A stretch of 64,000 nucleotides of DNA from an uncultured Dokdonia sp. (GTDB taxonomy: Bacteria > Bacteroidota > Bacteroidia > Flavobacteriales > Flavobacteriaceae), in assembly GCA_947503305.1 (NCBI GenBank), contig CANNDF010000006.1, positions 275,025 through 339,024 of the forward strand. Direction: 5' to 3'. Each line of letters starts with the position of its first letter. The stretch's first letter is position 1. Below are positions 1-64,000 of this stretch, in pieces. Position numbers and translations under genes: made by a program. The notes beneath the pieces are model-generated. The model did not search any database. It saw only the letters and a program-made list of their open reading frames with translations, and was not told where the DNA came from.

Positions 1-493
1 CGATAAACTTATCTGCTTCTGAGTCATACTCATTATTTGCAAAACTCATAAAGTTATCAAAAGGCATTGCTTCAATATTATCAGTCGTTATATACTGGTC
101 TATGAGCGCTTTTCTATCCATCTCTCCATAATACCCATCAGGATGAAAATCAGGTAATCCACGTACGACCTTAGTAATAGATCCATACGCATTAAGGTTC
201 CATCCCCATCCCATAAGAGAAGGTTTTGTCTCTGCGATAAATCCTCCATAATTATACGTTAGACTTACTGGCCAAGAGTTTCCATTAACAGCTATATTAT
301 GGATAGGAACACTATAGGACATTTGCCCTGTTGCTGTATTTATAGGGACATTTCCTGCCCTACTTAAAACACCTGCTTCTGGAGTAGTGGGAGTAATTGC
401 ATCAATCCCCGATGCTGCCTGTTGTGCAAATAAAAAATTCATGCTCATCAAACAGATTGATAGGCATAAGGTTACTAGCGATTTTTTACTCAT
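1..493 (-). CDS. N-terminus of a secreted SpvB/RHS-like repeat protein (runs off the window)
   Basis: An open frame of 164 codons starts at the ATG complementary to 491-493 and continues past base 1 without a stop, so only the N-terminus is present. Residues 1-23 form a signal peptide ending in LFA-QQ. The following segment (PINTATGQMSYSVPIHNI, then SLTYNYGGF, SLMGWGWNLNAYGSITKV and GLPDF) matches the conserved opening of Bacteroidota RHS/SpvB-type proteins: a repeated beta-structure block with a 'GxGWxLNxxGxI' signature. Such proteins are usually very large, exported, and often end in a variable toxin or core domain, none of which is visible here. Family assignment rests on recalled motif patterns. 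The function (surface protein or polymorphic toxin) is unknown from this fragment. Confidence 0.6.
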   Translation of the reverse strand, partial: MSKKSLVTLCLSICLMSMNFLFAQQAASGIDAITPTTPEAGVLSRAGNVPINTATGQMSYSVPIHNIAVNGNSWPVSLTYNYGGFIAETKPSLMGWGWNLNAYGSITKVVRGLPDFHPDGYYGEMDRKALIDQYITTDNIEAMPFDNFMSFANNEYDSEADKFI

Positions 494-1171
494 AATAATA
501 TAATAATGGTTACTAAATTTTGACATACATTTAAGTGGTTTTGTATCTTCTATTATTCTATAGAATTTATCCATAGTAATAGATAAGATCCTACTCATTG
601 ATTTTAAATTATGTATAAGAAGAGGTATAACAAAGTAGTACTGTGTGAAGTAACTGATTGAGTGTGTAAACGCAACTATTTTTTAAGTAAACGTATCCAT
701 AAATAGATACCGCATATCTATAATAGTAGCCATCATATGTATGTTGAATTTCCCCTTAATTATGTCATAAAATAACCTCTTTTTTCTTAAAATTACAAGC
801 TTTTTGCTGTTAAATTCTTGTTAGATTCCTGTCTTTGCAGGATAGGCTCATATCCTATTCATATAAAATATCATTGATTTTAAGCCTAAAAAAATGTTCT
901 GTATTTGTGAGTGAAAGATACAGTAAATTTTTATGATATGTAAGAAATCACTTACTCATGTAATATTCGGGCGATATAGAGAATAACTGTAGGATATACG
1001 GAATAAACGTTTTTTTTAACACGCTTAAAATCAAGGGTTTTGAGGATTTATGTGTCAATTTTTAGGCGTAAAATGTGTAAATAAGGTTGTATACCAGATG
1101 GAATGTAGGTGTCAATTAGGATTTATAGAATGTTTGAAAAGTGGGATATAATGATGTCTTCTAAAATAGAT
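494..1171. other. Long AT-rich intergenic region without a supported gene
   Basis: About 680 bases separate the SpvB/RHS-like gene from the end of the TPM gene. I find no convincing start codon with a coding-like frame, no tRNA-like structure and no strong hairpin. A short inverted repeat (TCCTG...CAGGA, around 828-843) is too small to call a terminator. Both flanking genes are on the minus strand, so the promoter of the left gene should lie here, but no clean TAnnTTTG box is seen close to its start. Confidence 0.4.
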
Positions 1172-2017
1172 TTACCATCCTCCAGAGGCACCGCCACCTC
1201 CAAAGCCACCGCCTCCAAAGCCACCTCCAAAGCCACCGCCACTACCAAAACCGCCACCACTGCCAAAGCCGCCACCGCCTCCAAAACTACCACGCCCCAT
1301 ATTACTGAGAATAATGACATCGAGCAAAGACCCGGCTTTGTTGCGTCTTCCCCCATTACGACCTCCTCCACGATGATTATTTCGGCTTAGGATAATAACG
1401 ATCACAATAAAAATGATAAAGACAAAAATAGGTTCTACTGGAAACTCCCTGTTTTGTTTTCTAGTGCCGGAGAAGTTCCCTTCTAAGCCATCAATAAGAG
1501 CATTTGTTGCTTTGTCCAAACCACCATAAAAATCTCCTCTTTTAAAAGCGGGTACCATTACTCTATTGATAATACGTTCGGCATCACGATCAGAAATGAT
1601 AGATTCTATCCCATAACCTGTATTGATGTCTACACGGCGATCGTTTTTTGCCAGAGTGATAAGAATACCATTGTCTTCTTTGGCTTGACCAATGCCCCAT
1701 TTTTGACCCCATTTGGCACCTAATAAAGCAATGTCTTCCCCCTTGGTAGAAGCAATAATAACAACTACAATCTGTGTTGAGGTCGTATCGCTATACCGTA
1801 TTAGTTTTTGCTCCAATGCCTTTTTTTGACCCGCATTTAACAGGTTAATATAGTCATATACCGCTGTTTGATCGGTATTTTTTGCAGGGATATCCGGAAT
1901 ATCAAACTGAGCACGAGAAGTAACCCCAAGACATAAGAAAATAGATAGGATACATATTCTTATAAGATCCTTTATACAGAATATTCTTGAAGAGATAGCA
2001 TACCGATGTTTTTCCAT
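1172..2017 (-). CDS. TPM-domain protein with glycine-rich tail (YgcG/Psb32/MOLO-1 family)
   Basis: 281 residues. An N-terminal hydrophobic export segment (about 20-36, ending SRAQ) is followed by a TPM domain (about 45-185; motifs TQIVVVIIAS, ENGILI-like DNGILITLAKND, DINTGYGIE). A single transmembrane helix (about 196-211) comes next, then a basic linker and an extreme Gly/Phe/Ser tail (about 243-281) ending GGASGGW. This is the typical layout of 'TPM domain' proteins related to TLP18.3/Psb32; the domain's enzymatic role is not settled. The start ATG overlaps the stop of the upstream TPM gene (TAATG), which fixes the start and suggests translational coupling. Last gene of the LemA-TPM-TPM operon. 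Function unknown; probably an envelope protein. Confidence 0.85.
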   Translation of the reverse strand: MEKHRYAISSRIFCIKDLIRICILSIFLCLGVTSRAQFDIPDIPAKNTDQTAVYDYINLLNAGQKKALEQKLIRYSDTTSTQIVVVIIASTKGEDIALLGAKWGQKWGIGQAKEDNGILITLAKNDRRVDINTGYGIESIISDRDAERIINRVMVPAFKRGDFYGGLDKATNALIDGLEGNFSGTRKQNREFPVEPIFVFIIFIVIVIILSRNNHRGGGRNGGRRNKAGSLLDVIILSNMGRGSFGGGGGFGSGGGFGSGGGFGGGFGGGGFGGGGASGGW

Positions 2018-2457
2018 TAACTTGTTGTTATTTCGTCCGGAAGTTCATTGATATCATCATGTTCCCAAGGAAAAAAGGCACTTAGTTTTTCACCTGCAGA
2101 AGTCACCCCTGCAATAAGCCCTTCTTTAAAATACCCTTCTTTAAAAAATGCAACCATTTGATCTTTTATAGATTCCCAAAAATCAGAAGGTACTTTTTGA
2201 TCGATACCCCGGTCACCACAAATGGCAAGTTGATTATCTTCTACTGCTACATAGATAAGGACTCCATTTTCTTCTTTGGTATTGTCCATTTTAAGAATGT
2301 GGAAGATCTCTTTTGCACGATCCAGAGCGTCAATAGCTGTATGTCGTTCCAGATGTACACGAATCTCGCCCGACGTGTTTTTTTCGGCCATACGGATGGC
2401 TGCAACAATTTCTTGTTCTTCATTTTGAGAAAGAAAATCTTCTACCGTAGATGCCAT
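2017..2457 (-). CDS. Small TPM-domain protein
   Basis: 146 residues with no signal peptide, essentially one TPM domain (about 5-135; motifs SGEIRVHLE, EENGVLIYVAVEDNQ, GDRGID, FFKEGYFKEGLIAGV). It begins directly after the lemA stop (TAA immediately followed by ATG) and its own stop overlaps the start of the next TPM gene by one base. The three genes therefore form a tight operon. The first domain residues align with the larger downstream TPM protein, so the two are paralogous. The product is probably cytoplasmic or membrane-peripheral. Function unknown. Confidence 0.85.
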   Translation of the reverse strand: MASTVEDFLSQNEEQEIVAAIRMAEKNTSGEIRVHLERHTAIDALDRAKEIFHILKMDNTKEENGVLIYVAVEDNQLAICGDRGIDQKVPSDFWESIKDQMVAFFKEGYFKEGLIAGVTSAGEKLSAFFPWEHDDINELPDEITTS

Positions 2458-3066
2458 TTAGTTACTAAAATCAAATTCTACCTTAGGAGCTTCACTAGTC
2501 CCTTGATCTGCTTCAAAATAATCCATCTCCGAAAATTTACCGATAAACATATTGATAAAATTATTCGGAAATTTTTTGATGTGTTTGTTGAAAGGCTTTA
2601 CAGTCTCATTAAAACGATTACGCTCTACATTAATGCGATTTTCTGTACGCTCTAACTCATTGATCAACTCTTTAAAATTCTCATTGGCTTTAAGATCGGG
2701 ATATTGCTCAAAAACAGCCAATAACCTAGATAATGCCGATGTCAATCCTGATTGTACTTGCTGGAATTGCATTAACTGCTCCGGAGTAATATTAGAAGGG
2801 TCTATCGTAATAGAGGTCGCTTTAGAACGTGCTTCTATAACCTTTGTAAGTGTTTCTTGTTCAAACTGTGCATACCCTTTGGCAGTATTTACAATGTTCG
2901 GAATCAAGTCGGCTCTACGTTGATATGAGCTCTCTACGTTTGCCCATTGTGATGTGGCATTTTCTTGTAAGTCTATAGATGTATTATAAAAACCGGGTCC
3001 TACTAAAAACCCAATGATAGCTATTACAGCTATTACCGCAATGATTGCAATGAATCCTTTTTTCAT
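2458..3066 (-). CDS. lemA: LemA family membrane protein
   Basis: 202 residues. One N-terminal transmembrane helix (about 4-25, very rich in Ile/Ala/Val) is followed by the LemA helical domain (about 30-185). That domain shows NATSQWANVESSYQRRADLI, LIPNIVNTAKGYA and the conserved YPDLKANENF segment. LemA proteins are short-helix-anchored with an extracytoplasmic helical body; their function is unresolved. First gene of the operon with two TPM-domain genes, a pairing common in Bacteroidota and Firmicutes. Family call is secure, function is not. Confidence 0.93.
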   Translation of the reverse strand: MKKGFIAIIAVIAVIAIIGFLVGPGFYNTSIDLQENATSQWANVESSYQRRADLIPNIVNTAKGYAQFEQETLTKVIEARSKATSITIDPSNITPEQLMQFQQVQSGLTSALSRLLAVFEQYPDLKANENFKELINELERTENRINVERNRFNETVKPFNKHIKKFPNNFINMFIGKFSEMDYFEADQGTSEAPKVEFDFSN

Positions 3067-3241
3067 ATCTGATTAGTTTAGTTTTGGTAGTATTTGTTAC
3101 AAATTCTAATGATAAATGCAAGTTACTAAAATCTTTGAAGGCCTATTAGAATCTCATATGGAACTCATGGGTATATGAAGAATATCGAAAAAACAAGACA
3201 AATGATCGATATCTTTAGGAGTACTAAAAGATAGAAATACC

Positions 3242-3571
3242 TTATAGATTATTCTTAAGTTCTGTAAGTTGTGCTTTGACTCCTTCTAATTTTCTAATGA
3301 TATCAAAATTACTCAGGGTTTCTTTCTTGCCCTCTTTAAGATGTATTTTTGCACCTTCTAAGGTAAAGCCTCGCTCTTTGACAAGGTGATATATAAGTTC
3401 TAGATTTTTTATATCCTGAGGGGTAAACTTGCGATTGCCTTTTGCATTTTTTTTAGGCCTGAGTACATCAAACTCTTTTTCCCAAAATCGGATTAATGAA
3501 GCATTTACATCAAAAGCCTCTGCTACTTCGCCTATACCGTAATATAATTTTTCAGGAAGGTCTACATGCAT
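3242..3571 (-). CDS. MerR-family transcriptional regulator
   Basis: 109 residues. The N-terminal winged helix-turn-helix is clear: YYGIGEVAEAFDVNASLIRFWEKEF (shown here as motif YGIGEVAEAF then ASLIRFWEKEF), followed by RKFTPQDIKNLELIYHL and FTLEGAKIHL. A short coiled coil (about 85-107) would mediate dimerisation. There is no C-terminal effector domain or metal-binding cysteine, so this is the minimal MerR-like form widespread in Flavobacteriia. It lies only six bases downstream of the M23 peptidase gene on the same strand, so the two are probably cotranscribed. Targets are unknown. Confidence 0.85.
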   Translation of the reverse strand: MHVDLPEKLYYGIGEVAEAFDVNASLIRFWEKEFDVLRPKKNAKGNRKFTPQDIKNLELIYHLVKERGFTLEGAKIHLKEGKKETLSNFDIIRKLEGVKAQLTELKNNL

Positions 3572-3577
3572 ACGATT

Positions 3578-4549
3578 CTAGTCTAACGATTGATTTTCTA
3601 ATGAAGCCGCAGCGAGCATAATATCATATTCTTCTGGCGTAAGATCATTGTGGTAAAAGTTGACTGGATTTAAGACGACTCCATTTTTCCATACTTCATA
3701 ATGAAGGTGAGGTCCAGCCGAAAGTCCACTATTACCTACATACCCTATAATTTCTCCACGTTTTACATTGCGTCCTACTTTTGTATTGTATTTACTCATA
3801 TGCGCATAGTACGTCTTATACCCAAAACCATGCTCAATAATCACCATTTTACCATATCCAGAACCCAGTCCTACTTTTGTTACCTTACCATCTCCTGTAG
3901 CATAAATAGGGGTTCCAGAAGGCGCCGTAAAATCCATCCCATTATGCATCCTACGATATTTTAAAATGGGATGTAATCGCATTCCATATCCAGAAGCAAC
4001 TCGGGATAAATCTTTATTTTGAACAGGTTGTATGGCAGGAATGGTTTGTAAAAGGGCTTCTTTGGTTTCGGCAAGTTGAGCAATCTCATCCAGAGATTTG
4101 GACTGGATAACAAGTTGTTTTGTGATTTTGTCCAGTCGCTCTTCACTATTGATAATCATTTTAGAATTATCAAAACCTTCGAGATCTTTATATCGATTTA
4201 CACCTCCAAAACCCGCTTGTCTGATTTCATCAGGAATAGGATTTGCTTCAAAAAGAACACGGTACACATTATTATCACGCTCTTGTACATTTGCAAGCAC
4301 CTTTTCTATTTGATCTAACCGTTTTTGTTGCATATCATAACGCAACTCCATATTAGATAACTCACGTTCTAGCTTGCGTTCTTTAGGAGTATCTACTCCT
4401 GAATTAAAAATAGCAATCGTAAAAATAAGCCCCATTAAAGCGGTGCCTGTAAGAAATAGTAAAATAGCGCCGATAGTGCGTCCTTTTTTTCGCTCTACTT
4501 TCCTGTAAGAAAGTGTCTCGCTATCATAATAATATTTAACCTTAGACAT
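3578..4549 (-). CDS. M23-family metallopeptidase (LytM-type), membrane-anchored
   Basis: 323 residues. A basic cytoplasmic N-terminus precedes one transmembrane helix (about 26-49) and a coiled-coil region (about 55-95). The C-terminal LytM/M23 domain spans about 183-300. Zinc ligands can be assigned as H202 and D206 (MHNGMDF) and H283 (HLHYEVW), with the usual GYG(N/M)...I.H.G...YAH core. These enzymes cut peptide bridges in peptidoglycan; the ligands are intact, so this should be active rather than an EnvC/NlpD-type degenerate activator. Divergent from alaS and followed closely by the MerR gene. Confidence 0.92.
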   Translation of the reverse strand: MSKVKYYYDSETLSYRKVERKKGRTIGAILLFLTGTALMGLIFTIAIFNSGVDTPKERKLERELSNMELRYDMQQKRLDQIEKVLANVQERDNNVYRVLFEANPIPDEIRQAGFGGVNRYKDLEGFDNSKMIINSEERLDKITKQLVIQSKSLDEIAQLAETKEALLQTIPAIQPVQNKDLSRVASGYGMRLHPILKYRRMHNGMDFTAPSGTPIYATGDGKVTKVGLGSGYGKMVIIEHGFGYKTYYAHMSKYNTKVGRNVKRGEIIGYVGNSGLSAGPHLHYEVWKNGVVLNPVNFYHNDLTPEEYDIMLAAASLENQSLD

Positions 4550-4562
4550 AAGTTAAAATGTG

Positions 4563-4570
4563 TATTTTTG
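4563..4570 (+). promoter_or_regulatory. Candidate -7 promoter element for alaS
   Basis: TATTTTTG matches the Bacteroidota -7 consensus TAnnTTTG and lies about 97 bases upstream of the alaS start. No clear TTG -33 element stands at the expected 19-21 bases upstream, so confidence is limited. If used, the 24-base palindrome at 4590-4613 would be in the alaS 5' leader. Confidence 0.4.
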
Positions 4571-4589
4571 CGTGATGTTAGGGGGCGTA

Positions 4590-4613
4590 AGTACGCTTTC
4601 GCGAAAGCGTACT
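4590..4613. repeat. Dispersed palindrome, full 24-base copy (core 4595-4608)
   Basis: The core GCTTTCGCGAAAGC is extended by AGTAC on the left and GTACT on the right, giving a perfect 24-base palindrome. This is the longest copy in the window and probably shows the full unit. It lies between the divergent M23 peptidase and alaS genes. Confidence 0.9.
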
Positions 4614-4666
4614 ACATCTACCTTAACGATCAAAGATAAAAATAATTATTCGATACGATTAGATCT

Positions 4667-7288
4667 ATGAAATCTCAAGAGATACGTACTAAATTCCTCG
4701 AGTTTTTTGAATCCAAAAAGCATAACATTGTTCCATCGGCTCCTATGGTGCTTAAAAACGATCCTACACTCATGTTTGCCAATGCAGGAATGGTACCTTT
4801 TAAAGAATATTTTTTGGGAAATGGAACTCCTAAAAATACACGTCTTACAGATACCCAAAAATGCCTGCGTGTAAGTGGAAAACACAATGATCTTGAAGAA
4901 GTAGGAAAAGATACCTACCATCATACCATGTTTGAAATGCTTGGGAATTGGAGTTTTGGAGATTATTTTAAACAAGAAGCCATTGCATGGGCCTGGGAAT
5001 TGCTTACAGAAGTCTATGGGATTGATATTTCCAGTATCTATGTAACGATCTTTGAAGGCGATGAAGTCGAAGGTTTAGAACGCGATCAAGAAGCTTATGA
5101 TTATTGGACAAAGCATATAGCCGAAGATCGAATTATTAATGGAAATAAACATGACAATTTCTGGGAAATGGGTGCTCAGGGACCTTGCGGACCTTGTAGC
5201 GAGATACATGTAGATATACGATCTGAAGAAGAAAAAAAAGCCGTAGATGGAAAAACCTTGGTAAATCAAGATCATCCTTTAGTAATAGAGATATGGAATC
5301 TTGTATTTATGCAATACAATCGGATGGCAGATGGATCATTAGAAAAATTACCCGCACAACACGTAGATACAGGAATGGGCTTTGAGCGTCTGTGTATGGT
5401 ATTACAAGGTGTGCAATCTAATTATGATACGGATGTCTTTACGCCTTTAATGCGTGAGATAGAAACCATTACATCTTTTAAATGTGGACACAAAGAGGAA
5501 ACCGATATCGCAGTACGCGTTGTTGCAGATCACTTAAGGGCAGTTGCATTTAGTATTGCTGATGGTCAATTGCCGAGTAATACAGGAGCGGGCTATGTGA
5601 TACGCCGTATTTTACGTAGAGCGATACGCTATGGGTTTACATTTTTAAATACCAAAGAACCTTTTATTTATAAGCTTGTCAATACGCTTGTGAAGCAAAT
5701 GGGAGATGCCTTCCCAGAATTGAAACGAGAAAAAAATCTTATTGTTAATGTAATTAGAGAAGAAGAGCAATCTTTCTTACGGACATTAGATCAAGGCTTA
5801 ATTCTGTTAGATACTGTAATTACAAATACTAAAGGAGATACTATTCCTGGAGAGAAGGCCTTTGAGTTGTATGACACCTATGGTTTTCCAAAAGATTTGA
5901 CGGCACTTATTTTAAGTGAGAAAGGCTTGAAGCTAGATGAAGAAGGTTTCCAGGTAGAACTTCAAAAACAAAAAGATCGTTCTAGAAATGCTTCTAAAGT
6001 AGATACAGGTGATTGGACGGTGTTACTAGAAGATTCTGATGAAGAATTTATAGGATATGATACCTTAGAAGCTTCTGTAAAAATCACTCGCTATCGTAAG
6101 ACAGAGAGTAAAAAAGATGGTGAACTCTATCAACTGGTATTTAATGTAACCCCATTCTATCCGGAAGGAGGGGGGCAAGTAGGAGATAAAGGATATCTGG
6201 AAGTTCCTAATGGCGAAGTGGTTTATATTATAGATACCAAAAAAGAGAATAATCTCATTATACACTTAGCAAAAAACCTTCCAAGATCTACAGAAGGAAT
6301 ATTCAAAGCTGTTGTAGATGAGAAGCAACGTTTCCGTACGTCTGCAAATCATACAGCTACACATTTACTACATCAAGGATTACGTAAAGTCTTAGGAACA
6401 CATGTAGAGCAAAAAGGGAGTATGGTGCATAGCCGTAATCTTCGTTTTGATTTTTCACATTTCTCAAAAGTAACTATTGAAGAACTGAAAGCGGTAGAAA
6501 ACTTTGTGAATGCTCGTATACGTGAAAGCTTACCATTAGAAGAACAACGTGGTATTGCGTATGACCAGGCGATTAAAGAAGGAGCTATTGCATTGTTTGG
6601 AGAAAAATATGGAGATGCTGTACGTGCAATACGTTTTGGAAAATCTATGGAACTATGTGGAGGGACTCATGTACAAAGTACAGGTGATATCTGGCATTTT
6701 AAAATTATGTCAGAAGGAGCAGTCGCTTCTGGAATACGACGTATAGAAGCTATTACCAATGATGCGGCCAAAGAGTATTTTACGTCAGAAACAGAAGCTT
6801 ATAATAAAGTAAAAACTACACTTAAGAATGCGCAAGATCCCGTAAAAGCAATTACGAGTTTACTGGATGAAAATACAGCACTAAAAAAGCAGGTAGAAAC
6901 GCTTATCAAGGAGAAAGCACAAAACTTAAGTGGAGATTTAGAGAAAGAGTTTGTTCTTATAGATGGAGAAATTCCAATAAAGTTTTTAGCTAAAAAAGTA
7001 GACCTTGATGCCTCGACGATTAAAGATTTAGCTTTTGATTTAGGTCGTGGAGAACCATCTGTATTTATACTTTTTGGAACCGAACAAAACGGGAAAGCAT
7101 TATTGAGTTGTTATATCTCTAAAGAGTTGGTTGCTATTAAAGGATTGAATGCCGGTCAAGTAGTACGTGAACTCGGAAAGCACATCCAAGGCGGTGGTGG
7201 CGGACAGCCTTTCTTTGCAACAGCAGGAGGTAAGAACCCAGCAGGTATAGATGCTGCTTTGCAAGATGCTAAGCGTTTTTTGGACTAA
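4667..7288 (+). CDS. alaS: Alanine--tRNA ligase
   Basis: 873 residues, the usual length. It charges tRNA-Ala in the cytoplasm. The class II catalytic core is at the N-terminus ([53 protein letters not shown]). [17 protein letters not shown] marks the tRNA-recognition region. The editing domain carries the zinc-site residues H562 and H566 (HTATHLLH) and C664 and H668 (CGGTH). The C-Ala domain ends with the glycine stretch GGGGGQP. The gene is complete and ordinary. A decayed mobile element lies immediately downstream. Confidence 0.99.
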
Positions 7289-7299
7289 CGGCTTAATTG

Positions 7300-7633
7300 T
7301 CTCGCAAAGATGCGAAGACGCAAAAGCTTATTCGAAATTATAATTAGTAGACCATAAATAGAGGAAGAAAAAGAATTTTATGAAAATGATTTAGGACTGA
7401 TCTAATTGTTGAGAATAAAGTAATTATTAAAATAAAATCTGTACTAGAAATTCATCCTGTACATCCTAAACAATTACTTACATATTTAAAATTGACAAAT
7501 ATGAAACTAGGATTATTAATCAACTTCAATAGTCCATTAATAAAAACAGGAATCACTAGAGTAGTGAATGGATTAAGATAAATAAGTACACATTAGACTA
7601 TAGAGGATTCGTGTCTTAGCGTCTTTGGAGATA
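7300..7633. mobile_element. Decayed GxxExxY-type element with terminal inverted repeats
   Basis: The left end (7300-7320, TCTCGCAAAGATGCGAAGACG region) and the right end (7611-7633, containing CTTAGCGTCTTTGGAGA) are imperfect inverted repeats of each other. Between them lies the broken GxxExxY reading frame. Sequences of the type 'cgcaaagacgcgaagacgc' bracketing GxxExxY genes are common in Bacteroidota genomes (recalled, not searched). No transposase is present, so any mobilisation would be in trans. The ends are inferred by eye. Confidence 0.5.
7390..7581 (+). pseudogene. GxxExxY-family protein remnant (truncated, frame broken)
   Basis: Reading from 7390 gives FRTDLIVENKVIIKIKS, then LLTYLKLTNMKLGLLINF and finally GITRVVNGLR before a stop at 7579. 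This is the C-terminal half of the GxxExxY family (PD-(D/E)XK nuclease-like fold). An in-frame TGA at 7387 and the lack of a recognisable first half in any frame show that the gene is broken. The segment YENDLG in another frame just upstream may be the preceding part displaced by a frameshift. The conserved E and K of the nuclease-like motif remain. Not expected to be functional. Confidence 0.75.
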
Positions 7634-7670
7634 CGTCTAAAATGCTACAATAAATTTATATCTTAACAAG

Positions 7671-8615
7671 ATGAAACTACAAACCAATATCTCACTAGAA
7701 ACTGCTTCAAAACAATTTGGTTATGAGGATCATGTATTGTTTTTAGGATCTTGTTTTGCAGAAAATATAGGGAATGCACTTTTGTATCATAAGTTTCAAT
7801 CTGTAGTAAATCCTTATGGAATTCTTTTTCATCCTCTGGCAATTGAGCGTGTGTTGCAAGATGTATATAATGGCTCAGATAGTGTAGAAGAAACTGTTTT
7901 TGAAATAGATGGTATCTGGAAGTCCTTTATAGCTCACAGTCGTTTAAACAGTAGTTCTAGAGGGGCAATCGTAGATAAACTTAAAGAAGCTCAAGAACAA
8001 CTTACAAAAGTGCTTGCAAAAGCTTCTCATGTTTTTATAACCCTAGGGACAGCTTGGGTGTATCAACATAAAGACACGGGAATTGCTGTGGCAAACTGTC
8101 ATAAAGTGCCTCAAAAACAATTTGTAAAAGGATTACTGCCTATAGAAGAAACAACGGCAAGTCTTAAACGCCAATGTGCGATTATTCAAAAAATAAATCC
8201 TAAGGCTACAATTGTTTATACGGTTTCACCTGTACGACATCTTAAAGATGGTTTTGTAGAAAATATGCGAAGCAAAGCACATTTGATTTCGGCAGTACAT
8301 GAAGTGTGTGATGCAAAAAGAGTGCAGTACTTTCCTGCCTATGAAGTGATGATGGATGAGCTGCGTGATTATCGATTTTATACCAAAGATATGTTACACC
8401 CTAGCCAACAAGCTGTAGATTATATCTGGGAGCGATTTATAGAAGTATACGCTTTTGAAAAAACAAAACTCGTAATGAAAGAAGTAGATGGTATTCAGAA
8501 AGGCTTATCCCATCGGCCATTTAATACCGATAGCCATGCTCATCAACTATTTCTTGCAGATCTAGATAAACGGATACAAGCTCTTAAAAAAGAATATCCG
8601 ATGATACAGTTTTAA
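7671..8615 (+). CDS. GSCFA-domain protein
   Basis: 314 residues. The defining motif GSCFAENIG is at about residues 26-34, and the rest follows the GSCFA family layout (SHVFITLGTAWVY, NCHKVPQKQF, YTVSPVRHLKDGF, YFPAYEVMMDELRDYRFY, DMLHPS). The family has an SGNH-hydrolase-like fold: the GS motif near the N-terminus and the D..H pair near the C-terminus (KDMLHPS) would form a catalytic triad. The substrate is unknown. No signal peptide is seen, so it should be cytoplasmic. Downstream of alaS, as in many Flavobacteriia. Confidence 0.88.
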   Translation: MKLQTNISLETASKQFGYEDHVLFLGSCFAENIGNALLYHKFQSVVNPYGILFHPLAIERVLQDVYNGSDSVEETVFEIDGIWKSFIAHSRLNSSSRGAIVDKLKEAQEQLTKVLAKASHVFITLGTAWVYQHKDTGIAVANCHKVPQKQFVKGLLPIEETTASLKRQCAIIQKINPKATIVYTVSPVRHLKDGFVENMRSKAHLISAVHEVCDAKRVQYFPAYEVMMDELRDYRFYTKDMLHPSQQAVDYIWERFIEVYAFEKTKLVMKEVDGIQKGLSHRPFNTDSHAHQLFLADLDKRIQALKKEYPMIQF

Positions 8616-8650
8616 GTGTTATTCATGTATAGCCCTAGTTCTTTTTATTG

Positions 8651-8658
8651 TAATTTTG
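8651..8658 (+). promoter_or_regulatory. Candidate -7 element directly before the DUF4230 gene
   Basis: TAATTTTG fits TAnnTTTG and ends three bases before the ATG at 8662. Transcription starting a few bases downstream would give a leaderless or nearly leaderless mRNA. It also argues against the upstream in-frame TTG at 8656. No -33 element is evident. Confidence 0.4.
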
Positions 8659-8661
8659 AGA

Positions 8662-9276
8662 ATGCGTAAAGGAATACTCTTTGTCCTACTTGTCATTTTT
8701 ATCCTATTCTGTTATAGGTATTGTGAGTTTAAAGATGATACTCAGGATACACTAAAAGCAAATTCGGAACTTATATCAAATACCTTAAAAAATGTAGGTA
8801 AGCTTATAGTGACAGAAGGGAAATATGCGCAAGTATTTACTTATGAAGACTCTAAAGATTTTTATTTTGATATTCTGACTGCCTCCAAAAAAGCACTTGT
8901 CGTTGTCAATGCAAAAGCATCGGTGTCGTATGATCTAAGTAAGATTGAAACCCGTATTGATACGACTACGCAAACATTATATATTTTAAAAATCCCAGAA
9001 CCAGAGTTAATCATTAATCCTGATCTGGAATACTATGATGTACAGCAAGATTTACTCAATCCTTTTGGAGCCGAAGATTACAATACAATTAAAAATAGGG
9101 TATTAAAAACGCTTCAAAAAAAAATTGAAACTTCTTCTTTATATACAAATGCAGAGAATAGATTGATTACAGAACTTCAGAAAATGTATATACTTACCAA
9201 TTCTTTAGGGTGGACGTTAGTATATGATTCTTCGCCCATACGTACGATAGACGAAGTACAATCTATTTTGGACTAA
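8662..9276 (+). CDS. DUF4230-domain membrane-anchored protein
   Basis: 204 residues from the ATG at 8662; an in-frame TTG two codons upstream lies inside a likely promoter box, so ATG is preferred. An N-terminal hydrophobic helix (about 4-18) anchors a domain facing outside the cytoplasm. The body shows DUF4230 features (LKNVGKLIVTEGKYAQVFTYED, KKALVVVNAKASVSYDLS, LEYYDVQQDLLNPF). The function of this family is unknown. The 3' end overlaps the convergent hydroxylase gene by 14 bases. Confidence 0.8.
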   Translation: MRKGILFVLLVIFILFCYRYCEFKDDTQDTLKANSELISNTLKNVGKLIVTEGKYAQVFTYEDSKDFYFDILTASKKALVVVNAKASVSYDLSKIETRIDTTTQTLYILKIPEPELIINPDLEYYDVQQDLLNPFGAEDYNTIKNRVLKTLQKKIETSSLYTNAENRLITELQKMYILTNSLGWTLVYDSSPIRTIDEVQSILD

Positions 9277-11026
9277 CATTTTTTACTAAGGATATTCCAT
9301 CTTCTATAAGATGTGAAATTGAGGGTTTATGATTTTTAAGATCGTTGAGATGGTCTATAATTGCTTTTGCAAAAATAAGATCCTCATCATGAACTAATTC
9401 ATAAATCTCAAGTAAAAGTAACCAGTCTTGGGTATGATGTATACGTATTTTATCAAAGATAAGCTGTAGTGTGTCTATAGGGAATGGCTTTCCTTTTGTA
9501 CGAATATCTCGTACTTGTTGAAAAAGATCCATGAGTTCTTTTTCCACCTCAGAAATAGATAACTTGGTTGCAATAGATGATAGTTTATGCTTTTCAAGCT
9601 TAAAGGAAAGAAAATCTGCAGACCCCGCAAATGCAGAAACTATTTCTTTTCCTACGGCCATATCAAAATCTCCCATTTCTGGAGAAAAAAGGATTTGATC
9701 TTTATATTGTACTGTACACTCTCTAAACTGGATAAGCATGAGTTTTCCATTGAGATTACGCATCCCAGTGACATTAAGTCCTTGTACGGTAATACCGCTT
9801 TCAAACTCAAAGCCTATAGACTTCCCATCATAAAAATTATAGGCCTGTAAATCACGAGGGCCCATATTTTCTATAGAAAGATTGATTCCTTTTAATTTTC
9901 CCAGGGGAGATCTAAAACCATTAGAATGTCTATGTATACCATGACCTATCAATTCTTTTTCGCGATAAGCGAGCGCCGTATCACCTTCTGTCTCAAAATA
10001 AATAACCTCATTATCTTCATTTTGAATCATTCGTGTAAAGACACCACTTATCTGGAGTCCTGTACTTAGTTCTATAGTCCCTATTTGCTTAGAATCGATA
10101 AGCTTTTTGAGTCCACGCCATCCTCCTTTACGAATAGCCATTGTATTTGCAAACTCTTCCAGTACTTCCATGAGATAAGCAAAATCTGGAGTTACATAGA
10201 GTTGAGGTTGTGGTTTTGTAATATCAAATTCTTGATAAATGGCATCTATGCTATATGGAATTTTTTGCACCTCGTCTGTCATACACCAAGTGCTCTCTCC
10301 TATGGAAGATAAAAGGCCAGCACCATAAATTTTTGGGTTTTCTACAGTACCTATGAGTCCATATTCTACAGTCCACCAGTGTAGGTTACGGATCAATGCA
10401 ATTTCAGAAGGAGTTACTTTTTTGTTTTGGAGTTCTTCTATATGCTCTTGAGCATGTTTGATTTTTTCTTCAGAGACACCTTCGGCTTCTTTTAAAATAG
10501 AAAGTGTTCTGACTGCCTCATACATTTCCATATCATGAGCACTGGAAATAGCTTTGGCACCTATTTCTCCAAAACGCCTTAAGTATTCTGCATAATCTGG
10601 ACTTGCGATAATAGGCGCATGTCCGGCTCCTTCATGAATAATATCTGGAGCAGGAGTATATTCTATATGTTCTAGTTGACGTATATCGCTTGCAATGACA
10701 AGCACTTTATACGCCTGAAATTCCATAAAAGCATTAGGAGGAATAAAGCCATCTACAGCAACTGCCGCCCATCCAATCTCTTTTAAGATACGATTCATAC
10801 CATACATAGAGGGAATGGTGTCTATTGAGATTCCTGTTTGATATAATCCATCCAGATAACTCTCATGAGCAACTTTGGATAAGTAATCTACATTTTTACG
10901 CATTACATATCGCCATACTGCCTGATTGATAGGCGTGTAATTATCGTAATTCTGAGGTTTTATATATTGCCTCAAATGAGGAGGAAGACGATCCAGTAAT
11001 GGATTGGATTCAAATGTAGTACTCAT
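9263..11026 (-). CDS. Aromatic amino acid hydroxylase (phenylalanine 4-monooxygenase-like) with long C-terminal extension
   Basis: 587 residues from the ATG at 11024-11026 (an in-frame TTG three codons earlier is less likely). The pterin-dependent hydroxylase domain occupies about 1-315. Iron ligands are H131 and H136 (PDIIHEGAGHAP) and E244 (YGAGLLSSIGESTW). This would convert phenylalanine to tyrosine using tetrahydrobiopterin and oxygen. Bacterial single-domain enzymes are about 260-300 residues; here about 270 further residues follow (about 316-587). This extension does not look like an ACT domain: it has a beta-rich part (GFEFESGITVQGLNVTGMRN) and a helical end. The gene is divergent from the TetR gene and near the phenylacetate operon, which suggests a joint phenylalanine/aromatic catabolism region. 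Hydroxylase call secure; exact substrate inferred. Confidence 0.88.
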   Translation of the reverse strand: MSTTFESNPLLDRLPPHLRQYIKPQNYDNYTPINQAVWRYVMRKNVDYLSKVAHESYLDGLYQTGISIDTIPSMYGMNRILKEIGWAAVAVDGFIPPNAFMEFQAYKVLVIASDIRQLEHIEYTPAPDIIHEGAGHAPIIASPDYAEYLRRFGEIGAKAISSAHDMEMYEAVRTLSILKEAEGVSEEKIKHAQEHIEELQNKKVTPSEIALIRNLHWWTVEYGLIGTVENPKIYGAGLLSSIGESTWCMTDEVQKIPYSIDAIYQEFDITKPQPQLYVTPDFAYLMEVLEEFANTMAIRKGGWRGLKKLIDSKQIGTIELSTGLQISGVFTRMIQNEDNEVIYFETEGDTALAYREKELIGHGIHRHSNGFRSPLGKLKGINLSIENMGPRDLQAYNFYDGKSIGFEFESGITVQGLNVTGMRNLNGKLMLIQFRECTVQYKDQILFSPEMGDFDMAVGKEIVSAFAGSADFLSFKLEKHKLSSIATKLSISEVEKELMDLFQQVRDIRTKGKPFPIDTLQLIFDKIRIHHTQDWLLLLEIYELVHDEDLIFAKAIIDHLNDLKNHKPSISHLIEDGISLVKNVSPK

Positions 11027-11132
11027 AGAGTGCAAATTAAATACTTTATATAATTTATACCTCGCGTATTATAATTTTGTTATGATGATACTTATAAAAG
11101 CATACTTTTTCAAATTAGTATCTTAGAGGCAT

Positions 11133-11708
11133 ATGAAGATATCCTCTGTAAATCGAAAAACTGAAATCCTTGAGACTGCTGCAATACTCTTTAAAAAACG
11201 AGGATATAGTGCTGTGACGATGCGCGACCTTGCGACAGCACTGGGTATTAAAGCTGCAAGCCTCTACAACCATATAGATTCTAAACAACAAATCCTCTCT
11301 GAAATTGTACTTTATTTAGCAAGAGAATTTACATCGGGAATAAAAGAAATCATTAGCAAAGATCAATCTAATATTGAAAAACTTCAATCGATCATAAAAC
11401 AGCATGTAATATTAACATCTAGTTATATGTATGAAATGGCAGCCCTCAATAATGACTGGATGCATTTAGAAGAAGGCTTGACTGAATACTTAGAATTACG
11501 ATCTGAATATGAAAATCAATTTAGTCTCATATTACAAAATGGAAGGGAAAGTGGAGAACTTACCTATATAAATGAGGAAGTCGTATTGTTTTCTATCCTC
11601 AGTACATTACGAAATTTGTATTTATGGATTCCTAAAAAATCAGAATTAAAACAAGAAGATCTTGTGATTGCATTAAGTGAGACACTACTCAAAGGAATCG
11701 TAAAATAG
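11133..11708 (+). CDS. TetR/AcrR-family regulator, probable repressor of the phenylacetate operon
   Basis: 191 residues. An N-terminal TetR helix-turn-helix (about 8-54) shows RKTEILETAAILFKKRGY, TMRDLATALGIKAASLYNHI and SKQQIL. The C-terminal helical ligand domain is variable. The gene lies 70 bases upstream of paaE on the same strand, and the gap contains a perfect 20-base palindrome overlapping the -7 box. A PaaR-type role, releasing DNA when phenylacetyl-CoA accumulates, is the natural inference from the TetR-family PaaR of other bacteria. The effector is not shown by the sequence. Confidence 0.82.
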   Translation: MKISSVNRKTEILETAAILFKKRGYSAVTMRDLATALGIKAASLYNHIDSKQQILSEIVLYLAREFTSGIKEIISKDQSNIEKLQSIIKQHVILTSSYMYEMAALNNDWMHLEEGLTEYLELRSEYENQFSLILQNGRESGELTYINEEVVLFSILSTLRNLYLWIPKKSELKQEDLVIALSETLLKGIVK

Positions 11709-11727
11709 AAAGGTAGAATCTACACTT

Positions 11728-11758
11728 TTGGATATTAAACTAACAATTGTTAGTTTTG
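11728..11758 (+). promoter_or_regulatory. paa operon promoter with overlapping palindromic operator
   Basis: A TTG at 11728-11730 (inside CTTTTG), a 20-base spacer and TAGTTTTG at 11751-11758 match the Bacteroidota promoter (TTTG, N19-20, TAnnTTTG). A perfect 20-base palindrome, AAACTAACAATTGTTAGTTT (11737-11756), fills the spacer and covers most of the -7 box. A bound repressor would block the polymerase directly. The paaE ATG is 20 bases downstream. The TetR protein encoded next door is the obvious candidate ligand. Confidence 0.75.
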
Positions 11759-11778
11759 ATAGGTTTTAATAAATAAGT

Positions 11779-12852
11779 ATGGCACAATTTCATACAGTAA
11801 AAATTAAGGATATTTATAAGGAAACGTCAGATTGTTCTGTGATAACCTTTGATATTCCTATTATATTACAGGATACATTTGATTATACACAAGGACAACA
11901 CCTTACACTTAAGGCAACTATAGATGGAGAAGATGTACGTAGGTCATACAGCTTGTGTTCCAGTCCAGTAGATAAAGAATGGAAAGTTGCTGTAAAGCAA
12001 ATACCAGAAGGAATATTTTCTACGTATGTAAATACTCAATTACGTACAGGAGATATGATAGATATTATGGAACCTAGCGGAAAATTTGGAGTTCCTACAT
12101 CAAAAGGCGTCCCCAAAAACTATGTGGTTTTTGCAGCTGGAAGTGGTATTACTCCTATTCTTTCTATGATAAAGACACACTTAGCTATTGAACCAGATGC
12201 AACCTTCAAGCTCTTCTATTTAAATAGAACCGTAAAATCTATTATCTTTAAGGAAGCGATAGAACAGTTACGTAATCAGTACTTTGGGAGATTAGAAATT
12301 TTCTATTTTTTAACAAAAGAGCAACGAGATATCGAGTTATTTAATGGAAGGTTTACGTCTAAGAAATTGCAAACACTAACAAAGGCTTTTATAGATGTAG
12401 AAGATACAGATGAGGTTTTTATTTGCGGTCCGGAGGAGATGATATTTTTAATTCGGGATGAGTTAGTCAAAGCAGGATTAGATAAAGAAAAAGTCCATTA
12501 TGAATTATTTGTAACGGGACTTTCTGAAGAAGATAAACAGCGTGCAGCTCGTCTTGCCGAACAAAAAGTTGAAGGTGTTGAAATCACAATAGTAGATGGA
12601 GGTAAAGAATTTCACTTTACAATGACAGATGAGTGTGATACGATACTGGATGCTGCATTAAATGCAGGCGCAGACTTGCCTTTTGCTTGTAAAGGAGGGG
12701 TTTGTAGTACATGTAAATGTCAAGTAGAAGCAGGAAGTGTAGAAATGAAAATAAACTATGCTTTAGAAGAAAAAGAAGTGGCTCAAAACTTTGTATTAAG
12801 TTGTCAAGCTGTTCCTACTTCGGATAAAGTTAAAGTAAATTTTGATGTATAA
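11779..12852 (+). CDS. paaE: 1,2-phenylacetyl-CoA epoxidase, reductase subunit PaaE
   Basis: 357 residues. It is the electron-transfer subunit feeding the PaaABC epoxidase from NADPH. Domains in order: FAD-binding beta barrel (RRSYSLCSSP at about 55-64), NAD(P)-binding domain (FAAGSGITPILSMI, FICGPEEMI), and C-terminal plant-type 2Fe-2S ferredoxin domain with the cluster cysteines in CKGGVCSTCKC plus a later C in LSCQA. First gene of the operon, directly after the regulated promoter. paaE first and paaABCD following is the usual Bacteroidota order. A GCTTTCGCGAAAGC palindrome abuts its stop codon. Confidence 0.96.
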   Translation: MAQFHTVKIKDIYKETSDCSVITFDIPIILQDTFDYTQGQHLTLKATIDGEDVRRSYSLCSSPVDKEWKVAVKQIPEGIFSTYVNTQLRTGDMIDIMEPSGKFGVPTSKGVPKNYVVFAAGSGITPILSMIKTHLAIEPDATFKLFYLNRTVKSIIFKEAIEQLRNQYFGRLEIFYFLTKEQRDIELFNGRFTSKKLQTLTKAFIDVEDTDEVFICGPEEMIFLIRDELVKAGLDKEKVHYELFVTGLSEEDKQRAARLAEQKVEGVEITIVDGGKEFHFTMTDECDTILDAALNAGADLPFACKGGVCSTCKCQVEAGSVEMKINYALEEKEVAQNFVLSCQAVPTSDKVKVNFDV

Positions 12853-12866
12853 GCTTTCGCGAAAGC
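12853..12866. repeat. Dispersed palindrome copy between paaE and paaA
   Basis: Perfect core GCTTTCGCGAAAGC beginning on the base after the paaE stop codon. It occupies most of the 36-base paaE-paaA gap. Confidence 0.85.
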
Positions 12867-12888
12867 GGAATACAAAAAATAGAATGTT

Positions 12889-13848
12889 ATGAGTGAAAAT
12901 GAAGTAAAAAACTTGGAAGACATTTTTGAAGCGCGTATTGCACGTGATGAAAAAATAGAGCCTAAAGACTGGATGCCAGAAAAGTATCGCAAGACACATA
13001 TACGACAGATCAGTCAGCATGCACATTCTGAAATTGTAGGAATGTTACCTGAAGGAAACTGGATCTCCAGAGCACCTTCATTACGCCGTAAAGTGGCATT
13101 GCTCGCAAAAGTGCAAGATGAAGCAGGTCATGGATTGTATCTATACTCGGCTTGCGAAACACTAGGCATTTCTCGAGATGAACTATATGAGCAACTGCAT
13201 ACAGGAAAAGCAAAATATTCATCTATTTTTAATTATCCTACAGTCACTTGGGCAGATATGGGAGCTATAGGATGGTTAGTAGACGGAGCGGCTATTATCA
13301 ATCAAGTACCTTTATGTAATACATCGTATGGGCCGTATGCACGAGCAATGGTTCGGGTGTGTAAAGAAGAGAGTTTTCATCAACGTCAAGGATTTGAAAT
13401 TATGCTTAAACTGGCAAATGGAACTCCTGAACAAAAAGAGATGGCTCAAGATGCATTGAATAGATGGTGGTGGCCGTCACTTATGATGTTAGGTCCTACA
13501 GATGCTGAGTCTGTCCATACGGCGCAATCTATGAAATGGAAACTCAAACGTAAAACTAATGATGAATTACGTCAACAATTTATAGATCAAACAGTACCAC
13601 AAGCAGATTTATTAGGACTTACTGTCCCAGATCCAGATTTAAAATGGAATGAGAAAACAGGTCATTATGATTTTGGAGAAATAGACTGGGATGAGTTCTG
13701 GCAAGTAGTAAAAGGATATGGTCCTTCTAATAAAAAGCGTATGAAAGATAGAGTAGGCGCATGGGAAGAAGGAGCATGGGTGCGTGATGCCGCGATGGCG
13801 TATGCAGATAAAAAAGAGAAAAGAAAAGATCTTAAACACGTAGGATAA
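12889..13848 (+). CDS. paaA: 1,2-phenylacetyl-CoA epoxidase, catalytic subunit PaaA
   Basis: 319 residues. It is the di-iron oxygenase subunit that epoxidises the ring of phenylacetyl-CoA. Iron-binding motifs of the ferritin-like fold are visible: [17 protein letters not shown] (ExxH) and [11 protein letters not shown] (ExxH). [21 protein letters not shown] and [20 protein letters not shown] are characteristic of PaaA. The stop codon overlaps the paaB start (TAATG), so the two are coupled. Acts in a complex with PaaB and PaaC, reduced by PaaE. Confidence 0.98.
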
Positions 13849-14135
13849 TGTCAAAAAATAATTGGCCCCTTTGGGAAGTCTTCGTAAGAAGTAAAAACGG
13901 ATTAGAACACAGGCATTTTGGGAGCCTTCATGCTGCTGATGCAGAAATGGCATTAGAAAATGCACGTGATGTATACACACGTCGTAGTGAAGGAGTAAGT
14001 ATTTGGGTAGTAGAAAGTAGTAACATTACGGCAAGTAATCCAGAGAATAATGGAGAGCTATTTGAACCTGCTGCAGATAAAGTATATCGTCATCCTACAT
14101 TTTATGATTTACCTGATGAGGTGAAACACATGTAG
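13848..14135 (+). CDS. paaB: 1,2-phenylacetyl-CoA epoxidase, subunit PaaB
   Basis: 95 residues, the usual length. The family signature PLWEVFVRSKNGLEHRHFGS is at the N-terminus, followed by AADAEMALENARDVYTRR and SIWVVESSNITAS. PaaB bridges PaaAC dimers in the epoxidase. The start overlaps the paaA stop by one base. The gap to paaC carries the first of the AT-rich inverted-repeat elements. Confidence 0.97.
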   Translation: MSKNNWPLWEVFVRSKNGLEHRHFGSLHAADAEMALENARDVYTRRSEGVSIWVVESSNITASNPENNGELFEPAADKVYRHPTFYDLPDEVKHM

Positions 14136-14138
14136 CGA

Positions 14139-14218
14139 TTAACGATTGCTGATTTTAGATTGAAGATTTGAGAATAAAAAGTTCAAAAATCAAAAATCGT
14201 TAATCTACAATCTCCAAT
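14139..14218. repeat. paa-operon AT-rich inverted-repeat element, copy 1 (paaB-paaC gap)
   Basis: The left arm AACGATTGCTGATTTTAGAT and the right arm (AAAAATCGTTAATCTACAAT, then CTCCAAT) are imperfect reverse complements around a central GAATAAAAAGTTC. The element fills nearly all of the 96-base gap. Confidence 0.75.
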
Positions 14219-14231
14219 ATTTAAGTTTATT

Positions 14232-14990
14232 ATGAAAAATCAACACCTCTATAATTACATCCTCGGTATCGCAGATAATAGTCTTATTCTTGGACAACGG
14301 CTGGGAGAATTATGTGGTCATGGACCTAGCCTAGAAACCGATATTGCTGGAACTAATATCTCTTTAGATCTATTTGGTCAAGTGCGTAGTTACTTTCAAT
14401 ATGCAGCTCAGCTAAGTGACGACAATTCGGCGACAGAAGATACTATTGCATTTTTGCGATTAGAACGCCAATATAAAAATGTACTCTTAGTCGAGCAACC
14501 TAATACTGATTTTGGATATGTGATCGTGCGTCAGTTTCTTTTTGACGCATACCACTTATTGTTTCTAAGAGAATTAGAAAATAGCAAAGATGAGACTCTC
14601 GCAGCCATTGCAAAAAAATCTGTAAAAGAGGTAAGTTATCACTGGCGTTTTTCTTCTGACTGGATCAGAAGATTAGGCGATGGAACGCAAGAAAGTCATG
14701 AGCGTGTACAGGAAGCAATTACAGATTTATGGATGTATACTGATGAGTTGTTTCATCAAACAGAAGCAGATCAGGCTATGATTGCAGAAGGTATTGGAGT
14801 AAATACTTCTAAACTAAAAGATATCTATTATAAGATGGTTTCAGAAGTGTTAGAAGAAGCTACTTTAGAAGTTCCTGAAAATAAGTATTTCCATAAAGGA
14901 GGAAAACAAGGAATTCATTCAGAACATATGGGATACATCCTGTCAGATATGCAATATATGCAACGTACCTATCCTAATATGGAATGGTAG
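14232..14990 (+). CDS. paaC: 1,2-phenylacetyl-CoA epoxidase, structural subunit PaaC
   Basis: 252 residues. A ferritin-like helical protein that pairs with PaaA in the epoxidase but lacks the iron centre. Recognisable segments are YILGIADNSLILGQRLGELCGHGP, FLRLERQYKNVLLVEQPN, KEVSYHWRFSSDW and HSEHMGYILSDMQYMQR. Between two copies of the AT-rich repeat element. Start chosen at the ATG after the repeat; there is no alternative upstream in frame. Confidence 0.97.
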   Translation: MKNQHLYNYILGIADNSLILGQRLGELCGHGPSLETDIAGTNISLDLFGQVRSYFQYAAQLSDDNSATEDTIAFLRLERQYKNVLLVEQPNTDFGYVIVRQFLFDAYHLLFLRELENSKDETLAAIAKKSVKEVSYHWRFSSDWIRRLGDGTQESHERVQEAITDLWMYTDELFHQTEADQAMIAEGIGVNTSKLKDIYYKMVSEVLEEATLEVPENKYFHKGGKQGIHSEHMGYILSDMQYMQRTYPNMEW

Positions 14991-14994
14991 AATG

Positions 14995-15075
14995 ATGAAC
15001 GATTGCTGATTTTAGATTGAAGATTTGAGAACGAAAGTTCAAAAAATCAAAAATCAAAAATCGCTAATCTCCAAT
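14995..15075. repeat. paa-operon AT-rich inverted-repeat element, copy 2 (paaC-paaD gap)
   Basis: Same organisation as copy 1: left arm with AACGATTGCTGATTTTAGAT, central hairpin GAACGAAAGTTC (15029-15040), right arm with repeated AAAATC units ending CTAATCTCCAAT. It occupies almost the whole intergenic gap. Confidence 0.78.
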
Positions 15076-15079
15076 CAAA

Positions 15080-15580
15080 ATGACTTTAGAAACCCAACAT
15101 ATAGAACCACATCTTATCTCCATTCTGGAATCTGTTTCAGATCCAGAGATCCCCGTGCTTTCTATTATGGATATGGGCGTAGTACGAGAAGCTATTGAAG
15201 TAGATGGAGTGATTCAAGTAAAAATAACACCTACCTATTCGGGATGTCCAGCAATGGATGTAATTGGGGATGATATTGTGTCCGCTTTCGCGAAAGCGAA
15301 TAAAAAAGCAAAAATCACTTTAGTATTAAGTCCTGCCTGGACAACAGATTGGATCACAGATAGAGGAAGGAAAGCATTAGAAGAGTATGGAATCGCAGCG
15401 CCTCTTTCTCCAGAAGCCGATAAAGAAGCATTATTAGGGAATAAGAAAATAGTAAAATGTACCAATTGTGGATCGACAGAAACACACTTGGTGAGTCAGT
15501 TTGGATCTACAGCTTGTAAAGCATTGTTTAAATGCGATACGTGTCAAGAACCATTTGATTATTTTAAATGCTTGAAATAA
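15080..15580 (+). CDS. paaD: Phenylacetate degradation protein PaaD (MIP18/SufT-like)
   Basis: 166 residues. The N-terminal DUF59/MIP18 domain has SVSDPEIPVLSIMDMGVVRE and the cysteine motif YSGCPAMD; the C-terminal zinc-ribbon-like part has CTNCGS...CKALFKCDTCQEPF. PaaD is thought to help mature the iron centres of the epoxidase. The DNA palindrome GCTTTCGCGAAAGC lies inside the gene and is read as AFAKA in SAFAKANKKA, in a surface helix of the DUF59 domain, so the family fold is kept. Flanked by AT-rich repeat copies 2 and 3. Confidence 0.95.
   Translation: MTLETQHIEPHLISILESVSDPEIPVLSIMDMGVVREAIEVDGVIQVKITPTYSGCPAMDVIGDDIVSAFAKANKKAKITLVLSPAWTTDWITDRGRKALEEYGIAAPLSPEADKEALLGNKKIVKCTNCGSTETHLVSQFGSTACKALFKCDTCQEPFDYFKCLK
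15284..15297. repeat. Dispersed palindrome copy inside paaD
   Basis: Perfect core GCTTTCGCGAAAGC, 16 bases palindromic with the flanking C/G. Read in frame as AFAKA. Confidence 0.85.
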
Positions 15581-15584
15581 AATG

Positions 15585-15667
15585 ATTAACGATTGTAGAT
15601 TTCTGATTGTAGATTATTGAACTAAGAAAGTTCATAAATCAAAAATCGTTAATCTACAATCTCCAAT
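15585..15667. repeat. paa-operon AT-rich inverted-repeat element, copy 3 (paaD-paaG gap)
   Basis: The left arm (AACGATTGTAGATTTCTGAT, then TGTAGATT) and the right arm (AAAAATCGTTAATCTACAAT, then CTCCAAT) flank a perfect central hairpin GAACTAAGAAAGTTC (15619-15633). This is the clearest copy. Confidence 0.8.
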
Positions 15668-15675
15668 ATAGAAAA

Positions 15676-16458
15676 ATGAGTCAATCAATAGCAAAAAACA
15701 TAAATAATGGAGTTGCGACTCTGACATTAAATCGCCCAGAAGTTTTTAATAGCTTTAATCGTGAAATGGCATTGGCATTTCAAAATGAATTGGATGCTTG
15801 TGAAAACGACGCGTCTGTAAGAGCGATTGTGATCACAGGAAGCGGAAAAGCATTTTGTGCGGGTCAGGATTTAAAAGAAGTAACAACACCAGATTTAAAT
15901 CCAGGATTTAAAAAGATACTTGAAGAGCACTATAATCCTATAATTACAAGGATTCGTGCTATCAAAAAACCAATAATTGCAGCCGTAAATGGCGTTGCAG
16001 CAGGAGCAGGAGCAAACATAGCATTGGCCTGTGATATTGTGATTGCACATGAGAAAGTAAGTTTTATTCAAGCTTTTAGTAAAATAGGACTTGTGCCAGA
16101 TAGTGCAGGAACGTTCTTCTTGCCAAGACTTATAGGGTTTGGAAAAGCAAGTGCATTAATGATGTTAGGAGATAAAGTAGCTGCTACAGATGCAGCAGAA
16201 ATGGGGATGATATATAAAGTCACACCCTTAGAAGATTTTCAAACAGAAATAGAGAAAGTTGCAGTTACACTTGCGCAAATGCCTACAAAAGCATTGGGAA
16301 TGACCAAGCAATTACTTAACAAATCTATGAGTAATACACTTGAAGATCAACTTGCATTAGAATCTAAATTACAAATAGAAGCAGCAAGCAGTGAAGATTA
16401 TGCAGAAGGAGTAGCCGCTTTTGTAGAAAAAAGAAAACCAAATTTTAAAGGGAAATAG
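15676..16458 (+). CDS. paaG: Enoyl-CoA hydratase/isomerase PaaG (ring-epoxide isomerase)
   Basis: 260 residues, crotonase fold. Expected role: isomerise the phenylacetyl-CoA epoxide to an oxepin. Visible motifs are FNSFNREMA, CAGQDLKEV (oxyanion hole), NGVAAGAGANIALACDIVIA and GLVPDSAGTFFLPRLIG; the Asp in VPDSAG is the PaaG-type catalytic position. Distinguished from PaaF, at 24866, by operon position and by this VPDSAG motif. The assignment of G versus F is strong but based on motif memory. Confidence 0.92.
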   Translation: MSQSIAKNINNGVATLTLNRPEVFNSFNREMALAFQNELDACENDASVRAIVITGSGKAFCAGQDLKEVTTPDLNPGFKKILEEHYNPIITRIRAIKKPIIAAVNGVAAGAGANIALACDIVIAHEKVSFIQAFSKIGLVPDSAGTFFLPRLIGFGKASALMMLGDKVAATDAAEMGMIYKVTPLEDFQTEIEKVAVTLAQMPTKALGMTKQLLNKSMSNTLEDQLALESKLQIEAASSEDYAEGVAAFVEKRKPNFKGK

Positions 16459-16461
16459 AGA

Positions 16462-16500
16462 ATAACGATTGGAGATTAACGAATTTTGATTTTAGAATTT
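16462..16500. repeat. paa-operon repeat element, copy 4, left half
   Basis: AACGATTGGAGATTAACGAA followed by TTTTGATTTTAGAATTT resembles the left arms of the other copies but stops at the start of the four-helix-bundle gene. The matching right half is found beyond that gene (16877-16922). Confidence 0.6.
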
Positions 16501-16505
16501 AAAGC

Positions 16506-16859
16506 ATGAAGCCAAATCAACTTGAGGAAAGATTGATAAAATTTTCAGTAGATGTAATTTTACTATGTAAAACAATAGATAAATCTTTTGCTTCAGAACA
16601 TCTAACAAAACAATTAATTCGTTCATCAACATCTGTCGCATTAAATTATGGAGAAGCTCGTAGTGGAGAAAGCACAAAAGACTTTCTACATAAAATGAAA
16701 ATTTCTTTAAAAGAATTACGTGAATCGTATGTGAATATGAAAATTCAAAAAGGAGCGGGATTAATTCTTAATACTCAAGATCTAGAAAGATTGCTTGATA
16801 AAAATAACCAACTCATTTCTATTTTTGTTACTAGTATAAAGACAGCATCATCAAAATAA
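16506..16859 (+). CDS. Four-helix-bundle protein (23S rRNA intervening-sequence / TIGR02436-like family)
   Basis: 117 residues, all helical. Family signatures are KFSVDVILLCKTI, HLTKQLIRSSTSVALNYGEA and FLHKMKISLKELRES. The family (sometimes misnamed S23) is encoded by intervening sequences in 23S rRNA of some bacteria and by many stand-alone loci, and is related to the Avd accessory protein of diversity-generating retroelements. Function unknown. It has no known role in phenylacetate breakdown, yet it interrupts the operon between paaG and paaH. The two halves of an AT-rich repeat element flank it, which suggests that it arrived as cargo of such an element. Confidence 0.85.
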   Translation: MKPNQLEERLIKFSVDVILLCKTIDKSFASEHLTKQLIRSSTSVALNYGEARSGESTKDFLHKMKISLKELRESYVNMKIQKGAGLILNTQDLERLLDKNNQLISIFVTSIKTASSK

Positions 16860-16870
16860 TTAATTCTATA

Positions 16871-18139
16871 ATGAGTAAATCAAATCAACAATTTCCAATC
16901 AACAATCCACAATCTCCGATCAAAACTGTAGGAATTATTGGAGCAGGAACCATGGGTTCTGGAATTGCACAAGTAGCAGCAACAGCAGGATGTTCTGTAA
17001 AACTTTTTGATGTACAACAGCCTGCTTTAGATAAAGCAGCGACAAAACTCGAAAAAATTCTGAATCGTCTTATAGAGAAAGGAAGGATTGATGCAGACGA
17101 GAAAAATAGAATTCAAGAAAATATTCAATATGTAAATTCTTTAAAAGAGTTAGCAAATGCAGACTTGACTATTGAAGCTATCATTGAAAACCTTGATGTT
17201 AAAAAGAAGGTATTCCAAGAACTAGAATCGTATGTTTCTGATACCGCTATTATAGCCTCAAATACATCTAGTCTTTCTATCGCTTCCATTGCAGCATCGT
17301 TAGAAAAACCAGAGCGCTGTATAGGAATTCATTTCTTTAATCCTGCACCTTTAATGAAATTGGTTGAGGTAATTCCGGCAGTGCAAACTTCTCAAGATGT
17401 ATTAGATATGTGCGTTGCAGAAATTACTCGCTGGAAAAAAGTAGTTGCTGTAGCAAAGGATACTCCTGGGTTTATTGTAAATCGTGTAGCACGTCCTTTT
17501 TATGGAGAGGCTTTGCGTATTTATGAAGAAGGAATAGCAGATTTTGCAACGATAGATTGGGCTATGAAATCTATAGGAGGATTTAGAATGGGACCTTTTG
17601 AGTTGATGGATTTTATAGGAAATGATATTAATTATACCGTAACAGAAACCGTATTTAATGCCTTTTATCAAGACCCAAGATATAAGCCTTCATTTACACA
17701 ACAAAGGCATAGTCAGGCAGGATATTTAGGACGTAAGTCAGGAAGAGGATATTATCATTATACCGATGAAAATGCTGAGAACGCTTTCGCGAAATCGAGA
17801 AAAGGAGCTTCACGACCAGAGGGAGAGCGAAGCGATAAAGCAAACTCAAATACAGATGAGGTAGTAGAAACACAAATTTTTGAACGTATTCTTGTGATGC
17901 TTATCAATGAAGCAGCAGATGCATTATTTTGGAATGTAGCGAGTGCAGAAGATATAGATAATGCCATGACTAAAGGAGTAAATTATCCTAAGGGATTACT
18001 CGCATGGGCTGATGAGAAAGGAATAGATTGGTGTGTATCACAACTGGATGCTTTGTATGATGAGTATCATGAAGATAGATACCGATGCTCACCTTTGTTA
18101 AGAAGGATGAGTAGAGAAGGAAATATATTTTTTAATTAA
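16871..18139 (+). CDS. paaH: 3-hydroxyacyl-CoA dehydrogenase PaaH
   Basis: 422 residues. It oxidises 3-hydroxyadipyl-CoA with NAD. The Rossmann motif is VGIIGAGTMGSGIAQVAA (about 19-36); catalytic-region signatures are HFFNPAPLMKLVEV and KDTPGFIVNRV, and a second helical domain follows (GPFELMDFIGNDINY). Two parts look foreign. Residues 2-17 (SKSNQQFPINNPQSPI) are encoded by DNA resembling the right arm of the neighbouring repeat elements. An insert at about 297-330 contains AFAKS from a one-mismatch palindrome followed by GASRPEGERSDKANSNT. Typical PaaH-like proteins lack both. The catalytic core is intact. Confidence 0.93.
   Translation: MSKSNQQFPINNPQSPIKTVGIIGAGTMGSGIAQVAATAGCSVKLFDVQQPALDKAATKLEKILNRLIEKGRIDADEKNRIQENIQYVNSLKELANADLTIEAIIENLDVKKKVFQELESYVSDTAIIASNTSSLSIASIAASLEKPERCIGIHFFNPAPLMKLVEVIPAVQTSQDVLDMCVAEITRWKKVVAVAKDTPGFIVNRVARPFYGEALRIYEEGIADFATIDWAMKSIGGFRMGPFELMDFIGNDINYTVTETVFNAFYQDPRYKPSFTQQRHSQAGYLGRKSGRGYYHYTDENAENAFAKSRKGASRPEGERSDKANSNTDEVVETQIFERILVMLINEAADALFWNVASAEDIDNAMTKGVNYPKGLLAWADEKGIDWCVSQLDALYDEYHEDRYRCSPLLRRMSREGNIFFN
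16877..16922. repeat. paa-operon repeat element, copy 4, right half, inside the 5' end of paaH
   Basis: AAATCAAATCAACAATTTCC followed by CAATCCACAATCTCCGATC resembles the right arms of the intergenic copies (AATCAAAAATC...CTACAATCTCCAAT). It is translated as paaH residues 3-17. Together with 16462-16500 it brackets the four-helix-bundle gene. Confidence 0.55.
17783..17796. repeat. Dispersed palindrome, one-mismatch copy inside paaH
   Basis: GCTTTCGCGAAATC differs from the core by one base (T for G). Read in frame as AFAKS within a non-conserved insert of PaaH. Confidence 0.7.
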
Positions 18140-18229
18140 CGATTGTAGATTTTTGATTGTAGATTTAAGAGTTAAAAGTTCAGAAATCAGAAATCAGAAA
18201 TCAGCAATCAAAAATCTCCAATCTCCAAT
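18137..18229. repeat. paa-operon AT-rich inverted-repeat element, copy 5 (paaH-paaI gap)
   Basis: Left arm TAACGATTGTAGATTTTTGA overlaps the paaH stop codon (TAA). The right arm has repeated AAATCAG units and ends AATCTCCAATCTCCAATT. The centre GAGTTAAAAGTTC is a degraded hairpin. Confidence 0.72.
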
Positions 18230-18235
18230 TAGTAT

Positions 18236-18646
18236 ATGAAAGGAAAAGACATACCATATAAAATGTTAAGTCAAGATGCGTATAGTACTTGGTTAGGAAT
18301 TGAGATTATAGAATCAACAGTAGGACGTGTAAAAATTGGAATGACGGTACGTAGAGAAATGCTTAATAGTATGAACTTTGCACATGGTGGTATTACGTAT
18401 TCGCTAGCAGATACTGCTTTTGGATTTACCGCAAATACCCATGGGAAATACGCGGTTTCTATAGAGACAAGTATCAATCATATCGAAGCATTGGTAGAAG
18501 GAGATTACATTACAGCCGAAGCGACTGTGGATAAGCAGAAAATGAAAATAGGTTTTAATATTGTCGAAGTAAAAAGAGGAGAAGAACTCGTCGCTTTATT
18601 TAAGGGCGTTGTTTATAGAACGACAAAAGATTGGGAATTAGATTAA
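18236..18646 (+). CDS. paaI: Hydroxyphenylacetyl-CoA thioesterase PaaI
   Basis: 136 residues, hot-dog fold. Motifs are MLNSMNFAHGGITYSLADTAFGF (the HGG and D of the PaaI active site) and YAVSIETSINHIEALVEGD. In the phenylacetate pathway this enzyme rescues CoA from dead-end esters. The gene sits between two repeat elements, and its TAA stop is the start of the next repeat arm (TTAACGATT). Confidence 0.94.
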   Translation: MKGKDIPYKMLSQDAYSTWLGIEIIESTVGRVKIGMTVRREMLNSMNFAHGGITYSLADTAFGFTANTHGKYAVSIETSINHIEALVEGDYITAEATVDKQKMKIGFNIVEVKRGEELVALFKGVVYRTTKDWELD

Positions 18647-18800
18647 CGATTAGAGATTTTTGATTGTAGATTTTAGGACTATGTTCAAGATCTAAAAATG
18701 AGAATTGTAAAGTATAAAAAATGATTAAGGATTGCAGATTTATGATTAACGAAGATTTAAAAATTCAACAATCTCAAATCAACAATCACAAATCAAATAA
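18644..18800. repeat. paa-operon AT-rich inverted-repeat element, copy 6 (paaI-paaJ gap, compound)
   Basis: A 160-base gap begins TAACGATTAGAGATTTTTGA and contains a second left-arm-like block (ATGATTAAGGATTGCAGATT at 18720-18739) before a right-arm-like end with CAACAATCTCAAATCAACAA. It looks like two overlapping or partly decayed copies. Confidence 0.65.
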
Positions 18801-18806
18801 ATCATT

Positions 18807-20018
18807 ATGGAAGCATATATTATAGATGGAGTTCGTACTCCCATTGGAAATTATAAAGGGACATTAAAAGCTATTCGTACGGACGATTTAGGGGCACACG
18901 TAATACGTGAAGTTGTAAAACGCAACCCTGATATTCCAAAAGAAGCCTATGATGATGTAATTATGGGATGTGCTAACCAAGCAGGAGAAGATAATCGTAA
19001 TGTGGCTCGTATGTCATTATTATTAGCAGGACTTCCATTTACAGTACCAGGAGAAACTGTAAATAGATTGTGTAGTAGCGGTCTTTCTGCGATAATACAG
19101 GCAAATCGCGCAATCAAGTCTGGTGATGGAGATGTGTTTATCTCTGGAGGGGTAGAAAATATGACTCGTGGACCCTATGTTATGGCAAAACCATCTACTG
19201 CTTTCGGTGGAGATAGTAAAATGTATGACTCTACGTTTGGATGGCGTTTTATCAACCCCAAAATGAAAGAACTATACGGTGTTGACGGAATGGGTAATAC
19301 CGCAGAAAACCTAGTAGAAAAATATAATATATCTCGTGAAGACCAAGATGCGTTTGCATACCATAGTCAAATGAAAGCTGCAAAAGCACAAGCCTCTGGG
19401 AGACTCGCAAAAGAAATAATTGCAGTAGAGATCCCACAACGTAAAAAAGACCCTATCATTTTTAAAGATGATGAGTTTATAAAACCTACGACATCTAAAG
19501 AAATACTGGCAAAATTACGTCCCGCTTTTAAGAAAGAAGGAGGAAGTGTGACTGCGGGTAATAGCTCAGGATTAAATGATGGGGCGGCAGCTACAATTGT
19601 TGCGAGTGAAAGCGCGGTAAAAAAATATGGATTAAAACCACTAGCAAGAATTGTGAGTTCAGCGGTGGTAGGAGTAGAGCCCCGTATTATGGGAATAGGA
19701 CCTGTGCAAGCTTCAAATAAAGCGTTACAAAAAGCGGGACTTACCATGGATGATATAGATGTGATTGAGCTTAACGAAGCCTTTGCATCACAAGCATTGG
19801 CGTGTATCAGAGAATGGGGACTAGCAGATGATGACCCTCGCATTAATCCAAATGGTGGCTCTATTGCGATGGGACACCCACTTGGAGTAACAGGAGCACG
19901 TATTGCCTATTCGGCAGCTTTAGAACTTCAGGAACAGAAGAAAAAATATGCCTTAATTACGATGTGTGTAGGCGTAGGACAAGGGTATGCGGCAATTATT
20001 GAAAATGTAACTTTATAA
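18807..20018 (+). CDS. paaJ: 3-oxoadipyl-CoA/3-oxo-5,6-dehydrosuberyl-CoA thiolase PaaJ
   Basis: 403 residues, thiolase family. The nucleophilic Cys is in VNRLCSSGLSAI (about residue 90), and the C-terminal active-site segments are NGGSIAMGHPLGVTGAR (His) and MCVGVGQGYAAI (Cys). GGVENMTRGPYVM and ELNEAFASQALA are typical of the PcaF/PaaJ subgroup. It releases acetyl-CoA, and succinyl-CoA in the last step. A degraded copy of the palindrome begins right after the stop codon. Confidence 0.96.
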   Translation: MEAYIIDGVRTPIGNYKGTLKAIRTDDLGAHVIREVVKRNPDIPKEAYDDVIMGCANQAGEDNRNVARMSLLLAGLPFTVPGETVNRLCSSGLSAIIQANRAIKSGDGDVFISGGVENMTRGPYVMAKPSTAFGGDSKMYDSTFGWRFINPKMKELYGVDGMGNTAENLVEKYNISREDQDAFAYHSQMKAAKAQASGRLAKEIIAVEIPQRKKDPIIFKDDEFIKPTTSKEILAKLRPAFKKEGGSVTAGNSSGLNDGAAATIVASESAVKKYGLKPLARIVSSAVVGVEPRIMGIGPVQASNKALQKAGLTMDDIDVIELNEAFASQALACIREWGLADDDPRINPNGGSIAMGHPLGVTGARIAYSAALELQEQKKKYALITMCVGVGQGYAAIIENVTL

Positions 20019-20034
20019 GCTTTCACGAAGGTGA
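20019..20034. repeat. Degraded palindrome copy after paaJ, next to a second short repeat
   Basis: GCTTTCACGAAGGTGA is a decayed form of the GCTTTCGCGAAAGC unit placed, as after paaE, directly behind a stop codon. CTGAACCTGTCGAAG (20043-20057), a motif that recurs in many bacterial genomes, follows at once. Confidence 0.5.
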
Positions 20035-20085
20035 AGTTTATACTGAACCTGTCGAAGTACGAAAGTGTATTTAAAATATACCCAT

Positions 20086-20688
20086 ATGAAAATATTAATC
20101 ATAGGAGGAAACGGAACTATAGGAAAAACAGTAACACAGCGTTTTGCCGAAAATCATGAAGTGATTATTGCAGGGAGATCTTCAGGAGATGTCACTGTAG
20201 ATATTGCTTCATCGGCATCTATTAAGAAGATGTTTGAATCTGTAGGTAAAGTAGACGCTATTGTAAATATAGCAGGAGATGCAAAGTGGGATACATTTGA
20301 TAGTTTATCTGAAGATGATTTTTATATAGGCATCAAAAGTAAGATGATGGGGCAGGTCAATTTGGTACGTCTCGGAAGAGCCTTTTTAAATGATGGAGGT
20401 TCAATTACACTTACAACAGGAATCTTAGCCGATGAACCTGTAGCTATGACTACAAGTGCAGCAATGGTCAATGGTGCGATTCAAAGCTTTACAAAAGCAG
20501 TCGCGTTAGAATTAGAAAGAGGGATTCGTGTAAATGTGGTGTCGGCAGATCTTGTAGAAGATGCCTATGAAAAATATAAGGATTACTTCCCAGGTAACAC
20601 ACCTGTGTCCATGCGTAAAGTAGTAGATGGATATGTGAAGAGTGTGTTAGGAAGAATCAATGGAAGCATTATACGAATAAGAGCATAA
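20086..20688 (+). CDS. Short SDR-family oxidoreductase lacking the YxxxK motif
   Basis: 200 residues from the ATG at 20086, where the Rossmann strand KILIIGGNGTIGKTV begins; an upstream in-frame start would add seven unlikely residues. NIAGDAKWDTF and GGSITLTTGILADEP fit short-chain dehydrogenases of a compact (about 200-residue) type. The catalytic Tyr-x-x-x-Lys is not present at the expected site, which reads SAAMVNGAIQSFTKAVALEL; this subfamily often has no YxxxK. It lies inside the paa operon between paaJ and paaZ, but no step of the standard pathway needs it. The role is unassigned. Confidence 0.82.
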   Translation: MKILIIGGNGTIGKTVTQRFAENHEVIIAGRSSGDVTVDIASSASIKKMFESVGKVDAIVNIAGDAKWDTFDSLSEDDFYIGIKSKMMGQVNLVRLGRAFLNDGGSITLTTGILADEPVAMTTSAAMVNGAIQSFTKAVALELERGIRVNVVSADLVEDAYEKYKDYFPGNTPVSMRKVVDGYVKSVLGRINGSIIRIRA

Positions 20689-20699
20689 TAAAATACGTT

Positions 20700-20729
20700 C
20701 TCGATGTCAGTTTTGACATTGATTTCGAG
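20700..20729 (+). other. Intercistronic hairpin between the SDR gene and paaZ
   Basis: ATGTCAGTTTTGACAT (20704-20719) is a perfect 6-base-pair stem with a GTTT loop, extended by CTCGA/TCGAG arms. No T-run follows, so it looks like an mRNA-processing or stability element rather than a terminator. Confidence 0.5.
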
Positions 20730-20746
20730 GTTAAAATAAACAGTTT

Positions 20747-23281
20747 ATGATTTTAGAATCTTACATAAATGGCCAGTGGGTTACTGGAGACAATACAAAT
20801 ACTCGTAATATGTATGATGCTATTACGGGAGAAGTAATAGGCCTTACGAGTACTGAGGGACTTGATGTTGCGAGTGCATTACAGTACGGTCGTGATCACG
20901 GAAAAGCATTGAGAGATATGACCTTTCAGCAACGTGGTAATATGATTAAAAAGCTGGCATTGTATCTTAACAAGCGTAAAGAACAGTTTTATGAGATCAG
21001 TTATAAAACAGGTGCTACACGCGTAGATAGTTGGATTGATATAGAAGGAGGATTTGGAAATTTATTTGCAAATGCAAGTTTGCGTAAGTTATTTCCAGAT
21101 CAATCCTATGCTGTAGAAGGAGATCCTATTGATTTATCAAGAGGCGGTCGGTTTATGGCGCATCATATTTTGGTACCGAAAAAAGGAGTAGCAGTACATA
21201 TCAATGCGTTTAACTTCCCTGTTTGGGGAATGTTAGAAAAATGTGCTGTAAACTGGATGGCAGGAATGCCAGCGGTAGTACTTCCTGCACCACAAACCGC
21301 ATTCTTAACAGAGGCAGTCGTTAAAGAGATCATTCATAGTGGGATACTTCCTCCAGGAGCATTACAATTATTGTCAGGACTTACGACTTCAATCCTAGAT
21401 ACGGTGGCAAGCCAAGACGTTGTTACGTTTACAGGAAGCGCTCATACAGGACGTTTACTCAAAGCACACCCTAGATTACTAGAAGAAAGCGTGCCATTTA
21501 CTATGGAGGCAGATAGTTTGAATGCCGCTGTTTTAGGACCTGATGCCGTTCCAGGCACTCCAGAGTTTGGCATTTTTATCAAGGAAGTGCGTAAAGAAAT
21601 GACAGTGAAGTGTGGTCAAAAATGTACGGCCATTCGCCGAATTATTGTTCCGGAAAATTTAATGGAAGACGTGCAAATTGCCTTAGGGAAGCAATTGGAT
21701 AGAACGGTTATAGGAGATCCTAAACGTAAAGAAGTACGTATGGGAGCGTTAATCAATACTGATCAACGTGATGCCTTAAAAACACAAGTAGAGAAAATTT
21801 CAAAAACAGCAGCTATTGTATATGGTTCTTTTGATCCTGTAGAAGCAATAGGCGCCGATGGTGAAAAAGGAGCTTTTATGCGACCTATTTTGATGCGCGA
21901 AGACCAACCGTTTAAAAATACACAAGTACACGAAATAGAGGCCTTTGGCCCTGTGAGTACACTAATGCCATATAACGGTGTTGAAGAAGCGATAGCGCTT
22001 GCTCAAATGGGGAAAGGATCACTAGTGAGTTCTGTAGTGACTGCAGATAACGCTTTCGCGAAAGCGTATACCGTAGAAGCGGCATCTCATCATGGACGTA
22101 TCTTAATACTCAATAGCGAAAGTGCTCCACAAAGCACAGGACACGGTTCACCATTACCATTATTAGTTCACGGAGGTCCAGGACGCGCAGGGGGTGGAGA
22201 AGAAATGGGTGGATTACGAGGAATCAAACACTATATGCAACGATGTGCGGTACAAGGAAGTCCTACAAGTCTGACAGAAATTACGGGAATATACCAGCCT
22301 AATGGCGCATATACCGAAGCTGAAAAGCATCCGTTTGCATACCATTATGAAGATATCAAACCAGGAATGAGCCTGCAAACGCATAAGCGTACCTTAACCG
22401 ATACCGATATTCAGAATTTTGCAAATCTTACGTGGGATCATTTTTATGCGCACACAGATATTACGAGTTTGGATGGAAGTATTTTCCAAAAACGTACTGC
22501 TCATGGATACTTTATTATTTCGGCAGCAGCAGGATTGTTTGTATATCCTAATAAAGGACCCGTTTCTGCTAATTATGGATTAGAAGATATTCGTTTTTTA
22601 AGACCGTTATATCACAATGATACTATCTATGTACGATTAACATGTAAAGAAAAACGTGAACGTGATGTGTCAGGAAGAGAACATCCAAGCGGTATTGTAA
22701 AGTGGTATGTAGAGGTATTTGATGCAGCGCCTGTAGACTATGAAAATGGAAAGACAGACGAAGAGGCAACAGCTTTAGTAGCTGTGGCTACGATCCTAAC
22801 TATGGTAGAGAAAAAGCAAACCACGTTTGTTGAGATGACTGACGAATCAATAAATGCATGTCTCTCAAAGCTAACTAAAGATAGTAAACCAAATTGGGGA
22901 ATAATGACTGCCCAGCATATGGTAGAACATTTAGAATTTAGTTATCGTGTCGCTGGGAATCAATTACAAGATTTTGATATTGCAACTCCAGAAAAATACA
23001 TAGATAAAGTGGGAGCTACTTTATGGAATTATGAAAAGATGCCACATGACTATGAGATGCCATTAATGAAAAAAGGAACGGTTGAAGACTTGCGTCATCC
23101 AGATTTAGAAACCGCTATAACGAAGTTTTGGGAAGCAAAGGATGTGTTTAAAGATTTTTATAAGAAAAACCCTAAAGCGCAAACAAAAAATCCTGTTTTT
23201 GGGTACTTAACTAAATATGAGTGGTACTTACAAGAACGCAAACACTTGAACCATCATTTTGAGCAATTTGGTTTGCTGTAG
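20747..23281 (+). CDS. paaZ: PaaZ: aldehyde dehydrogenase + MaoC-like hydratase, fused to a C-terminal DUF1569-like domain
   Basis: 844 residues. The aldehyde dehydrogenase part (about 1-520) has VTFTGSAHTGRLL and the catalytic Cys region VKCGQKCTAIRRI (about 287-299). The MaoC/hot-dog part (about 538-690) has LTWDHFYAHTD and AHGYFIISAAAGLFVYP. Together they open the oxepin ring and oxidise the resulting aldehyde. E. coli PaaZ ends here (about 680 residues). A further 150 residues (about 697-844; NWGIMTAQHMVEHLEFSYR, HLNHHFEQFGLL) resemble the DUF1569/DinB-like helical family. A palindrome copy is read as AFAKA in DNAFAKAYTVEAA. Confidence 0.95.
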   Translation: MILESYINGQWVTGDNTNTRNMYDAITGEVIGLTSTEGLDVASALQYGRDHGKALRDMTFQQRGNMIKKLALYLNKRKEQFYEISYKTGATRVDSWIDIEGGFGNLFANASLRKLFPDQSYAVEGDPIDLSRGGRFMAHHILVPKKGVAVHINAFNFPVWGMLEKCAVNWMAGMPAVVLPAPQTAFLTEAVVKEIIHSGILPPGALQLLSGLTTSILDTVASQDVVTFTGSAHTGRLLKAHPRLLEESVPFTMEADSLNAAVLGPDAVPGTPEFGIFIKEVRKEMTVKCGQKCTAIRRIIVPENLMEDVQIALGKQLDRTVIGDPKRKEVRMGALINTDQRDALKTQVEKISKTAAIVYGSFDPVEAIGADGEKGAFMRPILMREDQPFKNTQVHEIEAFGPVSTLMPYNGVEEAIALAQMGKGSLVSSVVTADNAFAKAYTVEAASHHGRILILNSESAPQSTGHGSPLPLLVHGGPGRAGGGEEMGGLRGIKHYMQRCAVQGSPTSLTEITGIYQPNGAYTEAEKHPFAYHYEDIKPGMSLQTHKRTLTDTDIQNFANLTWDHFYAHTDITSLDGSIFQKRTAHGYFIISAAAGLFVYPNKGPVSANYGLEDIRFLRPLYHNDTIYVRLTCKEKRERDVSGREHPSGIVKWYVEVFDAAPVDYENGKTDEEATALVAVATILTMVEKKQTTFVEMTDESINACLSKLTKDSKPNWGIMTAQHMVEHLEFSYRVAGNQLQDFDIATPEKYIDKVGATLWNYEKMPHDYEMPLMKKGTVEDLRHPDLETAITKFWEAKDVFKDFYKKNPKAQTKNPVFGYLTKYEWYLQERKHLNHHFEQFGLL
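22052..22065. repeat. Dispersed palindrome copy inside paaZ
   Basis: Perfect core, 18 bases palindromic with flanks (ACGCTTTCGCGAAAGCGT). Read in frame as AFAKA. Confidence 0.85.
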
Positions 23282-23358
23282 GTCAATAGTTGTTTTTTAA
23301 AAGGTTCTTTTTTTTATAGAAGTGTAACAAAAAAATATGAAGTATTGTCTATGATTAT

Positions 23359-24873
23359 ATGAAAACAATTTTAAAACCAATCCTATCTTTTTTATTAGGA
23401 CTGTTCATTTCAGGCTGTGTCCAAAAAACGAATATCAATAAAGATAGTACTTTAGAAAACACTATATTTTCTGAATTTACCAAACTAGTTGATTTTGCTG
23501 CTGAAGATGCCTTGGAAAAAGGGAATGCTACTTCTTTTGCATTAGCCATTTATAAGGATGGAGAAATATATCAGAATTATTACGGTAAGACTACTAGTAA
23601 GCCTGATGATAATTCACTCTATGAAATAGCTTCCATAACGAAAACATTTACAGGGTCATTGGTGGCAAAAGCAGTAGTGGCAGGTAAAATCAATCTAGAT
23701 GATGATATTCGGAACTATTTAGATGGTGATTATTCTAATCTGGAATTTGAAAGACATCCCATTACTATAAAAAACTTATTAACCCATAGTCTAGGATTTA
23801 AAGTAAAAACGCCAAAACGTTTAGAAGCATTCAATGTAGCAATGAATTCAGGTAAAAAGCTTGATGAAGTTGATGTTTATACCGTTGAGGATTTTCTAGA
23901 CGAACTTAAAACTGTAGAAGTAGATAAAAAACCTGGAACTGCGTATGTTTATAATTCTGTGGGTCCAGAGCTTTTAGCCTATATTTTGGAAAAGGTTAAT
24001 GAACAACCTTTTAAAGAACAATTGGATTCTTTTGTGAAGGATATAGGGATGCGTAATACCTATTTGCAAGAATCTGAAAAACATACTGAATATTTAGTAA
24101 AAGGGTATGAAGGTGCTGAGTTGGTACCAATGGGGTATTGCCCTGTGTATGGAGCAGCGGGTGGCGCTATTTCTACATTGCCGGATATGGCTACTTACAT
24201 GAAATATTTAGTAGTTAATAAAGAGACACCTTGGGTAAAAGAAGCGTCAAGATTGTTATTTACGGATGAAGAGGAAGATGAAAATATAGGGTATCTCTGG
24301 GAAGAGATTGGATATGGAGATGAAGAAGGTTATTTCTATTCAAAAACAGGTACATCTAATGGGATACAAAGCGGGGTGTTAATTTGTCCTGATTCTGATT
24401 ATGGGATTGTCTTAATGGTAAATAATACATCAGAAGAAGCATTTAATGATTGGGCGACATTATTTTTTAGAGATATTGAGCCTGGATTGATCAGGTTCCC
24501 AAAATTTAATTTAACCTCGGTTTTAAAAAAAGAATTTAAAGAAAATCCAAAAAGCGCTTTTGAGACATTTAGAAAACATAAAATTGATACCGTTAATTAC
24601 TTCTATACGTTAAATGAATTGAATGTATATGGTTATGAACTGTTACATAGAAAAGAAGAAGAAGAAGCCATTGAAGTATTTAAATTCTTAACTGAAGAGT
24701 TTCCTATGAATGCTAATTTTTATGATAGTCTAGGAGAAGTGTATTTTATTAATGGAGATTTAGATAATGCAGCTTTAAACTATGAAAAGTCTTTAGAATT
24801 GGATGCAGCCAATGATAATGCAAAAACATATATCGAAAAGATTAAAGAACAAAAGAAACTAAAAAATGAGTGA
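23359..24873 (+). CDS. Lipoprotein serine hydrolase (class C beta-lactamase/DD-peptidase fold) with C-terminal TPR
   Basis: 504 residues. A lipoprotein signal (FISGC, Cys at about 20) is followed by a beta-lactamase-related domain with SxxK in ASITKTFTG (about residues 90-98), the YxN-type motif YVYNSVGPE (about 196) and KTG in SKTGTSNG (about 328). The last 80 residues contain a TPR pair (NFYDSLGEVYFINGDLDNAALNYEKSLELD). Probably a periplasmic or surface esterase, peptidase or related hydrolase. It sits between paaZ and paaF, and its end overlaps the paaF start by eight bases, so it is transcribed with the pathway although it has no known role in it. Confidence 0.88.
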   Translation: MKTILKPILSFLLGLFISGCVQKTNINKDSTLENTIFSEFTKLVDFAAEDALEKGNATSFALAIYKDGEIYQNYYGKTTSKPDDNSLYEIASITKTFTGSLVAKAVVAGKINLDDDIRNYLDGDYSNLEFERHPITIKNLLTHSLGFKVKTPKRLEAFNVAMNSGKKLDEVDVYTVEDFLDELKTVEVDKKPGTAYVYNSVGPELLAYILEKVNEQPFKEQLDSFVKDIGMRNTYLQESEKHTEYLVKGYEGAELVPMGYCPVYGAAGGAISTLPDMATYMKYLVVNKETPWVKEASRLLFTDEEEDENIGYLWEEIGYGDEEGYFYSKTGTSNGIQSGVLICPDSDYGIVLMVNNTSEEAFNDWATLFFRDIEPGLIRFPKFNLTSVLKKEFKENPKSAFETFRKHKIDTVNYFYTLNELNVYGYELLHRKEEEEAIEVFKFLTEEFPMNANFYDSLGEVYFINGDLDNAALNYEKSLELDAANDNAKTYIEKIKEQKKLKNE

Positions 24874-25618
24874 TCCATACGTAAAAGAAGACATACAAAA
24901 CGGAATATCAACTATAGAATTTTTTCATCCAGCTCATAATAGTTTGCCGGGTGATATTTTAGCAAAACTTGCACATACAATAACAGAAGCCGGAAAGAAT
25001 GATGAAGTGAGAGTAATCATCTTAAAAAGTGGAGGCAATCGTACCTTTTGTGCTGGAGCAAGTTTTAAAGAATTAATTAATATTAATGATGCAGAGACTG
25101 GAAGAGTATTCTTTTCTGGATTTGCAAATGTGATTAATGCAATGCGTAAATGTCCTAAGTTTATTATAGGACGAGTGCAAGGAAAAACTGTAGGTGGTGG
25201 CGTAGGAGTTGCTAGTGCTACCGATTATTGTATGGCTAGTAAATTTGCGAGTATAAAATTGAGTGAACTCAATGTAGGTATAGGGCCCTTTGTTGTGGGT
25301 CCCGCTGTAGAACGTAAGTTAGGGCTTACCGGAATGTCACAAATAGCCATTGATGCAAATACGTTTTATGATGCAGAATGGGCACGTCAAAAAGGACTGT
25401 ATGCACATGTATACGAATCTACAGAAGCTCTAGATGAAGCTGTACAAGCATTTGCAGAAAACTTATGTACGTATAATCCAGAGGCAATGAAAGAGATGAA
25501 AAAAATCTTTTGGCAAGGGACTGAGAATTGGGATGAGTTATTGGCAGAGAGAGCTATTATCTCAGGTCGACTGGTATTAAGTGAATTTACAAAAGAGACA
25601 TTAAAACGATTTAAATAG
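24866..25618 (+). CDS. paaF: Enoyl-CoA hydratase PaaF-like
   Basis: 250 residues, crotonase fold: VRVIILKSGGNRTFCAGASFKEL (oxyanion hole around CAGASF), GRVQGKTVGGGVGVASATDYCMAS and LSELNVGIGPFVVGPAV. By operon position it would hydrate 2,3-dehydroadipyl-CoA. The catalytic residues are not the textbook Glu pair (ELNVGIGPFVV where many have GxxPxxG), so a related isomerase or hydratase role is possible. Overlaps the serine hydrolase gene by eight bases. Confidence 0.8.
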   Translation: MSDPYVKEDIQNGISTIEFFHPAHNSLPGDILAKLAHTITEAGKNDEVRVIILKSGGNRTFCAGASFKELININDAETGRVFFSGFANVINAMRKCPKFIIGRVQGKTVGGGVGVASATDYCMASKFASIKLSELNVGIGPFVVGPAVERKLGLTGMSQIAIDANTFYDAEWARQKGLYAHVYESTEALDEAVQAFAENLCTYNPEAMKEMKKIFWQGTENWDELLAERAIISGRLVLSEFTKETLKRFK

Positions 25619-25624
25619 AAATTC

Positions 25625-25915
25625 CTAGTCTACGTGTACAATACGTTTAATAGGAATCGTAACTCCTTTTTTTAAGACGACATCATTTTTTGTAACAGCC
25701 CATACAGTGGTGTGTATAAAAATGATTCTATTCTTAGAGTCTCTGAAATAAATACGAACTTTATTCTTAAGAATATTTCCTAATCGCATTGCACGCTTAA
25801 GGTAGTAGAGGCGAAGTTTTTTTTCGGATGTATCTTTTATAACATCTTCGTTAGGAAATTTTAAAGCATATAAGAACTCCTTTTTTGTTGCATATATTTT
25901 TTCTGTGGTATTCAT
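25625..25915 (-). CDS. Conserved hypothetical protein, paralogue A of a tandem pair
   Basis: 96 residues, basic, no signal peptide. I do not recognise a named domain. It aligns end to end with the next gene upstream: LKFPNEDVIKD / LKFPKEDVFQD, LRLYYLKRAMRLGNILKNKV / LRAYYLNRASQLGNLLKSKV, TTVWAVTKNDVVLKKG / TTIWAVTQNSVILKKG. A helix in the first half and a small beta-sheet in the second (IYFRDSKNRIIFIHTTVWAVT) are likely. Small beta proteins of this kind can bind nucleic acid, but nothing here proves it. The 3' end converges on paaF, six bases away. Confidence 0.75.
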   Translation of the reverse strand: MNTTEKIYATKKEFLYALKFPNEDVIKDTSEKKLRLYYLKRAMRLGNILKNKVRIYFRDSKNRIIFIHTTVWAVTKNDVVLKKGVTIPIKRIVHVD

Positions 25916-25947
25916 AGGGTATTATTTTAAGCTGGGAGGTTTTATAA

Positions 25948-26238
25948 CTAATCGATATATACAATACGATGTCTAGGAATAATAGTTCCCTTTTTTAGGA
26001 TGACACTGTTTTGAGTTACTGCCCATATTGTTGTGTTTACACGCATTAATTTATTTTCGGCATCTTTAAAATAAATATTGACTTTACTCTTTAATAAATT
26101 ACCTAACTGAGATGCACGATTAAGATAATAAGCACGAAGACTTTTCTGCCCTTTGTCCTGAAATACATCTTCTTTTGGAAATTTTAATTCAGGAATATTT
26201 TCTTTTTGGACAAAACATGATGTTGTTTCTGGTATCAT
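25948..26238 (-). CDS. Conserved hypothetical protein, paralogue B of a tandem pair
   Basis: 96 residues. Paralogue of the downstream gene with the same length and pattern (LKFPKEDVFQD, YYLNRASQLGNLLKSKV, TTIWAVTQNSVILKKG, PRHRIVYID). The N-terminal 15 residues are unrelated, while the core is about half identical by eye, so the duplication is not recent. Thirty-two bases separate the two, which suggests one transcript. Divergent from paaY. Function unknown. Confidence 0.75.
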   Translation of the reverse strand: MIPETTSCFVQKENIPELKFPKEDVFQDKGQKSLRAYYLNRASQLGNLLKSKVNIYFKDAENKLMRVNTTIWAVTQNSVILKKGTIIPRHRIVYID

Positions 26239-26410
26239 AAAATTTACTGTTTATGAATACTTAGTTAGTGATTACGTATTTTAACTTACAGTTATTGTGA
26301 GGTTAGGTATTGGTTTAACAATTTTTTATCATTTATGACAAAGGGTAAGATCTCACTTGTTAATTCAATTCTGAGTACATTTGAGGGTCAATTTTGTGAA
26401 TTTATACACT

Positions 26411-27007
26411 ATGATTTATAGTTTTAAAGGCCATATCCCGGTCATACATCCTTCTAGTTTTGTTCATCCATTGGCTGCCGTGACGGGCAATGTGATTATT
26501 GGAAAAGATTGTTATATAGGACCTGGAGCTGCTATACGAGGAGATTGGGGAGAGATCATACTTGAGGATGGGGTAAATGTACAGGAAAACTGTACAGTAC
26601 ATATGTTTCCAGGAAAGTCTATACGCTTTCGCGAAAGCGCACATATAGGGCACGGCGCTGTAATACATGGCGCAAACTTAGGTAAGAACTGTCTCATAGG
26701 AATGAATAGTGTGATTATGGACGATGCAGTGATAGGTGATGAATGTATTATAGGTGCTATGGCATTTGTAAAAGCAGAAACAGTCATTCCATCTCGAAGT
26801 CTAGTGGTAGGTAATCCTGCAAAAATAATTAAAGAAGTAAGCGATGAAATGATCGCTTGGAAAACGGCAGGCACAAAATTATATCAACAACTCCCAACCG
26901 ATTGTTATGAGTCATTACGGGAGGTTGAACCATTAAGAGAGATTCCTAAAAATAGACCTCAGCAAGAAGACTTTTATAAAACACTTCAGGAGTTTAAAGG
27001 GAAGTAG
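26411..27007 (+). CDS. paaY: PaaY-like gamma-carbonic-anhydrase-fold thioesterase
   Basis: 198 residues from the ATG at 26411 (MIYSFKGHIPVIHPSSFVHP); an in-frame start ten codons upstream is weaker because it reads through non-conserved residues. Left-handed parallel beta-helix hexapeptide repeats (VIIGKDCYIGPGAAIRGDWG, IGHGAVIHGANLGKNCLIGM) carry the metal-binding His residues (NCTVHMFPG, SAHIGHGAVIHG). A C-terminal helix follows (YESLREVEPLREIP). In other bacteria PaaY hydrolyses ring-hydroxylated CoA side products. A palindrome copy is read here as FRES in IRFRESAHIGHG, right beside a metal ligand. Confidence 0.9.
   Translation: MIYSFKGHIPVIHPSSFVHPLAAVTGNVIIGKDCYIGPGAAIRGDWGEIILEDGVNVQENCTVHMFPGKSIRFRESAHIGHGAVIHGANLGKNCLIGMNSVIMDDAVIGDECIIGAMAFVKAETVIPSRSLVVGNPAKIIKEVSDEMIAWKTAGTKLYQQLPTDCYESLREVEPLREIPKNRPQQEDFYKTLQEFKGK
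26625..26638. repeat. Dispersed palindrome copy inside paaY
   Basis: Perfect core, 16 bases palindromic with flanking C/G. Read in the third frame as FRES. Confidence 0.85.
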
Positions 27008-27140
27008 TCTAAGTACAATATTAACATTTGTGAGATGTTGCGTTATTTATTTGGTAATTAAGTGTTAAATAGCTCAACCCTTGCCTAGAATTTGCGTCTA
27101 TAGAGTATAAATGAATTATTAACTCTTAAAGACACGATTT

Positions 27141-27239
27141 ATGAAAAAGTTATGGAAAATCTTTCGAGAAAAGGCAAAAGAATTAGCTAATATCTTACAA
27201 GAATTAGCAGGCGGTGCTAGTTATGCTATACATAGATAA
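27141..27239 (+). CDS. Candidate 32-residue microprotein
   Basis: ATG at 27141 opens 32 codons ending in TAA at 27237-27239: MKKLWKIFREKAKELANILQ, then ELAGGASYAIHR. The first 22 residues form a strongly amphipathic, positively charged helix; the end is Gly/Ser-rich. The gene has its own transcription unit: nothing else is coded in the 318-base gap, and a textbook terminator follows 52 bases downstream. The upstream purine stretch (TCTTAAAGACACGATTT) gives only a weak ribosome binding site, as is usual in this phylum. I do not recognise it. A membrane-active or regulatory peptide is possible. Confidence 0.5.
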   Translation: MKKLWKIFREKAKELANILQELAGGASYAIHR

Positions 27240-27290
27240 CTACGTTATTAAATGAATAATAAAGCATAATTATGATGGTAGCTACTTAAT

Positions 27291-27327
27291 AAGTGATAAC
27301 GACCTCTAAGTTGTTATCACTTTTTTT
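27291..27327 (+). terminator. Rho-independent terminator after the microprotein gene
   Basis: A 10-base-pair stem AAGTGATAAC / GTTATCACTT (27291-27300 and 27313-27322) with a 12-base loop is followed by TTTTTTT. It would end transcripts of the microprotein unit, and lies against the 3' end of the convergent Lrp-type gene. Confidence 0.85.
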
Positions 27328-27796
27328 ATGCCAAGAATGATAAATCTAACTCATTAGTTTCTTTACTGCTAGATAATACAATATGACTTTGGACATTCCC
27401 TAAATAGGGAAGTAATGTCAATTTTGTAATAATAAATTTTTCATAAGCCTCTATATCTTGGACGACTAATTTTAGTAAATAATCAAAACCTCCACTTACG
27501 CGATGACATTCTACAACTTCTGGAAAGTCATTAATCTCTTTTACAAATTTTTCCAAATAACTGCGGGTATGCCCTTGTAAAGAGATGGCAATAAAAACAG
27601 TCTGTTTAAGTCCTATTTTTTTAGCATTAAGTCTGGCAGAATATCCATGAATTAACCCTTCCTTTTCTAGTTTTTTAATACGTTCAAAAATTGGGGTTGT
27701 AGACTTCCCTAATTTTTCTGCGAGAGACTTTACCGTTTGATTAGAATCCTTTTGTAAAAGGATCAAGAGTTTTTTGTCAGTTAGATCCAGTTTCAT
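27326..27796 (-). CDS. Lrp/AsnC-family transcriptional regulator, probably of the branched-chain keto acid dehydrogenase genes
   Basis: 156 residues. N-terminal helix-turn-helix (LDLTDKKLLILLQKDSNQTV, LAEKLGKSTTPIFERIKKLEKEGLI) and C-terminal RAM ligand-binding domain (VFIAISLQGHT, FPEVVECHRVSGGFDYLLKLVV, LPYLGNVQSHIVL). Divergent from the E2-ilvE-E1 cluster, as BkdR is in other bacteria. The 166-base gap between them contains a perfect AT-rich inverted repeat. Branched-chain amino acids are the likely effectors; this is inference from context. Confidence 0.88.
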   Translation of the reverse strand: MKLDLTDKKLLILLQKDSNQTVKSLAEKLGKSTTPIFERIKKLEKEGLIHGYSARLNAKKIGLKQTVFIAISLQGHTRSYLEKFVKEINDFPEVVECHRVSGGFDYLLKLVVQDIEAYEKFIITKLTLLPYLGNVQSHIVLSSSKETNELDLSFLA

Positions 27797-27860
27797 AAAA
27801 TAGTTTACTGTTTTTTCTTAAAAATTAATATAAAAATAGAATAAAACACGTAATAAATGG

Positions 27861-27887
27861 ATAATAAAGAATTTTATTCTTTATTAT
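27861..27887. promoter_or_regulatory. Candidate Lrp/BkdR-type operator
   Basis: A perfect inverted repeat of 11 bases (ATAATAAAGAA / TTCTTTATTAT) with the spacer TTTTA lies between the divergent Lrp-type gene and the E2 gene. Its centre AGAATTTTATTCT has the form of Lrp-family sites. Position supports autoregulation together with control of the dehydrogenase genes. Confidence 0.55.
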
Positions 27888-27962
27888 GATCTAAATACAG
27901 ATGAATAACTTATTAGTATGTAAATAATTAGTAATTTCAATAACTTGACTATAAATATATAA

Positions 27963-29273
27963 ATGACTAAAAATCAGAAGGTAGAAGAGTTAGTAATGCC
28001 TAAGATGGGAGAATCTATAGAAGAAGGTACCATTATTAACTGGCTAGTAAAAGAAGGAGAATCTTTTGAAGAAGGAGATATACTTCTAGAAGTAGCTACT
28101 GATAAAGTAGATAATGAAGTTCCTGCTCCTAGTGCAGGGATAATGCATAAACATTTATATAAAGCAAATAGTGTTGTACCTGTAGGAGTTGTCATTGCAA
28201 ATTACGAATCACAAAACGGGACTCAGCCTAAAAAAGCTACCCGCCCTCACAAGGTAGAAATACAAAAAGATAAACCTCAAGGAAAGAATATAGCTAAACC
28301 TCATAAAAAAACACCTCCTCTTACTAATTATGTAGCTTCTAATGCAAATACATTTATAAGCCCACTTGTAGATAGTATTGCAAGAAAACACCATATCTCT
28401 TATGAAGAATTAGTCAGGATTTCTGGAACAGGAGTAGAGGGCAGACTCCGTAAGAGTGATGTTATGCAGTATATAGAAGAAGGGAGGCCTTATCAGTTTA
28501 CCCAACCTATTGCCCAACCAGATCCAGATGCTTACAAGATCCCAAAACTTACGCTTGACAAAGGAACAGGTAAAATTGTAGAAATGGATCGTATGCGACA
28601 AATGATCGCAGATCATATGGTGTATAGTAAACATACAAGTCCGCATGTAACTGCCTATGTAGAAGCAGACTTAACAGAAATGGTAAACTGGCGAAATACA
28701 CATAAAGTACCGTTTCAAGAAAAGCATGATCAGAAATTAACCTTTACGCCATTATTTGTAGAAGCCGTAGCCAAAGCTGTAAAAGATTTTCCTATGATTA
28801 ATGTCTCTGTAGATGGTACAAAAATTATCGTCAAAGAAGGAATTCATATAGGAATGGCAACCGCATTACCATCAGGAAATCTTATCGTTCCTGTAGTAAA
28901 AAATGCAGATAAAAAATCATTAGTCGAAATTGCTTCAGAAGTTAATAGATTATCTGCCCTTGCTAGAGAGAATAAACTAAGTGGCGATGATATAAAAGGG
29001 AGCACATTTACCATCAGTAATGTAGGTACCTTTGGTAGTGTAATGGGAACCCCTATTATCAATCAGCCAGAGGCTGCTATACTAGCTACAGGAATTATAA
29101 AAAAACGCGCTGAGGTAATGGAACGTCCAGAAGGCGACACCATAGAAATAAGACAAATGATGTATCTCTCTCTTTCTTTTGACCATCGTATTGTAGATGG
29201 ATATTTAGGGGGAAGTTTTTTACGTCGTATAGCAGATAACCTAGAACAATTTGATGTGAATAGGGAGATATAA
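27963..29273 (+). CDS. 2-oxo acid dehydrogenase E2 (branched-chain keto acid dehydrogenase acyltransferase)
   Basis: 436 residues. The lipoyl domain (about 8-85) carries the lipoylated Lys in EVATDKVDNEVPAP. A peripheral-subunit-binding domain (about 120-170) has FISPLVDSIARKHHI and GTGVEGRLRKSDV. The catalytic domain (about 205-436) ends with the active-site motif SFDHRIVDGYLGG. It transfers the acyl group to CoA in the multienzyme complex. Adjacent E1 and aminotransferase genes point to branched-chain substrates; pyruvate and 2-oxoglutarate E2 are less likely. No E3 gene in the window. Confidence 0.9.
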   Translation: MTKNQKVEELVMPKMGESIEEGTIINWLVKEGESFEEGDILLEVATDKVDNEVPAPSAGIMHKHLYKANSVVPVGVVIANYESQNGTQPKKATRPHKVEIQKDKPQGKNIAKPHKKTPPLTNYVASNANTFISPLVDSIARKHHISYEELVRISGTGVEGRLRKSDVMQYIEEGRPYQFTQPIAQPDPDAYKIPKLTLDKGTGKIVEMDRMRQMIADHMVYSKHTSPHVTAYVEADLTEMVNWRNTHKVPFQEKHDQKLTFTPLFVEAVAKAVKDFPMINVSVDGTKIIVKEGIHIGMATALPSGNLIVPVVKNADKKSLVEIASEVNRLSALARENKLSGDDIKGSTFTISNVGTFGSVMGTPIINQPEAAILATGIIKKRAEVMERPEGDTIEIRQMMYLSLSFDHRIVDGYLGGSFLRRIADNLEQFDVNREI

Positions 29274-29309
29274 TACTAAAAGATTTTTTAAAATATATGC
29301 TTAAATCCT

Positions 29310-30374
29310 ATGAGTAGAATAGCCATACTAAAAACTACTACATCAAAGCTCAATACGATTGACTTTGAAAACATCCCATTGGGACGAGCGTTTACAGACC
29401 ATATGTTCATCTGTGATTATACAGATGGACAATGGCAAGATCCTCGAGTAGAACCTCTGGAGATGATCCCTACGCATCCAGCTGCGATGGCATTACATTA
29501 TGGACAAGCCATTTTTGAAGGGATGAAAAGTACGCTTTCGCGAAAGCGTATACCACTACTTTTCCGTCCCTATGAAAATGCAAGCCGTCTTAATGCTAGT
29601 GCTAGACGCATGGGAATGCCTGAATTTCCAGAAGAGTTATTTGTAGAAGGGTTAAAAGCACTAGTAGATGTAGAACAAGCCTGGATTCCTCCAGCTGAAG
29701 GGAGTGCTCTGTATTTGCGTCCATTTATGTATGCAGATGAGCCTTTTATAGGTATGCGTGCAGCCACATCTTTTAAGTTTATTACTATCGCTTCGCCAGC
29801 AGGGCCATTTTTTAGTAAGCCTATAAAATTATGGGCGGAGCATTCATACATACGAGCAGCAAATGGAGGAACAGGAGAAGCAAAAGCCGCTGGAAATTAT
29901 GCCGCTGCTATACGGCCTACAGAAATTGCAAAATCAAAAGGATATGATCAGGTATTATGGTTGGATGCACACGAACATACATATATTCAAGAAGTAGGGA
30001 CTATGAATATCTTTTTTAAAATAAAAGGACAGTTTATAACCCCTTCATTAGATGGTTCGGTACTCCATGGTATCACTCGTAAAAGTGTTATAGAAATACT
30101 CAAACACAAAGGGTATACAGTTACAGAACGACCTATAAAGATTGATGAAATTATAGAGGCCTCATCAGACGGAACGCTAGAAGAAGCTTTTGGTACAGGA
30201 ACTGCCGTAGGAATTGCCTATATACAAGAGATAGGACTTGGAGAAGAAAATATTCATGTGTCTGATACTTACCCAGTGGCAGAAGCAGTTAATCAAATGC
30301 TTTCAACGATCAAAACAGGAGGGCAAGATCCCTTTAAATGGATGGTTGCTGTTACCACAAAAGAGTTAGCTTAA
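29310..30374 (+). CDS. ilvE: Branched-chain amino acid aminotransferase
   Basis: 354 residues, class IV PLP fold. Motifs are LHYGQAIFEGMK, RPYENASRLNASARRMGMP, LRPFMYADEP, GTGEAKAAGNYA (PLP Lys at about 191), QVLWLDAHEHTYIQEVGTMN and SVLHGITRKSVIEI. It interconverts Leu/Ile/Val and their keto acids; lying between the E2 and E1 genes, a catabolic role feeding the dehydrogenase is likely. A full 20-base palindrome copy is read as LSRK in STLSRKRIPLLFRP, in the loop before the PLP-fold core. Confidence 0.94.
   Translation: MSRIAILKTTTSKLNTIDFENIPLGRAFTDHMFICDYTDGQWQDPRVEPLEMIPTHPAAMALHYGQAIFEGMKSTLSRKRIPLLFRPYENASRLNASARRMGMPEFPEELFVEGLKALVDVEQAWIPPAEGSALYLRPFMYADEPFIGMRAATSFKFITIASPAGPFFSKPIKLWAEHSYIRAANGGTGEAKAAGNYAAAIRPTEIAKSKGYDQVLWLDAHEHTYIQEVGTMNIFFKIKGQFITPSLDGSVLHGITRKSVIEILKHKGYTVTERPIKIDEIIEASSDGTLEEAFGTGTAVGIAYIQEIGLGEENIHVSDTYPVAEAVNQMLSTIKTGGQDPFKWMVAVTTKELA
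29531..29550. repeat. Dispersed palindrome copy inside ilvE
   Basis: TACGCTTTCGCGAAAGCGTA, a perfect 20-base palindrome (core 29534-29547). Read in the second frame as LSRK. Confidence 0.88.
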
Positions 30375-30433
30375 GAAGCAGATAAAAAAGTAATTATAGA
30401 ATAGTTAAGATACCTAGTGAATCTAACAAGGAC

Positions 30434-32500
30434 ATGAATAAAGAACTACTAAGAAAAGGATTTGAAAATCTTTGTACAGCAAAATCTTTGACAGAACTAT
30501 ATGAAGACAACTTTAAAATAGTTTCTAAATATGTGCATGCAACCAGTCGCGGTCATGAAGTTATCCAGACAGCTATAGGGATGCAATTATGTCCTCAGGA
30601 CTATGTTTTTCCATATTATCGAGATGATTCTATGTTACTGGCTATAGGGATGAAACCCTATGATTTGATGCTACAAGTACTTGCAAAACGAGACGATCCT
30701 TTCTCTGCAGGGCGTACTTATTATTCACATCCTAGTTTAAAAGATAGTAATAAGCCTAAAATACCTCACCAAAGTAGTGCAACAGGTATGCAGGCAATAC
30801 CTGCCACTGGAGTCGCTATGGGGTTTTGGTATAAAGAAAATAATCCTGAAATAAATAGTCAGGGCATAGAAAATGCTAATGGTGATGCTCCTTTTGTAGT
30901 CTGTTCATTGGGGGATGCATCAGTTACAGAAGGAGAGATCGCCGAAGCATTTCAAATGGCAGCATTAAAACAATTACCTATCCTTTACTTAGTACAGGAT
31001 AATGGATGGGATATCTCTGCAAATGCTGCAGAGACTCGTGCTCAGGATGCATTTGAGTATGCAAAAGGATTTCATGGGTTGGAAGCTATATCTATAGACG
31101 GAACTGATTTTAAAGAGAGTTATGAAACACTACAAGAAGTAATTCATACCATCCGGACAGAGCGACGTCCATTTTTAGTACACGCAAAAGTTCCATTACT
31201 TAATCATCATACCTCAGGTGTACGTATGGAATGGTATCGTGATGATCTGGAAGAAGCACGTAGTCGGGATCCATATCCTAAAATGATTCAGTTATTGCTA
31301 GATAATGGAATAACACAAGTAGAAATTGATGAGATAGTCGCTTTGGCGAAAGCGGAAGTCCAAAAAGATTTTGAAGCTGCACAACAAGCAGAAGATCCAA
31401 AACCTGAGGATTTATTTACACATGATTTTGTTCCTACCCCTATCACTGAAGAAAAAGGAGAGCGTTCTCCTGCCGATGGTGAACAGGTAGTTATGGTAGA
31501 TTGTGCACTGTTTGCAATAGAAGAATTAATGAAAGAACATCCTGAATGTTTATTATATGGACAAGATGTTGGAGGGAGACTGGGAGGTGTTTTTAGAGAA
31601 GCAGCAACCTTAGCTCAAAAATTTGGAGATCATAGAGTGTTTAATACCCCTATACAAGAAGCATTTATTGTAGGGTCTACAGTTGGGATGAGCGCAGTAG
31701 GTTTAAAGCCTATAGTAGAAGTTCAATTTGCAGATTATATCTGGCCAGGACTCAATCAACTATTTACAGAGGTAAGTCGTAGTTGTTATTTGAGTAATGG
31801 TAAATGGCCAGTTTCTATGATATTAAGAGTACCTATAGGAGCCTATGGATCAGGAGGGCCTTATCACTCATCATCTGTAGAAAGTGTAGTGACTAATATA
31901 CGAGGGCTTAAAATTGCGTACCCTTCTAATGGAGCCGATCTTAAAGGATTATTGAAAGCGGCTTATCATGATCCAAATCCAGTGGTAATATTTGAACATA
32001 AAGGTTTATATTGGTCCAAAGTACCAGGAACAAAAGGAGCAACTTCTATAGAACCCAATGAAGATTATATACTTCCTTTTGGGAAAGCATGGGTATTACA
32101 AGAAATCTGGAAGCAAGAGGACACAGAAACGATCTCTATAATTACCTATGGAATGGGTGTGCATTGGGCAATGAATGCTAGTGAAATGCTAGATATGCAA
32201 GATCGTATAGAAATAGTAGACCTTAGGACCTTACATCCCCTGGATTATGAGACCGTTTTTAAGAGTGTTAAAAAATGCGGTAAATGTCTTGTGATTACCG
32301 AAGAACCTTCTGATAATGGATTTAGTCGAAGCGTACAAGGTAGAATACAGGAAGAGTGCTTTCAAGAATTAGATGCGCCAGTGATGTTAATAGGGTCAGA
32401 AAATATGCCTGCAATTCCCCTCAATAGTACTTTAGAACAAACCATGATCCCTACTACAGAAAAGGTGAAAAATAAGATAATGGCATTATTAGAGTATTAA
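30434..32500 (+). CDS. Branched-chain 2-oxo acid dehydrogenase E1, alpha and beta subunits fused
   Basis: 688 residues. The alpha half (about 1-330) has RGHEVIQTAIG, the thiamine diphosphate motif SLGDASVTEGEIAEAFQMAALKQLP, with LPILYLVQDNGWDIS. The beta half (about 350-688) has YGQDVGGRLGGVFREA, TPIQEAFIVGSTVGMSAVG and VPIGAYGSGGPYHSSSVES. It decarboxylates the keto acid and loads the E2 lipoate. Separate alpha and beta genes are the rule in many bacteria; the fusion is common in Bacteroidota. A one-mismatch palindrome is read as ALAKA near the alpha/beta junction. Confidence 0.93.
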   Translation: MNKELLRKGFENLCTAKSLTELYEDNFKIVSKYVHATSRGHEVIQTAIGMQLCPQDYVFPYYRDDSMLLAIGMKPYDLMLQVLAKRDDPFSAGRTYYSHPSLKDSNKPKIPHQSSATGMQAIPATGVAMGFWYKENNPEINSQGIENANGDAPFVVCSLGDASVTEGEIAEAFQMAALKQLPILYLVQDNGWDISANAAETRAQDAFEYAKGFHGLEAISIDGTDFKESYETLQEVIHTIRTERRPFLVHAKVPLLNHHTSGVRMEWYRDDLEEARSRDPYPKMIQLLLDNGITQVEIDEIVALAKAEVQKDFEAAQQAEDPKPEDLFTHDFVPTPITEEKGERSPADGEQVVMVDCALFAIEELMKEHPECLLYGQDVGGRLGGVFREAATLAQKFGDHRVFNTPIQEAFIVGSTVGMSAVGLKPIVEVQFADYIWPGLNQLFTEVSRSCYLSNGKWPVSMILRVPIGAYGSGGPYHSSSVESVVTNIRGLKIAYPSNGADLKGLLKAAYHDPNPVVIFEHKGLYWSKVPGTKGATSIEPNEDYILPFGKAWVLQEIWKQEDTETISIITYGMGVHWAMNASEMLDMQDRIEIVDLRTLHPLDYETVFKSVKKCGKCLVITEEPSDNGFSRSVQGRIQEECFQELDAPVMLIGSENMPAIPLNSTLEQTMIPTTEKVKNKIMALLEY
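31340..31353. repeat. Dispersed palindrome, one-mismatch copy inside the E1 gene
   Basis: GCTTTGGCGAAAGC differs from the core by one base. Read as ALAKA in the linker region between the E1 halves. Confidence 0.65.
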
Positions 32501-32556
32501 AAAAAGATTTTTTTTAATTGAATTTTATAAGAAAAACATACTTTTTTATAGATTCA

Positions 32557-32564
32557 TATTTTTG
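32557..32564 (+). promoter_or_regulatory. Candidate -7 element for the VGIGT-module surface protein
   Basis: TATTTTTG matches TAnnTTTG in the 269-base gap before the surface protein gene. It is about 205 bases from the ATG, and no good -33 element is visible, so support is modest. Confidence 0.3.
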
Positions 32565-32769
32565 TGTCCAAATAGGCTTACCTACGATTATTTCTATAGT
32601 TCCAAAGAGGGTATTACAACTTTTTAAATGGGTAATGTACATGAATCCCGCAGTATTAATACGGTAATAATATACTGAAAATCAGTTTTTTACGTATTTA
32701 AAATATTAGGATTTTTCAGAGTTTAAAATTAATTTGGCTCTAGAGAATTATATAATACCCCCCAAATCT

Positions 32770-34431
32770 ATGATTATATTATATACGCAGAAGAGATTAT
32801 ATCTCTGTATAATCTCTTCTGCATTTTTTTTAACAAGCACCTTAGCTCAAGTAGGGATAGGGACTACTAGTCCAGTAAATGGCTCTATTTTAGATATTAC
32901 CTCTTCAGAAAAAGGGATTTTAATTCCTAGAATAGATATTGCAGATTTATCGACAATAGACCCAATAGTGGGAGGTGCTCCTGTAAGCTTATTGGTTTAT
33001 AATACAAATACAACCAGTGGAGAAGGGTTTTACTATTGGGATGGATTTGATTGGACCCCTTTATCAAATGGATCCTCAGGTACTGGAGATGACTGGACTT
33101 TATCTGGTAATTCTGGAACCGTTCCAGGTACTGGTGCTGGAGAAAATTATATGGGCACATCAGATGCTCAAGATATGCTTATTGCTACTGATGACACCGA
33201 ACGAATACGGATACTAAGTGATGGTCGTGTATCTATAAATGACGCAACACCTTTTTCTACAGACCTTTTTACGGTATCTGCGGCTACTGGTGATTCTGCA
33301 ATAAATGGATACTCTTTAGGAAGTGGTATTGGAGTATATGGACAAAATACAGGTTCTGGATTTGGTGTGATAGGAATTAATTCAAGCACAGGTATTGGTG
33401 TATATGGGGAGAGTACAACCGGTTCAGGTTTTAGTATGTTTGGATTAAATGGATCAATCTGGGGAGATTATACAACAGCTGGTGGAGATGCTATTGTAGG
33501 AAATACGGATACAAATGGATTGTCTAATGGGATTTGGGGTATTAATGATAATGCCGATGGAACTGCTGTTCTTGGAGGTACCGATGGTATCTTTGTGCTT
33601 CCTGTAGGGGGCACAGGTGTATCGGGATCTACAGAAAAATTAGGGATATACGGATATGCTGGAGAAGGAAGTCGGAATAATAGTAATTTAGGAAATGCAG
33701 CAGCAAGATTTAATCTAGATAATGATTCGGATGCAACAACGACCACTGGGAATGGAGCAGATAGAGCTATAGCTATACTTGCAGGGTTTGATAACGTAAG
33801 CCCTGATGGGTCTCAGGCAGCTGCCGATAGTTATTTTGGAGGTTATTTTAGTGGAGGAAGACAAGTAGGTTCTCAAACTTTTGCCTATGTAGGAATGCGC
33901 TATGGTACAAATAATGGAGGTACAAATGGGACAGATTATAAAATAATAGGCACAGGAGCTGTTTCTACATTGATAGAAGATGGTCAAGGAAATCATCGGG
34001 TTATGTTTGCTCCTGAAGCTCCAGAAATTGTATTTCAAGATTTTGGAATAGGGACACTTACTAATGGTAGTGCAAAGATTACCCTAGACCCTATCTTAAA
34101 AAAATCATTGCATGTAGATAGAGAGCATCCTTTAAGAGTATACATCACTGTAGAAGGAGAATGTAATGGCGTGTATGTAACTGATAAATCTATTGATGGA
34201 TTTACAGTAAAAGAACTCAATAATGGAAAGAGTAATATCGCTTTTTCATGGCAAATAGTAGCTAATCGAGCAGATAGAAAAGATGCAAATGGAGAAGTGA
34301 TTTCAAAACATATAGGACATAGATTACCACTTGGGCCTACATATTTAGAACCCATCGCTAAACATGCAAAGCGACTCAATAAACCTAAAGTAAGTACTAA
34401 TATGTCTAAAGAGCATAAATTTCAGAAATAA
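32770..34431 (+). CDS. Secreted surface protein with VGIGT-type N-terminal module and tail-fibre-like repeats
   Basis: 553 residues from the ATG at 32770, where a signal peptide begins (LCIISSAFFLTSTLA-QV); an in-frame TTG at 32734 would precede it with a poor extension. The N-terminal module (QVGIGTTSPVNGSILDITSS, KGILIPRIDI, LLVYNT, GFYYWDGFDWTPL) is shared with two other proteins in the window. The middle is Gly/Asn/Thr-rich with repeated GxGVYG-like units (GVYGQNTGSGFGVIGINSST), as in phage tail fibres and adhesins. The C-terminal domain (about 420-530; TLDPILKKSLHVDREHPLRV) is an IMC-like fold often seen in flavobacterial surface proteins. No T9SS sorting domain is obvious. Probably an adhesin. 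Confidence 0.7.
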   Translation: MIILYTQKRLYLCIISSAFFLTSTLAQVGIGTTSPVNGSILDITSSEKGILIPRIDIADLSTIDPIVGGAPVSLLVYNTNTTSGEGFYYWDGFDWTPLSNGSSGTGDDWTLSGNSGTVPGTGAGENYMGTSDAQDMLIATDDTERIRILSDGRVSINDATPFSTDLFTVSAATGDSAINGYSLGSGIGVYGQNTGSGFGVIGINSSTGIGVYGESTTGSGFSMFGLNGSIWGDYTTAGGDAIVGNTDTNGLSNGIWGINDNADGTAVLGGTDGIFVLPVGGTGVSGSTEKLGIYGYAGEGSRNNSNLGNAAARFNLDNDSDATTTTGNGADRAIAILAGFDNVSPDGSQAAADSYFGGYFSGGRQVGSQTFAYVGMRYGTNNGGTNGTDYKIIGTGAVSTLIEDGQGNHRVMFAPEAPEIVFQDFGIGTLTNGSAKITLDPILKKSLHVDREHPLRVYITVEGECNGVYVTDKSIDGFTVKELNNGKSNIAFSWQIVANRADRKDANGEVISKHIGHRLPLGPTYLEPIAKHAKRLNKPKVSTNMSKEHKFQK

Positions 34432-34461
34432 TATCAATGCCTAAACCCTTAGATATCTAAA

Positions 34462-34496
34462 TAAAAAAAACACCGAATACATTCGGTGTTTTTTTA
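34462..34496. terminator. Bidirectional terminator (stem AACACCGAAT)
   Basis: AACACCGAAT-AC-ATTCGGTGTT (34469-34490) has an A-run before and a T-run after, so it can end transcripts from both sides: the surface protein gene (+) and the S8 protease gene (-). The stem is identical to that at 36526-36547. Confidence 0.9.
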
Positions 34497-34522
34497 TTTA
34501 ATTTTATTTATGAGTAGTGTAC

Positions 34523-36127
34523 TTATTCTTTTAATAAGCTTCTATTCACTATAAATTGATCTCCTTCAAGAGATATCCGTACGATATACATTCCTTTTGA
34601 TAAATCACTTATATCAATGTTGTTGTTAGAAAAAGTGTCGATTTTTTTAATAAGAGCACCTTGGAGATTGTAAATAGCTATCTGATCAACTCTTTTGTTT
34701 GCAGTACTAATAGTTATAGAAGTAGAGGCAGGATTTGGAAATATTTCAATTTCTTCTATAGAAGCTTCGTCAATAGATAGTGCTGCGCATTCATTCATTA
34801 ATGCTTGCATTGCATTATTTACATTGAGTCTTCCTCCAGTGGTTGTAATTCCTTCTAGAGTAGGATTGGGATCAACATTTTCTAGAATAAGATCACGAAT
34901 AATACGTGCTGCTTGGGCAGGGTCACTTAAAGCTAGGTCTGCAAAATTTTGACAGGGAGCTGAATATAATAAAGATATCGTACCTGTAACATGTGGTGTC
35001 GCTCCCGAAGTACCTCCAAATCCCCCATAACCATTAAGAGAAGTTGTAAATGCTCCAGCACCAGGGGCTCCTAGATCTATAGTTTCAGCACCAAAACCTG
35101 CAGATGTCACTTTTTGATCATTGATATTTGTATTTGTTACAGAAATTAAAAACTCACTAGGGCAAGCCGTAGGAACATCTCCTATAACATCTACATTCTG
35201 ATTACCATTTATAGTGGCACCACAATTTAAAATACCATTTTCACCAAGGGTGTCATACATTCCACACCAGAGAGGAAAGTTATCTGGGTTTCCAAAATCT
35301 ACACCAAAAGATGCATTTGTAGCTACAACAAAAGCACCTTCTGCTCCATTAGTTTCATTATAGAGCATTCTTGCTTCTAGGATATAAGAATAGGCCTCTA
35401 GTACAGTCGCTTCATTTCCACTACTTCCAGATACAGGCATTACCTTTGCATCCCAGTTTACACCTGTTACTCCGGTACCATTGTTACCCTCTGCACCTAT
35501 AATTCCAAAAACGGCTGTCCCATGTCCTAATACAAGAAGGTCACCATTACTATTAAATGCATTCCAACCATTCACATCATCTATATATCCGTTAGCATCA
35601 TCGTCAATATTATTATCAGGAATTTCTTCTTCATTTATCCAAAGACTATTCGCTAGGTCTGGATGATTAATGTTAAATCCATCATCTACAACACCCGTAA
35701 CAATAACATCACCATTAAGTGTTGTACCTCCTGTAGTTACATCCCAAGCTTCATCTGCATCAATATCACGATCATTTTCTTGAAAATATTGCCATTGATT
35801 GTCAAATAATGGATCATCAGGAGTCGTTGCTCTGTTAGTAACGATATGATTTTTTTGAGCAATAAAAACTCTTTGATTTTGGTAAGCAAGAGTAATAGCT
35901 TCATCTTCACTTATGGTAGGGGCATTGTATCTGATTTGCCAGATATTAAGTGTTTTAGAGATTAATTTGGTTTCAAAAATTTCAAGTTCTGGAACTTCTT
36001 GAATAAAAGTGCTTACAGCGACATCATCGTGCAGGCGTACTAAAATTTCATTAGAGACAAAATTAGGTTCTTGTGCCTGTAATTGAAATGTAGCAATAAA
36101 TAATACGAGGAGTAGGATTTTTTTCAT
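34523..36127 (-). CDS. Secreted S8 (subtilisin-like) peptidase with T9SS sorting domain
   Basis: 534 residues. Signal peptide 1-18 (LQAQE); propeptide-like domain about 25-99 (NEILVRLHDDVAV, QKNHIVTNR). Catalytic residues: D148 (GVVDDGFNINHPDL), H202 (GHGTAVFGIIG) and S374 (GGTSGATPHVTG). The C-terminal type A sorting domain (about 457-534; IEIFPNPASTSITIS, AIYNLQGALIKKI, DLSKGMYIVRI) sends it out through the type IX system and is cut off. An active extracellular protease is expected. A small lipoprotein resembling its propeptide is encoded 11 bases upstream. Confidence 0.94.
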   Translation of the reverse strand: MKKILLLVLFIATFQLQAQEPNFVSNEILVRLHDDVAVSTFIQEVPELEIFETKLISKTLNIWQIRYNAPTISEDEAITLAYQNQRVFIAQKNHIVTNRATTPDDPLFDNQWQYFQENDRDIDADEAWDVTTGGTTLNGDVIVTGVVDDGFNINHPDLANSLWINEEEIPDNNIDDDANGYIDDVNGWNAFNSNGDLLVLGHGTAVFGIIGAEGNNGTGVTGVNWDAKVMPVSGSSGNEATVLEAYSYILEARMLYNETNGAEGAFVVATNASFGVDFGNPDNFPLWCGMYDTLGENGILNCGATINGNQNVDVIGDVPTACPSEFLISVTNTNINDQKVTSAGFGAETIDLGAPGAGAFTTSLNGYGGFGGTSGATPHVTGTISLLYSAPCQNFADLALSDPAQAARIIRDLILENVDPNPTLEGITTTGGRLNVNNAMQALMNECAALSIDEASIEEIEIFPNPASTSITISTANKRVDQIAIYNLQGALIKKIDTFSNNNIDISDLSKGMYIVRISLEGDQFIVNRSLLKE

Positions 36128-36138
36128 AATGTGTAGTT

Positions 36139-36453
36139 TTAATTTCGATTTTTAACGGTTCTGTTTTTTTGTGCTTCTTTTACGAAAGGTAATTTTTTTA
36201 AACGTATAATTAAAGCTTGGTTTTCTATTTTTTTAGGATTAAATGTATATAAGTAGATATGTAAGGGTCTACTTACTAATTTTTGTTTTTTTAAATCATA
36301 CTTTTTGAAAATAGTTTCTAGTGTATCTATAGGGGCATTATCAGTAAGTTGTATAATAATTGAGTTCTTTTCTTGTATAGGTGTGTCATGTGTTTTACAG
36401 GAAGTTACTAGTAATACTAAAAAAGAACTAATTATAAAAAGGAGTTGTCTCAT
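36139..36453 (-). CDS. Lipoprotein resembling the S8 protease propeptide (stand-alone inhibitor- or chaperone-like)
   Basis: 104 residues from the ATG at 36451-36453 (an in-frame GTG seven codons upstream is less likely). Lipoprotein signal with the lipobox VTSC (Cys at about 20). The mature part aligns by eye with residues 26-99 of the protease encoded next: SIIIQLTDNAPIDTLE / EILVRLHDDVAVSTF, QKLVSRPLHIYLYTFN / TKLISKTLNIWQIRYN, FVKEAQKNRTVKNRN / VFIAQKNHIVTNRAT. The catalytic domain is absent; the protein simply ends where the propeptide would. A membrane-bound trans-acting propeptide (folding helper, inhibitor or self-protection) is a reasonable inference. The gene probably shares a transcript with the protease. 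Confidence 0.7.
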   Translation of the reverse strand: MRQLLFIISSFLVLLVTSCKTHDTPIQEKNSIIIQLTDNAPIDTLETIFKKYDLKKQKLVSRPLHIYLYTFNPKKIENQALIIRLKKLPFVKEAQKNRTVKNRN

Positions 36454-36520
36454 AAACTGTTTTATGATAATCACAGTATTGTAATTTACAATACGTCAAT
36501 GTAAGTATAATTTTAGAATC

Positions 36521-36550
36521 AAAAAAACACCGAATATATTCGGTGTTTTT
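36521..36550. terminator. Bidirectional terminator-like hairpin (same stem as 34469-34490)
   Basis: AACACCGAAT-AT-ATTCGGTGTT (36526-36547) is framed by A- and T-runs. It lies between the DUF4136 gene (-), whose transcripts it would end, and the protease operon (-). Confidence 0.85.
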
Positions 36551-36642
36551 CAGGATACAAAGCAAGCTTTAGTATCATCGATTTGTTTGCTTGAAATAGA
36601 AGCAAACTATTTTCATAGCTTTTTATAAAAAAAACTGGCTAA

Positions 36643-37224
36643 TTAATTACTCGCTACGGCTGGTGGGTATACAGTCATGATTTCTCGCACGATCTCTTGA
36701 ATACGCTCCTCACGTTTTTCTACATTTCCAGATACCAATGGTGCTGTACCTTTTCCTTGCCAAACGAGTTGTTTTTTATTTACATCAAGTAAATCGATAT
36801 AGAGTACGCCCTGTGTTCGTTGTGAGATAGAATTTCCTCCATATCCAAATCCTCCAAACCCCCATGGGCCAAATCCTCCAAACCCCCAAGGGCCAAATCC
36901 TCCCCATCCAAACCCGAAGTTGTTTTGGTAAACATCAATTTGTTTATTTGCTTTTGCAAAAATACTTACCAATACTGCTGGGGTATCTGATTTTGTAAAA
37001 CCTTTGGCAGCCATTTCAGTTTCTATGGCTCTTAATATGCGCTTTTTGTCAAGATCAGAAATCTCTGCTTTGTCAATACCAGGCTTATAGAAAGCATAGG
37101 TTTTATAATCATTAAAATTAACACTTTGGTCGTAATCAGAAGCAACACGTACGGTGTTGCAAGAAGTAACTACCAGCAATAATGCAAGTAGTGGGAGTAG
37201 TCGTAATGCTTTCATAGATTCCAT
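36643..37224 (-). CDS. DUF4136-family lipoprotein with Gly/Phe/Trp-rich repeat
   Basis: 193 residues; ATG at 37222-37224, with a second ATG three codons in (37215) equally possible. Lipobox VTSC (Cys at about 22). DUF4136 features: VRVASDYDQSVNFNDYKTYAF, KRILRAIETEMAAKGF, LVSIFAKANKQI, GVLYIDLLDVNKKQLVWQG. Between the two halves lies a Gly/Phe/Trp-rich stretch (GFGPWGFGGFGPWGFGGFGY) encoded by a 24-base tandem repeat at about 36845-36902. The start follows the hutU stop by two bases, which indicates cotranscription. An outer-membrane lipoprotein of unknown function. Confidence 0.85.
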   Translation of the reverse strand: MESMKALRLLPLLALLLVVTSCNTVRVASDYDQSVNFNDYKTYAFYKPGIDKAEISDLDKKRILRAIETEMAAKGFTKSDTPAVLVSIFAKANKQIDVYQNNFGFGWGGFGPWGFGGFGPWGFGGFGYGGNSISQRTQGVLYIDLLDVNKKQLVWQGKGTAPLVSGNVEKREERIQEIVREIMTVYPPAVASN

Positions 37225-37226
37225 TT

Positions 37227-39227
37227 TTATAGGTTCTTAAATAAATTGTCTTCTACACTATTTGGTATTGTTACTTTTAAGTTAGGTTCTAATTCCATGG
37301 CTCTTTTTATTGCAAAAAGTGCATTTTCATTACGTGCCCAACTACGACGTGCAATTCCATTATTTACATCCCAGAAAAGCATGGATTGTAAACGTCTTTC
37401 AGCGTCTTTACTACCATCAAGAACCATACCAAAACCTCCATTTATAACTTCTCCCCATCCTACACCGCCTCCATTATGAATACTTACCCAAGTGGCTCCT
37501 CTAAAACTATCTCCTATAACATTATGTATGGCCATATCTGCTGTAAAGCGACTCCCATCATAGATGTTACTCGTTTCTCTATAAGGAGAATCTGTGCCTG
37601 AGACATCATGATGGTCACGTCCTAAAATCACATAGCCTATTGATCCTTTTGCTATTGCGTCGTTAAATGCTTGTGCAATTTTTGCTCTTCCCTCTGCATC
37701 TGCATATAAAATTCTGGCTTGAGATCCTACAACAAGTTTGTTCTCTTGTGCTCCTTTGATCCATTGAATATTATCTTGCATTTGTTGTTGAATTTCTTCT
37801 GGTGCTTCTTTTACAAGGGTTTCTAAAACTTGACATGCAATTTCATCTGTTTTGGCAAGATCTTCTGCTTTTCCAGAAGCACATACCCATCTAAATGGGC
37901 CAAACCCATAATCAAAGCACATTGGTCCCATGATGTCTTGCACATAGCTTGGGTATTTAAAGTCAATACCATTTGGTGCAAATACATCGGCACCTGCTCT
38001 AGAGCTTTCCAAAAGAAATGCGTTTCCATAATCAAAAAAATACGTTCCTTTTGCTGTATGCGCATTTATAGCAGCTGCATGACGGATGAGAGTACTCTGT
38101 ATGCTTTCGCGAAAGCGTACTGGATCTTCTGCCATACATTCATTGGCTTCATCAAAGGTCATTCCTAATGGATAATAACCTCCTGCCCATGGATTGTGCA
38201 GGGAAGTTTGATCACTGCCGATATCTATCTTAATATTATGAATGTCAAAAGCTTCCCATACATCCACAACATTCCCCTGGTATGCGATTGAAACGGTTTC
38301 TTTTTGTTTTTGGGCTTCTATAGTACGAGTAACAAGCTCTGTAATGTCTGTGATCACTTCGTCGACCCATCCTTGTGAATGTCTTGTATGCACAGCTTTG
38401 GGGTTTACCTCAGCACATATCGTAATACAACCAGATATATTTCCTGCTTTAGGTTGTGCTCCACTCATACCTCCTAGTCCTGAGGTTACAAAAATACCAC
38501 CACTAGGTGATTTTTTAATTTTTCTAAATGCATTTAATACCGTTATGGTTGTTCCATGTACAATCCCTTGTGGGCCTATGTACATATAACTTCCTGCAGT
38601 CATTTGTCCATACTGGGTAACACCTAATGCATTAAATTTTTCCCAGTCGTCTGGTTGAGAATAATTAGGGATCATCATACCATTTGTTACTACTACTCGT
38701 GGTGCATCTTTATGGGATGGAAAAAGACCCATAGGGTGTCCAGAATACATGACCAGTGTTTGTTCATCATTCATTTGCGATAAGTAGTACATGGTAAGCC
38801 TATACTGCGCCCAATTTGAAAATACACCTCCATTACCTCCATAGGTAATAAGCTCATGAGGATGCTGTGCTACTGCTGGATCTAAGTTGTTTTGTATCAT
38901 AAGCATAATCGCTGCTGCTTGTTTAGATTGTGCAGGATATGCGTCTATAGGTCTAGCATACATCTTATAATCAGGTCGAAAGCGATACATATAAATACGG
39001 CCATAGGTATCTAATTCTTCTTTAAACTCTTGAAGTAGTAATGCATGATCTTTTGGGTCAAAATATCGTAATGCATTACGTAAGGCAAGTTCTTTTTCTG
39101 ATGGCGATAATATATCTTTTCGTTTAGGAGCATGATTTACTGAAGTATCATATGCCTTCTTAGGAGGGAGTATTGCAGGAATACCTTCTAGTATTTGATC
39201 AGAAAATTTTGTGTGTACCACTTCCAT
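37227..39227 (-). CDS. hutU: Urocanate hydratase
   Basis: 666 residues. It converts urocanate to imidazolone propionate, the second step of histidine breakdown. Motifs are ELITYGGNGGVFSNWAQYRL, MYSGHPMGLFPSH, the NAD-binding region VTSGLGGMSGAQPKAG, and MGPMCFDYGFGPFRWVCASG and GRDHHDVSGTDSPYRET near the active site. About 100 residues longer than the E. coli-type enzyme, as in the longer bacterial form. No other hut gene is in the window. A palindrome copy is read as FRES in DPVRFRESIQS. Between DUF5522 (upstream) and DUF4136 (downstream), all on the minus strand and tightly packed. Confidence 0.96.
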   Translation of the reverse strand: MEVVHTKFSDQILEGIPAILPPKKAYDTSVNHAPKRKDILSPSEKELALRNALRYFDPKDHALLLQEFKEELDTYGRIYMYRFRPDYKMYARPIDAYPAQSKQAAAIMLMIQNNLDPAVAQHPHELITYGGNGGVFSNWAQYRLTMYYLSQMNDEQTLVMYSGHPMGLFPSHKDAPRVVVTNGMMIPNYSQPDDWEKFNALGVTQYGQMTAGSYMYIGPQGIVHGTTITVLNAFRKIKKSPSGGIFVTSGLGGMSGAQPKAGNISGCITICAEVNPKAVHTRHSQGWVDEVITDITELVTRTIEAQKQKETVSIAYQGNVVDVWEAFDIHNIKIDIGSDQTSLHNPWAGGYYPLGMTFDEANECMAEDPVRFRESIQSTLIRHAAAINAHTAKGTYFFDYGNAFLLESSRAGADVFAPNGIDFKYPSYVQDIMGPMCFDYGFGPFRWVCASGKAEDLAKTDEIACQVLETLVKEAPEEIQQQMQDNIQWIKGAQENKLVVGSQARILYADAEGRAKIAQAFNDAIAKGSIGYVILGRDHHDVSGTDSPYRETSNIYDGSRFTADMAIHNVIGDSFRGATWVSIHNGGGVGWGEVINGGFGMVLDGSKDAERRLQSMLFWDVNNGIARRSWARNENALFAIKRAMELEPNLKVTIPNSVEDNLFKNL
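38103..38116. repeat. Dispersed palindrome copy inside hutU
   Basis: Perfect core followed by GTACT, the right-hand flank of the full unit. Read on the minus strand as FRES. Confidence 0.85.
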
Positions 39228-39230
39228 AAA

Positions 39231-39431
<201 letters not shown>

Positions 39432-39508
39432 TCATTGTATTGTTCTAAAATGTTAATAATAATGTAATTATTATTTTTTGATAGATATGTAATGTATTGT
39501 AAATCAAT

Positions 39509-39516
39509 TATTTTTG
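39509..39516 (+). promoter_or_regulatory. Candidate -7 element directly before the HExxH small protein gene
   Basis: TATTTTTG ends four bases before the ATG at 39521. A leaderless or nearly leaderless mRNA would follow. No -33 TTG at the right distance. Confidence 0.45.
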
Positions 39517-39520
39517 TAGT

Positions 39521-39850
39521 ATGTTTTTGGTGGTAAATAAATATTTGCTTCGTAAGCGCTTTGTTGGAGTTACTTTATGGCCTTTTATAGTTATGAAGTA
39601 TGCGAGATTAAAAGAGGATCCTGTATTTATTAATCATGAACGTATACACTTACGACAACAACTAGAGTTACTTATAATTCCTTTTTTTATTTGGTATGCT
39701 ATAGAGTATACTATACGATTGATACAGTATAGGAATCCATATCAAGCGTATTGTAATATTTCTTTTGAAAGAGAGGCTTATCAAAATGAAAAAGACCTTT
39801 ACTATCTAAAGCAAAGGCCTTTTTGGAGGTTCCTTAATTATATAAAGTAA
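39521..39850 (+). CDS. Small membrane-associated HExxH protein (putative metallopeptidase-like)
   Basis: 109 residues. HERIH at about residues 40-44 is an exact HExxH zinc motif, followed by a hydrophobic segment (LLIIPFFIWYAIEYTI, about 51-66) and, 30 residues on, FEREAY, where the second Glu could be the third zinc ligand (gluzincin pattern). Sequence around it (GVTLWPFIVM, RPFWRFLNY) looks like a family widespread in Flavobacteriia but without a name known to me. A minimal membrane protease or zinc-binding protein is possible; activity is not shown. A terminator-like inverted repeat lies in its last codons. Confidence 0.7.
   Translation: MFLVVNKYLLRKRFVGVTLWPFIVMKYARLKEDPVFINHERIHLRQQLELLIIPFFIWYAIEYTIRLIQYRNPYQAYCNISFEREAYQNEKDLYYLKQRPFWRFLNYIK
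39789..39824 (+). terminator. Terminator-like hairpin within the end of the HExxH gene
   Basis: AAAAAGACCTTT (39789-39800) and AAAGGCCTTTTT (39813-39824) pair with one mismatch. The T-run is part of the stem and of the coding sequence (KRPF region: codons for QRPFW). It may end transcription just after the gene; overlap with the coding part is unusual. Confidence 0.35.
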
Positions 39851-39872
39851 CCTTTCCCCACCCATTATGTGT

Positions 39873-40700
39873 TTAATATTGTTGTTGTAGTGTTATCGTC
39901 ATTGATGCTTCTTGAGCATTGTTAATTCCCAGATCATTTCCATTGTAAGTAGCCGTAGGGATTCCCCAGATTCCATAATTACCAGGAACAAAACTTTGCC
40001 AGTCATGGCGATTCATATTTGCCTGTGCCCACTCTCTGGCACTTACTTTAAAATTATATGTTTGCCCTTCTATAAGGTCTACAGTATACACGATAGAAGT
40101 TTGTTGACCTAGTGCCAGAAAATTATTAGGGGTTTTCTTTGAGCTAGAGGTTACAAAACTTTCAGATACTTTGATATTGTCTATTTCTAAGGATACGGAA
40201 CTGTACCCTACAGCTTCATCACTATTGTCAAAGGGAGGCACACAGGCATAATAGGCAATTACATAAATTTGATAAGTACCTGAGTACGGAGCGACAATAT
40301 CTTGATCTAAACCAGTAAGAGTATGTGTAGTTGATTGATCATGAGCTCTTACCGCTGCTTTTTGCAAAAATTGTTTTGAATATCCTGTTTCTCTCATTTT
40401 TGTCCACTCAGCTCCATTCCAGAAGTAGAACCCAGGACTTATAATAGCACTTCCAGACCCCGCATGTGATGTATTGTAAACCCATAAACCTTCTTCTAAG
40501 CTAGTAATTGTACTCGTATCGTTTTTTGATGTTAAAGATACTCTGGGTAATAGGAGTCCTTTATCATGAGCTTCCATCTGAAAAATGGTTCCGTTCTCTA
40601 ACGTAGTGGTTCCTATAGCTACTTGTGCATTTGTCGTAGGGATATATAATACGATCATGGCTAGGCTAAAAATAGGCATAAAAAGAGCTTGCTTTATCAT
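39873..40700 (-). CDS. Secreted protein with VGIGT-type module and jelly-roll-like C-terminal domain (paralogue 1)
   Basis: 275 residues. Signal peptide to TTNA-Q (about 25). Module about 26-100: QVAIGTTTLENGTIFQ, KGLLLPRVSL, LWVYNT, GFYFWNGAEWTKM. The C-terminal part (about 130-275) alternates beta strands (GTYQIYVIAYYACV, VSLEIDNIKVSESFV, YTVDLIEGQTYNFKVSAREW), resembling a TNF/C1q-like sandwich. Paralogous throughout to the gene at 40758. No T9SS domain is visible. Probably an exported surface or fibre protein. The last strand ends MTITLQQQY. Confidence 0.68.
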   Translation of the reverse strand: MIKQALFMPIFSLAMIVLYIPTTNAQVAIGTTTLENGTIFQMEAHDKGLLLPRVSLTSKNDTSTITSLEEGLWVYNTSHAGSGSAIISPGFYFWNGAEWTKMRETGYSKQFLQKAAVRAHDQSTTHTLTGLDQDIVAPYSGTYQIYVIAYYACVPPFDNSDEAVGYSSVSLEIDNIKVSESFVTSSSKKTPNNFLALGQQTSIVYTVDLIEGQTYNFKVSAREWAQANMNRHDWQSFVPGNYGIWGIPTATYNGNDLGINNAQEASMTITLQQQY

Positions 40701-40757
40701 AATATAAGGCTTAATAGGTTGATAATAAGTTTAATATATAATTGCTACTTGAGGGGG

Positions 40758-41579
40758 CTATTGTTGTTTGACAAGGGTAATGCTCATAGCACCTTTCATG
40801 GCGGTATCTACACCACTTGATCCGGAATATGCACTTGTATCCCTGCCAAAGTAACCCGTATTGACATTATTGGTTAGCCATTCTCTTCCTCTTACAACAA
40901 AGGTGTAGGTGTCATTTGCATCTAAATCTACATTTATTAGTATGGTACCATTCTGGGCAAGGCCATTCATAGAAGTGGATAATATCTGTTTTGATGAAGA
41001 AGTAAGATATATTTCTTTTAGATTTACTTCGGTTCCTCCATTGGTACTCATGAATAGACCAATAGAACCTTGTCCAGCACCATCTGACGAAGTACTAATT
41101 AAATCTCCAGCAGTATAAAAAGCATTGATAAGTATTTGATAGGTTCCGCTAAAAGGGACTTGTATACTTCCTGTATCTAACCCTTTTAGATCTGAATATA
41201 TAGTGTTATTTACGTCAGCTATTACTTCATCAGTTTGTTCGTATTTTAAAGTATATCCCTGATTATACAGTCTTGCCCATTGTGAGCCATTCCAATAATA
41301 AAATCCAGGAGTTACCTGTACAGCAGGAGCCCCATCGATTACAGTATTATATACCAATAAGCCTGTAGTAGCCTCTGGAGTTACTGTTGACATATCATCT
41401 GTGCCTGTAAGTTCTACTCTAGGCAATAGTACACCTTTGTCATCACTTGTGATGTCAAGTATAGCACCTGCTGAAGGAGTTATAGTTCCAATTCCTACTT
41501 GCGATATAACCGTAGTACTTAATAAGATAATAGAAAGAAAAGCAAATTTCTTTACGCGAGGTAATAGTGAATTTTTCAT
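40758..41579 (-). CDS. Secreted protein with VGIGT-type module and jelly-roll-like C-terminal domain (paralogue 2)
   Basis: 273 residues. Signal peptide to VIS-Q (about 26). N-terminal module QVGIGTITPSAGAILDITSD, KGVLLPRVEL, LLVYNT, GFYYWNGSQWARL; then a beta-rich domain (GTYQILINAFYTAG, GSIGLFMSTNGGTEVNLKEI, YLTSSSKQILS, TYTFVVRGREW). It shares order and key residues with the downstream gene; 57 bases separate them, so they probably form one transcript. The final strand MSITLVKQQ matches MTITLQQQY. Function unknown; likely surface-exposed. Confidence 0.68.
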   Translation of the reverse strand: MKNSLLPRVKKFAFLSIILLSTTVISQVGIGTITPSAGAILDITSDDKGVLLPRVELTGTDDMSTVTPEATTGLLVYNTVIDGAPAVQVTPGFYYWNGSQWARLYNQGYTLKYEQTDEVIADVNNTIYSDLKGLDTGSIQVPFSGTYQILINAFYTAGDLISTSSDGAGQGSIGLFMSTNGGTEVNLKEIYLTSSSKQILSTSMNGLAQNGTILINVDLDANDTYTFVVRGREWLTNNVNTGYFGRDTSAYSGSSGVDTAMKGAMSITLVKQQ

Positions 41580-41808
41580 GTTGTTTAAGATTTGGGGTCT
41601 TAATTTCAGGGGCTAATATATAAACGCAAATTATTGATAGATAAATAATTGTGAATTTTTCGATATAATCTTTGGAAAAATCGTCAAAAAACACAAAATA
41701 AATTGGTTTTGTACGTAAAAAAATGCGGTTTTACCGTATTCATTTCGATGATCTACGAGTAAATCACGTTTAAAATTTAATGAAAAAGACAGTATCTTCG
41801 CCTGAGAG

Positions 41809-42714
41809 ATGACAGGAAATCAGCCTATTAAAATAAGTAATACAATCCGCTTGGATATTAAAAGAGAAGATCTTATTCATCCATTTATCTCGGGGAATAA
41901 ATATAGAAAGCTTACGTATAATATCGCTTTCGCGAAAGCAAATAACTACACCTCTCTACTTACTTTTGGAGGGGCGTATTCTAACCATATCGCCGCTACT
42001 GCAGCAGCAGGGAAAGAGTATGGGTTTGATACGATAGGGATAATACGAGGTGATGAGTTGGCTCATGATCTAGAAAAAACACTAGAGACTAATCCAACCT
42101 TGTCTTATGCAAGATCGTGTGGGATGAATTTACAGTTTGTCTCAAGATCTGAGTATCGTGCTAAAGACAATGAAGATTATTTAAAAACGTTAAGAGAAAG
42201 ATTTAAAAATCCATATATCCTTCCTGAAGGAGGTACTAATACTCTTGCGATCAAGGGGTGTGAAGAAATACTGGGAGAAATAGATAAGGAGTATGATTAT
42301 ATATGTTGTGCTGTTGGGACTGGGGGGACTATTTCTGGGATTATAAATACTTCAGGAGCACCTCAAAAAGTATTGGGATTTCCTGCATTAAAAGAAGCGT
42401 TTTTACATGATGAAATTTCAAAATATACAAATGCTCAACATTGGGAATTGATTAGAGATTATCATTTTGGAGGGTATGCAAAAGTGTCTAAAACATTAAT
42501 TGATTTTATGAATAATTTTTATGAGTCACATAAAATTATAGTAGATCCTATATATACAGGTAAAATGATGTTTGGAATTTTTGACCTAATTTCAAAAGGG
42601 TATTTCCCGCAAAATTCCCGTATTTTAGCGATTCACACAGGCGGTCTTCAGGGAATTGAAGGAATGAATAAAAAGCTACTAAAAAGAGGATTGCCTACTA
42701 TTAAAAATTCATGA
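41809..42714 (+). CDS. PLP enzyme of the ACC deaminase / D-cysteine desulfhydrase family
   Basis: 301 residues, fold type II. The PLP Lys is in SGNKYRKL (about residue 32), followed by LLTFGGAYSNHIAATAAAGK, LPEGGTNTLAIKGCEEI and CCAVGTGGTISGII, the phosphate-binding loop. The Flavobacteriia version most resembles D-cysteine desulfhydrase; deciding between that and ACC deaminase from sequence alone is unsafe. A palindrome is read as AFAKA in NIAFAKANNYTS without changing the length compared with family members. The stop overlaps the next start (ATGA). TATCTTCG (41789-41796) may be its -7 box. Confidence 0.85.
   Translation: MTGNQPIKISNTIRLDIKREDLIHPFISGNKYRKLTYNIAFAKANNYTSLLTFGGAYSNHIAATAAAGKEYGFDTIGIIRGDELAHDLEKTLETNPTLSYARSCGMNLQFVSRSEYRAKDNEDYLKTLRERFKNPYILPEGGTNTLAIKGCEEILGEIDKEYDYICCAVGTGGTISGIINTSGAPQKVLGFPALKEAFLHDEISKYTNAQHWELIRDYHFGGYAKVSKTLIDFMNNFYESHKIIVDPIYTGKMMFGIFDLISKGYFPQNSRILAIHTGGLQGIEGMNKKLLKRGLPTIKNS
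41926..41939. repeat. Dispersed palindrome copy inside the D-cysteine desulfhydrase-like gene
   Basis: Perfect 14-base core; flanks not palindromic. Read as AFAKA. Confidence 0.85.
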
Positions 42715-43535
42715 GCATAAAACGTTTTATAATCGGTCTTTTTATAGGATGCTTCATAGTAAGTTGTGGAGGTTCTAAAAAGATAACTCAGAAAACAACA
42801 GATACAAGGATAACGACTAAAAAAACTCCTCCTGAAAAAACATTCCCAAAAGAGAATCCTGATTCAAAACCAGAAACCCGACCTTCAACCCATAAAGACA
42901 ATGTGTCTTTATATATAGATACGTATGCTACTATTGCAAAAGAAGAGATGATGCAATATGGCGTTCCTGCTAGTATTACTCTTGCCCAGGGTATTTTAGA
43001 ATCTGGAGCAGGGAAGGGAGTATTGGTTAAAAAAGCCAACAACCATTTTGGAATTAAATGTCATAACTGGAAAGGTGCTAAGGTCTATCATGATGATGAT
43101 GAAAAAGGAGAATGTTTCAGAAAATATAGTCTAGCCAAATTTTCTTTTAGAGATCATTCATTGTTTTTGTCCAATCGAGGAAGGTATTCAGATCTTTTTA
43201 AATTACCTAAGGATGATTATAAAGGATGGGCAAAAGGACTTAAGGCAGCGGGTTATGCTACAGATAAAAAGTATCCAGCAAAGTTAATTGCTCTTATAGA
43301 ACGGTATAAGTTGTATGTATACGATGGTGAAGTACTAGGGAAGGATCAAAAAGACTATAAAAAAGTAGTGGATAAAAAAGATCAGCATACAGTAAAAAAA
43401 GGCGAAAACTTATATCGTATTGCAAGGAAATATAATATAACTGTAAGTGATCTTAAAAAGTTTAATGGATTAGAAGGGGATCAAATTTTTGAAGGTCAAG
43501 TATTGTATATAAAACCATTTGATAGAGGATATTAA
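42711..43535 (+). CDS. Lipoprotein glucosaminidase with LysM domain
   Basis: 274 residues. Lipoprotein signal with lipobox IVSC (Cys at about 19), then a Lys/Pro/Thr-rich linker (to about 62). The glucosaminidase domain (about 65-205) shows ITLAQGILESGAGKG, NHFGIKCHNWKG and FRDHSLFLSNRGRYSDLF; the catalytic Glu is in LESG. A LysM domain is at the end (HTVKKGENLYRIARKYNITV, about 223-270). It would cut the glycan strands of peptidoglycan on the periplasmic face of the outer membrane. Overlaps the upstream gene by four bases and ends three bases before hemL. Confidence 0.92.
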   Translation: MSIKRFIIGLFIGCFIVSCGGSKKITQKTTDTRITTKKTPPEKTFPKENPDSKPETRPSTHKDNVSLYIDTYATIAKEEMMQYGVPASITLAQGILESGAGKGVLVKKANNHFGIKCHNWKGAKVYHDDDEKGECFRKYSLAKFSFRDHSLFLSNRGRYSDLFKLPKDDYKGWAKGLKAAGYATDKKYPAKLIALIERYKLYVYDGEVLGKDQKDYKKVVDKKDQHTVKKGENLYRIARKYNITVSDLKKFNGLEGDQIFEGQVLYIKPFDRGY

Positions 43536-43538
43536 TCT

Positions 43539-44825
43539 ATGATATATAAGAGAAGTAGTGCTTTATTTGTGGAGGCACAGAAAGTAATTCCTGGAGGTGT
43601 AAATAGTCCCGTAAGAGCTTTTAAGGCTGTAGGAGGAGATCCTATATTCGTGCGAAAAGCTAAAGGCGCTTATCTTTATGATGAAGATGGACAACAGCTT
43701 ATTGATTATATTAATTCATGGGGTCCCATGATCTTAGGACATGCACATCCATCAGTAGTCAGTGCTATTGTAGATAAAGCTCAGAAAGGAACTTCTTTTG
43801 GAATGCCTACAGAGATTGAGACAGATATTGCAAAGTTAGCCATATCTATGGTTCCGGGCATTGATAAAATACGCTTTGTAAATAGTGGTACAGAAGCATG
43901 TATGAGTGCGGTACGTCTGGCTCGTGGATATACCAAACGCGATAAAATTATAAAGTTTGCAGGTTGTTATCATGGCCATTCGGACTCGTTTTTAATACAA
44001 GCAGGAAGTGGAGCAGTTACTTTTGGAGCTCCTAATAGTCCTGGAGTTACGGAGGGTACTGCAAAAGATACTTTACTTGCTACATATAATGATCTTGAGA
44101 ATGTAAAAGATATTTTTGAGGCAAACCCTAATGAGATTGCGGCAGTTATTATAGAGCCAGTAGCAGGGAATATGGGTTGTATTCCTCCTATAGCAGGGTT
44201 TTTAGAGGGATTACGAAAACTATGTGATGATTCTGATACCTTACTTATTTTTGATGAAGTGATGACGGGATTCCGACTAGCAAAGGGAGGTGCTCAAGAG
44301 CTCAAAGGGGTGCAGGCAGATATTGTCACCTTTGGTAAAGTCATAGGCGGGGGGTTACCAGTAGGAGCATTTGCAGCCAGAGATGCCATTATGAATCATT
44401 TAGCTCCAATAGGACCAGTATATCAAGCGGGTACATTAAGTGGGAACCCATTGGCAATGGCAGCAGGATTAACTATGCTTACAGAAATTAATAATGACGC
44501 TCAATTATTTAAACGACTAGAAGAAAAAACGGCATATCTTCATGAAGGTATCCAGAATGCACTAGACAAGCATAGTATTGTGCATACTATTAATCGTTTG
44601 GGATCTATGATCTCTGTTCATTTTGCAAAAGAGGCTGTTGTTGATTTTAAGACTGCCGCAAAAGGAGATAATGATACATTTAAAAAATTCTTCCATGGCT
44701 TATTAGAGGAAGGTATTTATATAGCTCCGAGTGCATATGAAACATGGTTTATTACTGATGCCTTAACATATGATGATTTGGATAAGACGATTATAGCTGT
44801 AGATAAAGTTGCAAAACAATTATAA
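43539..44825 (+). CDS. hemL: Glutamate-1-semialdehyde 2,1-aminomutase
   Basis: 428 residues. Converts glutamate-1-semialdehyde to 5-aminolevulinate, the entry to haem synthesis. Signatures are [63 protein letters not shown] and the PLP Lys region [17 protein letters not shown], then [16 protein letters not shown]. Complete, ordinary length. Last gene of a three-gene run with the desulfhydrase-like and glucosaminidase genes, which are not functionally related. Confidence 0.98.
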
Positions 44826-44850
44826 AAAAATGCGGCTCCCCCGAACCGCA
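44824..44850 (-). terminator. Terminator downstream of the Spy-like gene (minus strand)
   Basis: TGCGG...CCGCA (44831-44850) followed, on the minus strand, by a run of T (44824-44830). It would end the minus-strand transcript from 45292; on the plus strand no T-run follows. Confidence 0.7.
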
Positions 44851-44875
44851 CTCTTCAAACTAAAAACTACTTCTT

Positions 44876-45292
44876 TTACCTTCTTCTGCTATTTCTATGG
44901 TCAGAACGCCCTCTTCTTTTATTTTTTTTATGATTCATTTTACGCCATAACTTAAATTGTTCTTCGGTAAGAATGTTTTTCATCTTATTTTGCATTGCAA
45001 TTTTTGAGTCTAATCGTTCGTTCTCTCGAGCAAATCTCTCTTCTTTTGTTAGCTTAGACTTGTCTTGAGATTTTCGTTCATCATGACGTGCTTTTCTTTT
45101 TTGAGCTTGATCAAGTAGAATTTGATATACCTTTTCACTTTGTGATGTTTCCAAAACAAGTGCAAGTGTCATTTTTTTTGTGTGTAATGTAGCTTGCTGT
45201 TCGGCACTTAAATCCTCTCCTTTGTGGTGATCTCTCTGGGCTGTTGCTGTTAGGGCTATAAATAGCATTAACATAGTTGCGATATTTTTCAT
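44876..45292 (-). CDS. Small secreted Spy/CpxP-like basic protein
   Basis: 138 residues. Signal peptide (LMLFIALTATA-Q, cut at about 18). The rest is helical and highly charged (LSAEQQATLHTKKMTLALVL, ILLDQAQKRKARHDERKSQD, NKMKNILTEEQFKLWRKMNHKK, tail RRGRSDHRNSRRR). LTEEQ repeats and the layout suggest the Spy/CpxP family of periplasmic stress proteins. Often found in Bacteroidota beside ECF sigma factor genes, none of which is here. Family call moderate. Confidence 0.65.
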   Translation of the reverse strand: MKNIATMLMLFIALTATAQRDHHKGEDLSAEQQATLHTKKMTLALVLETSQSEKVYQILLDQAQKRKARHDERKSQDKSKLTKEERFARENERLDSKIAMQNKMKNILTEEQFKLWRKMNHKKNKRRGRSDHRNSRRR

Positions 45293-45348
45293 CTTTTTAT
45301 ATTTGTTTTACTCTATGACCTTTTAATTTATAAATGGTTTAATACATG

Positions 45349-46836
45349 TCAAGAAATAAGTAAATTTAATGTTGTTTGATACAATGAATTCTTAGAGTTT
45401 TTTGAAAGTAACCACGCAAAATAACTCATCATAAAAATATCTTCTTTAGCACTGTTTTCTGTTGTGAAAAGAGTTTTTATGCTTTCGCGAAAGCGTACTT
45501 CTTCCACTTTCTCAGGATGTCTATAAACAATATCTAACATTTTCAAAAAATGTTGTAAACGTACTTCTTTTGAGATGGTAGATTTATAGTTTCTTTTAAA
45601 ACGTCTTAGGAGTGAATCGACTAAATCGATATGTTCAAGTTCTATATGAATGATTATTTGTACTAAATCACGTTTAATAATCCAATTTTCTCCCATTTTA
45701 TAGATGTACCAAACATCGCTATGGCGTAACATATTAAGTTGGGTAAGCGCTTGATCAAATCGCTCCTGTTGCATATAATAGATTACAAGTGCGAGAATTA
45801 GATCAGAATGCTTGGTCGGAGTATTGTTTTTAAAGTTTTTAAAATGGGCCTCTAATATTGCAATAGCTTGGTGTGCTTGTCCAGTATAATTTAAGTTTAA
45901 GGATTTTAATAATAGGTAACTTTCGTGAAAACGATTTGCATATTTCTTTCTATCCGTATGCATTTCTAATTGCATTTGAGATAAATAGTTCTGAGAAGTA
46001 ATAAAATCCCTATTTCGGAAATAGGCATTTGCCATAAAGTATAAAAAATAGATATGATAAAATCGATGTTTCTGAGGGGAGGTTTTTTTACGCTGTATGT
46101 GATCATACATTTTTTTAAAAAATGGCAATGCTTCTGAAAAGTTATGGGCAAGATGCGCTACGGTATTTGCTATTTCTAATAATTGAAAAAGAGATTTAAA
46201 AGTGAGAGAATCGTCAATTTTAATATTAAATTTTTGGAAAGCGATTTCCAGAAGCTCATTTATATTATATGTAGGGATATCTCTATTTTTTGCTAACTGG
46301 TTTTTAATATATGCATAAGCAAGGTTTAAGTTTTCTTGAGATTGATATCGATTTTGATTTGTTTGAAAACGATTAAATAATGCTTCTAAATCTATATTCT
46401 CGTGTAAGTGAGCATATTGTATTTGCGTATGATAAATTTCGCTTAACATACTGTATAAATCATTATCTAATCCTTTAATCTCTGCTTTGCGAAGTGTTTT
46501 TTGGGCAGGAATTACTAATCTGTGTTCGTAAAAGATTCGCGAAGCCAAAATAAGTTTTAAAACTTCTAGTTCTTCAGTGCTTTCTGTTTCAAAACCTCGA
46601 GTAGCTGTAAAATCTATAAGATTATCATAGAGGTGTTTGCACAAGGCATAGTATGCATTTTTAGAAGGCTTTCCATAGATTAATACATCTATGTCTTTTG
46701 TAGGAGGTCCTTGCCTAAGATGCTTAAGAAGCGTTAGGTTTTTAATGTCCTTACGTTTGTTCTTGTTACGTAGATATGCTTTAAATATATCGTATTCTTC
46801 AATTGAAAGCGATTGTATAATTTCAAAAAGCATCAT
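45349..46836 (-). CDS. Large helical protein of unknown function (TPR-like)
   Basis: 495 residues, no signal peptide, nearly all helical with repeating pairs of amphipathic helices (KHRFYHIYFLYFMANAYFRN, ALTQLNMLRHSDVWYIYKMG). This suggests a TPR-like solenoid. The beginning (LFEIIQSLSIEEYDIFKAYL) resembles the start of a Bacteroidota family of uncharacterised cytoplasmic proteins. I do not recognise a catalytic motif. A palindrome copy is read as FRES in VRFRESIKTLF near the C-terminus. Divergent from the zinc-ribbon membrane protein gene. Confidence 0.65.
   Translation of the reverse strand: MMLFEIIQSLSIEEYDIFKAYLRNKNKRKDIKNLTLLKHLRQGPPTKDIDVLIYGKPSKNAYYALCKHLYDNLIDFTATRGFETESTEELEVLKLILASRIFYEHRLVIPAQKTLRKAEIKGLDNDLYSMLSEIYHTQIQYAHLHENIDLEALFNRFQTNQNRYQSQENLNLAYAYIKNQLAKNRDIPTYNINELLEIAFQKFNIKIDDSLTFKSLFQLLEIANTVAHLAHNFSEALPFFKKMYDHIQRKKTSPQKHRFYHIYFLYFMANAYFRNRDFITSQNYLSQMQLEMHTDRKKYANRFHESYLLLKSLNLNYTGQAHQAIAILEAHFKNFKNNTPTKHSDLILALVIYYMQQERFDQALTQLNMLRHSDVWYIYKMGENWIIKRDLVQIIIHIELEHIDLVDSLLRRFKRNYKSTISKEVRLQHFLKMLDIVYRHPEKVEEVRFRESIKTLFTTENSAKEDIFMMSYFAWLLSKNSKNSLYQTTLNLLIS
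45481..45494. repeat. Dispersed palindrome copy inside the helical protein gene
   Basis: Perfect core followed by GTACT. Read on the minus strand as FRES. Confidence 0.85.
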
Positions 46837-46987
46837 ATTATATCGTAAGAAAAAATGTGTTTAAGTATTATTAAATATACTATTTTACTTAAAAAATATA
46901 ATATATATCGTAAGAAATGTATTAAAATTAGATTTATATACACAGCTACCTATCGCATATTTGCCTTGTCATCAAACAGCAAATACA

Positions 46988-48085
46988 ATGGATTTTAATA
47001 ATAAGAAGCTCACACGTACAAAGACCTTTATTCATTATTTAATAAGTTTTTTACTTGCTATTTTTTTAATAGGCCTGGCAAATAGGATTATATGGGATAT
47101 AGATGGAGAAAAGAGTCGGCCATATATTACCGATTTTGAATCTAAAACTAGTGTAAAGAAATATCGAATTTTCAAAGAAAGTATTAGAGATTCTATACAA
47201 GCACAAGAGGAGATTAAAGAAGAACTACAACTCTCTATTAATCTAGCTCAAAATACACTGGATCAAGAACAAGCATCATTTAAAACATGGATATCTACGC
47301 GTGAGGCTACCCAATCAAGAGCAGTTAACGATGAAATAAAGAAACGTAATTATAAACTAGATGCATTACGTCTATCTCTTAAAAAGCTAAAATCAGATAG
47401 ATTGGTATTACAAGCAAGTATAGAGGCGCTACAAACAGAAAAATATAATACAATAGGGCTTATAAAAATAGAAATGGCAAATGCCAGAGAGTTATATATC
47501 AAAGCAGAAAGAGCGTATGATCTTAAACTTTTTATAAGCCGATTATTGTTTGTTGTTCCCGTTTTATTAATTGGAATATGGATGTTATTAAAAAGAAGAA
47601 AGCATAACTATTGGCCTATATTCAGAGGGTTTGTTTTCTTCTCTTTCTATGCTTTTTTTATTGGATTGGTACCCTATTTGCCTAGTTATGGAGGGTATGT
47701 GCGATATGCGACAGGGGTTGTTCTTTCAGTTTTACTTGGAGTATATGCTATAAAGTACCTTAAGATGTTTGTAGCGCGAAAAAAAGAGGAATTACAATTA
47801 TCTACTATAGAAAGATCAAAAAGGATCAAAGAAGAAGTTGCAGAAAAAGCATTAGAAAATCATATGTGCCCTAGTTGCGGAAAAGATTATTTAATTAATG
47901 AAATTCACCAAAGTGGTAAGAGTAAAATACAATCAGGAAAATTAATGGTAACAACCTATTGCCGTCATTGTGGATTACAACTTTTTAAAGACTGTAAAAC
48001 ATGCACAACTACAAACTATGCACATTTGCCGCATTGTTATTCTTGCGGAGATCATATTATAGAAGATCAGGCATTTGATAAATAA
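46988..48085 (+). CDS. Membrane protein with coiled coil and C-terminal double zinc ribbon
   Basis: 365 residues from the ATG at 46988; an in-frame TTG nine codons upstream gives a non-conserved leader. TM helix 1 at about 16-36, then a long coiled coil (about 65-170), then three helices (about 182-203, 211-230, 237-258). The C-terminal region carries CPSCG, YCRHCG, CKTC and CYSCG in order, two treble-clef or zinc-ribbon pairs. The topology would put the coiled coil on one side and the zinc ribbons in the cytoplasm. I do not recognise the family. The next gene (YiaA-like) is 29 bases away and probably cotranscribed. Confidence 0.7.
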
Positions 48086-48114
48086 AGCATATTAAAACTA
48101 AAAACAACAATACA

Positions 48115-48576
48115 ATGGAAAATCAATTTGAAAATCAAACAGAAAAAAAGAGTAAAGTAAAAGAAAAAGAAGCTTTTGTAAATAAACCCACACCTGCTTT
48201 TATATCTGCTTCATGGAGTGCCTTGTTTATTGGTATGGTTTCTTTTTGCGTGGGTTTATGGAATGCAGATATGTTTCTTAATGAAAAAGGGTATTATTTT
48301 ACAGTTCTGCTCTTTGGGTTATTTTCTGTAGTATCTGTACAGAAGAGCGTCCGTGATAAATTAGAAGGGATTCCCGTTACAGAAATTTATTATGGGATTA
48401 GTTGGTTTGTAACAATAATTTCCATGCTACTTTTGATCATAGGACTTTGGAATGCAGATCTTGAGTTGAGTGAAAAAGGATTTTATGCAATCTCTTTTTT
48501 CCTAAGTCTATTTGCAGCTGTTGCCGTTCAAAAAAACACAAGAGATATTAAATTTATTGAGCAAATCAATAAATAG
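48115..48576 (+). CDS. YiaA/YiaB-family inner membrane protein
   Basis: 153 residues. The N-terminal 27 are charged and likely cytoplasmic. Four TM helices in two repeats follow: [20 protein letters not shown] with [20 protein letters not shown], and [20 protein letters not shown] with [20 protein letters not shown]. The twice-occurring GLWNAD...L(N/S)EKG is the YiaAB two-helix signature. Function unknown. Second gene of a pair with the zinc-ribbon membrane protein. Confidence 0.88.
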
Positions 48577-48581
48577 GCAAG

Positions 48582-48619
48582 ACAACAATGAGTATCATGA
48601 TCATGATACTCATTGTTGT
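48582..48619. terminator. 38-base perfect palindrome just after the YiaA-like gene
   Basis: CAACAATGAGTATCATGA and its exact reverse complement meet without a spacer (48583-48600 and 48601-48618), extended by A/T on each side. No loop and only a weak T-rich tail (TTGTTGTTTG). It may act as a terminator for the upstream gene, or be a protein-binding site. Confidence 0.55.
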
Positions 48620-48627
48620 TGTTTGAT

Positions 48628-48646
48628 GAGTGTAAATTATACACTC
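48628..48646. other. Short inverted repeat (GAGTGTA / TACACTC)
   Basis: Seven-base-pair stem with a five-base loop, placed between the 38-base palindrome and the next hairpin. Confidence 0.5.
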
Positions 48647-48647
48647 A

Positions 48648-48680
48648 AACCCGATAGTACGTAAATTACTATCGGGTTTT
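48648..48680. terminator. Strong hairpin with 12-base-pair stem
   Basis: AACCCGATAGTA (48648-48659) and TACTATCGGGTT (48667-48678) pair perfectly around a seven-base loop and are followed by TTTCC. The most likely true terminator of the plus-strand unit ending with the YiaA-like gene. Confidence 0.7.
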
Positions 48681-48754
48681 CCTAATTTTAAACTGACTCA
48701 TTGTAACTTGAGGTTTACTCATCAAGAGTATGCAAACACTCACTAACTGTTTGT

Positions 48755-48962
48755 TTATGATATGTTTATTGGTAGTTTCATATCATAAGTTTGAAAAGTG
48801 ATATAGGCGTATCGCTTTTGTAATAGTTAGTTTGGTTGATTAAACATTACTTTCATATGTGTTTTATAAAATACACCACCTATGCCAAAAGGTAGGAAAA
48901 ACTGAGGGTAATGTTTTATAAAAAAGAGAGGGTTTTTTAAAATGTAGCCCTCTCTTTTAATT
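48755..48962 (+). ncRNA. Candidate structured RNA (hairpin array ending in a terminator)
   Basis: Successive inverted repeats: TTATGATATG/CATATCATAA (48755-48788), AAAAGTGATA/TATCGCTTTT with one G-U pair (48794-48819), and a long-range AAACATTAC/GTAATGTTT pair (48842-48850 with 48908-48916) enclosing smaller stems. A terminator hairpin with T-run closes the array (stem AAAAGAGAGGG, 48922-48958). No open frame covers it. No promoter was identified with confidence. Could equally be stacked terminators of the convergent genes. Confidence 0.3.
48922..48962. terminator. Bidirectional terminator before the DUF393 gene end
   Basis: AAAAGAGAGGG (48922-48932) pairs with CCCTCTCTTTT (48948-48958); T-runs on both sides in the respective strand. 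Eight bases from the stop of the minus-strand DUF393 gene, which it should terminate. Confidence 0.8.
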
Positions 48963-48970
48963 TAATGTTA

Positions 48971-49357
48971 TTACCCAAAATTAATTGTACAACTAGAAGA
49001 TGATCCAAACCATTTTAAACGATTCTTAGAAGCAGTTTTATAAATAAAATCCCTGAACATCCTTGGGATAAAAGCAAGTAAAGCTGCAACACGTTTCCAT
49101 TTAGGAATTTCGGCTATGATTTTAAGAAATCCATCTGAATGGGTATGAGCCCCATAATCATCAATAAGAATAACGGTATCTAGTCGATCAGTACGTCTAT
49201 TAAAATGGCGTAATAGCTGTTGTCCTTTGGGGGATTGAAAAGGGACGAATTCAAAAATTGCAGGGGGCGCAAATTTCATAAGCCAACCTACTACGCCATT
49301 ACATAGATTGCATTCTCCATCAAATATGATAATGTCTTTATGATTGTTAGTTTCCAT
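48971..49357 (-). CDS. DCC-family (DUF393) thiol-disulfide oxidoreductase-like protein
   Basis: 128 residues. The defining motif is at the N-terminus: IIFDGECNLCNGVVGWLMKF (D-G-x-C-x-x-C). PPAIFEFVPFQSPKGQQLL and DTVILIDDYGAHTHSDGFLKI follow the family pattern. Predicted thioredoxin-like; the physiological role is unknown. Single gene, with strong hairpins downstream. Confidence 0.9.
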   Translation of the reverse strand: METNNHKDIIIFDGECNLCNGVVGWLMKFAPPAIFEFVPFQSPKGQQLLRHFNRRTDRLDTVILIDDYGAHTHSDGFLKIIAEIPKWKRVAALLAFIPRMFRDFIYKTASKNRLKWFGSSSSCTINFG

Positions 49358-49547
49358 AACTGTTTTTGAATAAATAAGTTATGCGTCTTATGTCGTGGAT
49401 TTTATTTAAACATTACTAGAGGAGCTATGAAAATTTTAAAAATGAAATTTTAGATAAGTTTCTGAATTTATTTTTTTTGAACTGTGTAAGTGTTACAATA
49501 TTCCATACGACCTATCAAAGAAAAAATCACAATAAAAAAATAGGATT

Positions 49548-50018
49548 ATGAAAAATTTGATACTTATAGTTAGCTTTTTTATCGGAATGACTTTCAGTAT
49601 GCAGGCACAAGATATTAATGCTCTGCCATATAGTAATGATTTAAAACAATTACCTGATGGGTGGCATAAATTTACACTACAGGGAGCATCTTTTGATGTA
49701 GAAGTAATTAGTGGTCGTTTAGTACAAGGTAATGTTACTTGGTTTGACGGGACAAAATATTCAGGAAGTCTTGGAGGGTCTGTAATTTCTGGCAGAGGAA
49801 CGTATACTTGGCCAGATGGTACTCGCTATGAAGGATCTTTCAAAAATAGCGCAAGACATGGTAAAGGATCTATGATACAATTGGATGGGTCAAAATGGAG
49901 TGGTAAGTGGAAGAATAATCAAAAAAATGGAAAAGGAAAAATGTTTGATTCTGAAGGAGCTATCGTACAAAAAGGAGTATGGGTTTCTAATGAATTTATA
50001 GGTGCCAAAAAGAAATAA
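49548..50018 (+). CDS. Secreted MORN-repeat protein
   Basis: 156 residues. Signal peptide to MQA-Q (about 20). From about residue 57 there are about four MORN repeats (GNVTWFDGTKYSGSL, GRGTYTWPDGTRYEGSF, GKGSMIQLDGSKWSGKW, GKGKMFDSEGAIVQKG). MORN motifs form a long beta-hairpin stack; in secreted bacterial proteins the role is usually unknown. Ends at a strong terminator. Confidence 0.85.
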   Translation: MKNLILIVSFFIGMTFSMQAQDINALPYSNDLKQLPDGWHKFTLQGASFDVEVISGRLVQGNVTWFDGTKYSGSLGGSVISGRGTYTWPDGTRYEGSFKNSARHGKGSMIQLDGSKWSGKWKNNQKNGKGKMFDSEGAIVQKGVWVSNEFIGAKKK

Positions 50019-50063
50019 TTTCCCCTACTTGTATACGATCAGTTTTTGAGTGTGTACATAAAT

Positions 50064-50097
50064 AATAAGCCAGAAGATATTAACCTTCTGGCTTATT
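50064..50097. terminator. Bidirectional terminator between MORN and kelch genes
   Basis: AATAAGCCAGAAG (50064-50076) pairs with CTTCTGGCTTATT (50085-50097), 13 base pairs with an eight-base loop, followed by T-rich sequence on both strands. Serves the two convergent genes. Confidence 0.9.
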
Positions 50098-50104
50098 TAT
50101 TTTA

Positions 50105-51679
50105 TTAATCTTCAGTTTTTGTTAATGTAATTTTCCAGACTTTTCTCGAAGCTGCAGAATTTCCTTGTCCATAGGTGCCTGGATTTGCAGTAAATGCTTC
50201 AATACCTCCATAAATATGACCTACGGTAATCGTACTCTTTTCTTTAAAATTTGTTTTTAAATCTAGGATCTCAGTATCATCTTTTTTTGTAGAATAAACA
50301 ATACTATTAGGATTTCTTATAAGGATAGACTCTGCACCATAGAATGATGATGTATCTCCAAAAACATTAGAAAGTATCTCAGGTGTATTACTTTGTAGTG
50401 GTTCTTTAGAAATATCCATTGTAATGTGAAGTCCAGTTTTTGTAAATCCAGAAAGATGTCCCGGAGGAGCTTTTTTACCGTCTCCAATACCTCCTAGTAA
50501 GAAGGTGTGAAGTTTATTAGAACTGCTATCAAACCCTACAAAATTTGCACAAGCATACACATTATAATTAGTTTGATTATAGGTAGTGTCATATGTATAT
50601 AACGTATTTTCTGTTGCCCAGTCTGGGTGGACATAAATCGCATCATTCCACGCTTGAAGATCTTCTCCTGGTTTAAAAACCCCGCCATAAAAAGTAAGGC
50701 TTTGTTCTATAGCCCCAGAGGATGGGTTTTTATAAATAGAAGGCGTTACAGGGCCATCTCTACGTCTAAAAATAGAAATGTTATCTGCACTCGGTGCAGT
50801 AGGGTCAGAAACATCAGAGATAGGATCATCAACATTTACATCTAAAACTATCGATTTGTCTTTTGTAGAAAGCGTAAATGGGTATACGGCATCTACATAT
50901 TTTTGACTGTTACTAGTAAAATTATGCCCCCCTGCAAGATAAAATGTATCATTCATTAAAAATACTTCCCCTCCTGTACTTACAAGGTCTTTACTATTTC
51001 CATAGCGGAAGATAGTAGACCACTCTTCATCATTTAACGATTGTTGTTTTGCAAGTTTAATCATAGATGGTATATGAAATCTAGCAACTTGGTCGAATGT
51101 AATATAGTTTACAGAGTCTGTCTTTACAGTATCTTTTTGCCATGATTTATTGTTTTCAAAATAGCTGTAATATTCTGGGCCATAACCTCCAATGAGATAC
51201 ATAAATCCTTTGTCATCTTGAGTTACTAAGGGATTTGTATTTATAAAAAGTGTAGCAAGATCGATACTGTCATTATCTAATGCAGTCAATGATTTACACA
51301 TGTCAGAAGCACTATCCTTACAAAGGTTTGTTTTTAAAGATTTTAGAAATGAAGAGTAGTTGATACTCCACGATTTGTCTTCTGCAGGGTCATAAGCATA
51401 AATGTTTTTATTAAAGGATTTTGGAATAAAAGAAGAGTCGGCATAATTTGCATTTAAATTATGCAATCCCCCTATTAGTGAATCTTTATTTGTCCGTCCT
51501 GCAAATAATAACCAATCTGAACCACTTGTTGCATGAGCAAAAGATTGTAGGGCTGGTGCATTTTTGTTAGGTAGTAGATCAACATTTACTTTATAGCTAA
51601 TGTTCTTGTCTGGGCCTGGGCATGCAGTACATAATAGCAATGCTAACATGCCTATTGAAAATAGGTAGTATTTTTTCAT
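50105..51679 (-). CDS. Lipoprotein with kelch-like beta-propeller repeats
   Basis: 524 residues from the ATG at 51677-51679 (an in-frame alternative start 11 codons upstream is unlikely). Lipobox LCTAC (Cys at about 20). The mature part has several kelch-like units (SDWLLFAGRTN, FMYLIGGYGPEYY, TFYLAGGHNF, TFLLGGIGDG, GHIYGGIEAF) separated by 60-80 residues, as expected for a six- or seven-bladed propeller. Probably outer-membrane- or surface-located. No partner gene is evident. Function unknown. Confidence 0.75.
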   Translation of the reverse strand: MKKYYLFSIGMLALLLCTACPGPDKNISYKVNVDLLPNKNAPALQSFAHATSGSDWLLFAGRTNKDSLIGGLHNLNANYADSSFIPKSFNKNIYAYDPAEDKSWSINYSSFLKSLKTNLCKDSASDMCKSLTALDNDSIDLATLFINTNPLVTQDDKGFMYLIGGYGPEYYSYFENNKSWQKDTVKTDSVNYITFDQVARFHIPSMIKLAKQQSLNDEEWSTIFRYGNSKDLVSTGGEVFLMNDTFYLAGGHNFTSNSQKYVDAVYPFTLSTKDKSIVLDVNVDDPISDVSDPTAPSADNISIFRRRDGPVTPSIYKNPSSGAIEQSLTFYGGVFKPGEDLQAWNDAIYVHPDWATENTLYTYDTTYNQTNYNVYACANFVGFDSSSNKLHTFLLGGIGDGKKAPPGHLSGFTKTGLHITMDISKEPLQSNTPEILSNVFGDTSSFYGAESILIRNPNSIVYSTKKDDTEILDLKTNFKEKSTITVGHIYGGIEAFTANPGTYGQGNSAASRKVWKITLTKTED

Positions 51680-51800
51680 GGGAGATGGTTTTCTGTTAAT
51701 TATTTGATTCAAAAATAATTAGAAATCACATTTTAAAAACAGGTGTATTTACGTGTTTTATACATGAAAAATAACTTATATACACTCCTTTATAGCTGCT

Positions 51801-53426
51801 TTACAATTTTGTAAACTTCTTTTGCTCTTTCCTGTTATCTATTGTTGTTACTTCTATAATATAAATACCAGAGGCCAGACTACTTACATTTACTGTGTTA
51901 TTTGTGACAATTATTGGAGTTGCTCTTCCTAAGAGATCATAGATAAATCCTTCATTTTTAATTATGGTCCCGTTTATTGGTGTAATATTTAAAACATCAT
52001 TTGCAGGGATGGGAAATATGTTGAAAACAGTAGACTGATTTTCTTCGATGTTTAAAACAGAACTGCCTTCTTCTATAAATAGGGTTTGGTTTACATCTAC
52101 ATCTGTAAGCTGATCTACAATTCCAGAAGGCCATTCTATTGTTACTGTATCTATAAACTCAAAAGTACCTAATCCAAAATGAGGGTTTAACGAATGCATA
52201 TTAGCAAACCCTTCACCACTTCGAACGTTACGTACTTTAACTCCAAAATCTCCTTCTATAGTAATAAGTGCTCCGATACCATTAATGTTGCTTTCTACTC
52301 CTTGAAGATTTAATTTGAACCAGTTATTAGAATTACCATCGTTCATTCGAACAGAACCTCCAGAATAAATATCTAAAAAACCATCATTATTAAGATCACC
52401 TACTGCACCACCGCCTTGAATCTGTTGTGAATTTGCAGAGAATGTCATATCTCCATTATTTAATAATAAGGTAGTTTGCAATTGTGAGTATATATCTAAA
52501 TACCCATCATTATTAAAATCAAAAGTGACAATTTCTCTAGCGCCATCTAGGTTTTCAAAACCAGAACCACTAGTAATATCTGTAAAGGTACCATCTCCAT
52601 TATTCTGATAAAAGATAGTTCCAATTTCATTAAAGTGCTCATCTGCAGCAATCAAATCCATATCTCCATCATTATCAAAATCTCCTACTGCACTAGACCA
52701 AGATTGTGTTTTAGTGTCAACTCCTGCAATTTCTCCTACTTCAGTATAGGTGCCATCTCCGTTATTGCGATGTAATTGATTAGAACGTCTAGAATCTGAT
52801 GGGCTACCAGATCCAAACACACACTTGGATAGATATAAATCTGTATCTCCATCATTGTCATAATCAAACCATATAGACCCATAATTATGCCCTGTAGGGG
52901 TGTCTCCCAAACCTCCTTGAATTTCATTTAAAAACCCACCAGTTCCATTGTTAAGAAAATATACATTAGGTTCTGTATCATGACAAACAAATGCATCTAA
53001 TTCTCCATCATTGTTGATGTCAACAAAATTAGTACGTTGAGAAAATATAAAAATGGAGCTTTGATCATCTTCAGAAAATGAAGTACCATCACTATTTGCT
53101 TTTAAAAAGCTAACACCGCTTCCTCCTCCAAACATAATATCATTGATCCCATTTCTATCATAATCGGCAGCACTAACTGACCAAGAAGGGTTATTAGAAG
53201 CGTTAATGGAAATATTTGTAAGAACAAGACCCGTATCTGTCTGATGATGAATCGATAGGTTAGATTGACTAGGGCTTAAAACATCGTCTAGGTAATCTCC
53301 ATTGAGATCTACTACACCAATTTCGGCACTAGATCCTCCTATATTTTCAGAAGTAAATGTAATATTTTGTGCTTTAGAGTAGGATATAGCACAAATAACT
53401 AAGGTTAAAAATGTAATTTTTTTCAT
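51801..53426 (-). CDS. Secreted FG-GAP/ASPIC-UnbV protein with T9SS sorting domain
   Basis: 541 residues. Signal peptide to SKA-Q (about 19). Calcium-binding-type FG-GAP repeats recur every 45-60 residues (DYDRNGINDIMFGGG, DINNDGELDAFVCHD, DYDNDGDTDLYLSKC, DFDNDGDMDLIAADE, DLNNDGFLDIYSGG). An ASPIC/UnbV domain follows (about 350-450; SNNWFKLNLQG, VEWPSG-like TIEWPSGIVDQL). The type A sorting domain is at the end (FNIFPIPANDVLNI, FIYDLLGRATPI, SSLASGIYIIEV). Exported by the type IX system to the surface or medium; probably adhesion or binding. CRTAC1-like layout. Confidence 0.9.
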   Translation of the reverse strand: MKKITFLTLVICAISYSKAQNITFTSENIGGSSAEIGVVDLNGDYLDDVLSPSQSNLSIHHQTDTGLVLTNISINASNNPSWSVSAADYDRNGINDIMFGGGSGVSFLKANSDGTSFSEDDQSSIFIFSQRTNFVDINNDGELDAFVCHDTEPNVYFLNNGTGGFLNEIQGGLGDTPTGHNYGSIWFDYDNDGDTDLYLSKCVFGSGSPSDSRRSNQLHRNNGDGTYTEVGEIAGVDTKTQSWSSAVGDFDNDGDMDLIAADEHFNEIGTIFYQNNGDGTFTDITSGSGFENLDGAREIVTFDFNNDGYLDIYSQLQTTLLLNNGDMTFSANSQQIQGGGAVGDLNNDGFLDIYSGGSVRMNDGNSNNWFKLNLQGVESNINGIGALITIEGDFGVKVRNVRSGEGFANMHSLNPHFGLGTFEFIDTVTIEWPSGIVDQLTDVDVNQTLFIEEGSSVLNIEENQSTVFNIFPIPANDVLNITPINGTIIKNEGFIYDLLGRATPIIVTNNTVNVSSLASGIYIIEVTTIDNRKEQKKFTKL

Positions 53427-53541
53427 AGCTCAATTTTTGTAGTTTCTAGTAAATCTAATAAAAATCCTTCCTAATTACAGTGATCCTATGTGATGTAGGA
53501 AGAATTGACTAGTGTTTTCACATGGGTTTTGTTGTTTTTGC

Positions 53542-53555
53542 GCTTTCGCGAAAGC
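53542..53555. repeat. Dispersed palindrome copy between the FG-GAP gene and lysS terminator
   Basis: Perfect core, 16 bases palindromic, with TACT on the right. One of only three copies outside coding sequence. Confidence 0.85.
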
Positions 53556-53570
53556 GTACTGATAATAAAA

Positions 53571-53596
53571 AACCCGCTTTATAAAGCGGGTTTTAG
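53571..53596 (-). terminator. Terminator of lysS
   Basis: AACCCGCTTT-AT-AAAGCGGGTT (53571-53592), preceded on the plus strand by an A-run, gives a stem and U-tail for minus-strand transcripts from lysS; a TTTT on the other side makes it partly bidirectional. Confidence 0.88.
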
Positions 53597-53621
53597 AATT
53601 AAATTATTGAATTTAAATACC

Positions 53622-55316
53622 TTATATCTCTAAAGACACTGTTAATCCAGTATCATTTTTTGTGACTTTAGCAACGCCTAGCTTTGTTAATCCTTTAATG
53701 CCTTTGTCCCATCCTTTGTTACTTAATCCAGAAGCAGTTTTAAGATCAGGAAGTGACATTTCTTTTTCTTTTTTAAGGATTTCATAAATAGCTTTTTCAT
53801 TGTCGTTAAGTTCTAACGCCTTTTTTTCGGGTTTCATTTGCGGGAAGAACAATACTTCCTGTATAGATGGATTATTTGTCAAAAACATAATCAAACGATC
53901 CATCCCTATCCCCATACCAGAAGTAGGAGGCATTCCATATTCTAAAGCACGTAAAAAATCGTAATCTATATAGGCAGTAGCTTCATCATCACCACGATCT
54001 GCAAGTTTGAGTTGAGCTTCAAAGCGCTCACGTTGATCTATAGGATCATTAAGTTCAGAATAAGCATTTGCGATTTCTTTACCACATACCATCAGTTCAA
54101 AACGCTCTGTGAGTTCGGGATTTTCGCGATGTTCTTTACAAAGTGGACTCATTTCTTTAGGGTAATCTGTAATGAAGGTCGGTTGAATGTAATTGCCTTC
54201 ACATTTTTCTCCAAAAATCTCATCGATAAGTTTTCCCTTACCCATAGTGTCGTCTACTTCGATCCCCATATCTTTAGCAGCAATTCTTATTTGGTCTTCT
54301 GTCTTTCCGTTAATATCAAAACCTGTAAAATGTTTGATACTATCTGCCATGGTTACTCGAGCATATGGTGCTTTAAAATCTACTTCATATTCACCAAAAG
54401 TAGCTTTTGTCGTTCCATTTACAGCAAGGGCACAGTGTTCTAATAATCGTTCGCAAAATGCCATCATCCAGTTGTAGTCTTTATAAGCTACATAAATTTC
54501 CATGGCTGTAAACTCTGGATTGTGTGTGCGATCCATTCCTTCATTTCTGAAGTTTTTTGAAAATTCATAGACTCCTTCAAAACCACCTACAATCAAACGT
54601 TTTAAATACAGCTCATTTGCAATACGCATATATAAAGGTATGTCTAATGAATTGTGATGTGTAATAAAAGGACGTGCTGCCGCACCTCCGGGAATAGGTT
54701 GTAGAATAGGAGTTTCTACTTCAAAATATCCAGCATCATTAAAGAAATTACGCATTGCATTAAAGAGCTTTGTACGTTTTACAAAAACTTCTTTTACATG
54801 TGGATTTACTGCTAGATCTGCATATCGCTGGCGATAGCGCATTTCAGGATCATTAAATTCATCATAAGTATTTCCTTCACTATCTTTTTTAGGGAGTGGT
54901 AATGGTTTTAGAGCCTTACTTAATAAAGTAAACTCTTTAACCATTACAGTTTTTTCACCCACTTTAGTAGTAAAAAGTTCTCCTTCTATACCTACAAAAT
55001 CTCCAATGTCTAAAAGTTTTTTATAAACTTCATTGTATTTTGACTTGTCTTCTTCAGGGCATATTTCATCACGATTAAAATAAACTTGTATGCGTCCTTC
55101 ACTGTCTTGAATTTCGGCAAAAGAAGCTGATCCCTGAATACGTCTGGACATCAATCGCCCAGCAATTACCACCTTTTCTCCTTCTTTGTAGTTTTCTTTC
55201 GCTTTTGTAGAAGTGTGTGTAACTGGATATAAATCTGCGGGATAGGGGTTGATTCCTATTTCGCGCAAGCGAGATAATTTCTGGCGACGTACTTGTTCTT
55301 GTTCTGACAGTTGCAT
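53622..55316 (-). CDS. lysS: Lysine--tRNA ligase with C-terminal winged-helix-like extension
   Basis: 564 residues. The N-terminal OB-fold anticodon domain (GRLMSRRIQGSASFAEIQDS) is followed by the class II core: motif 1 area PILQPIPGGAAARPF, motif 2 FRNEGMDRTHNPEFTAMEIY and motif 3 GMGIGMDRLIMFLTN. It charges tRNA-Lys. E. coli LysS is about 505 residues; here about 65 extra residues (about 500-564; NEKAIYEILKKEKEMSLPDL, ASGLSNKGWDKGIKGLTKLG) resemble a small winged helix. This addition is known from other Bacteroidota as far as I recall. The promoter is clear. Confidence 0.98.
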   Translation of the reverse strand: MQLSEQEQVRRQKLSRLREIGINPYPADLYPVTHTSTKAKENYKEGEKVVIAGRLMSRRIQGSASFAEIQDSEGRIQVYFNRDEICPEEDKSKYNEVYKKLLDIGDFVGIEGELFTTKVGEKTVMVKEFTLLSKALKPLPLPKKDSEGNTYDEFNDPEMRYRQRYADLAVNPHVKEVFVKRTKLFNAMRNFFNDAGYFEVETPILQPIPGGAAARPFITHHNSLDIPLYMRIANELYLKRLIVGGFEGVYEFSKNFRNEGMDRTHNPEFTAMEIYVAYKDYNWMMAFCERLLEHCALAVNGTTKATFGEYEVDFKAPYARVTMADSIKHFTGFDINGKTEDQIRIAAKDMGIEVDDTMGKGKLIDEIFGEKCEGNYIQPTFITDYPKEMSPLCKEHRENPELTERFELMVCGKEIANAYSELNDPIDQRERFEAQLKLADRGDDEATAYIDYDFLRALEYGMPPTSGMGIGMDRLIMFLTNNPSIQEVLFFPQMKPEKKALELNDNEKAIYEILKKEKEMSLPDLKTASGLSNKGWDKGIKGLTKLGVAKVTKNDTGLTVSLEI

Positions 55317-55336
55317 ACAACGTAAATTTTAAGGCG

Positions 55337-55367
55337 CAAAGATACTCGTTACGTCTTTAAAATTCAA
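55337..55367 (-). promoter_or_regulatory. lysS promoter
   Basis: On the minus strand TTG (55365-55367), a 20-base spacer and TATCTTTG (55337-55344) match both boxes of the Bacteroidota consensus. Twenty bases lie between the -7 box and the ATG. Confidence 0.75.
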
Positions 55368-55393
55368 TGTTATATTACAGGTCATGTATAGTT

Positions 55394-56278
55394 TTATAGT
55401 CCCTCATTGATTTGATCGATAGCTTTCTGAATTTTTAAATCAGTGGGGTGATGTTTTTGAGCGTTTTTGTAGTTTTCTAAAGCTTCATCTTTATAACCTA
55501 AAAGTGATAACTTATCTCCTAAGTTTTTATATACACTAACGTCTTCAGGAAATAAAAAAACGTTTAATTTTAAGACTTCAAGAGCTTTTTGTTCTTGACC
55601 TGCATAATAGAGAACATTTGCATAGGTGTTGAGAGAGCTAGGTTTTTTTTCTTCAACAGTGAATTTGTTTTTATACTTTTTTGCTTTTTTAAGTAATTTG
55701 CTTACACCATATTCCTCGATAAGATGATGTGTAAATGTCACTATATGATGATTAGGGATATATGTGTCATTAAGTATGTGTAAAAGATCTTTTTCTATAG
55801 TAAGTACTGGGGATTCTATAATACGATTGATTTCTTTTCCATTTTCATAGACTATAATTGTAGGGACTCTATGAATATTCAATCCCTCTTCTTCTCCTCC
55901 AGGACTTTGTTTATAGGTGTTCCTATCTCTTGAAACTGCAACAAGAGTGAGCCGGTCTAATGAAAAATCAATAGCCTCTAAAATTTTATATAGTCTAGGA
56001 ATTTGTCTTTTACTGTCACCACACCAAGTTCCCATAAATGCTTTAATGGTATAAGAAGGGAGCCTAGTCTTTAGTTCTGATAGTGCGGTGGTATCTGGAA
56101 TATAATTATCATATTCTTTTTGAAACCATTGATTATAGGGAATTTGGAGCAGCGCTTCTTTGTTTATTTTTCCTAAAAATTGTGGTTTGTTATTTGAATT
56201 TTCTTGATAATTAAAAGATTGAGAGATAAGTGCTTGAAAGCTTAATAATATAAAGAGATATGTGCTGATGATTTTCAT
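55394..56278 (-). CDS. Exported thioredoxin-like protein with C-terminal TPR
   Basis: 294 residues from the ATG at 56276-56278; an earlier in-frame start would add 13 residues before an evident signal peptide (ISTYLFILLSFQALIS-QS). The thioredoxin-like domain (about 50-170) has TWCGDSKRQIPRL, so the second active-site Cys is replaced by Ser, followed by the cis-Pro region HRVPTIIVYENG. Two TPR-like repeats follow (TYANVLYYAGQEQKALEVLK, YKNLGDKLSLLGYKDEALEN). A CxxS form suggests a reductant or isomerase or non-redox role. Periplasmic. Confidence 0.85.
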   Translation of the reverse strand: MKIISTYLFILLSFQALISQSFNYQENSNNKPQFLGKINKEALLQIPYNQWFQKEYDNYIPDTTALSELKTRLPSYTIKAFMGTWCGDSKRQIPRLYKILEAIDFSLDRLTLVAVSRDRNTYKQSPGGEEEGLNIHRVPTIIVYENGKEINRIIESPVLTIEKDLLHILNDTYIPNHHIVTFTHHLIEEYGVSKLLKKAKKYKNKFTVEEKKPSSLNTYANVLYYAGQEQKALEVLKLNVFLFPEDVSVYKNLGDKLSLLGYKDEALENYKNAQKHHPTDLKIQKAIDQINEGL

Positions 56279-56379
56279 TTGTTCTTTTATTTGGTTTATT
56301 GCCGAAAATTGGAACAAATGGAAAGAGATTCAAATAAAATAGGGGTGGAAAGAAGGACTAGTCCTACGGTTGAATTTTG

Positions 56380-57447
56380 TTATTTCTTTGGATACAAGGA
56401 TTTCACTTCTTCTCTCGAAGATGCATTCAACTTTTTATAGATATTATTTATATGCGTTTTTACAGTACTTAAACTTATAAAAAGAGTAGAGGCAATTTCC
56501 TTATTAGTTTTATCTTCTAGAATAAAATGTAGCACTTTTTTTTCTTGATTCGTAAGAAGGGTTTCTTGCTCTTTAGTTTTTACTTGTCTCCTTTTTTTTA
56601 AAAGATAGGTAAGGTACATATTTAGTAAGAACGAAAGAGATAATCCAATAATAAGTAGGTACCATACTAATGATGTCGTTTTGTCTTCCTCAGGAGATAA
56701 TACAAAAGTATCTGCTTTGAGTTCATTATAATATTGCTGAATAAAAGGAGAGTTGGGGTATTTCTCTTTTAATCGATGATGGAGATTTTTATAATAATCA
56801 CTCTCTTTAAGATTTTTTAAGTAATAAGGGTATAGGTCTGTAGATCGATTAGATAAAAAAGTATAGCTATGAATCTCAGCAAGGGGTTCTTCTAACTTCC
56901 TTCCAAAATCTTGCATTTTTTTTAACCATTTAGCAGCGTTAAGATCTTTACTCGTTTTACTCGTATAATTACTAAATTCAAAACTCATTAATTCCTTAAG
57001 AGAATCTATTCTAAGTAATGCATTTGCTTTTTCATTAGTAGATTTTATGTCACAAAACATTTGATATTCCCCTGAAAATGGAAGGTTGATTGTATCATTG
57101 TTACGGGCAATAAATAGAATCTCTTTGCTGTTTACACAGTGGCCTATAAAATGAGTAGAATTCTCCAAATCCCCTTGGCAATTATCTATATGGATACGAT
57201 ATATAGTATTATCCATAGGTATATTATCTCCAGAAAATGAAAAATATCCAGTAGTATCAGCCCTTGTTTTATTAATTATCTGTTCAGGGTGAATACCAGA
57301 AGATTTACGATAATCATTAACAAGTGAAAGGTATAAATCTCCTTCTTGCATATCCTTATCTACATACCCCGAAAAATGGTATTGTCCCATACATACTGCA
57401 GAGAGACAAAAAACTATCAAAAATGATATACAATTCTTTATATACAT
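56380..57447 (-). CDS. Membrane-bound LuxR-type transcriptional regulator
   Basis: 355 residues from the ATG at 57445-57447, which starts a signal peptide (NCISFLIVFCLSAVCMGQ); an upstream in-frame start adds a second, unlikely hydrophobic stretch. The periplasmic part (about 20-255; FSGYVDKDMQEGDLYLSLVN) is followed by one TM helix (about 260-283, SLVWYLLIIGLSLSFLLNMY). The cytoplasmic LuxR-type helix-turn-helix is at the C-terminus (LTNQEKKVLHFILEDKTNKE, STVKTHINNIYKKLNASSRE). A one-component membrane receptor is likely. Lies upstream of the thioredoxin-like gene; targets unknown. Confidence 0.85.
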   Translation of the reverse strand: MYIKNCISFLIVFCLSAVCMGQYHFSGYVDKDMQEGDLYLSLVNDYRKSSGIHPEQIINKTRADTTGYFSFSGDNIPMDNTIYRIHIDNCQGDLENSTHFIGHCVNSKEILFIARNNDTINLPFSGEYQMFCDIKSTNEKANALLRIDSLKELMSFEFSNYTSKTSKDLNAAKWLKKMQDFGRKLEEPLAEIHSYTFLSNRSTDLYPYYLKNLKESDYYKNLHHRLKEKYPNSPFIQQYYNELKADTFVLSPEEDKTTSLVWYLLIIGLSLSFLLNMYLTYLLKKRRQVKTKEQETLLTNQEKKVLHFILEDKTNKEIASTLFISLSTVKTHINNIYKKLNASSREEVKSLYPKK

Positions 57448-57552
57448 ACTAAACGCTAATATAGAAAGATGTATGGATAGAATCAATGATTGTAACAATA
57501 ACTAGTGATTTTAGACGTATATAGTACATCAATCAAATCAAAATTAAATTTT

Positions 57553-57711
57553 ATGAGTTTCTGGCGTGTATTACTTGCTATCTTTTTCCCACCTCTTTCG
57601 GTTATTGGAAAAGGGTGCGGTTCTATTTTTATTGTATTCTTGTTATGGCTTTGTGGCTGGGTGCCAGGAGTGATCGCTGCATTAGTTATACTTAATAACC
57701 CTGACCGTTAA
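57553..57711 (+). CDS. YqaE/Pmp3-family small membrane protein
   Basis: 52 residues from the ATG at 57553; the upstream in-frame stretch is not conserved. Two TM helices with the family signature: RVLLAIFFPPLSVIGKGCGS and IFIVFLLWLCGWVPGVIAAL, then NPDR. The Pmp3/YqaE (UPF0057) family is linked to cation homeostasis and membrane potential in yeast and plants; its bacterial function is unclear. A short gene between divergent LuxR and lipB. Confidence 0.92.
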   Translation: MSFWRVLLAIFFPPLSVIGKGCGSIFIVFLLWLCGWVPGVIAALVILNNPDR

Positions 57712-57769
57712 ATTCTAGACTGTTTTTTTTTAGATTTTTAAACATCTTTTTTATAGATAGAGGCTTTTG

Positions 57770-57777
57770 TATCTTTG
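57770..57777 (+). promoter_or_regulatory. -7 element directly before lipB
   Basis: TATCTTTG matches the consensus exactly and ends four bases before the GTG start at 57782. A start upstream of this box would be inside the promoter, which decides for GTG and implies a leaderless mRNA. Confidence 0.55.
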
Positions 57778-57781
57778 TTAT

Positions 57782-58498
57782 GTGAATAAAGAAATCAAAG
57801 TAGAAGATCTCGGAAATAGAGATTATAAAGAAGTTTGGGATTATCAAGAGCAACTTTTCAAAGAGGTTCTTGATATAAAAATTAAAAATAGACGAGAAGA
57901 TGCAGGTCTTGAAACACCTAATTATTTTCTATTTGTAGAACATCCCCATGTATTTACATTAGGCAAAAGTGGTGATTTTGATAATTTGCTTGCCAATGAA
58001 AAAGAACTGGAAGCAAAAAATGCAACATTTTATAAAATCAATCGAGGTGGTGATATTACATATCATGGACCTGGGCAAATTGTGGGATATCCTATCCTAG
58101 ATTTAGAAAACTTCTTTACTGATATTCATAAATATCTTCGTTTTTTAGAAGAAATGGTCATTCTGACACTTGCAGAATATGGGCTTAGGGGAGAACGATC
58201 TCCTGGAGAAACTGGGGTTTGGTTTGATGTAGGGACCCCTTTTGCTCGTAAGATTTGTGCAATGGGTGTACGTGCTAGTAGATGGGTAACCATGCATGGA
58301 TTTGCATTTAATATCAATGCAGACTTGGGGTATTTTGATCTTATGATACCCTGTGGGATAAAAGATAAAGCAGTTACATCACTTAATGTAGAGCTTGGAA
58401 AAGAAAATGTAGATGAAGAAGAAGTCAAAGAAAAACTCCTCAAACATTTTTGTACCTTATTTGAAGCAGTAGCTGTAGAAAAACTGAATAGTCTGTAG
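57782..58498 (+). CDS. lipB: Lipoyl(octanoyl) transferase
   Basis: 238 residues from GTG at 57782, chosen because a -7 box lies just upstream and an in-frame TTG at 57767 falls inside it. Motifs are PNYFLFVEHPHVFTLGKSG, RGGDITYHGPGQIVGYPILD and MHGFAFNINADLGYFDLMIPCGIKDKAVT (shown as segments: HGFAFNINADLGYF and PCGIKDKAVTSL, with the catalytic Lys/Cys pair C and K in PCGIKDK). It transfers octanoate from acyl carrier protein to lipoyl domains, such as that of the E2 protein at 27963. Confidence 0.95.
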   Translation: MNKEIKVEDLGNRDYKEVWDYQEQLFKEVLDIKIKNRREDAGLETPNYFLFVEHPHVFTLGKSGDFDNLLANEKELEAKNATFYKINRGGDITYHGPGQIVGYPILDLENFFTDIHKYLRFLEEMVILTLAEYGLRGERSPGETGVWFDVGTPFARKICAMGVRASRWVTMHGFAFNINADLGYFDLMIPCGIKDKAVTSLNVELGKENVDEEEVKEKLLKHFCTLFEAVAVEKLNSL

Positions 58499-58503
58499 AA
58501 GAC

Positions 58504-60969
58504 TTAATTTACTTCATAAATTAAAATAGTACGGTTATCTCCTTGAGTAACGAATCCTAGATTTTTATTGCGCTCTAGATATCCAAAATAGGCTTGAGTA
58601 ATACCATAAACAGGAAAATTGTCTAGCGCAATACCTTTATTGTCAAAACAAAATACTTGACTTGTTTCTGTATTTGTGACAGAAATGTAATATTCCTTTC
58701 CTACTTTAAAAATGTGAGGGCGAGTATAGGTGCCAAAATCCAATGAGATTGTTTTATTATTAATAGTTAATGTATTTTCATGCATAGACGCATAAACAGT
58801 TCCAAGAGCTTGTACATAGGGATTTGAAATGTTATCACTTTGTACTCGAGTTAATTTTCCATTAGAGTTAATAGAAATTTTACCACCATTTACATCATAA
58901 GTGGTAAAATTAGCACCTTCTTTATAAATAGGGGTGTCTCCAAATTTGATAGTCTCGTTTACGGTAATACGAGATTTTCCTACACGACTCAAGATATTCA
59001 ACGTACCATTGTTTTCAGCAATAGAGATATAATCTTTATTACCTATTCTGTGATGACGAGGAGGGAAAATGATCTCACTATCGGCTTCTGTATATATAAA
59101 CCCTTTAACTAGCTTTGCATCTTTGTCAAACATTTGAACCTTATTTCCTTGAGTGATAATAAAACGATACTTGCGATTGTTTTCATAGTCAAAAACAGAT
59201 AATCCTTGTGTGATTGCATCTGCAAATCCTAATGGAAATGGGCTTACTTCATTACCATTGCGGTCCAGGATGTAAAATGTTTTTGGTGTTACAAAAGCAA
59301 GCTGTAAGCGTCCATTGCGATAAAGATCGACCTGCTGTATATCCCCTATTATAGATCCATTTAATTGTTTTTGCCATAATACTTTTCCTCTATTGCTTAT
59401 AAGATAAAGAGTATTGTTTTCGTCTTGAACTACAATATCTACTCCTTTGGTTCTATGATTTTTTACCAATTGGGGTGGCCTACTAATATTGTTTTCTAAT
59501 TTAATACTAGCGGTTTGTGTAATAGCGCCAGCATCTGGAGTAGCTTCGTTTTTGTTTATAATACCATTTAAGTACATAAAATCTCTATCTTGAATAAGCT
59601 GTAAAGCAGCAAAAGGATAGTTTTCAAAAGAAAGTGTTTTGATTTTTGGTTCTTGTTTTTCTGATGTGAGAGCGGCAAAACTTTTTTTAGACAAGTTAGA
59701 GACCATGAGAACACTGGAAGCACTACTTAATTGTGAAGAGGTATTTTGAAAAGCCATACTCTCATTAAGTGTTGCTTTGTTTTGGTAGTTTGCGATCATT
59801 GACTCTAGAGCATTTTGCTCAGGTGCAAAAAGATAGAAATTATCGAGTTTGCAATACCAAGTCGCTTTAGGAAGTGATAGTAGGGGTTTGTACGCTTTCG
59901 CGAAAGCATTATCATGAGCATATTTAAAAATATCAACTTGTCGAAAAGTAGTTGTAGGAGATACTTCAGGTAAGCTTTCTTGGGTTATATCAGGATCAAT
60001 AGTGTATCCTATAATAACACTGCCTGTATCGAGATAGATCACACCTATCTCATTAAATGAAGAAAGAAATGCTTGTTGTTCTATTTTAAATTTTGAAGGA
60101 TCTATTTTTTCATAAGAAGCAAGATTGTTTTTGTATACGTCCCAATCATCATAGGTGATAGATATTAAGCCATTTGCAGACAGAGGGGTAATTATTGGGA
60201 TTTTATTAGGTTGAGGAATAGTGTTTTTAAGCAATGAAAGATGCTGGCCTATAGAATCCCTCACAAGTGTAACACCACTGAGTTGAACATCATTTTGTGT
60301 AAGATGTATATCTGCCATTGACCATTCAAAAGTTTGAGATAAAGGAGAATCTTTAGCCCTAGGAAATAAGGTTGTCCATAGATCATAGACTCCCTCTCCT
60401 TTAATAAATATAGAAGCATCTGCATCGCTGTTACTTGCAGAATAAGTGCGTTCAAAAAAAGTATCCGTAAGTGGGTTTTCAGACTCTCGTATGGTGTTTT
60501 CTAGTAGAAGTTGAGATGTACTTACCATGAAGATATCATCGAGTAGTAAAGTATAAAAATCAGCCTTTTTTGTAGTAACACGATTTATAGAAGGAGTCGT
60601 TGTTTTTAAAGCGTCAATTTTTGTAGTAAGTGAATCTGTTGTAAATAATGAAGGGTGATATTTTGTAATAATTACAACTTCAGGATCTTCTTTACCCAAT
60701 TGTGTATAGGTGATTAGAGTCTCCCCTTTAGGTTTTAAGAGAGATAAATAATCATGATGCTCTTCAAAAAAATTATATAATGAAATCTCTTTAAGGGATT
60801 GTATAAAATCAGTATTAGAAACTGTAGAAGTGAAGTTATTAAGATTTGAAGTCTTTATAATAATACTCGCCTTACGGGGGATATACTCCGTAAGACTATC
60901 TGAACTGGTTTTTTTCTCAGTACAAGAAAAGAATCCAAGTATAAATAGAACAAGAAAAAAACGTTTCAT
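58504..60969 (-). CDS. Large lipoprotein with beta-propeller-like C-terminal half, function unknown
   Basis: 821 residues from the ATG at 60967-60969; a TAATTTTG box 21 bases upstream supports this start over the in-frame one at 60993. Lipobox FFSC (Cys at about 16). The N-terminal half (about 30-480) is mixed alpha/beta (ASIIIKTSNLNNF, GETLITYTQLGKEDPEVVII), similar to DUF3352-like regions. The C-terminal half (about 520-821) has repeated beta units (KGVDIVVQDENNTLYLISNR, GRLQLAFVTPKTFYILDRNG, RFIITQGNKVQMFDKDAKLV) like an FG-GAP/PQQ propeller. I do not recognise a named family. A palindrome copy is read as AFAKA in DNAFAKAYKPL. Upstream gene is rnhB, the same order as in other Flavobacteriia. 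Confidence 0.72.
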   Translation of the reverse strand: MKRFFLVLFILGFFSCTEKKTSSDSLTEYIPRKASIIIKTSNLNNFTSTVSNTDFIQSLKEISLYNFFEEHHDYLSLLKPKGETLITYTQLGKEDPEVVIITKYHPSLFTTDSLTTKIDALKTTTPSINRVTTKKADFYTLLLDDIFMVSTSQLLLENTIRESENPLTDTFFERTYSASNSDADASIFIKGEGVYDLWTTLFPRAKDSPLSQTFEWSMADIHLTQNDVQLSGVTLVRDSIGQHLSLLKNTIPQPNKIPIITPLSANGLISITYDDWDVYKNNLASYEKIDPSKFKIEQQAFLSSFNEIGVIYLDTGSVIIGYTIDPDITQESLPEVSPTTTFRQVDIFKYAHDNAFAKAYKPLLSLPKATWYCKLDNFYLFAPEQNALESMIANYQNKATLNESMAFQNTSSQLSSASSVLMVSNLSKKSFAALTSEKQEPKIKTLSFENYPFAALQLIQDRDFMYLNGIINKNEATPDAGAITQTASIKLENNISRPPQLVKNHRTKGVDIVVQDENNTLYLISNRGKVLWQKQLNGSIIGDIQQVDLYRNGRLQLAFVTPKTFYILDRNGNEVSPFPLGFADAITQGLSVFDYENNRKYRFIITQGNKVQMFDKDAKLVKGFIYTEADSEIIFPPRHHRIGNKDYISIAENNGTLNILSRVGKSRITVNETIKFGDTPIYKEGANFTTYDVNGGKISINSNGKLTRVQSDNISNPYVQALGTVYASMHENTLTINNKTISLDFGTYTRPHIFKVGKEYYISVTNTETSQVFCFDNKGIALDNFPVYGITQAYFGYLERNKNLGFVTQGDNRTILIYEVN
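59894..59907. repeat. Dispersed palindrome copy inside the large lipoprotein gene
   Basis: Perfect core preceded by GTAC. Read on the minus strand as AFAKA. Confidence 0.85.
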
Positions 60970-60990
60970 AGAATGGTTACTCTTTAAATT

Positions 60991-60998
60991 CAAAATTA
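60991..60998 (-). promoter_or_regulatory. Candidate -7 element of the large lipoprotein gene
   Basis: On the minus strand TAATTTTG fits TAnnTTTG and lies 21 bases before the ATG at 60969. No -33 box is apparent. Confidence 0.45.
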
Positions 60999-61063
60999 CG
61001 GACTAGAACGAGAGAAGCGACCATGCTCTATGAGTAGTTATCGACTAGGTTTTTAACAAGTCT

Positions 61064-61699
61064 TCAGGAAGTAAAATCAAATTCATATTGTTCTGGAAGT
61101 AATCTAAAGCTTTTTCGGTGATATTTTGTAATTCCATATTTACGTATAGCATCACGATGCTCTTTGGTAGGATATCCTTTGTTTTTTTTCCAGTTATACA
61201 TTGGGAATTCTTCATGAATTCGATTCATATAATGATCTCGCTCTGTTTTTGCAATAATTGATGCTGCGGCAATAGGTAAATATTTACTATCTCCTTTGAT
61301 AACACATGTATGAGTTATATCTGGATAGGGTTTAAATTTATTTCCATCTACAAGAATATGCTCAGGTTTATAAGAAGTGCGATTTTTTGAGTGTAGCTTA
61401 TGGATCATATGATCAATACTATGATGCATTCCTAGAATAGATGCATTTAAAATATTAATAGAGTCTATCTCACTCATCATAATATGCGCAAACCCATAGG
61501 AAATCGCTTCCTTTTCTATAATAGGTTTTAGTAATTCACGTTTATTTTCTGATAATTGTTTAGAATCCGTAAGAATTTCATTTGAAAAATTATCTGGAAG
61601 TATTACAGCTGCAGCAGTAACAGGCCCTGCCAAACAACCACGACCAGCCTCATCGGTGCCGCATTCTATGAGATTCGTATGAAATTTAAGCTTTAACAT
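61064..61699 (-). CDS. rnhB: Ribonuclease HII
   Basis: 211 residues. Cleaves the RNA strand of RNA-DNA hybrids and single ribonucleotides. Active-site residues are in [15 protein letters not shown] (Asp and Glu), ILVDGNKF (Asp) and [14 protein letters not shown] (Asp). [14 protein letters not shown] and [14 protein letters not shown] are conserved RNase HII segments. Complete. Divergent from the porin gene. Confidence 0.97.
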
Positions 61700-61740
61700 G
61701 GTTTTAGAACGTTAAAATACATGATTAGCGCTAAAAAAAT

Positions 61741-61748
61741 TAACTTTG
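61741..61748 (+). promoter_or_regulatory. -7 element of the porin gene
   Basis: TAACTTTG matches TAnnTTTG, ending 17 bases before the ATG at 61766. It lies within the frame of an upstream ATG at 61721, which makes that start unlikely. Confidence 0.55.
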
Positions 61749-61765
61749 GCGATTCAAAATTGTAT

Positions 61766-63733
61766 ATGAAGACATTTAGTGTATTATTTTTTTTATTTAC
61801 TTCTACAATAGTTTTTGCTCAGTTGCCTACATTACAACGACAAGATTTCGGAAATCGTTCTGGAAATAACCAAGCTAATGTGAGCAATAATAAAGTGGCA
61901 GATTTTGTAAGACCACCTATAGAAGACTACAAAGTAATATCTATTAAGAATGATACAATAACAGTAGATACATCACTTACCATTGCAAAAGATTATAAAT
62001 TTAATTATTTGAGAAAAGATCGTTATGGTCTTTTGCCATTTGGAAACACGGGTCAAACTTACAACACATTAATTTATAACTTTGATAAAGAGTCTACCAT
62101 GCCATTAAGTATGGCTCAGGCAAGACATTTTAATTACTTAGGAGTAGACGATATAAAATATTATTATTTACCCACACCAGTAACAGAATTATATTATAGA
62201 AGCGCTTTTGAGCAAGGGCAGACCTTGGATGCTTTTTTTACTATGAACTTATCTAAAAGAGTAAACTTTTCTATAGCATATAAAGGGTTACGAAGTTTAG
62301 GGAAATACCAGAATGCACTTACCAGTACGGGGAATTTTAGATTTGCGGTAAGTTATCGTACAAAAAATAATCGCTATCATGTCAATGCGCATTGGGTAGC
62401 ACAAGATTTATTAAACCAAGAAAACGGAGGATTACAACAACAAGCCATAGATCAATTTGCAAGTAATGATGATCAGTTTGATGATAGGTCAAGATTAGAA
62501 GTAAATTTTGAAGATGCAGAGAATATACTAGACGGAACACGTATATATGTCAATCATCATTTTGAATTATTATCTCAAAAAGATAGTATTCGTGATTATT
62601 CATTAAAAGTAGGTCATGTTTTTAATAGTGAAAATAAATTTTACGAGTATCGGCAAGAAGCGGCAACCACTCTTTTTGGAGATGCATTCCAGCAATCAGA
62701 TTTTAGGGATAGAACAGATAATGAAGAAACCTATAATGAACTATTTGCAGTCTATGAAGATGAGAAATTAGGGAGTCTCAAGTTTCAAGCAAATGCAACC
62801 TACTATGATTATGGGTATAAGTCGGTGCTTATTCAGGACGCAAATAATGATGGAATAGCAGAACGTATTCCTAATAGACTTCAAGGAACTGTCATTGCAG
62901 TAGGAGGCGGTTATAAAAATAAAATAGGAAAACTTAACCTTGAAGGTAATGCGCAGGTAAACATATCTGGAGACTTTGACGGATACAATATTTCAGGAAA
63001 TGCATCCTATGATATAGCATCGGATAAACGATTTACAGCAAGCGTAATAAGTAACTCAAGCCCTGCGGCATACAATCATTTATTATACCAGAGTAATTAC
63101 ATAAACTATAATTGGTTTAATGAGCCTAATTATGAAAATGTAAAAACAAATACACTTTCAGCACGATTAGAAGCAAATAAATGGGTCAATTTAGAGGCCT
63201 CTGCGAGTACAATCAATGATTATGCATACTTTGGATTAGTACAAGAAGATTCATTAGTAACCTCTTTTCAAACAAACGAAACCCTCAATCATCTTAAAAT
63301 TACTGCAAATAGAGAATTTACTTTGGGTAAATTTGGACTAGATGCTACAGTAACTTTTCAGAATGTTAGTGGAGCCGAAGGGGTGCTCAATGTACCAGAT
63401 GTACTTACACGTAGCTCTTTATATTTTACAGATAGATTATTTAAGAAAGCTCTTTTCCTTCAGGCGGGAGTCACATTTCAGTATTTTACAGCATATAATT
63501 TGAATGCTTATGACCCAGTGCTGGCAGAATTTTATGTGCAAAACAATCAAGAAATAGGAGACTTTCCTCTAGTTGATATTTTTGTAAACCTAAAAGTTCG
63601 CCAGACACGAATTTTCTTTAAGGCTGAGCATATAAATAGTAGTTATACCGGGAATAATTTTTTTAGCGCACCCGGATATCCCTATCGAGATTTTAATATC
63701 CGATTTGGGTTAGTATGGAATTTCTTTTTATAA
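61766..63733 (+). CDS. Putative outer-membrane porin (Porin_10-like)
   Basis: 655 residues from the ATG at 61766, where a signal peptide starts (FSVLFFLFTSTIVFA-Q). The body is a predicted beta barrel of alternating strands (VNFSIAYKGLRSLGKYQNAL, FRFAVSYRTKNNRYHVNAHW, LEVNFEDAENILDGTRIYVN) with the last residue aromatic or hydrophobic (GLVWNFFL), typical of an outer-membrane protein. The conserved N-terminal part (KDRYGLLPFGNTGQTYNTLI, DDIKYYYLPTPVTELYYRS) fits the Bacteroidota putative porin family. Role in solute uptake is inferred from the family. Preceded by a good -7 box. Confidence 0.88.
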   Translation: MKTFSVLFFLFTSTIVFAQLPTLQRQDFGNRSGNNQANVSNNKVADFVRPPIEDYKVISIKNDTITVDTSLTIAKDYKFNYLRKDRYGLLPFGNTGQTYNTLIYNFDKESTMPLSMAQARHFNYLGVDDIKYYYLPTPVTELYYRSAFEQGQTLDAFFTMNLSKRVNFSIAYKGLRSLGKYQNALTSTGNFRFAVSYRTKNNRYHVNAHWVAQDLLNQENGGLQQQAIDQFASNDDQFDDRSRLEVNFEDAENILDGTRIYVNHHFELLSQKDSIRDYSLKVGHVFNSENKFYEYRQEAATTLFGDAFQQSDFRDRTDNEETYNELFAVYEDEKLGSLKFQANATYYDYGYKSVLIQDANNDGIAERIPNRLQGTVIAVGGGYKNKIGKLNLEGNAQVNISGDFDGYNISGNASYDIASDKRFTASVISNSSPAAYNHLLYQSNYINYNWFNEPNYENVKTNTLSARLEANKWVNLEASASTINDYAYFGLVQEDSLVTSFQTNETLNHLKITANREFTLGKFGLDATVTFQNVSGAEGVLNVPDVLTRSSLYFTDRLFKKALFLQAGVTFQYFTAYNLNAYDPVLAEFYVQNNQEIGDFPLVDIFVNLKVRQTRIFFKAEHINSSYTGNNFFSAPGYPYRDFNIRFGLVWNFFL

Positions 63734-63953
63734 GAGATTGTATACACTTTTGTAAAAATCATCAAAGCACTTTTTACGTTCAGAAATTCAAATACGAAGT
63801 AACTACAAATTGAATTGTAAGATTCTTCTGAGAAGAAAGAAGTCAAAATACAATTTTTACACTACGAATTAAAAAAAAATAAAATAGGGAAATGCTTGTT
63901 TTCAGGTGCTTAAGGATGTGCATAAAAAAAACATTAATTTTTTTCTTTTCTTT
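63734..63953. other. Intergenic region without a supported gene
   Basis: About 220 AT-rich bases after the porin stop. I see no gene, hairpin or repeat. The last part leads into a promoter for a gene beyond the window. Confidence 0.4.
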
Positions 63954-63986
63954 TTTGTTTAGAATTAAAAATGTGTTGTATATTTG
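63954..63986 (+). promoter_or_regulatory. Strong promoter for a gene beyond the right edge
   Basis: TTTG (63954-63957), a 21-base spacer and TATATTTG (63979-63986) match the Bacteroidota consensus well. Transcription would start near 63992 and run off the window; the downstream gene is not seen. Confidence 0.65.
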
Positions 63987-64000
63987 CACCCGCTTTGCGA

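Follow-up and report, generated by a model that had tools for sequence, protein, structure and literature searches.

Among the described systems, the uptake sequences of Pasteurellaceae (USS), e.g., those of Haemophilus influenzae, and of Neisseriaceae (DUS) come closest to the element analysed here, and the reader of DUS is the pilin ComP. In the parts of the published work cited here, USS are described as 9-base non-palindromic cores with AT-rich flanks on one side, present about once per kb and shown to function in uptake, and DUS as family-specific 10-base cores without flanking motifs that occur genome-wide in both coding and non-coding DNA (PMC1626085). The same source gives for USS/DUS regular spacing, a preference for non-coding DNA, a large excess of perfect over one-mismatch copies, stability between species and biased flanks, and it shows the origin of USS by substitution with the same length-change test that is used below (PMC1626085). 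In cyanobacteria, HIP1 (GCGATCGC) is presented as a highly iterated palindrome of 8–10 bases that is linked to orphan methyltransferases and has an unsettled function in the sections cited (PMC4390886). As for flavobacteria, natural competence is possible (PMC7965970, PMC8459023). Riemerella columbina is reported to take up its own DNA preferentially, and the commonest 7–10-base words described for Riemerella and Flavobacterium in that report are only A/T-dominated (PMC7965970). Transformation of R. anatipestifer is described as requiring ComEC, DprA, ComF, RecA and an adjacent pair of barrel and DUF5689 proteins, among others (PMC8459023).

Here we analyse a 14-base palindrome, GCTTTCGCGAAAGC, of Dokdonia. 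Its copies are like USS in their origin by substitution, regular spacing, non-coding preference, excess of perfect copies and biased flanks, and in being stable and shared within a clade, and they are like DUS in being genome-wide, family-specific and both coding and non-coding, as far as the cited parts of the source describe these systems (PMC1626085). In contrast to USS, the Dokdonia element, known from its sequence alone, is a palindrome of 14 bases with C-poor flanks on both sides and only one copy per 3.7–7.5 kb; unlike DUS, it has 14 bases plus flanks. While most of its hallmarks are already published for USS/DUS, the palindrome itself is undescribed in the literature searched (few subscription journals), where we found no report of GCTTTCGCGAAAGC, of a palindrome or repeat from Dokdonia or Nonlabens, of an uptake sequence in Bacteroidota, or of DNA uptake or transformation in Dokdonia or Nonlabens. 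Inner words of 10–12 bases do appear in 29 papers, and the 15 judged by title look unrelated. This agrees with the initial annotation of the locus, which knew of no described element with this sequence. By analogy with USS/DUS, we give roughly even chances to the proposal that the palindrome serves as an uptake-sequence-like self tag in Flavobacteriaceae.

Copies in the window and across Flavobacteriaceae

The window, i.e., the whole 64-kb stretch of DNA that was analysed, contains 11 perfect copies of the palindrome, 8 inside ORFs and 3 between genes (Table 1). When up to three mismatches were allowed, 18 matches were obtained, while shuffled sequences gave a mean of 1.40 and none of 100 shuffles reached 18. 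All 11 perfect positions of the initial annotation and its one-mismatch copies at 17783 and 31340 were recovered where it had placed them, and its degraded copy at 20019 carries three mismatches. The 24-base unit that it had proposed is perfect at 4595, but this is the sole such copy in the window and the wider consensus is TAC-core-GTA.

Table 1. Core palindromes and inserts in the window, with the sites of the related 45-bp inserts
Feature	Position	Strand	Context
Perfect core	4595..4608	.	24-base perfect palindrome AGTAC-core-GTACT; spacer between peptidase M23 gene (-) and alaS (+)
Perfect core	12853..12866	.	Immediately 3′ of the PaaE-like gene's stop codon, ahead of paaA
Perfect core	15284..15297	.	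Within paaD; encodes AFAKA
Split core	17783..17796	.	One mismatch; break after GCTTTCGCGAAA; 3-hydroxyacyl-CoA dehydrogenase gene
Insert, 45-bp in-frame (15 residues)	17795..17839	+	Within palindrome; absent from the same site in G011, G014, G016
Perfect core	22052..22065	.	Within paaZ (AFAKA); same position in G016, G014, G011, G017
Perfect core	26625..26638	.	Within PaaY-like gene (RFRES); same position in G016, G014, G011, G017
Perfect core	29534..29547	.	Within branched-chain aminotransferase gene (LSRKR), in place of a variable loop
One-mismatch core	31340..31353	.	Within 2-oxoacid dehydrogenase E1-like gene; perfect copies there in G016, G014, G011, G017
Perfect core	38103..38116	.	Within urocanase gene (RFRES)
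Perfect core	41926..41939	.	Within pyridoxal-phosphate-dependent enzyme gene (AFAKA)
Perfect core	45481..45494	.	Within gene with weak, below cut-off TPR match
Perfect core	53542..53555	.	Spacer between FG-GAP/ASPIC protein gene and class II aminoacyl-tRNA synthetase gene
Perfect core	59894..59907	.	Within gene with weak, below cut-off DUF3352 match
45-bp insert copies	window 17783-17841; L112:1719; L077:3718; L077, L059 and L215 (minus strand)	.	

Three perfect palindromes of 28, 38 and 26 bases at 36523-36550, 48582-48619 and 53569-53594 of the window are unrelated to the core and are possibly bidirectional terminators.

The window's own genome (G000; 4.26 Mb, 57 contigs) carries 570 perfect copies, whereas the reversed pattern does not occur in it at all, so the element is neither at chance level nor confined to the window. 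Each of 17 other Dokdonia genomes holds 369–905 copies, with 899 in G016 (3.29 Mb), and the density is one copy per about 3.7 kb in G016 and one per 7.5 kb in G000. A 400-kb sample of G016 contained 100 copies, compared with 0.001 expected from its base composition. Over-representation far above chance, as claimed for the 14-mer before, is thereby extended to a genome-wide, iterated element that is also found in relatives.

A draw of 397 Flavobacteriaceae genomes revealed hundreds of copies in six of them (two of g1, all three of g11 and the single one of g210), and 0–19 copies in each of the rest. Besides Dokdonia, the family includes two more genera with hundreds of copies. A scan of a genome collection with a 22-base form, which possibly omitted near relatives of the window's genome, returned 75 stretches, all of them from Dokdonia or Nonlabens. 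The AlaS tree is compatible with one as well as with several origins of the motif genera. G026, G024, G018, G023 and G022, sampled over 80 kb each, showed no comparable palindrome, although G024 and G022 have repeated words that are non-palindromic, and no comparable tag was detected in 20 kb each of 20 further genomes. As this test overlooked one of four G016 stretches used as positive control (L149, with 2 copies), sparse tags may escape such a search. In two of the genomes searched TTCCGAAGAAA was recurrent, with varied flanks.

Origin, spacing and gene context of the copies

The window is collinear with G016, G014, G011 (most of its length) and G017 (about 1–32 kb), and the motif-free outgroup G026 can be aligned with it in patches, at about 12–45 kb. 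Among 77 in-ORF copies from five Dokdonia genomes, 35 were alignable to G026; by our own grouping of rows these represent 11 distinct positions, 9 of them without length change. No net length change vs. G026 was seen in 31 of the 35 copies, and the other four (+5, +5, +8, and +10 residues) fall at a gap in the outgroup alignment. Random positions in the same test gave no length change in 514 of 547 cases. Since 31 of 35 copies replace existing codons at unchanged length, we concluded that coding copies, to which rather than to intergenic ones the test applied, were mostly built in place by substitution. For the same reason, a mobile or copying palindrome of the REP/MITE type, one of the origins considered in the initial annotation, is contradicted for coding copies. 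The many near-identical copies per genome and the presence of a 45-bp insert inside some of them speak for such an element, yet with the remaining four copies lying at the outgroup gap we regard it as extremely improbable.

The substitutions come with a change of protein, as the copies install AFAKA, RFRES or LSRKR in enzymes, e.g., PaaZ, PaaD, urocanase and the branched-chain aminotransferase. Signal-peptide-like N-termini (..AFAKAQ..) at two loci, L391:5509-6558 and L392:1118-2170, also accommodate the palindrome or the AFAKA that it encodes, and are a tolerant location.

At orthologous coding positions of different Dokdonia species, the 14-mer was identical in all 14 bases in 142 of 185 comparisons, which count species pairs both ways and are thus non-independent; 5.4% of 5991 random control 14-mers from the same genes were identical. 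In 784 kb of Dokdonia DNA, 201 perfect copies stood against 21 with one mismatch. Deviations in the latter were found at several positions, with distances from the edge of 0 (three copies), 1 (nine), 2 (one), 4 (six) and 5 (two). These data bear on the idea, also raised before, of a HIP1-like motif, which we considered as a product of methylation plus mismatch repair that has no reader of its own. The Dokdonia palindrome is likewise iterated and built in place, as the cited sections describe for HIP1 (PMC4390886), and resembles it in being clade-specific, and to this extent the comparison holds. A methylation origin fits poorly, however: of the 124 inner hexamers TCGCGA in 400 kb, 24 lie outside the core, which is no enrichment and fewer than the roughly 49 calculated from base composition, and one-mismatch deviations are not mainly at the outermost bases. 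We therefore judge a by-product of this kind highly improbable.

The copies are regularly spaced. For the first 100 copies listed on contig 1 of G000, the coefficient of variation (CV) was 0.55 with 4 of 99 gaps, those above 25 kb, removed, and 1.15, i.e., not regular, with these four deserts included. The first 67 copies listed in G016 gave a CV of 0.61 with no gap removed. Random placement gave 0.98, and none of 5000 simulations was as regular for either contig. Two of the removed G000 gaps, sampled over 80 kb, contained no copy and carried integrase, TraG, coupling-protein and relaxase genes. The sampled deserts thus hold the conjugative and integrase genes of mobile elements, and outside the deserts the spacing is more regular than random. 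Only 44 of 102 classified copies lay in ORFs vs. 89% of random positions. According to a simple ORF caller, copies were enriched 5.0-fold in convergent, 6.3-fold in tandem and 3.5-fold in divergent spacers, with 0.48-fold occurrence in ORFs.

Known chromosomal sites of similar size are parS and the Noc sites, 14–16-base palindromes with TTTC...GAAA arms. The main rival to an uptake role is a chromosome-organising site, related to the nucleoid or segregation signal proposed in the initial annotation. An intracellular dimeric protein would bind the evenly spaced palindromes all round the chromosome and thereby act in nucleoid occlusion, segregation or the compaction of the nucleoid. We consider it unlikely, although it accounts equally well for the regular spacing and the palindrome, and is consistent with symmetric flanks that show no left-right covariation from -5 outward, with the strong positional conservation and with the presence of 1–7 copies in each of twenty 20-kb samples taken around the complete G016 chromosome. 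However, these samples revealed no concentration toward one chromosome region. Moreover, a single ParB is encoded in 9 of 10 motif-dense genomes, and the additional one of G011 is of a 616-aa type that also occurs in motif-free genomes; a search with PF02195 in 25 genomes found no ParB/Noc paralogue specific to motif genomes. The Dokdonia palindrome differs from parS and Noc sites also in its centre, which is two bases shorter, and in its hundreds of copies per genome. Finally, the cost to proteins of encoding AFAKA, RFRES and LSRKR would be harder to explain if the site were free to lie nearby.

Flanking bases and the putative reader

Flank anatomy was determined from 202 copies (404 halves) in stretches that were unselected for flanks. 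Directly before the core stood C in 334 of the 404 halves and G in none of them; position -3 was T in 78% and position -2 A in 59% of halves. The TAC-core-GTA consensus is extended on each strand by a C-poor, keto-rich (T/G-rich) 5′ flank that reaches to about -22. Between -22 and -5 of the 5′ flank on either strand, the C fraction was 0.088 vs. 0.176 further out. Similar values were obtained for named Nonlabens loci (0.090 vs. 0.203 outside, 13 copies) and for g11/g210 (0.104 vs. 0.180 outside, 26 copies), and in intergenic copies the flank C depletion was stronger (0.066 vs. 0.154). Left-right covariation was absent from -5 outward, while -2 does covary among the unselected copies (z 4.8). 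The anatomy suggests that a duplex of ~54 bp is recognised by a putative protein.

Other readings of the flanks were rejected. A hairpin or RNA function is disfavoured by the covariation pattern, position -2 notwithstanding, and no Rfam match and no tRNA was found within the window. An intrinsic terminator would be expected to have a hairpin followed by a T run; here the 5′ flank is T-rich and therefore the 3′ flank of the same strand is A-rich, and covariation of the two sides is lacking from -5 outward. Peaks of T and C every 3 bases in the flanks partly reflect codon phase, and hence we make no claim of a helical period; the intergenic C depletion remains.

Chi sites are short and directional, and their surroundings are G/T-rich. 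A Chi-like recombination or repair signal, related to the DNA-repair role proposed in the initial annotation, would here be palindromic and so bidirectional, with T/G-rich 5′ flanks aiding recombinase loading. The substitution origin, the genome-wide density and the C-poor, keto-rich 5′ flanks of each strand agree with such a signal. Nevertheless, 14 fixed bases with flanks to about -22 make the element far longer than Chi, and we hold this explanation to be improbable.

If the palindrome is instead an uptake tag, it would be bound by a receptor at the cell surface, so that DNA of Dokdonia and its kin would be taken up and recombined preferentially, and this bias would build and maintain the copies. 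The putative reader acting in uptake would be a symmetric or dimeric DNA-binding protein. Uptake would proceed via the flavobacterial route encoded here, i.e., an outer-membrane barrel with a carboxypeptidase-regulatory domain, a DUF5689 lipoprotein and ComEC. We infer this route because 6 of 10 motif-dense genomes have no pilus/T2SS-type ATPase, which sets the system apart from the pilin-read DUS; the ATPase is present in the other four (G000 included) and in 1 of 12 further genomes. ComEC and DUF5689 were detected in all 22 genomes tested, motif-free ones included, and the barrel and DUF5689 genes lie next to each other in all four motif-dense genomes that were inspected for this, among them the window's own. 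The transformation machine is thus plausibly present in motif genomes. As it occurs equally in motif-free genera, the machine leaves the distribution of the motif unexplained.

It is possible, and we propose it tentatively, that Dokdonia and Nonlabens have an uptake sequence outside Pasteurellaceae and Neisseriaceae that is read by the flavobacterial outer-membrane transformation machine and not by a pilin, possibly by the fast-evolving DUF5689 lipoprotein. The DUF5689 tree fails to group the motif genera, and DUF5689 was rejected as a co-evolving reader.

The uptake reading, which was absent from the initial annotation, fits more of the tested features. Against it, the copies are sparser than USS/DUS, which moreover are not palindromic, and copies at host-like density on a phage contig are not specially predicted by uptake. 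If it is true, a further phylum would have an independent self-DNA tag that is served by a different uptake machine, meaning that such tags evolve repeatedly, and the old question of why cells tag their own DNA could be tested in harmless marine isolates. If the palindrome is an internal chromosome site instead, its density and conservation would be unusual for such a site. Under either reading, the hundreds of copies in each genome (369–905) await a reader.

Inserts in the palindrome and copies in foreign DNA

Removal of the 45-bp insert from the copy at 17783 restores the whole palindrome. Six copies have related inserts of exactly 45 bp (15 codons), which all interrupt the palindrome after GCTTTCGCGAAA (Table 1). 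At the aminotransferase site, the 45-bp insert is present in G014 and missing in G003; plasmid records gave no match to the aminotransferase gene, and a long palindrome suspected at this site in G015 proved absent. A 45-bp mini-element seems to target the palindrome. Further short inserts lie beside the palindrome or the 45-bp element at L108 (G015) and L208:1356 (G011), the G011 one containing CCTGCCTACCGACAGGCAGG, which suggests nested mini-elements.

Palindromes were also observed in a contractile-tail phage contig, IMG/VR 3300040781_000495 (L176, L193, L196), with 6 copies in 27.9 kb, i.e., at about host density; its genes include portal, terminase, head-protease and tail-sheath ones. No copy was present in 35,652 and 30,000 bases of two phages whose isolation host was a Nonlabens relative.

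Pairs of palindromes exactly 933 bp apart were found in four genomes (G254, G127, G118, and G141), each from a different one of the other genera. Three of the stretches, L365 (G254), L366 (G127) and L368 (G118), are 74–96% alike, and among the genes of L365 are those for an RND pump, outer-membrane efflux, a multicopper oxidase and a CusB-like protein; the region looks like a shared mobile metal-resistance region. In the four genomes examined, the small clusters of copies in other genera are located in or beside metal-efflux-type genes, as may be expected if this DNA left the motif genera, a direction that we infer.
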